This document shows positions 1 to 42,263 of a DNA stretch of 42,263 nucleotides, piece by piece (position 1 is the first letter of the stretch; the number at the start of each line of letters is the position of its first letter). A model generated the notes under the pieces. It was not told the origin of the DNA. It saw only the letters and a list, made by a program, of their open reading frames with translations, and did not search any database. Position numbers and translations under genes: made by a program. Source of the stretch: an uncultured Lachnospiraceae bacterium (GTDB lineage: Bacteria; Bacillota; Clostridia; Lachnospirales; Lachnospiraceae); assembly GCA_902781895.1 (NCBI GenBank), contig CACZLA010000015.1, forward strand, positions 1-42,263, read 5' to 3'.

Positions 1-717
1 TATAAAATACCAAGTACAAATATAAAGATGCTTCTGGGAAAGGTTGATCCGGTGTTCAGAAAGGATTACTGGAAATACACAGTACCCCTGCTGATAAATC
101 AGCTGGGATGGGGCGGTGGTGTCACCATGTATTCCGTAATTATGGGGCACCTCGGTACAGATGCCGTAGCAGCTAACTCTATAGCCAGTATCGTAAGGTC
201 TATGGTGGCCAGCTTCTGCTGGGGCGTTGCAACTGCGGTCGGAATAGTTATAGGCGGACTTCTGGGCAGGAACGAACTGAAGGAAGCAAAACGTCTGGGT
301 GGTAAATATGTGAGGTTCTCCATCCTGATAGGAGTGGTTTCAGGTGTCGTTATTCTTTGCCTGATACCTGTCGTACTTAATGTCATTACACTCTCGGATA
401 CGGCAAATGGCTATCTGAAGGGTATGATGCTCATGACTGCGTATTACATCATAGGAAACTCACTTAATTCAACTGTCATTTCCGGAATCTTCCCGTCAGG
501 AGGAGATACGAAGTTCGGAATGATCTGTGATCTTATCACCTTGTGGTGTGTTGTGGTTCCTTTGGGGATGATATTTGCATTCTGGATAAAGGCCCCTGTG
601 CTTGTGGTGGCATTTATCCTGACACTGGATGAATTTGTAAAGCTTCCGGCGGTATACAGGCATTACATGAAGTACAGCTGGGTGAAGAATATAACAAGAG
701 AAGGCTCTCAGACTTAA
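1..717 (+). CDS. MATE-family efflux transporter, 3' part (5' end outside window)
   Basis: The reading frame is open from base 1, so the first ATG at 28 is not the true start and the window begins inside the gene. The visible 238 or so residues correspond to the C-terminal half of a MATE (multi-antimicrobial extrusion) transporter: about six hydrophobic segments, preceded by a segment of the type FRKDYWKYTVPLLINQ that opens the second six-helix bundle in this family, followed by YSVIMGHLGTDAVAANSIA, a typical MATE motif. The family exports cationic drugs or metabolites across the cytoplasmic membrane using Na+ or H+ gradients. The substrate cannot be told. The frame ends at TAA 715-717 and no terminator hairpin follows before the gene remnant downstream. 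Confidence 0.85.
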   Translation, partial: YKIPSTNIKMLLGKVDPVFRKDYWKYTVPLLINQLGWGGGVTMYSVIMGHLGTDAVAANSIASIVRSMVASFCWGVATAVGIVIGGLLGRNELKEAKRLGGKYVRFSILIGVVSGVVILCLIPVVLNVITLSDTANGYLKGMMLMTAYYIIGNSLNSTVISGIFPSGGDTKFGMICDLITLWCVVVPLGMIFAFWIKAPVLVVAFILTLDEFVKLPAVYRHYMKYSWVKNITREGSQT

Positions 718-721
718 TTTT

Positions 722-1557
722 AAAGTTGAAAGTGAGGCTTATCAGGGACTTTCAGAGCTTAAGCAGGTTGCTGTTAATGAAAGCTTTGTTGTTTCACAGG
801 CAGGTGTCATCCGTAAGGAAGCAGGAGCTATTTCCATAAAGGAAGGATTCGATACCGGATCAGAGTCATGAATGATACGGCAATCGGTGGTTTAATCGGT
901 GCTGCTGTTTCATCTCTCGGAGCCACCGGGGCAGATACAGATACTGAAAAACTCCGTGACGATGCAGAAAAGATGTTATCAAAATATGATGGCGTAACAA
1001 GTGTTGAAAGTATAGATATGTCCACACTTTTTGATGAGGTCACAGCTCTTGCGGATAGTAATCATATAGAAGTACCGGGAAGATTCACGATGCTCCTCAG
1101 ATCTATCATAACTATCGAGGGTGTTATCGAGGAATTCTGTCCTGAGCTGAATCTGTTTGAACTTCTTTCTAACAAGCTTATGGAAAGAGCGAAGAAAAGC
1201 TTCAATCTGAAGAGTACTGTAACTAATATCGGAAGAGAGCTTTTAGAGGTTGGCGAAAAAACAGTAAAGCTTCCTGTACTTATAGCCGATGCTCTTAATA
1301 ACCTCAATAAGGGAAGAGCGAAGGTAAATGTGGAAGTAAAGGGAATTGATGAACCGCTTCATCGTATAGGGGAGTTTCTGAGATATACATTGCTTATAGT
1401 CGTTGCCTGTGTTCTGTTTACAGGTTCGTGTATACTTTGTATGACAAAACTTGAACCCAAAGTTGCAGGAAATGTTCCCCTTGTTGCAGTTGTGGGAATA
1501 CTGTTTTCCATAGCACTTGCTATCTTTGCTATAAAAAAACTGTGGAAGCTGAAATAG
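722..1557 (+). pseudogene. Broken chimeric gene ending in the C-terminus of an AarF/UbiB (ABC1)-like protein
   Basis: From 868 an open frame of 229 residues carries the C-terminal part of an ABC1/UbiB-type atypical kinase: a segment starting near EKLRDDAEKMLSKYDG, then EVPGRFTMLLRSIITIEGV, and two C-terminal membrane helices. The kinase core (several hundred residues with the ATP-binding motifs) is missing. Upstream, 722-871 in another frame reads KVESEAYQGLSELKQ to GFDTGSES and stops at TGA 869-871; it continues sensibly as MNDTAIGGLIGAAV in the frame of the 868 ORF, so a one-base shift lies near 866-870. The glycine-rich stretch is not UbiB-like and faintly resembles small glycine-zipper membrane proteins (DUF1269 type, weak recollection). 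I read this as a deletion scar that fused two genes and then frameshifted. A short expressed membrane protein from 868 cannot be excluded. Confidence 0.6.
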
Positions 1558-1565
1558 AGTAGGTG

Positions 1566-2729
1566 TCAGATTGTTTTGAGCTGCTCTTTACGTCGATACA
1601 TTTTTTTATCAGCACGCTTAAATACATCATTATAACCTGTGTCTGTATTCGGATTATATGAAGCACCGCCACTGGCTATTACCACAAGGCCGGCACGTTT
1701 ATTCGCCCGAATAACCTGGTTAAATGATTTCATAAGAGAAGTTCTGTCTTCATAATCTTCGCCTTCGAGTATGGTGACAAATTCGTCACCTCCGATTCTG
1801 AAGACAGGACTGTGCTTAAAGCGCTGGCAAATGAGTTTGCAGGCGCTTTTTATATATTCATCACCTTCGTCATGTCCGAAGGTGTCATTTATCTCCTTTA
1901 ATCCATTTAAATCAAATACTATGATTCCGTACTCTGTTAATTCGCCGTTTTGAACCCGTGATTCAATGTCGGTCATAGCATCCATATAAGCAAGCTTATT
2001 CTTGACTCCCGTAAGTGGATCCTTATAAGCTGCTTCTTTCTCTTTTTCAAGCTCACGCTGATATTCTACAGTCATATCTCTGTAAACAAATGAATGGATC
2101 ATGCATGTGGCAAGAAGACATCCGATGGAGTAGAAGGGCATTAACGGGAAAAAAGACTGCATGGCAATAAAAACAGTCATTATGATTCCTGATACTCCTA
2201 TGGTTATATGATGAGCCCTATCATCTCCCGTTACTTTAAATGAAACATATAATGTGTATATTGATGTCATAAGGAATAAAAACATCTGTATAAAGAGTGT
2301 TATATATCTGGCCTGGCCGGGGGCATATTCATTATCCTTATCGAATCCAAATACAACGGGAATGAACAGATTGACAACCAGGGCTATGAATTCATATGTA
2401 AGAATGATCCATCCGCTGATAAGAAGTATTCTTGAAAAACGTCCCTTGTTATCCAGATAGGAGACCACAAATCTGGTCCAGAAAAGAACTGACAGAACCA
2501 TGGATGCGAAAAAGATCACAGTATCTATATAAAGCATGAGTATCATTTTCCGGTCATACAAATAGCCCCATAAAATATCCGAAATATAGAAAATCATGAC
2601 ACCATAAAGAAACATACGATAGCGATTTCTGGTAATCTTTGTACTCGTATTCTGGGGCTTTTTAAGAGCTTCGATATTTATAATTATATGAACTAATAAT
2701 GAAAGAACTCCAATACTGGCGTAGTACAT
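1566..2729 (-). CDS. Membrane diguanylate cyclase (GGDEF)
   Basis: A 387-residue protein with about seven hydrophobic segments in the first 230 residues, a short charged linker (EYQRELEKEKEAAYKDPLTG) and a C-terminal GGDEF domain. The signature loop is intact (FRIGGDEFVTI), as are the metal and substrate region FDLNGLKEINDTFGHDEGD and the DPLTGVKNK entry motif, so it should make cyclic di-GMP from two GTP at the inner face of the membrane. No RxxD inhibitory site is seen before GGDEF (the residues there are KHSPVF), so classical product inhibition is unlikely. The start is fixed by AGGAGG a few bases before the ATG. It lies 12 bp after the membrane hydrolase gene on the same strand, so the two probably share a transcript. 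The signal sensed by the membrane part is unknown. Confidence 0.9.
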   Translation of the reverse strand: MYYASIGVLSLLVHIIINIEALKKPQNTSTKITRNRYRMFLYGVMIFYISDILWGYLYDRKMILMLYIDTVIFFASMVLSVLFWTRFVVSYLDNKGRFSRILLISGWIILTYEFIALVVNLFIPVVFGFDKDNEYAPGQARYITLFIQMFLFLMTSIYTLYVSFKVTGDDRAHHITIGVSGIIMTVFIAMQSFFPLMPFYSIGCLLATCMIHSFVYRDMTVEYQRELEKEKEAAYKDPLTGVKNKLAYMDAMTDIESRVQNGELTEYGIIVFDLNGLKEINDTFGHDEGDEYIKSACKLICQRFKHSPVFRIGGDEFVTILEGEDYEDRTSLMKSFNQVIRANKRAGLVVIASGGASYNPNTDTGYNDVFKRADKKMYRRKEQLKTI

Positions 2730-2741
2730 AAATCCTCCTGT

Positions 2742-4076
2742 TTAAAATCCTTTGTTCTTTAGTCCATTTAACAGTTTAACATAAAATTCTCTTACATCAT
2801 AGCCCTTTATATTCTCCCGGTTCAGGTCGATCACATCACCATGTGAAATGCCTTTATCATAGGGGGATTCCACTAGAGTAAAGTTATCATCCAGTGGAAA
2901 TGATCCTATTCCCACCAGACCGTCATTTTTATCATCAAACATTTTGACAAAGTTGTTGGTAAGGTTGAGAGGAAATCTGCCGCCGGTTGCCTTTTTAAGA
3001 ACAGATCCAAAGGCCTGATAGTAAACATTTTCGGAGCTCGGCATCAATTTGTTCAGCTCAGCTACCTTGGAAGAGGTGAGATCTGTGACGCCTGCAATAA
3101 AATCGGGATTCGGATCACCCAGCTTTTTGAGGGCAAAGTTATACCCTCCTGAAACCTTATCCTTTAATCCTTCAGGCGCTTTATTTAGCAGATAGTCTGC
3201 AAAAACACAGCCGTGATTTGGTGTGTTGATCATGGTAAGAGATGCAACATATTTATCCATGCCGAGATTCGCAATGGCATATCTGGTATCCAGACCGCCC
3301 TTGGAATGTGCTATCACATTTACTTTTTCACAGCCGGTTTCATCGATTATTTCTTTTATTCTCTCGGCCAGCTCCTTTGCAGAGTCTTCAACTGAAAGCG
3401 AAGAGGAGTGATTACCATAGTAAATGGTGGCTCCGTTTTTTTTCAGTTCCTCCGGAATCCTTCCCCAATAATTAAATGCTTTGAAATCCCTGAAAAATAT
3501 TCCGTGTACCATAAGTATGGGATATCTGGTTTTGCAGACTGCGTCCATTTCTCTTTCTTTATTAAGCTTCAGCTTATCATTTTCAAAGGATACTTCATCC
3601 CTGCATACTCTGATGATCTTGATCAGCATGATGATGTGAGCGATGGGGATAAGCCCCAGTATAAGGCCGGTGGTCCGGTACCTTACACCCAGCTGTGTTG
3701 AGCAAAGATATACCCGGATAATACCGCACCAGAAAACAGCTCCCAGTATGAGCACCAGAAAAATGGCATTGATAAGAAGAGGCTTTATTTTAATATCATA
3801 TATAAAGAAGCTTATCAGATACAGTGCAATATCCAGGAAAAGATTTATTAAAAATATGATGAGCAGACGGTAACCGTTTCGTATACTCGAGAGCTTTCTG
3901 CTCAGCAGTTTTTTGCAAAACAGTGAGGGGAACAAGATTATAAAAACAGTAAATATAATAACTAAAATGACTAAAATAACGGTAATATATGCCGGTATTT
4001 TTACGTCGAATAAAACATCATATAAATAAAAGTTGGATAATACAAAAAGTATTATCGAGTTGAATAATAAAATCAT
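2742..4076 (-). CDS. Membrane-anchored alpha/beta hydrolase (lipase/esterase-like)
   Basis: A 444-residue protein. Residues 1-160 are strongly hydrophobic with about five membrane segments; from about 185 an alpha/beta hydrolase fold begins. The oxyanion strand reads YPILMVHGIFFRD, the nucleophile elbow is IAHSKGG with Ser258, and candidate acid and His residues lie in DDKNDGLVG and ISHGDVID near the C-terminus. This layout matches triacylglycerol lipase/PGAP1-like hydrolases acting on lipids or acyl esters, and the N-terminal bundle would hold it at the membrane. The substrate is unknown. Transcribed divergently from the ABC exporter genes, with the diguanylate cyclase 12 bp downstream. Confidence 0.8.
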   Translation of the reverse strand: MILLFNSIILFVLSNFYLYDVLFDVKIPAYITVILVILVIIFTVFIILFPSLFCKKLLSRKLSSIRNGYRLLIIFLINLFLDIALYLISFFIYDIKIKPLLINAIFLVLILGAVFWCGIIRVYLCSTQLGVRYRTTGLILGLIPIAHIIMLIKIIRVCRDEVSFENDKLKLNKEREMDAVCKTRYPILMVHGIFFRDFKAFNYWGRIPEELKKNGATIYYGNHSSSLSVEDSAKELAERIKEIIDETGCEKVNVIAHSKGGLDTRYAIANLGMDKYVASLTMINTPNHGCVFADYLLNKAPEGLKDKVSGGYNFALKKLGDPNPDFIAGVTDLTSSKVAELNKLMPSSENVYYQAFGSVLKKATGGRFPLNLTNNFVKMFDDKNDGLVGIGSFPLDDNFTLVESPYDKGISHGDVIDLNRENIKGYDVREFYVKLLNGLKNKGF

Positions 4077-4204
4077 AAGAACCTCGACATTTATAAATCA
4101 TATTACACTAATTTCGATGATACATGACACGTATATCATAATAAAAAAAGGGGGATATTACAACAATGTGACTAAAGTCATATTCAAATAGTATCTTTTT
4201 TCAC

Positions 4205-4233
4205 TACAATACCGGATCTGCATTTTCTATAAT
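4205..4233 (+). promoter_or_regulatory. Candidate sigma-A promoter for the ABC exporter operon
   Basis: A perfect TATAAT lies at 4228-4233, 17 bp after a weak -35 match TACAAT (4205-4210), and 67 bp before the ATG of the ATPase gene. The 4077-4299 gap is AT-rich, contains no ORF and must also hold the promoter for the divergent hydrolase gene. Only the -10 box is convincing. Confidence 0.4.
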
Positions 4234-4299
4234 AAGCATGTCAGATGAAGTTATGCAAAGTGTGAGCAAAAAATAAGCTAATAAAAACGGAGAGTAAAA

Positions 4300-5052
4300 A
4301 TGGGAACAATTCTTAAAACAAATGATCTTACAAAGAAATATGACAACAAGGTTGTAGTAGACAACCTGAATATAGAAATAGAAGAGGGAGAGATATTCGG
4401 ACTTCTCGGACCAAACGGAGCCGGAAAGAGTACAACGATGAATATGATCTGCGGAATAGTTCGGCCGACTCTCGGAAGCGTAGACTTCATGGGACAGGAT
4501 TTTCAGAAGAACAGAAAAAAGCTGATCGAGAATCTGGGATACATCCCACAGGATCTTGCGATACACGGCAACCTGAAGGCTTGGGAAAATGTGGAGCTCT
4601 TCACCTCACTTTACGGAATAAAGGGAGCAGAGCTAAAGGAAAGAATAGATGAGTCTCTCGAGTATGTCGGACTTCTTGATAAAAGAGGTGACTATGCAAA
4701 AACATTTTCCGGAGGAATGAAGAGAAGACTTAACATCGCCTGTGCCATAGGCCATCATCCCAGACTATTGATCTTCGATGAGCCTACAGTTGGTATCGAT
4801 CCACAGTCCAGAAACTTTATCCTGGATAAGATAAAGCAGTCAAACAAAAACGGTGCGACGGTCATCTACACCAGTCACTATATGGAAGAGGTTGAGGCCA
4901 TCTGTACAAGGATCGCAATCATGGATAACGGCAAGGTGATAGCAACCGGAACAAGTGAGGAACTGAAGAAGATGGTTGTAGATGATACATCAACCATAAC
5001 ACTTGAGGAAGTATTCCTTACAATGACAGGAAAGAAGCTTAGAGATTATTAG
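4300..5052 (+). CDS. ABC transporter ATP-binding protein (ABC-2 exporter type)
   Basis: A 250-residue nucleotide-binding subunit. Walker A is GPNGAGKST (from residue 37), the Q-loop region is GYIPQDLAIHGN, the ABC signature is SGGMKRR, Walker B is LLIFDEPTVG, and the switch His is in YTSHYMEEVE. The C-terminal TLEEVFLTMTG is the ending usual for drug- and antibiotic-export ATPases (CcmA/NodI group). It will power the two permeases encoded just downstream. CGGAGAG stands before the ATG. With the permeases and the kinase/regulator pair it forms an export module of the kind often used against peptide antibiotics or lipid-active compounds, but the cargo is not shown by the sequence. Confidence 0.93.
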   Translation: MGTILKTNDLTKKYDNKVVVDNLNIEIEEGEIFGLLGPNGAGKSTTMNMICGIVRPTLGSVDFMGQDFQKNRKKLIENLGYIPQDLAIHGNLKAWENVELFTSLYGIKGAELKERIDESLEYVGLLDKRGDYAKTFSGGMKRRLNIACAIGHHPRLLIFDEPTVGIDPQSRNFILDKIKQSNKNGATVIYTSHYMEEVEAICTRIAIMDNGKVIATGTSEELKKMVVDDTSTITLEEVFLTMTGKKLRDY

Positions 5053-5061
5053 GAGTGTAAA

Positions 5062-6150
5062 ATGATCAGATATTTAATAAAGAACAATCTAAAACTGATG
5101 TCCAGAAGCATCACAAATATACTTCTTCTGGTAATCATGCCGCTGATCCTTATAGCGCTTCTCTCAAGTGCCTTCAACGATATGATGAAAAAGTATGAAG
5201 ACAAGACTGAAATTAATGCAGGCTACAGGATTGAAGGCGATTCTGTATCAGCTGAGATGATAGATGTATTTAAAGAGTCAGCTGCAAAGGAAGGATTCAT
5301 TCTTCGTGAGTATCCTTCAGGAGATCCTAAGGAACTTGTAAAGAACGAAGATATAGATGGATTTGTAATATTTAAGGATGATACCTATACCATTTATCAG
5401 AGTGGTGATGCAAAGGAAGAGGGAAAGCTTCTGGAATATGCCATCGGTTCCTTCTGTGAAACAGCTGCTTCAGCGACTATGGAACCAAATAAGAGTGTAG
5501 CAGAATCTTCTGTGGAACTGAGGGTTGAACATCCTGACTATATGAAAGCCATTGATTCAAAGGACTATTACGGAATCATTGAGATCGTATACTTCGGATG
5601 GTGCGCAATTGTTTGCGGAGCCGGAATCTTCATGAGTGAGAAGAAGTACAGGATAAGAAAAAAGTTTCAGGTATCAAATCTTTCCGAAACAAAGCTTTAT
5701 TTGGGAAAATTCATACCGATGCTTCTGGCAGTGAGTATAGGTACATTTGTATCAAGTCTGCTTTCAATCGTACTCTTCGGAGTTCACTGGGGTAACCCGC
5801 TTCTGTCAATGCTGATAATACTTTTCTCAGTCGCAGCAGCAACAGCACTCGGGCTTATGGTTTATGCCATCTTCGATAACATAGTCATAACAATAATCGG
5901 AGTATTCATGGTAGTATGGTTTGCAGGATTCTTTGGAGGAAGCTTTGAAACATATATGTTCTCAGCGCATCCTATGACACTTAAGGTTTTATCACCAATA
6001 TATCACATCAACAGATCACTGGTTGAGCTTTCCTGTATGGGACACAGCGATTATGTGGCCAGCGCAATTATCTATTCATCAGTAATAATCATTGGATGTT
6101 CATTAGTAGCAATTCTTGCCGGAACTATAAGAAAGAGAGGCAAAGCATGA
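5062..6150 (+). CDS. ABC-2 type permease, subunit 1
   Basis: A 362-residue membrane subunit with one N-terminal helix (about 12-38), an extracytoplasmic domain of about 130 residues, then five or six helices from about 175 to 355. This is the ABC2_membrane_3 layout. The start has AGGAG 6-9 bases upstream and follows the ATPase by 9 bp. Its stop codon overlaps the start of the second permease (ATGA), so the two are translationally coupled and probably assemble as a heterodimer. Confidence 0.88.
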   Translation: MIRYLIKNNLKLMSRSITNILLLVIMPLILIALLSSAFNDMMKKYEDKTEINAGYRIEGDSVSAEMIDVFKESAAKEGFILREYPSGDPKELVKNEDIDGFVIFKDDTYTIYQSGDAKEEGKLLEYAIGSFCETAASATMEPNKSVAESSVELRVEHPDYMKAIDSKDYYGIIEIVYFGWCAIVCGAGIFMSEKKYRIRKKFQVSNLSETKLYLGKFIPMLLAVSIGTFVSSLLSIVLFGVHWGNPLLSMLIILFSVAAATALGLMVYAIFDNIVITIIGVFMVVWFAGFFGGSFETYMFSAHPMTLKVLSPIYHINRSLVELSCMGHSDYVASAIIYSSVIIIGCSLVAILAGTIRKRGKA

Positions 6151-7436
6151 AAACACTCGTAAAAACAAGTATGAAACTTCTTCTCAGAACAAAGGCATTC
6201 TGGTTTTTCCTTCTGCTTATGCCTATGCTTTCAACCTTGATCCTCAAGGTCAAGTTTGACAGCTCAGCAGCATATGTCGATAACAGTAAGGAAGAAATTA
6301 TTGAACTGGATAAGGTCGAAGATAAGGTTGCTTACTATGGTGGTAAGGGCGAATATGTTATCAAGGTTTACGATGCATCCCACAGTGAGCTTTCAGATTA
6401 TCTCTTAAACAAACTTTCAAAGAGTGGAATGTTCCTGGTATGCAGAGCTGATCTTTCAAAGGATTCAGAAAAGGGCATAGTAAATGATGGTTATATCCAG
6501 AGATTTATAGATAAAGACGGTTACGAAGACAGAATGGGAGCGGCTCTTTACATTCATCCGGATTTTGATGAGGTGATCCTCAGAGGAAATGTATCTGATG
6601 CGGTTACAATCTATAACCTTTCAGAGGATGGCAGAAATGAAGCAATGGAAAAAGAAGTGGCTTTCCAGCTTTCAAGAATTAAGTCAGCGGCAGCCGGAGT
6701 AGAAAATGCCGACAGCTCATTAATAATGCAGCAGCTTAGCGAGGTTGACAGCAGACTTCCGGAAAAAGAAATCGTTTCAGTTGCAGGCGGAAACGGAAGA
6801 GACCTTACAGTTAAACAGACAAATCAGAGAAGTCAGATGGGTTATGCATTTGCATTCATGACACTTGGATTTGTATTCTGTGGTATCTTTGTAGCGCATG
6901 CATCAATTAAGGAACAGAAGAATGGAGTTCTTACAAGAATCAACCTGACAAAAGCAAATACATTTCAGTATTTCGCTTCCAAGTTTATAACTGTATTTAT
7001 TATATCCATAATGGTATCAGTAGTTATGGCAGCGTGTTCCATAGCACTCAATATGGATGACCTGGGAATGAGCCGACTTAAGTTTATCAGCATGATCTTT
7101 ATGATGGGACTTATCTTCAGTTCAGTAAGTATGCTTATCGGAATCATCCTCGGAGATGTAATGAGTGCAAATGTGGCAGCCTTTACAGTGTGGTGTATGT
7201 CAGCACTTCTGAGCGGACTTTATTTCCCACTGAACTATACTTCGCCGGCACTCAAGGCACTTTCCTTCATGATGCCTCAGAAGTGGTTCCTTGAGGGCAC
7301 TGAAATGATATTTGTTGGAGACAATAAGGCATTTCCTATGTTAATATGTATTACAGCAGCTTTTCTGGTTGTTATACTCAGCCTCGGAAGCTTAGGTCTT
7401 AAGATAAGAAGGACAGATTCATGGGGGAATACCTAA
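6147..7436 (+). CDS. ABC-2 type permease, subunit 2
   Basis: A 429-residue membrane subunit: one helix near residues 12-35, a large extracytoplasmic domain of roughly 200 residues, then about six helices ending near 425. I chose the ATG at 6147, which overlaps the stop of the first permease, over the upstream in-frame ATG at 6096 because that one lies inside the previous gene and lacks a ribosome binding site. It belongs to the same ABC-2 superfamily as its neighbour but is clearly diverged, which fits a heterodimeric exporter. The end overlaps the histidine kinase start by 16 bp. Confidence 0.87.
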   Translation: MKTLVKTSMKLLLRTKAFWFFLLLMPMLSTLILKVKFDSSAAYVDNSKEEIIELDKVEDKVAYYGGKGEYVIKVYDASHSELSDYLLNKLSKSGMFLVCRADLSKDSEKGIVNDGYIQRFIDKDGYEDRMGAALYIHPDFDEVILRGNVSDAVTIYNLSEDGRNEAMEKEVAFQLSRIKSAAAGVENADSSLIMQQLSEVDSRLPEKEIVSVAGGNGRDLTVKQTNQRSQMGYAFAFMTLGFVFCGIFVAHASIKEQKNGVLTRINLTKANTFQYFASKFITVFIISIMVSVVMAACSIALNMDDLGMSRLKFISMIFMMGLIFSSVSMLIGIILGDVMSANVAAFTVWCMSALLSGLYFPLNYTSPALKALSFMMPQKWFLEGTEMIFVGDNKAFPMLICITAAFLVVILSLGSLGLKIRRTDSWGNT

Positions 7437-8557
7437 AGGAAAATTACTTCACCATCGTTCGTATAATCCTTGTGATTACATTTTGCATATACGGTGTTGT
7501 GGGAATATTTGATGAATCATCAGACACAGGAGTATCACTTACGATACTCCTGCTTGTTTCGTTATTTATAGCGTGTATGGCGATTAAGGAGACGGTATCG
7601 GAAGGGAAAAAAATAGTATTTCTGATAATAGCAGTAATTCTTTTTGCGGCGCTTATGACAGTGGGGGGGAGCAGTTTTATTCTACTTGGTTATTTACTGG
7701 CATATGAACTTCTTGCCTTTATAAATGCAAAACCGATTTGGTATCTAATTCCATTTGCCGGCGTGTTTATAGATACATCGGTTGGTGTATTAAATCAGTT
7801 TATTGCAGTAGTGCTTCTCGCTTTATGTTATATGCAGTATGAGTTCGTGGTTGCTCCGTATAGGAAACAGATGATGGAGGATACCAAAGAACAGCAGTAC
7901 CTGAAAAGAGATATTGAGATCAGAGAATATGCTGTCAGAACAGAGCGGGAAAAAAATATGGTCATGGCTGAGAACAAGGTTCTTGAGGAAAGGGCAAACC
8001 TGTCCCAGACGCTTCATGACAAGCTGGGACACAACATCAACGGTTCCATATATCAGCTTGAGGCCAGCAAGGTTATAATGGACAAGGATCCTGAAAAAAC
8101 AAAGAGTATGATCCAGGCCGTTATAGACCAGCTCCGAACAGGAATGGATGAGATACGTGCCATCCTCAGAAAAGAGAGACCGGAGAAGCAGAAGATGGCT
8201 GTCCTTCAGCTTTACGAGCTGTGCGAGGACTGTAACAACAAGGGTGTTGAGGCTGAGTTCACTAAAGAGGGAGACCTCTCGAAAATACCGGACAGTATCT
8301 GGGAAGTTATTCTGGACAATTCATTTGAGGCAGTTACAAATGCAATGAAGTATTCAAAGTGTAATACTATAAACATAAAAATAGTCGTCATGAACAAGAT
8401 GGTCAGATGTGCCGTTTCCGATGACGGAATTGGCTGCGACAACATAGTAGATGGAATGGGAATCTCGGGAATGAGACAGCGAGTCAGGAGCATAGGTGGC
8501 AATATCGAATTCAAATCTCATCCGGGATTTGAAGTGAGCATGCTGCTGCCGATATAG
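7421..8557 (+). CDS. Sensor histidine kinase, HisKA_3 (DesK/NarX-like)
   Basis: A 378-residue kinase. About six hydrophobic segments occupy residues 10-140 with almost no extracytoplasmic loops, so it probably senses the membrane or the exporter itself. A coiled linker (about 150-190) leads to the HisKA_3 box SQTLHDKLGHNINGS with phosphoacceptor His199, and a HATPase_c domain with N box DNSFEAVTNAMKYSK, G1 box SDDGIGCD and G2 box GMGISGMRQRV. The gene overlaps the second permease by 16 bp and is followed by its response regulator after 9 bp, so the exporter is likely to be controlled by, or to act as co-sensor for, this pair. Confidence 0.92.
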   Translation: MGEYLKENYFTIVRIILVITFCIYGVVGIFDESSDTGVSLTILLLVSLFIACMAIKETVSEGKKIVFLIIAVILFAALMTVGGSSFILLGYLLAYELLAFINAKPIWYLIPFAGVFIDTSVGVLNQFIAVVLLALCYMQYEFVVAPYRKQMMEDTKEQQYLKRDIEIREYAVRTEREKNMVMAENKVLEERANLSQTLHDKLGHNINGSIYQLEASKVIMDKDPEKTKSMIQAVIDQLRTGMDEIRAILRKERPEKQKMAVLQLYELCEDCNNKGVEAEFTKEGDLSKIPDSIWEVILDNSFEAVTNAMKYSKCNTINIKIVVMNKMVRCAVSDDGIGCDNIVDGMGISGMRQRVRSIGGNIEFKSHPGFEVSMLLPI

Positions 8558-8566
8558 GAGAAAAGA

Positions 8567-9226
8567 ATGGATAAGATAAAGGTTATAATTGCCGACGACA
8601 GTGATTTCGTCCGCGATGGAATGAAAATAATACTGGATGTGGATGATGAATTTGAGGTTCTCGGTTCTGCAGCGAACGGAAAGGAAGCAATTGAACTGGC
8701 GGAGAAAACAAAGCCGGATGTTTTTCTGATGGATATCCAGATGCCGGAGATGGATGGAATTGAAGCAACGAAGTATATAGTGGAGCATAATCTGGGAAAG
8801 GTTCTCATACTCACTACCTTTGATGATGATGATCTGGTAAAGCAGGCACTCAAGAACGGTGCGAAAGGATATCTTATAAAAAATCATACACCTGACCATC
8901 TGAAGCAGATGATCAAGTCGGTTTATTTCGGAACGGGAGTCATGGAGGAGAGTATACTTGAGTCTCTGACAAATGGTTCGGCCGCGGGAGATAACTCAGC
9001 AGGAGCAAATACATTGGCCGAAAATGCCTTTGATCCGACGCCTTATTCAGAGCGTGAGCTTGATATAATAAGGGCTGTGGCTGAGGGGCTTTCAAATAAG
9101 GAGATTGCTGCAAAGCTTTTTATCTCTGAGGGAACCGTGAAGAATTATATAACCAATATCCTTTCAAAAGAAAACCTGTCACATAGAACAGCCCTAGCGG
9201 TGTACTATCTGACAGGTAAGAAATAA
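8567..9226 (+). CDS. NarL/LuxR-family response regulator
   Basis: A 219-residue regulator with a CheY-like receiver domain (1-125; acidic pair D10/D11, phosphoacceptor Asp56 in VFLMDIQMPEMDG, Lys in KGYLIK) and a LuxR-type HTH near 155-215 (YSERELDIIRAVAEGLSNKE, then FISEGTVKNYITNILSK). A Gly/Ala/Asn-rich linker joins them. It follows the histidine kinase gene by 9 bp with GGAG before its ATG. It presumably activates the exporter operon promoter. A terminator follows the stop codon. Confidence 0.93.
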   Translation: MDKIKVIIADDSDFVRDGMKIILDVDDEFEVLGSAANGKEAIELAEKTKPDVFLMDIQMPEMDGIEATKYIVEHNLGKVLILTTFDDDDLVKQALKNGAKGYLIKNHTPDHLKQMIKSVYFGTGVMEESILESLTNGSAAGDNSAGANTLAENAFDPTPYSERELDIIRAVAEGLSNKEIAAKLFISEGTVKNYITNILSKENLSHRTALAVYYLTGKK

Positions 9227-9240
9227 GAATCGATATCAGG

Positions 9241-9265
9241 GGAGCAGTGTTTACTGCTCCTTTTT
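9241..9265 (+). terminator. Intrinsic terminator after the ABC/two-component operon
   Basis: An 8-bp perfect stem GGAGCAGT/ACTGCTCC with loop GTTT, followed by TTTTT. The downstream arm overlaps the last codons and stop (9251-9253) of the convergent EAL gene, so the same bases serve both ends. It lacks a T-run on the minus strand and so works in one direction only. Confidence 0.85.
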
Positions 9266-12256
9266 ATAATTATCAAATTCGAGAGCTCTGCGCATCTGAA
9301 GATCTATGTTACTGATTCCGACGATGAGCTGTGGCTTGCCTTCTTCATCAACCATTGTTGCCTTGAGACTTACGTAGGTTGGCTCGTCATTTATCATAAG
9401 ACGATAATTCAGAACGAACATACCGATGTCCTCTATCTCACGTAAAATGATTTCTTTATTAAACATGTGTTTAAACAGAGGAAGGTCATCCTTGCAAATA
9501 GTTCGAGGAGCTTCCTCAAGAGACTTCTCAAAGAAGTCTTTTCCATACTTGGCAATTCCGAGGCCGTCATAATCCCTTGTCGCGCCATACTCAATAAAAT
9601 TATCTGTCTCAGGATCGACGCTGTACACCGCAATAAGATCCATGGAAAGTGCAACTATTCGGTCATAGGTCAGCTTCTCTTCCTGCAGTCTTTCGAGAGC
9701 TTCCTGCTGTCTCATCTGAGCATCCACATTATTGACACCTATAATTATATGGCTTGGATCATTACCCATTTTGACAGCCTTCATATTTACATATACAGGT
9801 TTTTCGTCTATAAGAAGTCGGTATGTCAGTGTGAATGTGCCATTCTCTTCGATGGATTTTAGAACATTTTCCTTGGTGAAGGCTTCACTTAATCGTTCTA
9901 CATCGTCACGATATACGACTTCCATGGCATCCTGCCTGCTGGCTGGGAAGAAGTTGGTTCCGTGGCGTTCCACGGAAAGATTCTCGTGGGTCGGATCAGG
10001 ATGATATTCGACAAAATCCTCTGTTTCGATATTTATATAGTAAAGATTCAGGTAGTCGGCTGACAGACTGTTTGCTATGTCAGCATAGGTGACAGCCTGT
10101 CCGGTATCCTTGATTACACCGAGAACTACAACAGCACATGCAGTGTAGCCCGAAACAGGGTTAGTAGAAATCTTTCTGATAAATGCATGAATAGTCGAAT
10201 CAGCAGTTATCTTCTCGTCTATATAAACTCTGTCACCGGTAAGAGAGCAGTGCTTTATTCCCCTGGCAAAAGCACCACTCAGTCCTTCTCCAAAGGAGTC
10301 ATATGGAACCTTCTGGGCAAGGTCGATATCCCCGAAGGACATTTGAAGAAAATCTCTAAAGGATTGATTAGATCTAACTACAAGAAAATAATCTTCTTTA
10401 GCTTCCACAACAGCCATGGGCAGAGTATTAAAATACTGGTTCAGATTCTCGTCATCACTTACGGCGACTGAGAGGTCATATAGATTAACATTTCCGATAG
10501 AAGTATAGTATGCTGACTCTTCGGGATTTTCAAAGCCTATCTGGCGACCTTCTTCGTTACGCTTAAGTATCTCTTCATAAGGTATCGGCTTGGTGTAATA
10601 ATACCCCTGAAGCTTGGTACATCCGACTTCGCGGAGGAACTGCACCTGCTCAGGTGTTTCAACACCTTCCATAAGGGTTTCTATTCCAAGACCGAGAGCC
10701 ATCTTGATTATCTCGGTTATTATGACCTTGCTCTTGTCACTGTTATCAAACTGCTTCATAAAACGCATATCCAGTTTGATAAGATCGAAATGTATGCTCT
10801 GCAAAGTATCAAGTGAAGAGTAGCCACTTCCGAAGTCATCCATCCATACCTGGAATCCCAGACTCTGGAACCTTTCAACCTGAGACTTGATAAAGTCAAA
10901 ATCACTGCCGACCACACTTTCGGTTATTTCTATAGTAAGCATATCTCTGCTGAATCCGGAGGCATCTACTCGCCTGCATACTTCATCCACTATGTCGCAG
11001 GCATCGAAGTCTGTTCTGGAAAGATTTACAGAGATACAGGACATATAAAGTCCGGACTGTTTCTGCATTTGCATTCTTTCCAGTATCCGGTCAACCATAT
11101 AGAGATCAACTTTATATATGAGTTTTGATTCTTCGAGAATAGGAATAAACTCTGCCGGGGATAGCATACCCCTTTCAGGATCTATCCATCTGGCAAGAGC
11201 CTCCTCATCACAGACTTTGCCGTTAGCTGCTCTGACTATAGGCTGATAGTAAGCCTGTATCCATTTTTCTTCGAGAGCTTTGTCGAGATTATCCAGAACA
11301 TACTGGCGGTTTGTTTCATAAGCAAGCATCTCATCGTTAAAGCAAACAAAACCGGACTCGGAAGAATTCCGCAGGGTATTACATGCATATCTGGCTCTGT
11401 CCAGAGCACGGCTGGTCTCTACAACGCCCATGGTGTCAGGATATATACCTACCCTGACGGTTATTGACTTACCATCATTTATTCCAAGCATGTTCTCAAA
11501 AATACAGTTTATCGAATCCTCAAGTTTCTCAGACTGAGCAATAAAAGCAAAATTATCCTGACCTATACGACAGCAGTTATCAGCACCAAAACGATCGGAA
11601 AGAAGGTTTGAAAACTCTCTGAGAAGATTATTACCTTCTGAAAAACCATGCTTTACATTGTAGAATTTCATACCGTTCAGGTTGGCAAAACAAAGAGAAC
11701 AATGCTGATTTTTTGCATGATAAGCATCCCTGGCTGTTCTGGCAAGCTCAAGGAAGTAAGTCATGTTAGGTATTCCGGTAAGGAAATCATAGTTGGACTG
11801 TCGGTGAAGTGACTCTGCATTCAGGGATATACTGAGATCGTGGGTCAGAGCATCAGTCTGGAGAAGCTCGTCGCCCATGTATTCTCCCTCATCCACGTAC
11901 CATACGAGAGCCAGCTTTACACCTTCCGGATAGATGTGCTTTCCAAAGGCATGGATGATCCTGTATCCGTCGCCTCTTTTTGAACGGTAAATAACATTGT
12001 ATTCTTCATCATTTGTTGCAAAGCGAACAGCAGCATCCTGTATTCTTGCAATATCATCAGGATGGGTATCGACATACATATCGTTGTCCATATCGTAGTA
12101 AGCCTTTTCGCGGTCATCATAACCAAACATCTCCATGAATCCATCAGTAAGGAGAACGGTTACGACGCGTTGATTTATAAACTGATAGAAAGCGAAGGGA
12201 ACAACACTATGCATGATTGCTACTTCTTCGATTTCATTGAATCTATATTTTTCCAT
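9251..12256 (-). CDS. PAS-GGDEF(degenerate)-EAL protein, predicted c-di-GMP phosphodiesterase
   Basis: A 1001-residue cytoplasmic signalling protein. Order: PAS-like domain (about 20-125), GGDEF-fold domain (about 155-310) with GQDNF at 232-236 in place of GGDEF and thus inactive as a cyclase, EAL domain (about 325-575), and C-terminal PAS-like repeats, two of which (about 740-870 and 880-1000) resemble each other (LIDEKPVYVNMKA and MINDEPTYVSLKA). EAL catalytic motifs are present: EALARW, SVNLS, IEITES, DDFGSGYSS, EGVET, QGYYYTKP, so it should hydrolyse c-di-GMP. The start at 12256 was chosen because GAAGG lies 8 bases before it; the upstream TTG/ATG at 12274/12271 have none. No transmembrane segment is seen. 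Confidence 0.88.
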   Translation of the reverse strand: MEKYRFNEIEEVAIMHSVVPFAFYQFINQRVVTVLLTDGFMEMFGYDDREKAYYDMDNDMYVDTHPDDIARIQDAAVRFATNDEEYNVIYRSKRGDGYRIIHAFGKHIYPEGVKLALVWYVDEGEYMGDELLQTDALTHDLSISLNAESLHRQSNYDFLTGIPNMTYFLELARTARDAYHAKNQHCSLCFANLNGMKFYNVKHGFSEGNNLLREFSNLLSDRFGADNCCRIGQDNFAFIAQSEKLEDSINCIFENMLGINDGKSITVRVGIYPDTMGVVETSRALDRARYACNTLRNSSESGFVCFNDEMLAYETNRQYVLDNLDKALEEKWIQAYYQPIVRAANGKVCDEEALARWIDPERGMLSPAEFIPILEESKLIYKVDLYMVDRILERMQMQKQSGLYMSCISVNLSRTDFDACDIVDEVCRRVDASGFSRDMLTIEITESVVGSDFDFIKSQVERFQSLGFQVWMDDFGSGYSSLDTLQSIHFDLIKLDMRFMKQFDNSDKSKVIITEIIKMALGLGIETLMEGVETPEQVQFLREVGCTKLQGYYYTKPIPYEEILKRNEEGRQIGFENPEESAYYTSIGNVNLYDLSVAVSDDENLNQYFNTLPMAVVEAKEDYFLVVRSNQSFRDFLQMSFGDIDLAQKVPYDSFGEGLSGAFARGIKHCSLTGDRVYIDEKITADSTIHAFIRKISTNPVSGYTACAVVVLGVIKDTGQAVTYADIANSLSADYLNLYYINIETEDFVEYHPDPTHENLSVERHGTNFFPASRQDAMEVVYRDDVERLSEAFTKENVLKSIEENGTFTLTYRLLIDEKPVYVNMKAVKMGNDPSHIIIGVNNVDAQMRQQEALERLQEEKLTYDRIVALSMDLIAVYSVDPETDNFIEYGATRDYDGLGIAKYGKDFFEKSLEEAPRTICKDDLPLFKHMFNKEIILREIEDIGMFVLNYRLMINDEPTYVSLKATMVDEEGKPQLIVGISNIDLQMRRALEFDNYKKEQ

Positions 12257-12338
12257 AAGAACTACCTTCATCAAAAAATACTTATCATAATTTTACTATA
12301 AAATGGCAAAAAACAAAACATAAAAATAGAAAAAAATA

Positions 12339-12368
12339 TTGACAATAAATCATCTGCTGTGCTAAACT
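12339..12368 (+). promoter_or_regulatory. Promoter of the trp operon
   Basis: A consensus TTGACA at 12339-12344 is followed after 18 bp by TAAACT (12363-12368) with an upstream TGC, an extended -10. It is the only good promoter between the divergent EAL gene and the T-box leader. Confidence 0.7.
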
Positions 12369-12662
12369 TCTCTAAACCGTTGATGAAGGGTAAGTAGGTA
12401 AAACCTCCTTTGTTACAGAGAACCGCAGGTGGTGAGATTGCGGTATTAAGTGTTTTATTGAATGGACTTCAGAGGGCGACCTGAAATGCTTATGGGCAAA
12501 GTATGGGAGACGGAGTGATGGATCTTCGTTAAAAAAGTTCAGCATATGATTGTATGCGCTAAGAGGGTGTTTTATACATCAAGCCGGGTGGCACCGCAGG
12601 TAAAGTTTAGTCTAGCCTGTCCCAGCAGTAGGAATACTGTGGGACGGGCTTTTATTATTTTA
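12369..12662 (+). promoter_or_regulatory. T-box leader (tRNA-Trp sensing) of the trp operon
   Basis: The leader contains the T-box signature GGGTGGCACCGCAGG at 12586-12600, which binds the uncharged NCCA end of tRNA in the antiterminator, and Stem I elements: an AGAGA-type S-turn near 12416, GGTGGTGAGA, and the specifier region AATGGACTTC. The specifier codon is TGG at 12463-12465 followed by a purine, matching tRNA-Trp. An intrinsic terminator follows at 12615. Uncharged tRNA-Trp should stabilise the antiterminator and let transcription proceed into trpB2-trpA. This explains the whole 448-bp gap between the EAL gene and trpB2. Confidence 0.93.
12615..12656 (+). terminator. T-box-controlled intrinsic terminator
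   Basis: Strong stem GCCTGTCCCAGCAGTA paired with TACTGTGGGACGGGC around a GGAA loop, followed by TTTTATTATTTT. It is the terminator arm competing with the T-box antiterminator. Confidence 0.9.
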
Positions 12663-12704
12663 AAAATTAAAATGAGAAAGATATAAAAAAAGGAGGACAG
12701 AAAG

Positions 12705-14078
12705 ATGTCAAACGAAAAGATCCCTTACAAAATCTATTTAAAAGAAGATGAGATGCCAAAGGCATGGTATAACCTGAGAGCAGATATGACTAACAAGCCG
12801 GCTCCGCTTCTTAACCCTGGAACAGGTCAGCCCCTTACGGCTGAGGAGCTTTCACCTATTTTCTGTGAGGAGCTTGTACAGCAGGAGCTTGATGATACTA
12901 CAGCGTTTATAGAGATTCCTGAAGAAATCAGAGAATTCTATAAGATGTACAGACCATCACCACTTGTAAGAGCTTACTGCCTTGAGAAGAAGCTTGGTAC
13001 ACCTGCAAAGATCTACTACAAGTTTGAAGGAAATAATACAAGCGGAAGCCATAAGCTTAACTCAGCTATAGCTCAGGCATATTATGCTAAGAAGCAGGGC
13101 CTTAAGGGTGTTACTACCGAGACCGGTGCAGGTCAGTGGGGAACAGCACTTTCCATGGCTTGTTCATATTTCGATCTGGATTGTAAGGTATTCATGGTTA
13201 AGGTTTCATATGAGCAGAAGCCTTTCAGAAGAGAGGTTATGAGAACATACGGTGCTTCAGTTACACCTTCACCTTCAGAGACAACAGAGGTTGGAAAGAA
13301 GATACTTGCTGAGCATCCGGGAACAACTGGAAGTCTTGGCTGTGCTATATCAGAGGCAGTTGAAGTAGCAACAAAGAATCCGGGATACAGATATGTGCTG
13401 GGAAGCGTTCTCAATCAGGTACTCCTTCATCAGTCAGTTATCGGACTTGAGACAAAGACTGCACTTGATAAGTATGGAATCAAGCCTGACATCATCATAG
13501 GATGTGCAGGAGGCGGATCAAACCTCGGTGGACTTATAGCACCATTTATGGGTGAGAAGCTCAGAGGAGAGGCTGATTACAGAATAGTAGCAGTTGAGCC
13601 TGCTTCATGTCCAAGCTTTACAAGAGGAACTTATGCATACGATTTCTGCGATACAGGAATGATCTGTCCTCTGGCAAAAATGTATACACTGGGAAGCAGC
13701 TTTATTCCTTCTGCAAACCATGCAGGCGGTCTGAGATTCCACGGTATGAGCTCAACACTTTCACAGCTTTATCATGATGGTTACATGGAAGCTACAAGCG
13801 TAGAGCAGACATCAGTATTTGAGGCAGCTGAGCAGTTTGCAAGAGTAGAAGGTATCCTTCCTGCACCTGAAAGCTCACATGCTATCAGAGTTGCTATCGA
13901 TGAGGCACTTAAGTGCAAGGAGACAGGTGAAGAGAAGACTATCGTATTTGGTCTTACGGGAACAGGTTACTTCGATATGGTTGCATATGAGAAGTACAAT
14001 GACGGCGAGATGTCAGATTATATCCCAAGTGATGAGGAGATTGCAGCATCTGTCGCAAAGCTTCCACATGTTGAGTAA
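12705..14078 (+). CDS. trpB2: Tryptophan synthase beta chain, type 2 (TrpB2)
   Basis: A 457-residue PLP enzyme of the TrpB2 group (COG1350), longer than classical TrpB (about 400) and with the characteristic N-terminal extension. The PLP lysine is Lys117 in NTSGSHKLNSA, the ammonium-binding region is ETGAGQWGTALS, and the phosphate-binding loop is CAGGGSNLGG. It condenses indole with L-serine. TrpB2 proteins often work without TrpA and are linked to indole salvage. It is the first gene after the T-box, preceded by AAAGGAGG, and is separated from the classical trpB/trpA pair at the other end of the same operon. Having both forms in one operon suggests distinct roles: channelled synthesis by TrpAB and direct use of free indole by TrpB2. 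Confidence 0.93.
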   Translation: MSNEKIPYKIYLKEDEMPKAWYNLRADMTNKPAPLLNPGTGQPLTAEELSPIFCEELVQQELDDTTAFIEIPEEIREFYKMYRPSPLVRAYCLEKKLGTPAKIYYKFEGNNTSGSHKLNSAIAQAYYAKKQGLKGVTTETGAGQWGTALSMACSYFDLDCKVFMVKVSYEQKPFRREVMRTYGASVTPSPSETTEVGKKILAEHPGTTGSLGCAISEAVEVATKNPGYRYVLGSVLNQVLLHQSVIGLETKTALDKYGIKPDIIIGCAGGGSNLGGLIAPFMGEKLRGEADYRIVAVEPASCPSFTRGTYAYDFCDTGMICPLAKMYTLGSSFIPSANHAGGLRFHGMSSTLSQLYHDGYMEATSVEQTSVFEAAEQFARVEGILPAPESSHAIRVAIDEALKCKETGEEKTIVFGLTGTGYFDMVAYEKYNDGEMSDYIPSDEEIAASVAKLPHVE

Positions 14079-14125
14079 TATAAAGTGGATTTAGGGCGAT
14101 GTCCCGCAAAGGTTGATTAAATAAA

Positions 14126-15586
14126 ATGAAAATAAATCAGAGTATTGAAGAATTAAAAAAATTAAACAAAGATCAGTACTGCGTGGCACCTGTTAGTTAT
14201 GAGATATTATCCGATTTTATAACTCCCATTGAGGCATTGAGGATTCTGAAAAATGTATCCTCCCACACCTACATGCTGGAGTCGGCACAGGCAAGTGATA
14301 CCTGGGGAAGATATACCTTCCTCGGGTATGAGCCGAAGCTGGAGATAACATGTATAAATGGGGAAATGAAAATAGGTGACGTTACGGTTCAGACTGATAA
14401 TCCGACGGAATATATACGTCAGATCCTGTCACAGTACAGAAGTCCGAGATTTGAGAATATGCCACCATTTACCGGTGGCCTTGTAGGATATTTCTCCTAT
14501 GACTATCTGAAATACAGCGAGCCGATCCTTCGTCGTGAGGTCTGTGATGAGGATGAGTTTAAGGATGTTGATCTGATGCTGTTTGATAAGGTTATAGCAT
14601 TTGATAATGTAAAGCAGAAAATCGTCCTTATAGCAAATGTAAAGCTAAATGATCTTGAGGCTGAGTATAACAGAGCGGTTATTGAACTTGAAAAGATGGC
14701 TGAGCTTCTTCTTAGTGGCGAGAAGATAAAGGAAGCTCCGGGAAAGATACTCGGAGAAGTAACTCCCCGTTTCAACAAAGAAGAATATTCGGAAATGGTT
14801 GAGAAGGGAAAGAATTATATCTTTGAGGGAGATATATTCCAGATAGTTCTTTCCAACAGACTCTCGGCACCATTTGAGGGAAGTCTTCTCAATACCTACA
14901 GAATGCTCAGAACCATAAATCCTTCACCTTATATGTTCTATTTTTCCGGAACAGATGTTGAGGTGGCAGGAGCTTCTCCGGAAACACTGGTGAAGCTTGA
15001 GGATGGCGTGCTTCACACATTTCCTCTTGCAGGTACAAGACCCAGAGGAAAGAATACCGCAGAGGATAAGGCGCTGGAAAAGGAGCTTCTTAAGGATGAA
15101 AAGGAACTGGCCGAACATAACATGCTTGTGGATCTCGGCAGAAATGATCTGGGACGTGTAAGTAAGTTCGGTACCGTAGAGGTTGAGAAGTACATGGAGG
15201 TTCTCAGATTCTCCCATGTTATGCATATCGGTTCCACGGTAAGAGGTGAGATCAGAGAAGATAAGGATGCACTTGATGCCATAGAGGCAGTGCTTCCTGC
15301 AGGTACCCTCTCAGGGGCACCGAAGCTCAGAGCATGTCAGCTGATAGATGAGCTTGAAGGCTGCAAAAGAGGTATCTATGGCGGAGCCATAGGCTATATA
15401 GATTTCACCGGAAATATGGATACCTGCATAGCCATAAGGATAGCTTATAAAAAGAACGGTAAGGTATTTGTCCGGTCAGGAGCGGGAATCGTTGCTGATT
15501 CCGTGCCGGAAAAGGAATACCAGGAGTGCCTGAATAAGGCAAGGGCAGTGATAAATGCTATCGAAAGCGCAAACGACATGGCATGA
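14126..15586 (+). CDS. trpE: Anthranilate synthase component I
   Basis: A 486-residue chorismate-utilising enzyme that forms anthranilate from chorismate with ammonia supplied by TrpG. The N-terminal allosteric motif is YMLESAQ (LLES-type tryptophan-binding site), which points to feedback inhibition by tryptophan. C-terminal catalytic motifs are GTRPRGK, DLGRNDLGRV, PAGTLSGAPK and the GGAIGYIDF region. Length is normal for TrpE. The ATG at 14126 has only AAAGG at a rather long distance upstream, so translation may be modest or partly coupled to trpB2, whose stop lies 47 bp before. Confidence 0.96.
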   Translation: MKINQSIEELKKLNKDQYCVAPVSYEILSDFITPIEALRILKNVSSHTYMLESAQASDTWGRYTFLGYEPKLEITCINGEMKIGDVTVQTDNPTEYIRQILSQYRSPRFENMPPFTGGLVGYFSYDYLKYSEPILRREVCDEDEFKDVDLMLFDKVIAFDNVKQKIVLIANVKLNDLEAEYNRAVIELEKMAELLLSGEKIKEAPGKILGEVTPRFNKEEYSEMVEKGKNYIFEGDIFQIVLSNRLSAPFEGSLLNTYRMLRTINPSPYMFYFSGTDVEVAGASPETLVKLEDGVLHTFPLAGTRPRGKNTAEDKALEKELLKDEKELAEHNMLVDLGRNDLGRVSKFGTVEVEKYMEVLRFSHVMHIGSTVRGEIREDKDALDAIEAVLPAGTLSGAPKLRACQLIDELEGCKRGIYGGAIGYIDFTGNMDTCIAIRIAYKKNGKVFVRSGAGIVADSVPEKEYQECLNKARAVINAIESANDMA

Positions 15587-15645
15587 ATGCCATAAGACGG
15601 ATACGTAAAATTCTTTAGCAGTAAAAGAAAAAAGAGGAAGACGAT

Positions 15646-16212
15646 ATGATCCTTCTGATAGATAATTACGACAGCTTTTCCTATAATCTGTATCAGCTTA
15701 TAGGAACTATAAATCCGGATATTAAGGTCATCAGAAATGATGAGATGACCATATCCGGAATAGAACAATTAAATCCATCTCACATCATTCTGTCACCCGG
15801 TCCGGGAAAGCCGTGTGATGCAGGTATATGTGAAGATGTTGTAAGACATTTTCAGGGCAGGATCCCGATAATGGGAGTGTGCCTCGGACATCAGGCCATA
15901 TGCGAGGTTTACGGGGCAACAGTAACCTATGCAAAGCGGCTGATGCATGGCAAACAGTCCATCTCAACTATAGATACCGGTGTGGATATATTTGCCGGAA
16001 TGAATGATAAGCTAAAGGTTGCAAGATACCATTCTCTTGCAGCAAAGGCAGATACGGTTCCAGATACATTGAAGGTTATTGCAACCGCTGATGATGACGG
16101 AGAGGTAATGGCCGTAAAGCATAAGGATTATCCGGTTTACGGACTGCAGTTTCATCCTGAGTCCATACTTACACCGGAAGGAATAACAATTTTGAAGAGT
16201 TTTTTGAGATAG
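15646..16212 (+). CDS. trpG: Anthranilate synthase component II (glutamine amidotransferase)
   Basis: A 188-residue class I glutamine amidotransferase. The nucleophile Cys79 sits in GVCLGHQ, the oxyanion segment is SPGPGKP and the catalytic His/Glu pair is in LQFHPES. It hydrolyses glutamine and passes ammonia to TrpE. Not fused to TrpD. It could also serve 4-amino-4-deoxychorismate synthase as in some Bacilli, but the operon context favours Trp. Good GAGGA-type binding site upstream. Confidence 0.95.
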   Translation: MILLIDNYDSFSYNLYQLIGTINPDIKVIRNDEMTISGIEQLNPSHIILSPGPGKPCDAGICEDVVRHFQGRIPIMGVCLGHQAICEVYGATVTYAKRLMHGKQSISTIDTGVDIFAGMNDKLKVARYHSLAAKADTVPDTLKVIATADDDGEVMAVKHKDYPVYGLQFHPESILTPEGITILKSFLR

Positions 16213-16230
16213 TTATGGAGGTACAAAATA

Positions 16231-17250
16231 ATGATTAAGGATGCTATCGAAAAGATTGTTAATAAACAGGACCTCACCTATGACGAGGCATATACTGTAA
16301 TGAATGAGATAATGAGTGGAAATACAACTCCTACTCAGAATGCTGCATTTCTTTCTGCACTTTCCACAAAGAGTGCAAAGGCAGAAACCACAGATGAGAT
16401 AGCCGGTTGTGCGGCTGCCATGAGAGATCATGCAACAAAGGTTGAAACCGGAATGGATATATTTGAAATAGTAGGAACTGGTGGAGACAACGCACAGAGC
16501 TTTAACATTTCAACAACCTCGGCACTGGTTGCAGCTGCAGGCGGAATGAAGGTTGCAAAGCACGGAAACAGAGCTGCTTCATCAAAGTGCGGAACAGCAG
16601 ACTGTCTCGAGGCTCTTGGTGTAAACATCGATCAGGATCCTGAAAAATGTATCCAGCTCCTTAATGAAGTAGGCATGTGCTTCTTCTTTGCACAGAAGTA
16701 CCATACCTCCATGAAATATGTGGGAGCCATCAGAAAAGAGCTGGGATTCAGAACTGTTTTCAATATTCTCGGGCCTCTTACAAATCCGGGTATGCCAAGT
16801 CGTCAGCTCCTGGGAGTTTATGACGAATATCTGGTTGAGCCTCTGGCACAGGTTCTCGTAAGCCTTGGTGTAAAAAGAGGAATGGTAGTATATGGGATGG
16901 ACAAGCTGGATGAGATATCTATGAGCTCACCTACAAGAATTTGTGAGATAAAGGATGGCTGGTACAGAACCGTAACCATAAAGCCTGAGGATTTCGGATT
17001 TGAAACCTGCGACAAGTCAGAGCTTGTAGGCGGAACACCTGAAGAAAATGCAGATATAACAAGAGGCATTCTTAAGGGTGAGATAAAGGGTGCTAAAAGA
17101 GCGGCAGTTCTTATGAATGCCGGAGCGTCACTTTATATCGGCGAAAAGGCTGAGACAATGGCTGACGGTGTAAAGCTTGCAGCTGAGATAATAGACTCAG
17201 GAAAAGCACTTGAGACACTTGAGAAGTTTATTGAAGTAAGTAACAGATAA
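16231..17250 (+). CDS. trpD: Anthranilate phosphoribosyltransferase
   Basis: A 339-residue class III phosphoribosyltransferase that joins anthranilate to PRPP. The PRPP motif [14 protein letters not shown] is present, followed by [21 protein letters not shown], which forms the anthranilate tunnel and metal site. Normal full length. It starts 18 bp after trpG with TGGAGG in front, consistent with coupled expression. Confidence 0.96.
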
Positions 17251-17298
17251 TACAGTTTTCCTTTTAATGGAAGCTTAGCTGACGGATGAGGTATAATC

Positions 17299-18096
17299 AT
17301 GATTCTTGATGATCTGGCTGAAAGCACAAGAAAAAGAATAGAGGCACAAAAGAAATTATATCCCTATGAGTATATAAAAAGGGATGCCGAGATACTGGCA
17401 GAGCAGGAAATAAAAGACGGAGAGTTTGGTTACAGATTTGAAGATGTTCTGAAAAAACAGGGACTTTCCATAATTGCAGAGGTTAAGAAGGCGTCACCAT
17501 CAAAGGGTGTCATTGCCGATGATTTTCCCTATCTGGATATTGCCAAGGAATACGAGAAAAGCGGAGCAGATGCCATATCCTGCCTGACGGAACCCGAGAG
17601 ATTTCACGGTAGTGATGAATATCTGAGACAGATAGCCGAGAGAGCACTTATACCTGTTCTCAGAAAGGATTTCACTGTTGATGAATACATGATATATCAG
17701 GCAAAGCTTATGGGTGCGTCTGCAGTTCTGCTTATCGCAGCCATACTTACCGATGAACAGTTGAAAAGCTATTTCGAAATAGCCGACTCCCTCAGACTTT
17801 CATGTCTGTTTGAAGCGCATGATGCAGAGGAAGTAAAGAGATGTCTCGATGCAGGTGCCAGAATAGTCGGAGTTAATAACAGAAATCTGAAGGACTTTAC
17901 GGTTGATATACATAACAGTATAAAGCTCCGTGAACTTGTTCCGGATGATATCGTATTTGTTTCGGAAAGCGGCATAATGGTTCCGGAGGATGTAAAAGCT
18001 CTTAAGGATAATGGTACCGACGCAGTTCTCATAGGAGAGATGCTTATGAGAAGTGACAACAAGGGTGAACTGATAGAAAAGCTTAAAACGGTGTAA
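17299..18096 (+). CDS. trpC: Indole-3-glycerol phosphate synthase
   Basis: A 265-residue TIM-barrel enzyme that decarboxylates and closes CdRP to indole-3-glycerol phosphate. Motifs: IIAEVKKASPSKG (substrate-binding Lys), PVLRKDF (catalytic Lys), GVNNRNL and VSESGI. Single-domain form, not fused to TrpF, which follows 3 bp downstream. Confidence 0.96.
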   Translation: MILDDLAESTRKRIEAQKKLYPYEYIKRDAEILAEQEIKDGEFGYRFEDVLKKQGLSIIAEVKKASPSKGVIADDFPYLDIAKEYEKSGADAISCLTEPERFHGSDEYLRQIAERALIPVLRKDFTVDEYMIYQAKLMGASAVLLIAAILTDEQLKSYFEIADSLRLSCLFEAHDAEEVKRCLDAGARIVGVNNRNLKDFTVDIHNSIKLRELVPDDIVFVSESGIMVPEDVKALKDNGTDAVLIGEMLMRSDNKGELIEKLKTV

Positions 18097-18099
18097 TAC

Positions 18100-18711
18100 A
18101 TGATGACAAAGATTAAAATATGCGGACTAAGCCGCCTTCAGGATATAGAGGTCATTAATGAAATAAAGCCTGATTTCATAGGATTTGTTTTTGCTGATTT
18201 CAGTCATCGTTATATCGATAAGGCTGCGGCAAAAAAACTAAAGGCTGCATTAGATCCCGAAATAAAAGCGGTGGGTGTTTTTGTGGATGAGGATGTAAAT
18301 GAAACTGCGTCCTATATAAATGAAAACATTATTGATATGGTTCAGCTTCACGGAAATGAGGATGATACATATATAAGTTGTCTAAGGGCTGAGTGCAGTA
18401 GACCGGTTGAAATAATTAAGGCTTTCAATTTTAACAAGACGAAGGATATAAAAATACTCGAAAATTCAGCGGCTGATTATGTTATGATAGATTCCGGCTG
18501 CGGAACCGGAGAGGTTTTTGACTGGTCAAAGCTCGGAAATATAAAAAGACCATTTTTTCTTGCCGGAGGACTTGGCTGTGAAAATGTATCCGATGCCATA
18601 AAGACGATTCATCCATTTGCTGTGGATGTAAGTTCCGGAGTTGAAACCGATAAACTGAAGGATCCTGAAAAAATGAATGGGTTTGTGAAAACGGTCAGGG
18701 AGATCGGATAA
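18100..18711 (+). CDS. trpF: Phosphoribosylanthranilate isomerase
   Basis: A 203-residue TIM barrel. KIKICGLS near the N-terminus carries the catalytic Cys, VQLHGNE and FLAGGLGCENV are the usual substrate-phosphate and loop motifs, and DSGCGTG contains the catalytic Asp. It isomerises PRA to CdRP, the TrpC substrate. Two adjacent ATGs (18100, 18103) are possible starts. The last codons precede a 51-bp gap to trpB. Confidence 0.94.
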   Translation: MMTKIKICGLSRLQDIEVINEIKPDFIGFVFADFSHRYIDKAAAKKLKAALDPEIKAVGVFVDEDVNETASYINENIIDMVQLHGNEDDTYISCLRAECSRPVEIIKAFNFNKTKDIKILENSAADYVMIDSGCGTGEVFDWSKLGNIKRPFFLAGGLGCENVSDAIKTIHPFAVDVSSGVETDKLKDPEKMNGFVKTVREIG

Positions 18712-18762
18712 GAGGGAGGACGTAGTGGTCCACTGTCCCAAATAATATAGGAGAATGAAGAT

Positions 18763-19977
18763 ATGAGTGATAACAGTAAAGTTATAAGTGATAATGCGTA
18801 CACCCGTTTCGGAGAATTCGGAGGACAGTATGTTCCGGAAACTCTGATGAATGAGATACATAAGCTGGAGGCAGCATATGAGAAATATAAGAACGATCCT
18901 GAGTTCACTGCCGAACTGGATGAACTGAACCGTAACTATGCAGGTCGTCCTTCGATTCTTTATTATGCAGAAAAGATGACTAAGGATCTGGGAGGAGCAA
19001 AGATATATCTGAAAAGAGAAGACCTTAATCATACAGGTTCTCATAAGATAAATAATGTTCTCGGTCAGGTGCTTCTTGCAAAGAAGATGGGAAAGACCAG
19101 AGTCATTGCCGAAACAGGAGCAGGTCAGCACGGTGTTGCAACAGCTACTGCCGCAGCACTTATGGGTCTGGAATGTGAGATATTCATGGGTGGCGAGGAT
19201 ACACTTCGTCAGGCTCTGAATGTATACAGAATGAAGCTTCTGGGAGCAAAGGTACATCCTGTCATGACAGGAACCAAGGTTCTGAAGGATGCGGTAAATG
19301 AGACCATGAGAGAGTGGGCCAGCAGAGTTGATGACACACTCTATGTGCTGGGTTCTGTAATGGGACCTCATCCATTTCCTACAATAGTCCGTGATTTCCA
19401 GTCTGTCATTAGTAAGGAAAGCAGACAGCAGATCCTCGATGCTGAAGGAAAGCTTCCGGATGTTGTTATCGCATGTGTAGGAGGAGGAAGCAATGCCATC
19501 GGTTCCTTCTATGAATATATAAAGGATGACGGTGTAAGGCTTATCGGATGTGAGGCAGCGGGCCTCGGTGTTGATAATCCGAAAAATGCCGCAACTATGG
19601 CAAATGGAACTATGGGAATATTCCATGGAATGAAGTCACTTTTCTGCCAGGATAAATATGGACAGATTGCCCCGGTTTATTCCATTTCCGCCGGACTTGA
19701 TTATCCGGGAATAGGTCCCGAGCATGCATATCTTGCTTCCATAGGAAGAGCTGAGTATGTTCCGATCACGGATGAAGAAGCGGTAAATGCATTTGAGTAT
19801 CTCAGCAGGACAGAGGGGATCATTCCTGCCATCGAAAGCTCGCATGCAGTGGCACATGTGCTTAAGATTGCACCTGAGATGCCGAAGGACAGCATAATAG
19901 TTTGTACCATTTCCGGTCGTGGAGACAAGGATGTGGCTTCAATAGCAAGATACAGAGGGGTTGAGATATATGAGTAA
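18763..19977 (+). CDS. trpB: Tryptophan synthase beta chain (classical, TrpB1)
   Basis: A 404-residue classical beta subunit: [13 protein letters not shown] near the N-terminus, PLP lysine Lys95 in [21 protein letters not shown], and the phosphate loop [10 protein letters not shown]. It condenses indole, channelled from TrpA, with serine. The gene overlaps trpA by 8 bp, the usual sign of a heteromeric alpha2beta2 complex. It shares the fold but is far from the TrpB2 at the start of the operon (for example GAGQHG versus GAGQWG). Confidence 0.97.
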
Positions 19978-20728
19978 TATATATAAAGCATTTGAAAATA
20001 AAAAAGCATTTATTGCATTTCTTACTGCAGGTGATCCGGACTACGAAACAAGCGTGAAGAATTTCAAGGCTGTTGCAGAGGCAGGGGCAGATCTGATCGA
20101 GATAGGTATTCCGTTTTCCGATCCCATAGCTGAGGGCCCTGTAATTCAGGGCGCTGATTTAAGAGCCCTTGGATCGGGAATGACAACTGATAAGGTATTT
20201 GATCTTCTGAAGGAAATCAGAAAAGAATATGATACTCCTGTTGTATTTATGACTTATGCAAATCCTGTTTATCATTACGGCTCAGAGGAGTTCTTCAAGA
20301 AGGCCAGTGAGGCAGGAGCAGACGGAATAATCATTCCGGATTGTCCATTTGAAGAAAGACATGAATTCTGTGATATCGCAGAAAAATACGGAATGGACTT
20401 TATTTCAATGATCGCACCTACCAGTGAGAACAGGATAAAGGAGATTGCTTCTCAGGCAAAGGGCTTTATCTACGTTGTTTCATCAATGGGAGTTACGGGT
20501 GTAAGAAGTGAGATTAATACAGATCTTGATTCCATTATCAAAAATATTAAGGACGTAACTGACGTTCCGGCAGCCATAGGCTTTGGAATAAGCACGCCTG
20601 AGCAGGCTGAAAAAATGCGTGCCATAGCTGATGGAGTTATAGTTGGTTCGGCTATGGTAAAGATAGTTGCCGAAGAGGGAGAGAGCGCTCCCGAAAAACT
20701 TTTCAAATATGTAAAATCAATGAAGTAA
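19970..20728 (+). CDS. trpA: Tryptophan synthase alpha chain
   Basis: A 252-residue TIM barrel that cleaves indole-3-glycerol phosphate to indole and glyceraldehyde 3-phosphate. Catalytic Glu and Asp are in [12 protein letters not shown]; the phosphate site is VGSAMVK near the C-terminus. The ATG at 19970 lies inside the end of trpB, with GAGGGG upstream. Last gene of the T-box operon; no terminator hairpin is obvious before the next gene. Confidence 0.97.
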
Positions 20729-20742
20729 TTATTTTCCTTTTA

Positions 20743-20751
20743 TGTTATAAT
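20743..20751 (+). promoter_or_regulatory. Candidate extended -10 promoter before the EF-G paralogue
   Basis: TGTTATAAT, a TGn extended -10 box, lies 77 bp before the ATG at 20828. No good -35 is visible. It may give the EF-G-like gene its own promoter apart from the trp operon. Confidence 0.35.
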
Positions 20752-20827
20752 GAAAAAAGTGTTATTGCTATTCAGGAAATGAATAGTTATGTGGCATAAT
20801 TCTATATAGCAGAATGGAGGTAACTAT

Positions 20828-22894
20828 ATGAAGGTATTTACTACGGATAAAATCCGTAATGTTGTTCTTCTGGGGCATGGGGGCAGCGGAAAAACATCAC
20901 TTGTGGAGGCTATAGCATATCTTGCAGGTATGACAAGTCGTATGGGAACTATTGATGCGGGAAATACACTTTGTGATTATGACAAAGAAGAGATCAAGCG
21001 TAAATGTTCCATAAAGACATCAGTTGTTCCTGTTGAGTGGGATGGCTACAAAGTAAATCTTCTTGATACACCGGGATTCCATGATTTCGTCGGTGAGGCA
21101 GAGGAAGCATTATCAGTTGCTGATGCAGCAATCATCGTTATTTCCGGAAAAGAGGGAATCGAAGTTGGTACAAAGCGTGCGTGGGATTTCTGCGAGAAGA
21201 GAAAGCTTCCGAGAATATGTTTTGTAACAAACATGGATGATGACAAAGCCAGCTACAGAGAGATTGTTCAGCAGCTTCAGGAGATGTACGGAAAGAGAAT
21301 AGCACCTTTCCACCTTCCTATAAGAGAGAATGAGCAGTTTGTAGGATATGTAAATGTTATCCAGCAGAAGGCTAAGAGATGGAATGATAAGGGAACAGTT
21401 GATAAGTTTGATGTTCCGGATTATTCTCAGGAGAATCTGAGTATCTGCCGTGATGCTCTTGTTGAAGCAGTAGCTGAGACAAGCGAAGAATTCATGGAGA
21501 GATTCTTTGACGGAGATGAGTTCTCAGAGGATGAAATCCGTTCAGCTCTTCGTGTAGGTGTTCATGATGGTTCCGTAGTACCTGTACTTATGGGCTCAAA
21601 TTCCCAGGCAAGAGGTATGTTTACCCTCATGGCAGATATCATTAAATATCTTCCGAGTCCTGATACATGTAAATGTGCGGGAATCAATACAGTTGATAAT
21701 ACAGTATTTGAGGCTGATTATGACTTCTCAAAGCCAAAGTCAGCATATATATTTAAGACGATCGCAGATCCTTATATCGGAAAATATTCCCTTATAAAGG
21801 TTAACTCCGGAGTTCTGAAGCCGGATGATACACTCTTCAATTATCATCGTGATACAGAAGAGAGACTCGGAAAGCTTTATGTTCTCGTCGGAAGTAAAGC
21901 AGAAGAAGTAAGTGAGCTTCATGCAGGAGATATCGGAGCTCTGGCAAAGCTTTCAGACAGCCAGACAACGGATTCACTTTCAACAAAGAAGAATCCTATA
22001 ACATATATCCGTACACCTATTTCAAAGCCATATGTTTACAGACAGTACAGAACAGTTAAGAAGGGTGATGAGGATAAGGTATCACAGGCACTCAGTAAGC
22101 TTCTTATGGAAGATCTTACTCTTCAGTATGTAAATGACAGCGATAACGGTCAGACACTTCTTTACGGAATAAGCCAGGTACATCTTGAGGTTGTACAGAG
22201 CGTTCTCCTTGAGAAGTATAAGGTTGAGATAGAGCTTGATAAGCCAAGGATCAGCTTTAAGGAGACTATCACAAAGAAGTCTGATACAGAGTATAAATAT
22301 AAGAAACAGTCCGGTGGACATGGACAGTATGGTCATGTAAAGATCATTATGGAGCCATCCGGAGATATGGAAACAGCTTATCAGTTTGAGCAGACTGTAG
22401 TAGGTGGAGCAGTTCCGAAGAATTACTTCCCTGCAGTTGAAAAGGGTATAGCTGAATCAGTTAAGAGCGGACCTCTTGCAAAGTATCCTGTTACGGGAGT
22501 AAAGGTTACACTCTATGATGGTAGTTATCATGCAGTTGATTCATCTGAGCTTGCATTCAAGGTTGCAACTGAGCAGGCATTTAAGAATGGATTCATGGAT
22601 GCAGGTCCTGTACTTCTTGAGCCTATCGCTACTATGACAGTTGTGGCAGAAGAGCAGTTTGCAGGAGCTATCATGGGTGACCTGAATAAGCGTCGTGCAA
22701 GGATCCTGGGAATGAATCCTCTGGATGGAGGATATCAGGAGATAGTTGCTGATATACCTTACCTCGGACTTTATGAGTATGATACAAGTCTTTATTCAAT
22801 GACACGAGGCAGCGGAATATTCTCATATGAGTTTGCAAGATATGAGCAGGCTCCTAATGATGTTGCTCAGGCTGAGATAAAGAACAATCAGTAA
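20828..22894 (+). CDS. EF-G-like translational GTPase (FusA2-type paralogue)
   Basis: A 688-residue GTPase with the EF-G domain order: G domain with P-loop GHGGSGKT (16-23), DTPGFHDF switch II, FVTNMDDD in the NKxD position, then domains II to V. Switch II reads DTPGFHDF where housekeeping EF-G has DTPGHVDF, so the GTPase-activating His is displaced, and NKxD is altered to NMDD. These traits fit the EF-G-like/FusA2 paralogues found in many Firmicutes beside the true fusA. Its exact role on the ribosome is unknown. GGAGG precedes the ATG, and a strong terminator follows. Confidence 0.85.
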   Translation: MKVFTTDKIRNVVLLGHGGSGKTSLVEAIAYLAGMTSRMGTIDAGNTLCDYDKEEIKRKCSIKTSVVPVEWDGYKVNLLDTPGFHDFVGEAEEALSVADAAIIVISGKEGIEVGTKRAWDFCEKRKLPRICFVTNMDDDKASYREIVQQLQEMYGKRIAPFHLPIRENEQFVGYVNVIQQKAKRWNDKGTVDKFDVPDYSQENLSICRDALVEAVAETSEEFMERFFDGDEFSEDEIRSALRVGVHDGSVVPVLMGSNSQARGMFTLMADIIKYLPSPDTCKCAGINTVDNTVFEADYDFSKPKSAYIFKTIADPYIGKYSLIKVNSGVLKPDDTLFNYHRDTEERLGKLYVLVGSKAEEVSELHAGDIGALAKLSDSQTTDSLSTKKNPITYIRTPISKPYVYRQYRTVKKGDEDKVSQALSKLLMEDLTLQYVNDSDNGQTLLYGISQVHLEVVQSVLLEKYKVEIELDKPRISFKETITKKSDTEYKYKKQSGGHGQYGHVKIIMEPSGDMETAYQFEQTVVGGAVPKNYFPAVEKGIAESVKSGPLAKYPVTGVKVTLYDGSYHAVDSSELAFKVATEQAFKNGFMDAGPVLLEPIATMTVVAEEQFAGAIMGDLNKRRARILGMNPLDGGYQEIVADIPYLGLYEYDTSLYSMTRGSGIFSYEFARYEQAPNDVAQAEIKNNQ

Positions 22895-22934
22895 GCTGAT
22901 CTCAGAAAGATGATTAAATAAAGAATAAAAAATT

Positions 22935-22967
22935 AACGCCGGTGCAGAAATGCCCCGGCGTTTTTTA
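22935..22967 (+). terminator. Intrinsic terminator after the EF-G paralogue
   Basis: Stem AACGCCGG/CCGGCGTT with a 12-base loop followed by TTTTTT, 41 bp after the stop codon. Confidence 0.9.
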
Positions 22968-23015
22968 CTCTTATCAGAAATAATATTATTGAAGTGTAAT
23001 ATATATTTGAAGTGT

Positions 23016-25085
23016 TTAATTATTTCGTTTTCCATGATAAGTAAATTCCATCATGGTTATATCGTCAAACTGATTAGCTTCTCCGACGAAATCCTGGATA
23101 TCCTGAGCTACGATAGGAAGAAGCTCCCGCTCAGTTTTATCCTCGTGTTTATTCAGAACATTCAGCAGTCTGTCAACACCGTAATCCAGCTCCATCTCAT
23201 TTATAGCTTCCGGAACTCCGTCAGTATATACAAAGAGTCTGTCTCCCGGATAGAATGTGATCTGATACTCCGTAAATGGTATTCCATCCATTGTGGCAAT
23301 AGGAGGACTGTGTTTCTGTTTATACAGCTTATAATCACTGGCTGCTCTTCGCAGAACCGGATATTCATGTCCGGCGTTGCAGCATCTCATTTTTCCTGTA
23401 GTAAGATCGATGATACCTATCCATACAGTTACGAACATTCCCGTATCATTTCCGACACTGAGGGTATCATTTACCTTTGTAAAGATTTCCGATGGAGATT
23501 TTCCTGACGTAGCCAGAGCCTTGAGAGCGGTCTTACTTCTCATCATAAACAGAGATGCAGGTATTCCCTTGCCTGAAACGTCAGCTATCAACATACAGAA
23601 ATTGTTTTCATCAAGGAAGAAGAAATCATAGAAATCTCCACCTACTGTTTTGGCAGGCTTCATAGTGGCATAAATCTCGAAATCATCTCTGTTAAAGTTG
23701 AACTCGTGAGGAAGCACTGATTCCTGAACAACCCGGGCAAACTCCAGTTCCATTTCTATACGTTTTTCGGCTGCATCTATATATCCCTTCAGAACTGAGA
23801 CAGTCTGATTGATATCATCAGAAAGAGATGTAAACTCAGTTGAGGCATATACACCAACCTTTTCCTCCAGGTCACCATCTGAAATCTTATTCAGTGATCT
23901 ATTGACTATCTCAAGATTGCTGACAACAATTTTCTGGATAAGCATGGATACCAGAGAATAGATAACAGTAAATATGAGAATATCAGCAAGTATTAATTCA
24001 TAGGCCTGGGCATCTCTGTCTGCATAGATCTGTTTGGTTGGAATCCAAACCAGAAGAGTATAATCCTGATCAAGCTTTTTCATACAGCAGAGTGATTCTA
24101 TTCCGAAGATGGAAGTCTCGAGGGTTTCATCTTCATTTATCTCAGCCAGCTCTTTTAGTAAATTAGCGGATACTGTCAGGTCAATATGATTTCCTATGAT
24201 TACCTGATTATCGGAATCTATGATTTCATATCCGCACTCCGGATTGTTGTTTTGTAATACATCATGGAGACTTATATGATCTTCCTCATGTTTCAGTGTC
24301 AGATAATCTGATTTTAGACTGTCTGCTGTAAGAAGAATATCATCATTGGCTTTCTGGAATGCTGACTGGGTCTGAATGATGTATGTAAATGTATAAAGAA
24401 AGATCAGTACGACGGTTGTGACTACAAACAGCCAGAACTGGATCCTTTGAGAAACCTGTATATCACGTGTGCTTACTTTGCGGAAAGGGTTTTTCCATTC
24501 GCCTGATTTAATCTTTATTATCAGTGCCGAAAGAGCAAGACCGATACCGGTAAATGTGATCATCGGAAATGCACAGGTCTTAACCACATAAAATGCCATA
24601 TCTATATCATCTCTGTGTGATATAAAGACGACATACATATGAAATACTTCCATGGTTGAACCGATGAAAAATGCATAGAAGGCAGAAGGCTTCTTTTTCT
24701 TAAATACGAATAAATGAAGCAGTGCTGAAATGACACCTGCAAGACATGTGGAAACACTACAGGCAATTTTGGTATAGGATCCCACATCGAACCAGTTCCC
24801 GGCTACAAATCTTTCGATACCACCGATAAAACCGGCGATGATTCCGGCAACGGGATCGAAGAAAAGACCGGCAGAAAGCGGAGCCAGATCTCTTACATTT
24901 AACATCATATGCTTGTAGTCTATACCGAAATGTGTGGACATGATGGCACAGAGTCCGTAAATGATTCCGATAAGGATCTTTGACCTGACACTTATGGTCT
25001 TTCCCTTGGTAAGCATCCATATGACGTAGGTTATTACTATATATAAGGCTGTTATGCCGGACATTTTAAGAATCATATATAACAT
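23016..25085 (-). CDS. Membrane SpoIIE-type PP2C serine phosphatase with LytS-like sensor
   Basis: A 689-residue protein. N-terminal 5TM LytS/YhcK-type membrane domain (about 1-190; hallmark NVRDLAPLSAGLFFDP and AGIIAGFIGGIERF), a further helix near 225, an extracytoplasmic region of about 130 residues, a helix near 365, a HAMP-like linker (ISDGDLEEKV), then the PP2C-like SpoIIE/RsbU phosphatase (GGDFYDFFFL, ADVSGKGIPASLFM, DDITMMEF). The family dephosphorylates anti-sigma-factor antagonists in partner-switching pathways. The ATG at 25085 is chosen for CGGAG 6 bases upstream; the longer frame to 25127 lacks one. It diverges from the hydrogenase-type regulator gene. Confidence 0.88.
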   Translation of the reverse strand: MLYMILKMSGITALYIVITYVIWMLTKGKTISVRSKILIGIIYGLCAIMSTHFGIDYKHMMLNVRDLAPLSAGLFFDPVAGIIAGFIGGIERFVAGNWFDVGSYTKIACSVSTCLAGVISALLHLFVFKKKKPSAFYAFFIGSTMEVFHMYVVFISHRDDIDMAFYVVKTCAFPMITFTGIGLALSALIIKIKSGEWKNPFRKVSTRDIQVSQRIQFWLFVVTTVVLIFLYTFTYIIQTQSAFQKANDDILLTADSLKSDYLTLKHEEDHISLHDVLQNNNPECGYEIIDSDNQVIIGNHIDLTVSANLLKELAEINEDETLETSIFGIESLCCMKKLDQDYTLLVWIPTKQIYADRDAQAYELILADILIFTVIYSLVSMLIQKIVVSNLEIVNRSLNKISDGDLEEKVGVYASTEFTSLSDDINQTVSVLKGYIDAAEKRIEMELEFARVVQESVLPHEFNFNRDDFEIYATMKPAKTVGGDFYDFFFLDENNFCMLIADVSGKGIPASLFMMRSKTALKALATSGKSPSEIFTKVNDTLSVGNDTGMFVTVWIGIIDLTTGKMRCCNAGHEYPVLRRAASDYKLYKQKHSPPIATMDGIPFTEYQITFYPGDRLFVYTDGVPEAINEMELDYGVDRLLNVLNKHEDKTERELLPIVAQDIQDFVGEANQFDDITMMEFTYHGKRNN

Positions 25086-25218
25086 GTGTTTCTCCGAATA
25101 AGCATATGTTATGATAATACAAATCAATAAACTGAAAATGCTTGATTTATCTCATAAATATGATAGTTTTATTAGTGTGATTTGTCAACCGTGGAAGAAT
25201 ACTCAGATGGAGGGAAAA

Positions 25219-25464
25219 ATGGATACAAGACCGGCAATTATTGCAGTTATTATAGAAGATAATGAGTCAGTTAAGGAGTTCAATGCAATTCTTCATGAAT
25301 ATGCAGAATATGTCATAGGACGTATGGGTATCCCTTACAGAACAAAGGGGATTAACATCATAAGCGTAGCAGTGGATGCACCGCAGGATGTGACAAGCTC
25401 TATGGCCGGACGGATAGGAAGGCTGAAGGGCGTAACCGCAAAGACGGTTTATTCAAATATATAA
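25219..25464 (+). CDS. TM1266-type iron-only hydrogenase system regulator (ACT-like)
   Basis: An 81-residue protein of the TM1266 family (TIGR03959), small ACT-like proteins encoded next to HydE/F/G genes and thought to regulate the [FeFe]-hydrogenase system. Visible features are a first strand AIIAVIIED, the helix KEFNAILHEYAEYVIGRMGI, NIISVAVDAPQD, and GRIGRLKGVTAKTVYS at the end. I set the start at 25219, where GGAGGG precedes it; the longer in-frame extension to 25111 overlaps the divergent promoter zone and shows no family similarity. It is separated from hydF by a regulated leader. It has no obvious DNA-binding motif, so its mode of action is uncertain. Confidence 0.85.
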   Translation: MDTRPAIIAVIIEDNESVKEFNAILHEYAEYVIGRMGIPYRTKGINIISVAVDAPQDVTSSMAGRIGRLKGVTAKTVYSNI

Positions 25465-25474
25465 GACCTTTAAA

Positions 25475-25532
25475 GACATTATTTTGCAATTAATATCGGA
25501 CTTTTAGGACATTATTTTGCTATTAATATCGG
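25475..25532 (+). repeat. Two direct repeats upstream of the hydF promoter (candidate operator)
   Basis: A 25-base sequence beginning GACATTATTTTGC and ending ATTAATATCGG occurs at 25475-25499 and again at 25508-25532 with one mismatch (A to T). The copies are 33 bp apart start to start, about three helical turns, and the second ends exactly at the -35 box. This geometry fits paired binding of an activator or repressor on one DNA face. Confidence 0.75.
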
Positions 25533-25561
25533 TTGGATGTTGATGCAAAATATGCTATAAT
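25533..25561 (+). promoter_or_regulatory. Promoter of the hydF-hydE-nitrogenase-like cluster
   Basis: TTGGAT (25533-25538), 17-bp spacer, TATAAT (25556-25561) with TGC in front, an extended -10. The start point would be near 25568. It lies directly after the direct repeats and before the structured leader. Confidence 0.75.
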
Positions 25562-25567
25562 TAAAGG

Positions 25568-25711
25568 CCAGTAAATTAATAGATATGAAACCGACCTGAC
25601 ATCGAAACCCGGCTTTACGAAACCGGCTTGAGATGAAAGCTTAGTGAACCCTATATTTTATAAACGGGATTACTGCGCTCTTTCGTGTGTCGGGAGAGCG
25701 CTTTATTTTTT
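25568..25711 (+). promoter_or_regulatory. Structured 5' leader with terminator, class not recognised (candidate riboswitch/attenuator)
   Basis: About 145 bases of untranslated leader between promoter and terminator. It has two similar segments of the type CGAAACCCGGCTTTA and ACGAAACCGGCTTGA (about 25593-25632) and a stem AGTGAACCC (25643-25651) with GGGATTACT (25666-25674) directly abutting the terminator stem. No ORF with a ribosome binding site is visible in it. It matches none of the riboswitch consensus sequences I can recall (SAM, cobalamin, Moco, NiCo, c-di-GMP-I, THF, T-box), so the ligand is unknown. Confidence 0.55.
25675..25711 (+). terminator. Leader terminator upstream of hydF
   Basis: Stem GCGCTCT (25675-25681) with AGAGCGC (25695-25701), followed by TTTATTTTTT. 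It lies 94 bp before hydF, after the promoter, so it would end transcription unless an alternative fold forms upstream. Confidence 0.8.
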
Positions 25712-25804
25712 GATAATAATTCAAAATAATCCGCTGGGGTTCCATTTGACTGATATAAGGACATAGGTGTCAATGACACCCACATCATATAAGGAGATTT
25801 GTAT

Positions 25805-27001
25805 ATGGGATTAAATGATACGCCTTCGGGTGAGAGGCTGAGAATAAGCTTCTTCGGAAAAAGAAATGCAGGAAAATCCAGTCTGGTAAATGCTGTGACA
25901 AATCAGGAGCTGGCAGTTGTTTCCGACACAAAGGGAACTACTACGGATCCGGTGTCTAAGGCAATGGAGCTTCTTCCACTGGGACCGGTGCTTATTACGG
26001 ATACTCCCGGATACGATGACAGCGGTGCACTGGGAGAACTGAGAGTAAAGAAAACAAAACAGATACTCAATAAGACAGATATAGCTGTTCTTGTGACAGA
26101 TGCAACTATGGAAACAGACGATTCGGAAAAGGAACTGATAAGTCTGTTTAAAGAGAAGGATATACCATTTGTGGTTGTTCGAAATAAGTCCGACTTGATT
26201 GATGAGGCATCAGTCAGCGGAGCTGATGACAGCAGCAGGATAGTGTTTACAAGTGCGACTGAAAAGAAAAATATAGAGGAGCTGAAAAATGTTATCGGGT
26301 CACTGAGACCGGATGATGAAAATAAGGTTCGTCTCGTGGGAGATATCATTTCCCCTAAGCAGCTTATAGTTCTTGTTATCCCCATAGACGAGTCTGCTCC
26401 GAAGGGCAGACTGATACTTCCTCAGCAGCAGACGATAAGGGATATTCTGGAGAGCGGGGCTTATGCCGTGACTACCAGAGAAACTGAACTTGCAGCACTT
26501 CTTGAAAAGATGAATCCGAAGCCGGATCTTGTAATAACCGACAGTCAGGCATTTGAAAAAGTAAGTAAGGATGTTCCGGAGGATATAAAGCTTACATCCT
26601 TCTCAATACTGATGGCCAGATACAAGGGCTTCCTTGATACAGCTGTAAAGGGAGCAAGAGCCATAGATGAGTTAAGAGACGGTGACAAGGTTCTTATCAG
26701 TGAAGGCTGCACTCACCACAGACAGTGCGGTGATATCGGAACCGTAAAGCTTCCGAACTGGCTCAGAAAAAGAACCGGAAAAGATATCGTGATAGAGACA
26801 AGCTCCGGAACTGAGTTCCCGGAGAACTTGGAAGAATATGCCCTCATTATTCACTGCGGCGGATGTATGCTCAGTCAGCGTGAGATGACATATCGTATGA
26901 AATGTGCCATTGACGCAGGGGTTCCATTTACAAACTATGGAACTGCGATTGCATTTATGAAGGGGATACTTGAGAGAAGTCTGAGACCGATTTACGGATA
27001 A
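25805..27001 (+). CDS. hydF: [FeFe]-hydrogenase maturation GTPase HydF
   Basis: A 398-residue scaffold protein of H-cluster assembly. N-terminal GTPase domain with Walker A GKRNAGKS (18-25), TTTDP, DTPGYDD and RNKSD (NKxD); dimerisation domain in the middle; C-terminal cluster domain with EGCTHHRQCGD (Cys302, His304) and IIHCGGC (Cys351, Cys354), the CxH...HCxxC ligand pattern. In the known pathway it receives the diiron subcluster and loads it on HydA. Start at 25805 chosen for AAGGAG 8 bases upstream; the TTG at 25799 is too close. Here it heads the nitrogenase-like cluster and is followed by hydE after 11 bp. No hydA or hydG lies in the window. Confidence 0.95.
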   Translation: MGLNDTPSGERLRISFFGKRNAGKSSLVNAVTNQELAVVSDTKGTTTDPVSKAMELLPLGPVLITDTPGYDDSGALGELRVKKTKQILNKTDIAVLVTDATMETDDSEKELISLFKEKDIPFVVVRNKSDLIDEASVSGADDSSRIVFTSATEKKNIEELKNVIGSLRPDDENKVRLVGDIISPKQLIVLVIPIDESAPKGRLILPQQQTIRDILESGAYAVTTRETELAALLEKMNPKPDLVITDSQAFEKVSKDVPEDIKLTSFSILMARYKGFLDTAVKGARAIDELRDGDKVLISEGCTHHRQCGDIGTVKLPNWLRKRTGKDIVIETSSGTEFPENLEEYALIIHCGGCMLSQREMTYRMKCAIDAGVPFTNYGTAIAFMKGILERSLRPIYG

Positions 27002-27012
27002 AGGAAATTATA

Positions 27013-28080
27013 ATGAGAAGTAACAAACTATTGATCGATAAACTTCATGATCAGCATAGTCTCGCCGGAGATGAGTGGACGCAACTCTTCGAATCATACA
27101 CTGAAGAAGACAGGCTTTATGCGGCTGAAAAGGCACGCGCAGTTGCTGACGCTGTGTATGGCAAGGATGTTTACATCCGAGGAATAGTAGAGTTCTCAAA
27201 TATATGCTCGCGTAACTGTTATTACTGCGGCCTGAGAGCCGGTAATAATAATCTCGACAGATACAGGTTGGACGCAGATGATATCCTGGAGTGTTGCAGG
27301 GATGGATACAGATACGGTTTCAGAACATTTGTACTTCAGAGCGGAGAGGATCCGCACTACAGCACTGAGATGATCTGCGGTATAGTCAGGCGGATAAAAG
27401 AGGAGTTTCCGGACTGTGCGGTTACGCTTTCAATCGGAGAGAAATCATACGAGGATTATAAGGCCTTTAAGGAGGCCGGGGCTGACAGATATCTGCTCCG
27501 CCATGAGACCGCAAATGAGGAGCATTACGGAAAACTCCATCCTGAAAGCATGTCCTGGAAAAATCGTATGAGATGTCTGGATGATCTGAAGAAGCTGGGG
27601 TATCAGACCGGATGCGGAGTGATGATAGGTTCGCCGTATCAGACCACTCAGTGTCTTGTGGATGACATGCTTTATATGGCAGAGTTTAAGCCTGAGATGA
27701 TAGGCCTCGGACCATTTCTTCCTCACAGCGATACACCCTTCAGAGATAAACCGAAGGGCTCTTACGAGACGACACTTTTCATGATCAGTCTCTGCCGTCT
27801 CATGTTCCCGAGTGCTCTGATTCCTGCAACTACAGCCCTTGGAACAATAAAGCCGGATGGAAGAGAACAGGGGGTTCTGGCAGGGGCAAATGTGATCATG
27901 CCGAATCTTTCCCCGGTGAAGGTAAGGGATAAATACATGCTTTATGATAACAAGATCTGCACGGGTGATACCTCATCTGAGTGCAGAGGCTGTATCGAAC
28001 GAAGAATGGAATCTATCGGATACAAGGTTGTAATCGGACGTGGAGATTATGTGCCGTATGGGGACGGTTCTTCTATGTAA
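27013..28080 (+). CDS. hydE: [FeFe]-hydrogenase maturation radical SAM enzyme HydE
   Basis: A 355-residue radical SAM TIM-barrel enzyme. The SAM [4Fe-4S] motif is CSRNCYYC (Cys65, Cys69, Cys72); the accessory cluster cysteines are Cys316, Cys324 and Cys327 (ICTGDTSSECRGC). Motifs such as RHETANEEHY and LGPFLPHSDTP are characteristic of HydE rather than BioB or PylB. In H-cluster synthesis HydE processes the Fe(CO)2(CN)-cysteine synthon made by HydG. The protein runs to GRGD, the usual end region, and is then extended by a tail YVPYGDGSSM encoded by a copy of a palindromic repeat that supplies the stop codon. Followed by a nifH-like gene 38 bp on. Confidence 0.95.
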   Translation: MRSNKLLIDKLHDQHSLAGDEWTQLFESYTEEDRLYAAEKARAVADAVYGKDVYIRGIVEFSNICSRNCYYCGLRAGNNNLDRYRLDADDILECCRDGYRYGFRTFVLQSGEDPHYSTEMICGIVRRIKEEFPDCAVTLSIGEKSYEDYKAFKEAGADRYLLRHETANEEHYGKLHPESMSWKNRMRCLDDLKKLGYQTGCGVMIGSPYQTTQCLVDDMLYMAEFKPEMIGLGPFLPHSDTPFRDKPKGSYETTLFMISLCRLMFPSALIPATTALGTIKPDGREQGVLAGANVIMPNLSPVKVRDKYMLYDNKICTGDTSSECRGCIERRMESIGYKVVIGRGDYVPYGDGSSM

Positions 28081-28106
28081 CGTAGAACTGTCCCTGTATG
28101 GAACAT
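28050..28106. repeat. Palindromic repeat, short copy (overlaps hydE 3' end)
   Basis: About 57 bp starting TGTGCCGTATGGGGACGGTT and ending TGTCCCTGTATGGAACAT. It equals the left and right ends of the 151-bp copies at 33073 and 39512 joined without the central part, and can fold into one hairpin. It encodes the last residues and stop of HydE. Confidence 0.85.
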
Positions 28107-28118
28107 TGGAGGAATAAT

Positions 28119-28871
28119 ATGATTAAATTTGCGATATATGGAAAAGGCGGAATAGGAAAGTCCACACTTTCTTCAAACTTAAGTGCAGCTTTTGCTAAAA
28201 GAGGGCTTACGGTGATGCAGATAGGCTGCGATCCGAAGGCTGATTCAACATCCCTTCTCTGTCCGAAGGAGAAGATTACAACGGTGCTGGATCTGGTGAG
28301 GAGCGGCAAGCCGTTCACACTTGAGGATATGGTGAAGGAAAGTACGGCAGGCGTTCTCTGCGTTGAAGCAGGAGGTCCGGTTCCCGGATTGGGATGTGCG
28401 GGAAGAGGCATCATAAATGCATTGGAGTCACTGGAGAATAAAGGTGCCTACGAGGTATATAAACCGGATGTTGTCATCTACGATGTACTTGGAGATGTTG
28501 TCTGCGGCGGCTTTACTATGCCTATGAGAAAGGGCTATGCCGATAAGGTATACATCGTGACCTCGGGAGAGAAGATGGCCGTCTATGCTGCGGCAAATAT
28601 TGCAATGGCTATAGATAACTTCAAGAAACGTGACTATGCAAAGCTGGGAGGCTTTATCCTCAACTGCCGCGGAGTAGAGAATGAAGAGGAAAATGTACAG
28701 ACTCTCGCAAAGGATTTCGAGTCAGAGGTGGTAGCTAACATCCCAAGGAGTCCTCTCTTTGATAAAGCAGAGGCGGCAGGCAAGACAGTTGTTGAGCTTT
28801 TTCCCGACAGTGATATATGCGAGAAGCTGCTGAAGCTGGCAGACAGGATAGTTGCTGATTTTAAAGAATGA
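28119..28871 (+). CDS. NifH-like Fe protein 1 (nitrogenase-like reductase component)
   Basis: A 250-residue P-loop ATPase of the NifH/BchL/CfbC family. P-loop GKGGIGKS (8-15), switch I region GCDPKADST, the two cysteines that bridge the [4Fe-4S] cluster in the dimer, Cys93 (GLGCAGRG) and Cys129 (GDVVCGG), all present, so ATP-driven electron transfer is expected. It is shorter than bona fide NifH (about 275-295) at the C-terminus. The ATG at 28119 has GGAGG in front; the one at 28098 lies in the repeat. The nearest partner genes are the nifD-like and nifK-like genes directly downstream, giving an H1-D1-K1 set. Identity with the second NifH in this window is substantial but far from complete. 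Confidence 0.93.
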
Positions 28872-28923
28872 TCTGATAGAAGTGATAAATAGCGAATTCA
28901 CAGAAAACGAACAGGGCGTAAAT

Positions 28924-30357
28924 ATGATAAAGAAGTTAAACACGGATGAAAACCGAATACCGGATGCCATAAGGCTTTCTGAACTGGATTTTCCGAATCC
29001 ATTTTACGAGGGGCTTCAGTACAATGCCCCGGCACGTGGTGTATGGAATATAGTTCACACGGGAATGCTCATCCCCGAGTCTCATCAGGTTTATGTCTGT
29101 GCCCAGGGATGCCTTCGGGGTGTTATCCTGACAGCTGCCGAGATGAACGATATGCAGCGAATGTCTTGGGTGGCACTTCGTGAGAGTGATATGTGGAACG
29201 GGGAAATGGAAAGACGTGTCATCGAGGGTACTGCACATATCATTGAGAAGCTGAAGGAAAGGATAGAATCCGGAGAGGATAAAACACTAAAGCTTCCGAA
29301 ATGCGTTCTGATATATCTCAGCTGTATGCACATGTTCGAGGGTTGTGATTTTAATATAATAACAGATGAACTATCGGAAATGTATCCTGATATCGACTTT
29401 GTTGAGTGCTTTATGATTCCAACCATGAGAAAGACTATGTCCCCGGATGGGATGATGAAGATAAGTCTTTATAAAGCTGTAAAGAAACAGGAAAAGGATG
29501 AAAATCTCGTGGCACTTGTGGGAAGTAATCTTCCATTTGATAAAGAGTCGGATGTATGTGAGCTGATAAAGATGGCAGGAAGAAATATCTGGGATATAGC
29601 CGACTGTGAAAGCTACGAAGACTATCTGAAGCTTGGTTCGGCTCCCCTTATGATATCCTATCTGTCGGTTGCCGATGCGTCCTGTAAACAGATGGCGAGA
29701 AGATTTGAGAATGAGTGGGAGAGAATGCTACTCAGATTTGATGAAGAAAAGTTGGAAGCTGATCTGCTGAGATTGGGTGAAAAGCTGGGACTCTGTGATC
29801 AGGTGAACATTGCCGGCGAAAAAGATGCAGTAAGGAACTTTATAGAGAAGTCAAGAAGCGATGCATACGAAGCACTTGACAGGGCACATGAGATTATAGG
29901 AGATACACCGATAGCTATTGACTACACCGCATTTCCTTACATCATTGAACTTGCCGAGCTTCTGACAAAGCATGGCTTCAATGTAACCAGACTTTACAGT
30001 GACGGATTTCCTGCAGATGAAAAGGATGCATTTGAAAGGCTGAAAAAATCAAAGCCGGATATAATGGTTTATCCGACTAACGAACCGGCCATGAGATTTG
30101 CCGCAAGGGAGAATCATGAAGAACGTATTGATACTACCGCTACAGACGTGAAAGATGAAAAAATACTGGCTATCGGACAGAAGGCGGCATATTTCACCAA
30201 TACCTCCTATTTTGTAGACATCGTGGAGGGTGGCGGAATGTATGGTTATAAAGCCATAGTGAAACTGGCGGGATTAATGACAGAAGCATATCAGAAGCCA
30301 AAGGATACAAAAAAGGTTATCAGCCACAAGGGCTTCGGATGCGAGAGCTGTTTGTAA
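28924..30357 (+). CDS. Nitrogenase-like component 1, NifD-like subunit 1
   Basis: A 477-residue protein of the nitrogenase component 1 superfamily (NifD/NifE/BchN/CfbD). In the P-cluster-like region it has VYVCAQGCLRG (Cys59, Cys63) and, after the linker helices, YLSCMHMFEGCDFN (Cys134, Cys141), the position of NifD Cys154. The first P-cluster cysteine of NifD (GCAYAG region) has no counterpart, so the cluster is probably a [4Fe-4S] or variant rather than an 8Fe P-cluster. The C-terminus is unusual: GFGCESCL, a CxxC that could bind metal or be redox-active. Start at 28924 follows AGGG by 7 bases; a longer frame would overlap the nifH-like gene by 20 bp. Substrate unknown. Confidence 0.85.
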   Translation: MIKKLNTDENRIPDAIRLSELDFPNPFYEGLQYNAPARGVWNIVHTGMLIPESHQVYVCAQGCLRGVILTAAEMNDMQRMSWVALRESDMWNGEMERRVIEGTAHIIEKLKERIESGEDKTLKLPKCVLIYLSCMHMFEGCDFNIITDELSEMYPDIDFVECFMIPTMRKTMSPDGMMKISLYKAVKKQEKDENLVALVGSNLPFDKESDVCELIKMAGRNIWDIADCESYEDYLKLGSAPLMISYLSVADASCKQMARRFENEWERMLLRFDEEKLEADLLRLGEKLGLCDQVNIAGEKDAVRNFIEKSRSDAYEALDRAHEIIGDTPIAIDYTAFPYIIELAELLTKHGFNVTRLYSDGFPADEKDAFERLKKSKPDIMVYPTNEPAMRFAARENHEERIDTTATDVKDEKILAIGQKAAYFTNTSYFVDIVEGGGMYGYKAIVKLAGLMTEAYQKPKDTKKVISHKGFGCESCL

Positions 30358-30373
30358 GACAAAGGAATGCAAT

Positions 30374-31588
30374 ATGAATCAGACTGCAAGAATCATATCT
30401 ATATATGCTGCCGATACATCGGGATTCTGCTCCGCACTTTTTGAGTATGGTGGGATGTCGGTGATCCACGATGCCTCCGGCTGCAACTCAACATATACAA
30501 CACATGACGAACCCAGATGGTATGACATGGACAGCATGATGTACATCTCAGGACTCACGGAAAGTGATGCCGTAATGGGAAATGATGAGAAGTTTGTGAC
30601 GGACCTGGTTCTCGCCGCAGAGGAACTGAAACCTGAGTTTGTTGCCATCTGTGCATCGGCCCTTCCGGCCATGGTGGGGATTGACATGGAGGCCATCGCT
30701 TACGAGGTGGAGTCTCAGACGAATATTACTTCCTTTGAGGTAAAGACAAATGCCATGCAGAGCTATATAACAGGTGCCGGAAATGCATTTAAAGAGCTTG
30801 CAGGCAGATTTACCCGGGATAAAATGTGGTCGCCTGCTTCAGGTGACGCAGAGTTAAAGGTTAATATCCTGGGACTTACTCCTTTGGATTTTCCTCTTCA
30901 CGGAACGTGCGAAGCTATGGGTGAATGGCTTAAGTCAAATGGACTTAAAGTGAATGCCTATGTCGGCATGCACCCTGTGAATAAGGATGCCAATGATGGT
31001 GAAGAGGGAAATAAAGAAAAGAAAGATACGCACAATCTGGATGAGATTGTAAGACTTACGGATGCAAATGTAAACCTGGTGGTATCATCCGTCGGAAAGC
31101 CTCTGGCAGATTACCTCTATGAGAAGTATGGGATACCCTGTGTTGTGGGAACTCCCTATGGGAAAGCATTTTCCGAACTTTTGGTGGAAGACCTGAAAAA
31201 AGCAGCTGTGCAGGGGGAAAATATATACTCGGCGAAGAATCGTGGAGCGGCTGATTCAAACATAGTTGTAATAGGAGAAAGCATAACTTCTGCTTCACTT
31301 GCCGCGGCACTTTATCATGAGAAGGGTAAATCCCCGAGAGTACTTGAGAGCGTGGGAGATGGGGATATGAACGTGTTAAATGGACCGGATGACATTTCCT
31401 GTACTGAAGAGGATGAGCTTGAGAAGGAACTCTCAAAGGCCGAAACTATCATAGCCGATCCGTTGTTTGAACCCATATGTAATGGAAAGAAGTTTATCAG
31501 ACTTCCTCATTCAGCATTTTCAGGCAGGTGCTTTACCAGAGAGGAAATGAATCTGATAAATACTTCACTTGATAAGCTTGGAGTTTAG
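30374..31588 (+). CDS. Nitrogenase-like component 1, NifK-like subunit 1
   Basis: A 404-residue component 1 homologue, the likely partner of the NifD-like subunit encoded 16 bp upstream. Three cysteines fall at the NifK P-cluster positions: Cys19 (SGFCSALFEYGG), Cys37 (DASGCNSTY) and Cys93 (VAICASALPAMVGIDM). The EPRW motif after the second cysteine is shared with the second NifK-like protein, showing that both belong to one subfamily. It is shorter than NifK (about 520), lacking the long N-terminal extension, and resembles the reduced size of BchB/NifN-like proteins. AAGGA lies 8 bases before the ATG. Confidence 0.85.
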   Translation: MNQTARIISIYAADTSGFCSALFEYGGMSVIHDASGCNSTYTTHDEPRWYDMDSMMYISGLTESDAVMGNDEKFVTDLVLAAEELKPEFVAICASALPAMVGIDMEAIAYEVESQTNITSFEVKTNAMQSYITGAGNAFKELAGRFTRDKMWSPASGDAELKVNILGLTPLDFPLHGTCEAMGEWLKSNGLKVNAYVGMHPVNKDANDGEEGNKEKKDTHNLDEIVRLTDANVNLVVSSVGKPLADYLYEKYGIPCVVGTPYGKAFSELLVEDLKKAAVQGENIYSAKNRGAADSNIVVIGESITSASLAAALYHEKGKSPRVLESVGDGDMNVLNGPDDISCTEEDELEKELSKAETIIADPLFEPICNGKKFIRLPHSAFSGRCFTREEMNLINTSLDKLGV

Positions 31589-31620
31589 GTCTGATGTTGT
31601 CAGATATTTTCGGAGGGCGT

Positions 31621-32256
31621 ATGAATGATAATGTTATAAGCCGATTTATAAAGGCTATGAAGGAGAGCTTAAATCTGAATATCGTTGAAGTGAGTTTTGA
31701 CAAAAGGAGTGAGAGCTTTTTTTCTGCCGGAGAGGATAGTAGAGTTGTTCCGTATCTGAGGTTGATGGCACTGGGGAAGTCCTATGATGAGCTTATAGGC
31801 GAGCCGGAAAGGATGGGACTGGTGGACGAGTCCAGAGTTCCTGAAATCCGTACTCTGTGGCGTGAAACTCTGGACAGAAATGCTGAAGACTATAATGAGT
31901 GGTATGATGAGCTTATGTATATAGGCATTGGCAGATATGATGATCTATGCTTCTCAAAATTCGCATATGAACATAAGGATGAAGTTTTTAATTATCTTGT
32001 GAAGAGGCTTGGGAAGCCACCGAAGGCTGTCTACGCCTCAAGCAGTCCGGGAATTAATATAGTATATGAAACAGCTGATTATAAGACGCTGATGATCGAA
32101 TATAAGCAGGACAATATGATATATGACATAAAAGAGATGGCGAAACAATTTGTGAAGAAAGAATATGGTGGCGAGATCGTATGTAATCTACACGTTAAGT
32201 TCTGGCATCCTGAAATGCAGGGCTACAGTGGTTACGGACTTTCACGTCAGGACTAA
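31621..32256 (+). CDS. Unknown protein, 211 aa, within the nitrogenase-like cluster
   Basis: I do not recognise this protein. It is soluble, rich in Glu, Tyr and Lys, with no signal peptide or membrane helix. A middle segment ETLDRNAEDYNEWYDELMY is acidic and aromatic. Possible metal ligands are Cys in YDDLCFSK and EIVCNLHVKFWH, the latter with two His. The start at 31621 is preceded by GGAGGG; the in-frame ATG at 31594 lies 5 bases after the nifK-like stop without a binding site. Its position between K1 and H2 on the same strand suggests a third subunit, small regulator or assembly factor of the nitrogenase-like system. No nif accessory family could be assigned by eye. Confidence 0.75.
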   Translation: MNDNVISRFIKAMKESLNLNIVEVSFDKRSESFFSAGEDSRVVPYLRLMALGKSYDELIGEPERMGLVDESRVPEIRTLWRETLDRNAEDYNEWYDELMYIGIGRYDDLCFSKFAYEHKDEVFNYLVKRLGKPPKAVYASSSPGINIVYETADYKTLMIEYKQDNMIYDIKEMAKQFVKKEYGGEIVCNLHVKFWHPEMQGYSGYGLSRQD

Positions 32257-32279
32257 CCTCAGGATGATAAAAATGTCGT

Positions 32280-32306
32280 GTCATTCTGAGCGAGGCGAAG
32301 AATCTT
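32280..32306. repeat. GTCATTCTGAG-type dispersed repeat, copy 1
   Basis: GTCATTCTGAGCG followed by AGGCGAAGAATCTT in the 63-bp gap before the second nifH-like gene. It belongs to a widespread short dispersed repeat family; other copies lie near 38191, 40698, 40925 and 40975. Confidence 0.8.
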
Positions 32307-32319
32307 CTGGGAGGAAAAA

Positions 32320-33072
32320 ATGATAAAGATAGCTATTTACGGCAAGGGTGGTATAGGTAAGTCAACAGTGACGTCAAACCTTTCGGCTGCTCTTGCATCC
32401 CTTGGAAAAAAAGTAATACAGATCGGTTGTGATCCGAAGGCGGATTCGACGGCAAATCTCCTGAATGGAAATCCGGTCACTCCGGTAATGAATTATATGC
32501 GTGAGTTTGATGAGGAACCAACCTCACTGGATCAGATTACAAAGGAAGGATTCGGTGGAGTAGTCTGCATAGAAACAGGTGGCCCCACACCAGGACTCGG
32601 CTGTGCAGGACGTGGAATCATCACTACATTTTCACTCTTGGAGGAGTTGGAGCTCTTTAAGAAATATAAACCGGACGCAGTGCTTTACGACGTGCTGGGT
32701 GACGTAGTCTGTGGCGGTTTTGCGGCACCGATAAGAGAAGGCTACGCTGAGAAGGTCCTCATAGTTACATCCGGTGAGAAGATGGCACTCTATGCAGCCA
32801 ACAACATCAACACAGCCGTTAAGAATTTCGAGGACAGAAGCTACGCAAAGGTCCGAGGAATAGTCATGAACCGTCGTGCGGTCGAAAACGAAGAAGAAAA
32901 GGTCCGTGCATTTGCTGAGAAAAATAACCTCGATATCGTTGCAGATATTCCACGAACCAATGACATCATCCACTACGAAGACATGGGAAAAACAGTCATC
33001 GAAGGTGATCCGACACTTGAGGTAAGCAAGCGCTTCCTTGAACTGGCGCAGATGCTGATCGACGAAGAATAA
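32320..33072 (+). CDS. NifH-like Fe protein 2 (nitrogenase-like reductase component)
   Basis: A 250-residue NifH-family ATPase: P-loop GKGGIGKS (8-15), GCDPKADST, cluster cysteines Cys95 (GLGCAGRG) and Cys131 (GDVVCGG). Same length as Fe protein 1 and clearly a paralogue, but different in the middle ([15 protein letters not shown] versus [13 protein letters not shown]) and C-terminus, which are the surfaces that dock component 1. This suggests each Fe protein serves its own component 1 pair. GGGAGG precedes the ATG. Its stop codon directly abuts a 151-bp palindromic repeat. Confidence 0.93.
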
Positions 33073-33229
33073 TGTGCCGTATGGGGACGGTTCTTCTATG
33101 TAACATAGATCTGTCCCCATATGGCTTACACAATAAAGAAAGTGTCATTCAAAAAGGGACAGATCTATGCTACAGAAGGGACGGATATATGTGTCATAGA
33201 AGAACCGTCCCCAAATGGAACATGGCACA
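33073..33229. repeat. Palindromic MITE-like repeat, long copy A
   Basis: A 151-bp core (33073-33223) plus GGCACA, matching the inverted TGTGCC at its start. Nested inverted repeats: outer GGGGACGGTTCTTCTATG with CATAGAAGAACCGTCCCC, inner CATAGATCTGTCCC with GGGACAGATCTATG. It differs from the copy at 39512 at about five positions with no gaps. It fills most of the 172-bp gap between H2 and D2 and carries no gene. Confidence 0.9.
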
Positions 33230-33244
33230 TCCAAGAGGAAATAA

Positions 33245-34591
33245 ATGAAAGAAGCATATTATAAAACAACAAAAGAATTGGCGGAGCTTGGGCTGGATAA
33301 GCTTCCGGGGGAAATGAAGTCGGGGGAACATCTTATATACAGCTCACCGGCAACGCTTTATTTTAATTCTCCGGGTGCGAAGGGCTTCGGTGTAAAGAGA
33401 GCGGGACTTGCAGTTCCTGAGTCGGTGATGCTGCTGGTTTCACCGGGCTGCTGCGGAAGAAATACATCCCTTTTCAGAGTAGAACCTCAGTACAGGGATA
33501 AGTTCTTCTTCATGCTGCTGGATGATACGGACATCGTAACAGGAAGACATCTGACGAAAATCCCGCAGGCGGCTGAGGAGGTGCTGGAGTCATTAGAAAA
33601 AACTCCATCCGCCATCATGATCTGTATCACCTGTGTGGATGCACTTCTCGGTACTGACATGGAAAGAGTGTGCCGAAAGGTGGTTGAGAAAACAGGTGTT
33701 CCTGCAGTTGCCTGCTATATGTATGCCCTGACACGAGAAAAGAGACTTCCGCCTATGGCGGCTGTCAGAACCAGTGTTTATTCACTGCTTGAAAAAAGAG
33801 AAAAGCGCAGCTCCGTGGACATGAATATAATGGGCTACTTCACACCACTTTTTGACAGCTGTGAGTTGTATGACCTGATGAAGGGAATAGGCATAAGAAA
33901 TATCAGAGAGCTTTCGAGATGCAAGACCATAGAAGAATATCATGAGCTTTCAAATGCAAACTTCAGCCTTGTGCTGAATCCCGAGGCCAGAGCCGCCGCA
34001 CAGGATATGCAGGAAAGGCTGGGCATTCCATTTATCGAGCTGCTGAGACTTTACAGGATCGACAAGATTCATAATCAGTATAAGCTCCTGGGACAGGCCC
34101 TTGGTTCGGAAATAAATGATGAAGAATATTATCAGAAGGCCAGAAAAACCATAGATGATTTTAAGGCGAAGTACGGTTCCTTCAGCTTCTCGGTTGGCGA
34201 GATCCAGAACGGTGATCCGATAGAAATGTCACTCATGCTGGTAGAGGAAGGCTTCAAGGTAAAAGAGATATTCGCAACTGTCGGAGAACTCAATTTCAGA
34301 TTCTTAAAGAGACTGGCAGAGCTGAGTCCGGATACGAAGGTTTATTCGAATCTGTCTCCGTCGATGATGCATTATGGTATGTCAGACATTTCCGGTGAGA
34401 CGGATGAAAAAACAGATGGAAAAATGGATGGCATTCCGGATGCATACATCGGTTCGGATGTCCAGTATTACCATCCGGAGGTTCCGGGAATAGAGTGGTG
34501 CGATGATGATCAGCCCTTCGGATTCGACGGAGTGATAAAGCTGTTTGAAAGACTTGACGATGTACTTAAGAATAAAGGAAAGATAGAATGA
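33245..34591 (+). CDS. Nitrogenase-like component 1, NifD-like subunit 2
   Basis: A 448-residue component 1 superfamily protein. Cluster-region cysteines are LVSPGCCGRNTS (Cys69, Cys70), equivalent to the GPVGC position of NifD, and MICITCVDALLGTDME (Cys127, Cys130), equivalent to the third P-cluster cysteine. As in NifD-like 1, the first cysteine is missing. The GTDME motif marks the family. GAGGAAAT precedes the ATG. The end overlaps the nifK-like gene by 4 bp (ATGA), so the two are translationally coupled and surely form a complex. A low-complexity acidic insert near residues 385-400 (TDEKTDGKMDG) looks like a surface loop. Product and substrate unknown. Confidence 0.85.
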   Translation: MKEAYYKTTKELAELGLDKLPGEMKSGEHLIYSSPATLYFNSPGAKGFGVKRAGLAVPESVMLLVSPGCCGRNTSLFRVEPQYRDKFFFMLLDDTDIVTGRHLTKIPQAAEEVLESLEKTPSAIMICITCVDALLGTDMERVCRKVVEKTGVPAVACYMYALTREKRLPPMAAVRTSVYSLLEKREKRSSVDMNIMGYFTPLFDSCELYDLMKGIGIRNIRELSRCKTIEEYHELSNANFSLVLNPEARAAAQDMQERLGIPFIELLRLYRIDKIHNQYKLLGQALGSEINDEEYYQKARKTIDDFKAKYGSFSFSVGEIQNGDPIEMSLMLVEEGFKVKEIFATVGELNFRFLKRLAELSPDTKVYSNLSPSMMHYGMSDISGETDEKTDGKMDGIPDAYIGSDVQYYHPEVPGIEWCDDDQPFGFDGVIKLFERLDDVLKNKGKIE

Positions 34592-35736
34592 AGAAACTAC
34601 TGAAATACCTCTCACCCTTTGCACCTGATCAGTCGGGGGCATGCGGAGTTCTATACGAACTCGGAGGGATAATAGTTATATGCGACGCAGGTGGCTGCGC
34701 CGGAAATATATGCGGCTTTGATGAACCCAGATGGTTCACCAGCAAAAGTGCGGTCTTCAGTGCCGGACTCCGTGATATGGATGCGATAATGGGGCGTGAT
34801 GACAAGCTTATCGAAAAGCTGTCCAAGGCTCAGGAGCAGATAGGAGCCAAATTCTCCGCACTGGTTGCAACGCCGGTTCCTGCTGTTATCGGAACTGATA
34901 TGAAAGCACTGAAACGTATGGCTGAAAAGAAGCTTGGCGTTCCCTGTATATCGATCAATGCCATAGGAACCAAATACTACGATGTGGGAGAGCAGGAAGC
35001 ATGGCTGCAGCTGTTTGAGACCTTTGCGGGAGAAGCAGATGACAGGAAAGATTCTGTGATTACAGATGAGAAATCAGCTGAAAACACAATAAAAAACACA
35101 ATCGGAATCATCGGCGCAACACCTTTTGAAACCGGTTATTCAACGGACAAGCCACTGAAAAAGTATCTGGAAAAAGCAGGATACGAAAACAGCGTTATCT
35201 ATACAGTAGGAACAACTCTGGAAGATATAAAATTGGCGGGAGCCCGTGAGAAGAATCTCGTGGTAAGTGCCGCCGGGATCAAAGCAGCAGAGTACCTTAA
35301 GGAAAAGTTCGGAACTCCATACGAGGTTGGATTCCCATTTATTCCGGATGAGGTAATAAATGATGCAAAGAACGCTTTGGGTAGAATCCTCATCATCCAT
35401 TCACAGTTTGCTGCAAATGAGATGAGAAACATTCTCCTGAATAGTGGTGATGAATCGAATGATAAAAGTGATTCATCAAGTGCGATCGACTGCGCTACAT
35501 TTTTCACTCTTCTTCCTGAATATGCTGAGAAGGGAGACATACAGCTCTCAGGTGAGGACGACTTGTGGGAGCTGGCAGCTGAAGGCGATTACGACCTGAT
35601 AATCGCTGATGCGGATATGGAAAGACTTGTACGGGCTGCAGGCTATAAAGGCGAGTTTGTGGACTTTCCACACTTCGCAGTTTCCGGCAAGATGAATGAT
35701 GATTCGGTTATGTTCTTTACTCAGATGACAGAATAA
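34588..35736 (+). CDS. Nitrogenase-like component 1, NifK-like subunit 2
   Basis: A 382-residue protein homologous to NifK-like 1: SGACGVLYELGG (Cys19), DAGGCAGNICGFDEPRW (Cys37), but the third position, Cys93 in the other copy, is Val in SALVATPVPAVIGTDM. Loss of one of three ligands means its cluster must be bound differently, perhaps with an extra cysteine (Cys32 or Cys42) or a non-Cys ligand as seen with the Asp ligand of BchB. Acidic, Ser/Asp-rich segments near 150 and 290 are probably loops. Start overlaps the stop of the NifD-like gene. hypF follows after 78 bp. Confidence 0.84.
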   Translation: MKKLLKYLSPFAPDQSGACGVLYELGGIIVICDAGGCAGNICGFDEPRWFTSKSAVFSAGLRDMDAIMGRDDKLIEKLSKAQEQIGAKFSALVATPVPAVIGTDMKALKRMAEKKLGVPCISINAIGTKYYDVGEQEAWLQLFETFAGEADDRKDSVITDEKSAENTIKNTIGIIGATPFETGYSTDKPLKKYLEKAGYENSVIYTVGTTLEDIKLAGAREKNLVVSAAGIKAAEYLKEKFGTPYEVGFPFIPDEVINDAKNALGRILIIHSQFAANEMRNILLNSGDESNDKSDSSSAIDCATFFTLLPEYAEKGDIQLSGEDDLWELAAEGDYDLIIADADMERLVRAAGYKGEFVDFPHFAVSGKMNDDSVMFFTQMTE

Positions 35737-35814
35737 TTATAATAGTTATGTAAACCACAAACCGTATAATTCCACAGAACTAAACGCATGAAATAATAAC
35801 AGAAAGGAGTCGAC

Positions 35815-38187
35815 ATGCTTACAAATATAATAAGAGTATATGGCATAGTCCAGGGTGTCGGCTTCAGACCATTTGTGAGCCGGATATGCCTGGCCAATAA
35901 CATAACCGGGACAGTATCGAACCGCGGCTCATATGTGGAAATATATGCACAGGGCGAAAATGTGAGTAACCTTCTTGCGTCTCTTCGTTACAGTGCGCCT
36001 GACAGGGCAATGGTGCTGAACGTGATAAACCAGATGGCTGACATGCCGCCTTTTGAAGGCTTTGAGATAATCGAGAGTGAGAAAGACGAGGGGGATATAT
36101 TTGTCTCACCTGATATAGCAATTTGTGATAAATGTAAGACAGAGTTGTACGATAGATCAGATCGTAGATACATGCATCCCTTCATCAATTGTACCAACTG
36201 CGGCCCGAGGCTTACAATCCTCGACAACATGCCCTACGACCGGGAGCGTACCAGTATGAAAAGCTTTCCCATGTGTCCGGAGTGCGAGTATGAATATACT
36301 CATCCCGAGACCAGACGTTACGATGCACAGCCTGTATGCTGTCCGAACTGCGGACCTGAGGTTTATCTGATGTCAAAAGAAGATGACAAACTGGTTCCGA
36401 CAGATATCAAGGGGCGCGAGGCCATCATAAAAACAAGACAGGCTATCGCCGAAGGTAAGATAGTTGCGATAAAGGGTATCGGAGGATTTCATCTATGCTG
36501 TGATGCCAAAAGTGAAGAGGCTGTTTCAAGACTGAGACTTCTTAAGAATCGTCCTATGAAACCATTTGCGGTGATGATGAAGGATACCGATACAGTTAAA
36601 CGGGAGTGCAGGATAGAAAATCCGGAAATGTATGAATATCTCACAGGTCATCAAAAACCGATAATCCTCATGGAAAGAAAGGAAGATTCATCTCTCTGTG
36701 AATCCGTTGCTCCTGACAATCCTATGGTGGGAGTCATGCTTCCATATACACCGATACACTGTCTGCTTTTTGACTATGATTCCGGCGATGAAACCGGTGA
36801 TATAAACAGCACAGAGGTTTCCGACTGTCTCATCATGACCAGTGCAAATGCATCCGGTGCTCCGATATGCAGAACTGATGAGGATGTAACGGAGGAGATA
36901 AGCAGCTTCTGTGATCTGGTGCTTTCGAATAACAGGATGATAAGGACCAGAGCGGATGATACAGTGTTGGACTTTACTCTTGGTCATCCATATATGATAA
37001 GACGTTCGAGAGGCTTTGCTCCGCTTCCGATAATGATCGGAGCCGGTGGGCTTCAGAGTAAGCAGGAAAGACAGGGGTTGAGTCCCGCAAGAAGTCATGT
37101 CCTGGCCATAGGCGGAGAGCTGAAGAATACATTTGCCATTGCAAAGAATAAACTTATCTATCCATCGGCATACGTCGGCGACATGGCGGATATCAGAACC
37201 GTAAATGCACTTGAAGAGTCAGTGGACAGGATGATCGACTTACTTGAGGCTCGTCCTGAGGTGGTTGTGTCAGATCTTCATCCGAAGTATAATACTACTG
37301 CGGTTGCTGAAGAGTTCAGCGAGAAGCTGGGCGTGCCGCTGATTAAAATTCAGCATCACTGGGCACACATTCTTTCCTGTATGGCGGAGAATGATTATCT
37401 GGACGATGTGATCGGAGTTTCCTTCGATGGAACCGGTTACGGAACGGACGGGACCATCTGGGGAGGAGAATTCCTGAGATGCGGTGTGAAGGATTTTGAC
37501 AGGCTTTCGCATATAACGCCATTCATGCAGTGTGGTGGAGACCTTTCATCGAAGGAAGGATGGAGGATTGCTGCTGCGATCCTGCCGGAGGAAATGTGTA
37601 CTGAGAAGCTTGGAATCTGTTCCTCCATGGAATACGGCATGCTGAAAAATATGGCTGACAAGGGAATCAACGCTGTTAAGTCAACAAGCGCAGGACGTCT
37701 CTTCGATGCCATGAGTGCGGTGCTGGGGATAAGGCGCAGCTCGACCTTTGAGGGCGAGGCATCAACGTCGCTTATGTTTGCGGCCCAGAGATATCTGAAG
37801 AGTGCCGGGACCGGCAGTCTGCTGGAAGATATCCTGAAGGACTCTGCAAGGCATGCAGCATACGACGACACAAACAGGATGCTTTCGGATCTTGCGAGTG
37901 TTTATATAGAAGAAGGAAACAGAGACAAATGTGCATTTATGTTCCACTTCGATCTGGCAAATATGATCGCAGAGAGATGCATGAAGCACAGCAATGAAAC
38001 AGGTATAAAGACCGCAGCTCTCAGCGGAGGAGTTTTCCAGAATAAGCTTCTCCTTTCCATGACGGAAAAGCTGCTGAGGGAAAATGGATTAAGAGTTTTA
38101 TGCCATAGTCTGATACCGCCAAACGACGGAGGAATCGCGGCAGGACAGGCGTTGGCCGGAATGTATATCAATGACGATTTGAAGTAA
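35815..38187 (+). CDS. hypF: Carbamoyltransferase HypF
   Basis: A 790-residue multi-domain enzyme that turns carbamoyl phosphate and ATP into a carbamoyl adenylate and carbamoylates the C-terminal Cys of HypE, the source of cyanide ligands. Domains in order: acylphosphatase (VQGVGFRPF, 12-20), two zinc fingers (CDKCK...CTNCGPR and CPECEYEY...CCPNCGP), YrdC-like domain (IKGIGGFHLCCDA, RPMKPFAVM), and Kae1-like domain (VSDLHPKYNTT, QHHWAHILS, SFDGTGYG, SGGVFQNK). All appear intact. Strong AAAGGAG before the ATG. It lies directly downstream of the second nifDK-like pair; no [NiFe]-hydrogenase gene or hypA/hypB is present in the window. Confidence 0.96.
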   Translation: MLTNIIRVYGIVQGVGFRPFVSRICLANNITGTVSNRGSYVEIYAQGENVSNLLASLRYSAPDRAMVLNVINQMADMPPFEGFEIIESEKDEGDIFVSPDIAICDKCKTELYDRSDRRYMHPFINCTNCGPRLTILDNMPYDRERTSMKSFPMCPECEYEYTHPETRRYDAQPVCCPNCGPEVYLMSKEDDKLVPTDIKGREAIIKTRQAIAEGKIVAIKGIGGFHLCCDAKSEEAVSRLRLLKNRPMKPFAVMMKDTDTVKRECRIENPEMYEYLTGHQKPIILMERKEDSSLCESVAPDNPMVGVMLPYTPIHCLLFDYDSGDETGDINSTEVSDCLIMTSANASGAPICRTDEDVTEEISSFCDLVLSNNRMIRTRADDTVLDFTLGHPYMIRRSRGFAPLPIMIGAGGLQSKQERQGLSPARSHVLAIGGELKNTFAIAKNKLIYPSAYVGDMADIRTVNALEESVDRMIDLLEARPEVVVSDLHPKYNTTAVAEEFSEKLGVPLIKIQHHWAHILSCMAENDYLDDVIGVSFDGTGYGTDGTIWGGEFLRCGVKDFDRLSHITPFMQCGGDLSSKEGWRIAAAILPEEMCTEKLGICSSMEYGMLKNMADKGINAVKSTSAGRLFDAMSAVLGIRRSSTFEGEASTSLMFAAQRYLKSAGTGSLLEDILKDSARHAAYDDTNRMLSDLASVYIEEGNRDKCAFMFHFDLANMIAERCMKHSNETGIKTAALSGGVFQNKLLLSMTEKLLRENGLRVLCHSLIPPNDGGIAAGQALAGMYINDDLK

Positions 38188-38190
38188 TAA

Positions 38191-38226
38191 AGATTGTCAT
38201 TCTGAGGGCAAAGCCCGAAGAATCTT
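38191..38226. repeat. GTCATTCTGAG-type dispersed repeat, copy 2
   Basis: AGATTGTCATTCTGAGGGC then AAAGCCCGAAGAATCTTT, a variant with the GGGC/GCCC inner stem. It lies in the hypF-hypC gap. Confidence 0.75.
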
Positions 38227-38249
38227 TATAATAACGGAGGTAAATAAAA

Positions 38250-38456
38250 ATGTGTGTAGGACTTGCGGCAAAGGTTGTAAGTGTAAAGGATGGTACTGCA
38301 GTTATCGATGCGAGCGGTGCTAAAAGAGATGTAAGTGCAGAGCTTCTTGAGGATCTTGAACCGGGTGATTATGTTATGGTTCATGCAGGAGTTGCTATAT
38401 CAAAAATAACATCCGATGATGAGAGTGAAGCAAAGGGTGTCATGGAGGATTTATAA
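38250..38456 (+). CDS. hypC: Hydrogenase maturation chaperone HypC
   Basis: A 68-residue HypC/HupF/HybG family protein. The mature N-terminus is MCVGLAAKV, with the conserved Cys2 that, with HypD, holds the Fe(CN)2CO unit. An OB-like fold follows (GTAVIDASGAKRDVSAELL, PGDYVMVHAGVAIS). The gene is preceded by CGGAGG and directly abuts hypD with no gap. In [NiFe]-hydrogenase maturation HypC hands iron to the large subunit; here the acceptor is unclear, because no such subunit is nearby. Confidence 0.95.
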   Translation: MCVGLAAKVVSVKDGTAVIDASGAKRDVSAELLEDLEPGDYVMVHAGVAISKITSDDESEAKGVMEDL

Positions 38457-39500
38457 ATGAGTGACGTTATCAAAAATGCCCGGGAGATAATCCAGAACTA
38501 TGACGGTCCGAAGCTTCGTATCATGGAGGTTTGCGGAACTCATACTCATGAGATATTCAAGCTGGGAATCAGAAGTCTCCTTCCAGAGAACATCGATCTG
38601 ATATCGGGACCGGGCTGTCCGGTCTGTGTTACTCCGGTAGGATTCATAGATGAGGCGATATATCTGGCACTGGAAAAGGGATGCGTTATCTGTACATTTG
38701 GCGATCTTATAAAGGTTCCGGGAACGAAAATGAATCTTGCAGGGGCGAGAACCGAGGGAGCAGATGTGCGACTGGTTTATTCACCTGATGATGCAGTGGA
38801 GCTTGCGAAGGATAATCCGGATATGCAGGTGGTATTCCTGTCAGTAGGATTCGAGACAACAACTCCGTCTGCATGTATAGCAGTGAAAAAGGCGGCGCGC
38901 CTCGGACTTAAAAACTTTTCAATACTCACGGCAAACAAGACAATGCCTTATGCATATGCGAAGCTGAAGGGAAGCGCAGACATATTCCTATATCCGGGAC
39001 ATGTAAATGCAATAACCGGAAATGCAGTCTGCGAACGTCTGAAGGACGAAGGAGTGTCCGGAGTTGTTGCAGGCTTTACAGCAAACGAACTTATGACAGC
39101 CCTTGCTGCTGCAATAGAGCTGTCAAAGAAGGGCGAGCCATTCTTCAAGAACTGCTATCCAAGAGTCGTGCTTCCGGAAGGAAATGTGGCAGCTCAGAAG
39201 CTGGTTGCATCAGTAATGGAGGAGTGCGATGCAGAGTGGCGTGGCCTGGGAATTATCGAGAAGTCAGGTATGAAACTGAGAGCTGAGTACACCGACTATG
39301 ATGCAAGAATTAAGTATGACATGCCGAAGATAGAAGGCAAGTCAAATCCTGCCTGCAGATGTCCTGAGGTTCTTCAGGGACACTGTAAGCCGACTGACTG
39401 CCCGCTGTTCGGCAAGGTCTGTGATCCGACACATCCTGTCGGAGCGTGCATGGTTTCTGACGAAGGAGCCTGCGCAGCATATTTTCACTACGGCATATAA
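38457..39500 (+). CDS. hypD: Hydrogenase maturation protein HypD
   Basis: A 347-residue [4Fe-4S] scaffold on which iron receives two CN and one CO ligands. Visible: VCGTHTHEI (Cys26, binds iron), GPGCPVCVTP (Cys54, Cys57 thiol pair), and the C-terminal cluster region CRCPEVLQGHCKPTDC with further cysteines. Start codon immediately follows the hypC stop, so the two are coupled. Followed by a palindromic repeat before hypE. Confidence 0.96.
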   Translation: MSDVIKNAREIIQNYDGPKLRIMEVCGTHTHEIFKLGIRSLLPENIDLISGPGCPVCVTPVGFIDEAIYLALEKGCVICTFGDLIKVPGTKMNLAGARTEGADVRLVYSPDDAVELAKDNPDMQVVFLSVGFETTTPSACIAVKKAARLGLKNFSILTANKTMPYAYAKLKGSADIFLYPGHVNAITGNAVCERLKDEGVSGVVAGFTANELMTALAAAIELSKKGEPFFKNCYPRVVLPEGNVAAQKLVASVMEECDAEWRGLGIIEKSGMKLRAEYTDYDARIKYDMPKIEGKSNPACRCPEVLQGHCKPTDCPLFGKVCDPTHPVGACMVSDEGACAAYFHYGI

Positions 39501-39511
39501 AGATGGTTCGA

Positions 39512-39662
39512 TGTGCCGTACGGGGACGGTTCTTCTATGTAACGCAGATCTGTCCCCATATGGCTTACACAATAAAGAAAGTGTCATTCAAAAAGGGACA
39601 GATCTATGCTACAGAAGGGACGGATATATGTGCCATAGAAGAACCGTCCCCATATGGAACAT
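39512..39662. repeat. Palindromic MITE-like repeat, long copy B
   Basis: Same element as at 33073, with about five substitutions and no gaps: starts TGTGCCGTACGGGGACGGTT and ends CCCCATATGGAACAT, with nested inverted repeats. It separates hypD from hypE and would form a long hairpin in the transcript. Confidence 0.9.
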
Positions 39663-39678
39663 AATGGAAGGAGAATAA

Positions 39679-40683
39679 ATGGAAGATGTGATCACACTGG
39701 CTCATGGTTCCGGCGGAGTCCAGACCAACGAGCTTATAAATAGTATTTTTAAAAAACATTTTGAGAGTCCGTATCTGACGGCAGATGATGCTGCGGTGCT
39801 GGATATTCCGGCAGGAAAGGTTGCGATGTCTACGGATGGCTTCATCGTTTCGCCTTACGAGTTTGCAGGGGGAAATATAGGTAAGCTTTCTATATGCGGA
39901 ACAGTGAATGATATAGCATGTATGGGGGCTAAGCCGAAATATCTTACATGCGCTATGGTCATCGAAGAGGGATTCCCTGTTGCAAAGCTGGATGAGATAG
40001 CAGGTGCTATGGCAGAAACCGCAAAGAAGGCCGGAGTTTATCTGGTTGCCGGTGATACAAAGGTTGCCGGTAAAGGACAGGTGGACAGTATATTTATCAC
40101 AACAACCGGTATAGGTCAGGTGATTGATGGTGCCGATACTTCGGGAGCTTATGCGAAGCCGGGGGATAAAATAATCGTGACCGGTGATATCGGAAGACAC
40201 GGATGTACGATCCTTCTTGCCAGAAATGATTTCAAGATCGATGCTGATATTACCAGCGACTGCGCACCGCTTAATAAAAATGTAGAAGCAGTGATTGAGG
40301 CTACTAAGGATGTTCATGTTATAAGAGACGCTACGCGTGGTGGAGTCGGAACTGTGCTTTATGAGATAGCAGGTGAAAGTGAAGTGGGAATCTCACTGGA
40401 TTATGAGAGTATCCCTGTTGCTGACGGAGTGAAGGGTGTATGCGGTATGCTGGGACTTGAACCGCTGTATCTGGCATGTGAAGGAAGACTTGTTATCTTT
40501 GCACCTGCAAGTGAAGCAGATAAAATAATAGACGCTCTTAAACAGTGCGAGAATTCAGAAGGTGCCTGTATTATAGGTGAAGTAACAGAGGAAAATAAGG
40601 GCAAAGTGGTAGTGACTACTGCAGTCGGAGCAAAGACTATGCTCTCAAGACCGAGCGGAGAGCTTCTGCCCAGAATCTGCTGA
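39679..40683 (+). CDS. hypE: Hydrogenase maturation protein HypE
   Basis: A 334-residue PurM-like ATPase that dehydrates the thiocarbamoyl group on its own C-terminal Cys to thiocyanate and passes cyanide to HypCD iron. LAHGSGG at the N-terminus, DATRGGVGTVLYEIA in the centre, and the obligatory C-terminal PRIC (Cys334) are all present. GGAAGGAG precedes the ATG. It is the last gene of the HypFCDE group and of the metallocofactor cluster. Confidence 0.96.
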   Translation: MEDVITLAHGSGGVQTNELINSIFKKHFESPYLTADDAAVLDIPAGKVAMSTDGFIVSPYEFAGGNIGKLSICGTVNDIACMGAKPKYLTCAMVIEEGFPVAKLDEIAGAMAETAKKAGVYLVAGDTKVAGKGQVDSIFITTTGIGQVIDGADTSGAYAKPGDKIIVTGDIGRHGCTILLARNDFKIDADITSDCAPLNKNVEAVIEATKDVHVIRDATRGGVGTVLYEIAGESEVGISLDYESIPVADGVKGVCGMLGLEPLYLACEGRLVIFAPASEADKIIDALKQCENSEGACIIGEVTEENKGKVVVTTAVGAKTMLSRPSGELLPRIC

Positions 40684-40691
40684 TATGATCT

Positions 40692-40826
40692 GTGAATAAG
40701 ATTCTTCGGGCTGAAGCCCGAAAGAAAGCAATCCTGGTTGATACCTGCAGTGCCGATACAACTATTGATGCTAAGCTTATTGGTCCGGATAATAAGTATA
40801 AAACCTGGTATAAGGTTGCAGTATAA
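40692..40826 (+). pseudogene. Short orphan coding remnant
   Basis: An open frame of about 44 codons beginning at a GTG (40692) and ending TAA at 40824-40826. The last part reads AILVDTCSADTTIDAKLIG to TWYKVAV, which looks like real coding sequence, while the first part is encoded by a GTCATTCTGAG-type repeat remnant. No ribosome binding site is clear. Probably the 3' end of a lost gene cut by a repeat; a small expressed protein is less likely. I do not recognise the family. Confidence 0.35.
40698..40722. repeat. GTCATTCTGAG-type dispersed repeat, partial copy 3
   Basis: AAGATTCTTCGGGCTGAAG followed by CCCGAA: half of the element in inverted orientation, lacking the CATTCTGA half. Confidence 0.6.
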
Positions 40827-40850
40827 TCCGAATAAAAATGTGATTTGTAA

Positions 40851-40884
40851 AATGATGCACCGGTTTTGGTGCGTCATTTTTTTT
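40851..40884 (+). terminator. Intrinsic terminator downstream of hypE
   Basis: Stem AATGATGCACC/GGTGCGTCATT (one mismatch) with loop GGTTTT, then a run of eight T. It probably ends the long hydF-hypE transcription unit. Confidence 0.88.
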
Positions 40885-40924
40885 CTTGTAAGAAATGGTG
40901 CTTTTTATTAAAATGATATAAGAA

Positions 40925-41003
40925 AAGATTCTTCGGGCTAAAGCCCTCAGAATGACATGAATGATATAAATGACATGTCATTCTGAGCGAAGCGAAGAAT
41001 CTT
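40925..41003. repeat. Inverted pair of GTCATTCTGAG-type repeats
   Basis: Copy 4 (40925-40958) reads AAGATTCTTCGGGC to CAGAATGACAT; copy 5 (40975-41003), ATGTCATTCTGAGCG to GAAGAATCTT, is in the opposite orientation. Together they can pair over about 28 bases around a short AT-rich loop. Together with the remnant ORF and the terminator they account for the 342-bp gap between hypE and the sensor gene. Confidence 0.8.
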
Positions 41004-41025
41004 ATAAATGTATAGAGAGGATAAC

Positions 41026-42219
41026 ATGAATAAAAAGAAAAATACAATCATGCTGCCGGCGCTTATTGGTGCAGTGCTGGTAGCAGTTATATTGATAGTC
41101 GGAACAATAATCATGGGTAGAGCGGCAAACGAAGATACAAAGAAGGCGGTTAACTCTGTCAGCCTTCTTTATCTTGATGAGCTGGCCGGACGTCGTGAGG
41201 AAGTCGTTGCAAATACTCTCAGTAATAATATCGAAAAAATGTACGTAGCTATCGGTCTGATGGATGAAGAGGATCTGAGTGATATGAAACATCTTCAGGC
41301 TTATCAGGCCAGAATGAAGAAGCTGTACGACCTTGAAAAATTTGCCTTCGTTGATTCCAATGGTCTTATTTACACATCTCTCGGTACGCAGACTGATATT
41401 GATGAATATCAGTTTGATTATAATCGTCTTGTAGAACCTGAGATATCCATTAAAAATATTGATAGTGACGAAAAGAAAGTCATCATCGCAGTCCCCGTTG
41501 ATGATATACCATTTAACGGGGAAACTCTTGTTGTGTGCTTCATGGAAATAAATATGGACAGCATGCTTGAAGGTGTGTCCCTCAAATCTGATAACAATTC
41601 AACCACATTTGTAAATATATATACTCGTGACGGTGTTGCACTTACCAATATGATCCTGGGAGGACTTGCCAGTGAGGATAACCTTCTTCAGGCTATGGGA
41701 AATGCAGATTATAAATCCGAATATTCTTATGATAAATTTCTGGAGGATTTTAAGAACGGAAATAAGGGTGTTGTATCCTTCACATATAACGGGACAGAGG
41801 AAACCCTTTCATATGTACCGATAGACGGAACTGACTGGATGCTGACCTATCTCATAAGGGAGAGTGTCATAACCGATGAGATCAGTTCGGTTTCAAAGAG
41901 TATCATAACCAGAAGCCTTATCCAGTCAATCCTTACCGCACTGGTACTGTTTGCCATGTTTGCACTGATCATAATGCAGACAAGAAAAAATGCGGCTCTC
42001 GCCATAGAAAAGGAAACATCGGAGGCTGAGAGCAAGATAAAGCATGAAGAACTGGAGCACCGTCTTGAGCTTCAGGAGCAGCTTCTCGAACAGGAGAAAA
42101 GACGTGCCCAGCAGGACAGCATGATAACTGCACTTGCAACTGATTACAGGAGTGTTTACTATGTGAATCTCGATTCGGACGAATGTATTTGTTACCGTTC
42201 GGAAGTAACACCGGAGTAG
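41026..42219 (+). CDS. Cache-domain membrane sensor, frame cut by TAG (C-terminal output domain lost or beyond window)
   Basis: A 397-residue open frame: N-terminal helix (about 7-30), extracytoplasmic double-Cache-like domain (about 40-280; FAFVDSNGLIYTSLG, VPIDGTDWMLTYLIRE), second helix (about 293-318), then a long coiled coil (KETSEAESKIKHEELEHRLE onward) and the start of a PAS-like region (TALATDYRSVYYVNLDSDEC). In Lachnospiraceae such proteins normally continue into GGDEF, EAL or histidine kinase modules. The TAG at 42217-42219 is followed by an in-frame open stretch reading GPQVGDRLSFVEAF to the window end, which looks like normal continuation. Start at 41026 chosen for AGAGAGG 5 bases before; the ATG at 41008 lies in repeat flank. 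Confidence 0.75.
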   Translation: MNKKKNTIMLPALIGAVLVAVILIVGTIIMGRAANEDTKKAVNSVSLLYLDELAGRREEVVANTLSNNIEKMYVAIGLMDEEDLSDMKHLQAYQARMKKLYDLEKFAFVDSNGLIYTSLGTQTDIDEYQFDYNRLVEPEISIKNIDSDEKKVIIAVPVDDIPFNGETLVVCFMEINMDSMLEGVSLKSDNNSTTFVNIYTRDGVALTNMILGGLASEDNLLQAMGNADYKSEYSYDKFLEDFKNGNKGVVSFTYNGTEETLSYVPIDGTDWMLTYLIRESVITDEISSVSKSIITRSLIQSILTALVLFAMFALIIMQTRKNAALAIEKETSEAESKIKHEELEHRLELQEQLLEQEKRRAQQDSMITALATDYRSVYYVNLDSDECICYRSEVTPE

Positions 42220-42263
42220 GGACCGCAGGTCGGAGACCGTCTGTCATTTGTGGAAGCATTCAC

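Follow-up and report, generated by a model that had tools for sequence, protein, structure and literature searches.

In the maturation of [FeFe]-hydrogenases by HydE, HydF and HydG, HydG is the usual source of the CO and CN- ligands of the H-cluster, and HypCDEF are the standard maturases of [NiFe]-hydrogenases. HypCDEF are known for the Fe(CN)2(CO) group (extracts of PMC9431212), whereas the unit used by HydE is Fe(CN)(CO)2. According to the extracts of the same paper, a search by motif gave no hydG for five of eight acetogenic Clostridium genomes with HydE, HydF and HypCDEF; variant HydG candidates are named there, and its authors wondered about unidentified routes of ligand incorporation.

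Here we describe an operon in a window of 42,263 nucleotides, the whole stretch of DNA analysed, from an uncultured Lachnospiraceae bacterium. As in HydE-HydF-HydG maturation, HydE, HydF and a TM1266-family regulator lie together and the genome encodes an [FeFe]-hydrogenase homologue, but HydG is absent from 60 of the 61 genomes with this cluster, which have a NifHDK-NifHDK-HypFCDE module instead, and the CO and CN- would not derive from tyrosine. As in [NiFe] assembly, HypF is present and the key cysteines of HypC, HypD and HypE are kept, but a [NiFe] client was undetected in 56 of the 61 genomes and the product would feed HydE. The acetogenic Clostridium genomes resemble ours in having HydE and HydF with no HydG found by motif, and differ in the variant candidates named for them and in that the extracts of their description mention no nitrogenase-like genes. 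Many rumen bacteria appear to build the Fe-CO-CN centre of their hydrogenase with two nitrogenase-like complexes and four cyanide-handling proteins rather than with HydG. Among the papers listed in our searches of the open-licence PMC literature, we found no description of such a system.

Gene content and family relationships

Profile matches and coordinates bore out the preliminary description of fourteen same-strand genes of the families listed in Table 1. The reading frame of the regulator opens at 25111, the start in the table being the likely one; for NifD-like 1, the alignment makes the ATG at the tabulated position a more likely start than the TTG at 28852. For the orphan protein, neither Pfam nor NCBIfam gave a model at E <= 0.001, and tblastn against the other loci examined found nothing at E <= 0.01. 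Since it has neither a family nor a homologue there, it looks like an insert, and we rejected it as a core part. Among the identified genes of the operon there is no HypA, HypB or protease gene, and no Rfam element scored above its gathering score within the window.

Table 1 Genes of the operon, with the evidence for their assignment and the conserved residues of the encoded proteins (counts are of aligned proteins, partial proteins of <80% of the query being excluded).
Feature	Position	Strand	Evidence	Conserved residues
TM1266-family regulator	25219..25464	+	TIGR03959 108 bits (cut-off 60.8); PF21699	
HydF, H-cluster scaffold GTPase	25799..27001	+	TIGR03918 564 bits (cut-off 326)	C304, C310, C353, C356 in 37/37, window protein included
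HydE, radical SAM H-cluster maturase	27013..28080	+	TIGR03956 558 bits (cut-off 255); HydE tree	CxxxCxxC (C65, C69, C72) in 47/47
NifH-like 1	28098..28871	+	PF00142 288 bits	C44, C88, C100, C136 in 63/63
NifD-like 1	28924..30357	+	PF00148 36.5 bits; AF2 model and Foldseek	C83, C87, C158, C186, C497 in 63/63 (numbered from the TTG)
NifK-like 1	30374..31588	+	PF00148 91.5 bits; NifD/NifE structures, E about 3e-14	C19, C37 in 69/69; DEPRW (45-49), every residue in >=97%
Orphan protein, 220 aa	31594..32256	+	no family assigned; probably outside core	
NifH-like 2	32320..33072	+	PF00142 301 bits; 54% identity to NifH-like 1	C37, C83, C95, C131 in 76/76
NifD-like 2	33245..34591	+	PF00148 90.5 bits; AF2 model and Foldseek	C69, C70, C127, C130 in 80/80
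NifK-like 2	34588..35736	+	PF00148 81.8 bits	C37, C42 in 71/71; DEPRW (45-49), every residue in >=97%
HypF, carbamoyltransferase	35815..38187	+	TIGR00143 704 bits, above cut-off	
HypC, Fe(CN/CO) chaperone	38250..38456	+	TIGR00074 61 bits, above cut-off	Cys2 in 62/62
HypD, Fe-cyanation scaffold	38457..39500	+	TIGR00075 393 bits, above cut-off	C26, C54, C57 in 60/60
HypE with C-terminal PRIC tail	39679..40683	+	TIGR02124 418 bits, above cut-off	final residue Cys334 in 50/50

The nitrogenase-like proteins fell below every NCBIfam cut-off that we encountered. With NifEN, NifDK, BchNB, CfbCD and MarHDK they share a NifH-type partner and, for NifD-like 1 and 2, the fold, but their context and proposed role differ. 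Both NifH-like proteins match PF00142 but stay below the cut-offs for nifH (305 and 307 bits versus 394), CfbC, BchL and BchX. The four NifD/K-like proteins exceed the PF00148 gathering score of 28.6 bits, and reach at most 66 bits against the nifD/E/K/N models with their cut-offs of at least 327 bits; the BchB cut-off is also far above their scores. Each D and K subunit has several invariant cysteines, and the surroundings of C127/C130 in NifD-like 2 align with the TC motif of NifD/NifE. According to AF2 models with pLDDT values of 85.6 and 83.4, NifD-like 1 and 2 are predicted to have the nitrogenase fold, the top Foldseek match being a nitrogenase chain in either case (E 7e-17 and 1e-17, respectively), with 10-18% identity to nitrogenase-type structures among the Foldseek matches listed. 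The NifD/K-type subunits and their NifH partners place the complexes in the nitrogenase superfamily, the fold having been modelled for NifD-like 1 and 2 only.

Spread and gene order of the module

The genome scan yielded 229 relatives of NifD-like 2, and 80 loci were kept for the analysis of gene order. The ten-gene core NifH1-D1-K1-H2-D2-K2-HypF-C-D-E was complete, ordered and on one strand in 43 of these loci, and a further 32 had an unbroken ordered part of it, ending no more than 1.5 kb from the locus end. Three loci lacked only HypE despite 5 kb of downstream sequence, one (L153) was without the first NifHDK set, and in another (L193) NifD1 precedes NifH1. The hosts include Lachnospiraceae, Ruminococcus albus and Lentisphaeria MAGs. 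This gene order is not a product of chance, and with an order common to many genomes we could reject the strain-specific oddity that the preliminary description had named as the finding that would speak against it. A plasmid carrier was also rejected, as the plasmid collection gave only a distant NifHDK set, on plasmid pTS1 of Treponema saccharophilum. This set, the closest outgroup encountered (H 55-60%, D 26-28% and K 30-34% identity), shares the DEPRW motif of the K proteins; it comprises a single NifHDK, adjoins an iron ABC transporter and has no hyd or hyp genes in the stretch read. The other pattern named as contrary, [NiFe]-hydrogenase genes in the same genome together with a wide occurrence of the nif-like genes without hyp or hyd genes, was not observed; nif-like genes of the latter kind exist in this plasmid set, but it is distant. 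Some Lachnospiraceae loci, L134, L138 and L144 among others, have the module with no adjoining HydE or HydF; in the two such genomes in which the HydE neighbourhood was read (G064 and G066), HydE is encoded elsewhere and HydG is lacking.

HydG and HydE in genomes with the module

The 61 distinct cluster genomes comprise 50 reached through named loci and 13 of the genus to which the window belongs, two of the former (G062 and G107) being repeats of genus members. HydG scored above the cut-off in only one of them (0/50 in the named-locus set, 1/13 in the genus), and HydE-type matches, i.e. matches of a score and range typical of HydE, were obtained in 60 (49/50 and 13/13, respectively). In the window genome, the HydG profile gave only a cross-match to HydE, of 60 bits where the cut-off is 312. 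The same profile gave a match of 174-199 bits in 18 of the 50 named-locus genomes; a divergent HydG was rejected as the explanation, the four matches classified being ThiH. Loss of HydG in assembly gaps is unlikely, since the single-contig, 99%-complete genome G005 is also without it. The acetogenic Clostridium genomes, for which extracts of PMC9431212 name variant candidates, illustrate that missing HydG calls can also reflect limits of annotation.

Among the 18 HydE-positive genomes of the genus, 12 had the module only, five HydG only, one both and none neither (Fisher p 0.0007). This exclusion was seen only among HydE-positive genomes and was not significant over all 37 genomes of the genus (p 0.39); the 19 without a HydE-type match were all without the module. 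The genome that combines HydG with the module, G004, is a 58%-complete MAG. In three of the six HydG-bearing genomes of the genus, the order is TM1266-HydE-HydG-HydF, the same frame with HydG where the module sits. In the 99%-complete genome G052, TM1266-HydE-HydF occurs, but HydG, a NifK1-like match (E <= 1e-10) and HypD are all absent, which means that HydE and HydF without HydG also arise in another way. The module label switches four times across the HydE tree. Adaptation of the HydE active site was considered and rejected: only four positions, by our own separation thresholds, split 48 cluster-clade from 11 HydG-linked HydE proteins (L189 and the five on the HydG side being left out of the 48), and none of them could be tied to function.

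Hydrogenase homologues

All 50 genomes of the named-locus set gave a match to PF02906. The hydrogenases of R. albus AR67 and Ruminococcus FC2018, the latter with a single match, carry the motifs TSCCP and MACPGGC. R. albus AR67 and KH2T6 have the module and no HydG, and H2 formation by HydABC in R. albus is cited in extracts of PMC6288185 for a strain outside the genomes tested here. In the window genome (91.7% complete), the sole [FeFe]-hydrogenase homologue found has TSCSP in place of TSCCP and hence misses one motif cysteine. This form was also found in congeners without HydE and HydG matches, and is the only one in G007 (97% complete) and G015 (93% complete) and likewise in the HydG-bearing G030.

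Proposed role and alternatives

Since HydG is missing from these genomes but matches of the HydE type and to [FeFe]-hydrogenase are retained, the H-cluster is the probable client of the nitrogenase-like and Hyp proteins, rather than a nitrogenase-like enzyme being that of the Hyd maturases. The preliminary description, in its theme of iron with CO/CN ligands and low-potential electron transfer and in its suggestion of a reductase with such a unit as substrate, agrees with this; what it missed is the H-cluster as the likely client. We put the probability that the module provides HydE and HydF with an Fe(CO)x(CN)y unit independently of HydG at roughly three in four, and infer that it functionally replaces HydG. 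Against this speak G052, the joint occurrence of HydG and module in G004, the lack of significant exclusion over the whole genus, the TSCSP form as the sole one in the window genome, G007 and G015, the short PF00374 matches in five cluster genomes, the Fe(CN)2(CO) group for which HypCDEF are known, and the acetogens in which missing HydG calls may stem from annotation.

In this proposal, HypF and HypE would convert carbamoyl phosphate to a cyanide on the C-terminal cysteine of HypE, which HypC-HypD would accept on an iron, as in [NiFe]-hydrogenase assembly. The remainder of the contribution of HydG would come from the two ATP-driven NifH-NifDK complexes: most plausibly CO, formed from CO2 or a one-carbon precursor by reduction at low potential, and/or, by reduction and ligand exchange, the conversion of an Fe(CN)2(CO)-like into an Fe(CN)(CO)2-like unit. 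HydE would take the resulting unit instead of complex B of HydG to form a diiron precursor, and HydF would complete this precursor and load the [FeFe]-hydrogenase. Any statement on which complex makes or moves which ligand is speculative. For the fuller version, i.e. a second and chemically distinct H-cluster biosynthesis with cyanide from carbamoyl phosphate through HypFE and HypCD and with two dedicated nitrogenase-like complexes that make CO (e.g. from CO2) or install it, for delivery to HydE, we see even odds.

If true, nitrogenase homologues would be builders of a hydrogenase cofactor, a new role for such enzymes, and the iron chemistries of [NiFe]-hydrogenase, [FeFe]-hydrogenase and nitrogenase would meet in one operon. 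A HydG-free route widespread in rumen bacteria would change the view of H-cluster assembly and matter for hydrogen, and through it methane, in the rumen, and the absence of HydG should then not mark a genome as hydrogenase-negative. It would also give a clue to where the CO in [NiFe] maturation under anaerobic conditions comes from.

The Hyp and nitrogenase-like proteins might instead form or mature a separate nitrogenase-like reductase with its own Fe-CO/CN cofactor, HydE and HydF adjoining because of common regulation and the lack of HydG having an unrelated cause. The NifHDK set of the Treponema plasmid, the loci with the module apart from HydE and HydF, and the cluster genomes with only the TSCSP form would suit such an enzyme. 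We nevertheless consider it unlikely, as G064 and G066 keep HydE elsewhere without HydG, the module does not occur in the HydE-negative genomes of the genus, and an unrelated function leaves the nearly general absence of HydG from the cluster genomes unexplained. It is less probable still that the module aids HydE and HydF in some other step, e.g. formation of the dithiomethylamine bridge or the supply of HydE with electrons of low potential, with CO and CN- from a third source. The reductase character of nitrogenase-like proteins, the case of G052 and the approximately 1% activation that HydE and HydF alone achieve from stray diatomics (extracts of PMC9431212) are compatible with this, but it leaves unexplained why genomes with the module do without HydG, and HypCDEF form a set that makes cyanide and retains its key cysteines, so the cyanide step at least has a source within the operon.

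Clients of the Hyp proteins

That the hyp genes serve a [NiFe]-hydrogenase, their place in the operon being incidental, is very improbable and largely refuted: it would accord with the standard function of HypCDEF and with a short match to PF00374 (the [NiFe] large subunit) in five of the 60 other cluster genomes, but this family was undetected in the window genome, in which the preliminary description had thought of such a client as a possible objection, and in the remaining 55, and PF00346 was undetected in all 13 cluster genomes of the genus. In G071, one of the genomes with a PF00374 match, a further HypC-like reading frame lies near this match and apart from the cluster (L275). Within the genus, HypD tracks the module (12/13 genomes with it versus 1/24 without; p 9e-8), and in the lone module-free genome with HypD, HypCDE are encoded close to a PF00346 (Ech-like) protein.

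Composition of the operon

The window comprises a complete contig of 42,263 bases, C15, from a 91.7% complete assembly that totals 2.35 Mb and has 87 contigs. The ORF listing and profile searches bore out the fourteen same-strand genes that the preliminary description had proposed. The two NifHDK-like sets are paralogous, with identities of 54%, 21% and 27% between the respective H, D and K proteins. NifD1 is the most divergent of them, matching PF00148 with only 36.5 bits. Models of NifD1 (pLDDT 85.6) and NifD2 (pLDDT 83.4), both predicted as single chains, had nitrogenase and NifEN chains as top Foldseek matches, with E 7e-17 and above for NifD1 and from E 1e-17 for NifD2. The nearest outgroup found for both sets is a NifHDK-like set adjoining an iron ABC transporter on a Treponema saccharophilum plasmid. 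The orphan 220-aa gene between the two sets had no relative among the other loci compared. Elsewhere in the window, TrpB of two different types is encoded: upstream of the trp genes a TrpB-like enzyme, and inside them a canonical TrpB (the remaining trp genes were identified by eye).

Locations of the operon and of other features (positions refer to the window unless a locus handle, L, is given)
Feature	Location	Strand	Basis
TM1266 regulator, HydF, HydE, NifH1, NifD1, NifK1, 220-aa unknown, NifH2, NifD2, NifK2, HypF, HypC, HypD, HypE	25219-40683	+	ORF listing and profiles
Orphan 220-aa gene	31594-32256		
TrpB, two different types	12705-14078 and 18763-19977		
Microbial PARG-like gene, genome G005	L083:14270-15085		
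Choline-binding-repeat ORF and dihydrofolate reductase, genome G001	L080:4132-5490 and L080:14004-14477		
NifHDK-like set, T. saccharophilum plasmid	L286:9223-15519		
TM1266-HydE-HydF and B12-binding radical SAM protein (DUF4080), genome G052	L266:9043-13291		

Distribution and gene order

Relatives of NifK1 (E <= 1e-10) were detected in 13 of the 37 members of the genus, the own genome counted, and in none of 24 genomes from other families of the order; the genomes counted here include incomplete MAGs. The regions of the twelve relatives within the genus showed an identical gene order up to the contig ends, some with additional genes, and in several of them HydF was not in the cluster or not in the sequence examined. 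A genome scan with a NifD2 alignment yielded 229 relatives, 80 of which were analysed as loci; their hosts are chiefly rumen Lachnospiraceae and Ruminococcus, including R. albus AR67 and KH2T6, and also MAGs labelled Lentisphaeria. The ten-gene core NifH1-D1-K1-H2-D2-K2-HypF-C-D-E was whole, in order and on a single strand in 43 of the 80 loci, so that the order is not unique to this strain; uniqueness was what the preliminary description had named as evidence against its reading. Another 32 loci hold an unbroken, ordered portion of the core ending at most 1.5 kb from the locus end. HypE alone is missing from L146, L147 and L181 despite 5 kb of downstream sequence, the first NifHDK set is absent from L153, and NifD1 precedes NifH1 in L193. 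Within the 43 full-core loci, HydE was found in 34, HydE together with HydF in 25 and TM1266 in 37; over all 80 loci, there were HydE ORFs in 47 and HydF ORFs in 37.

Some operons contain further genes. G005 carries a microbial PARG-like gene between HypF and HypC, and several other loci have ORFs similar to it in size and place. The operon of G001, conserved in other respects, includes an ORF with choline-binding repeats and a gene for dihydrofolate reductase.

Rarity of HydG in genomes with the module

HydG is the usual source of CO and CN- for the H-cluster of [FeFe]-hydrogenases, and in our main reading the module would be a HydG-independent source for HydE and HydF. In the own genome, the sole match to the HydG profile (TIGR03955) was HydE itself, with 60 bits against a cut-off of 312. 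None of 50 cluster genomes, reached via 50 of the 80 loci that we chose and that are mostly the longer ones, had HydG above cut-off. In 49 of them, this search returned a match resembling that of HydE in score (42-89 bits) and in range; the remaining genome, G086, yielded no such match, yet its locus holds a HydE ORF. Additional matches of 174-199 bits in 18 of the 50 were considered as divergent HydG; the four classified among them are ThiH (504-524 bits, cut-off 380). As G062 and G107 are also among the 13 cluster genomes of the genus, the two sets together make 61 distinct genomes, of which 60 lack HydG. HydG was detected in six of the 37 genus genomes; only one of the six, the 58%-complete G004, carries the module as well. 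In a sample of the R. albus family, HydG was found in 165 of 396 genomes and in none of the 17 known cluster carriers, the only genomes there with known cluster status.

Among the 18 HydE-positive genomes of the genus, 12 have the module only, five HydG only, one both and none neither (Fisher p 0.0007); since neither occurs in 19 of all 37 genomes, no significant exclusion is seen over the whole set (p 0.39). HypD tracks the module, being present in 12 of 13 genus genomes with it and in 1 of 24 without. In G022, which has the module and no HypD match, the contig stops after HypF and one further ORF, and in G032, which has HypD and no module, HypC, HypD and HypE lie near a PF00346 protein. The order TM1266-HydE-HydG-HydF, with HydG identified by the location of its earlier profile match, occurs in three of the six HydG genomes (G012, G030, G034), and the module thus occupies the same operon frame as HydG. 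G002 and G011 have HydE, HydG and HydF with no TM1266 match; in G004, TM1266 and HydG lie on a 3.1-kb contig.

A HydE tree of 66 rows placed 49 module-linked rows, among which at least two genomes were entered twice, in one clade (100/100), and all 11 HydG-linked HydE, five from the window's own genus, outside it. On the HydG side are the module-linked HydE of G064, G066, G021, L131 and L191, and that of G052, a 99%-complete genome. The module label changes four times on this tree, at least two changes being forced by well-supported branches; where some long branches meet, placements are unsure. These changes suggest that module and HydG replaced each other more than once, with no direction implied. 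Four positions separate module- from HydG-linked HydE at the thresholds we set.

Candidate clients and Hyp residues

The [FeFe]-hydrogenase marker PF02906 exceeded its cut-off in all 50 cluster genomes, the match in G107 being only a fragment. Of 30 PF02906 loci from this search, 23 have the motif TSCCP and seven TSCSP. R. albus AR67 and Ruminococcus FC2018 combine TSCCP with EIMACPGGC or EVMACPGGC, in FC2018 in the sole PF02906 match. R. albus makes H2 with HydABC, as stated in a passage of a review citing Zheng et al. 2014 (PMC6288185) for a strain outside the genomes tested here. The single PF02906 match of the own genome has TSCSP and EIMGCPGGC. Judged by its motif, this candidate client may not carry a normal H-cluster, because the second Cys of TSCCP, a cubane ligand, is replaced. 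TSCSP was the only form found in G007, G015 and the HydG-bearing G030. It also occurs in congeners such as G009 (L043, L101) and G003 (L046), complete or nearly complete genomes whose [FeFe]-hydrogenase homologues show TSCSP and TTSCCPAF forms and in which the genome search gave no HydE and no HydG match.

A [NiFe]-hydrogenase in the same genome that these hyp genes serve, combined with a wide occurrence of the nif-like genes apart from hyp and hyd genes, was the other finding that the preliminary description had held to speak against its reading; the large-subunit profile PF00374 had no match in the own genome. It matched in 5 of the 60 other cluster genomes, each time with 47-51 bits for the initial 68-69 positions of the profile, within open frames 358-366 aa long, and PF00346 was found in none of the 13 genus cluster genomes. 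In alignments including the window and excluding partial proteins, the terminal Cys of HypE (50/50), Cys2 of HypC (62/62) and C26, C54 and C57 of HypD (60/60) are kept. As these are functional residues of the Hyp system, the cyanide chemistry should work.

Precedent and possible mechanism

According to passages of PMC9431212, a search by motif detected no hydG in five of eight acetogenic Clostridium genomes having HydE, HydF and HypCDEF; the passages name variant HydG candidates and raise unidentified routes of ligand incorporation as a question, and they do not link nitrogenase-like genes to these acetogens. Our search of the open-licence literature found no paper tying such genes to HydG-less maturation. 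To our knowledge, a role of nitrogenase homologues together with Hyp proteins in H-cluster assembly has no precedent. Every protein family involved is already known; the chemistry of the proposed combination would differ from that of HydG. The departure from known systems would be smaller if these genomes do without HydG but use the module for a different step.

In the parts of PMC13360658 and PMC11736057 that treat this route, HydG makes Fe(Cys)(CO)2(CN), which HydE reduces and dimerises and HydF completes; a section of PMC9431212 gives the HypCDEF product as an Fe(CN)2CO group. Joining the latter to the HydE route needs, per iron, one CN less and one CO more. Conversion of CO2 to CO is an activity of nitrogenases and of their Fe proteins, and nitrogenase also accepts cyanide as a substrate. 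Nitrogenase-type proteins would thus be natural candidates for supplying CO from CO2 or for a low-potential ligand exchange.

HydE and HydF without HydG gave about 1% activation in an experiment described in PMC9431212, and stray ligands are therefore usable. Their use could explain G052, in which no HydG, NifK1-like or HypD match was found in the genome. In G052, TM1266-HydE-HydF adjoins a B12-binding radical SAM protein (DUF4080), possibly a third way of maturation.
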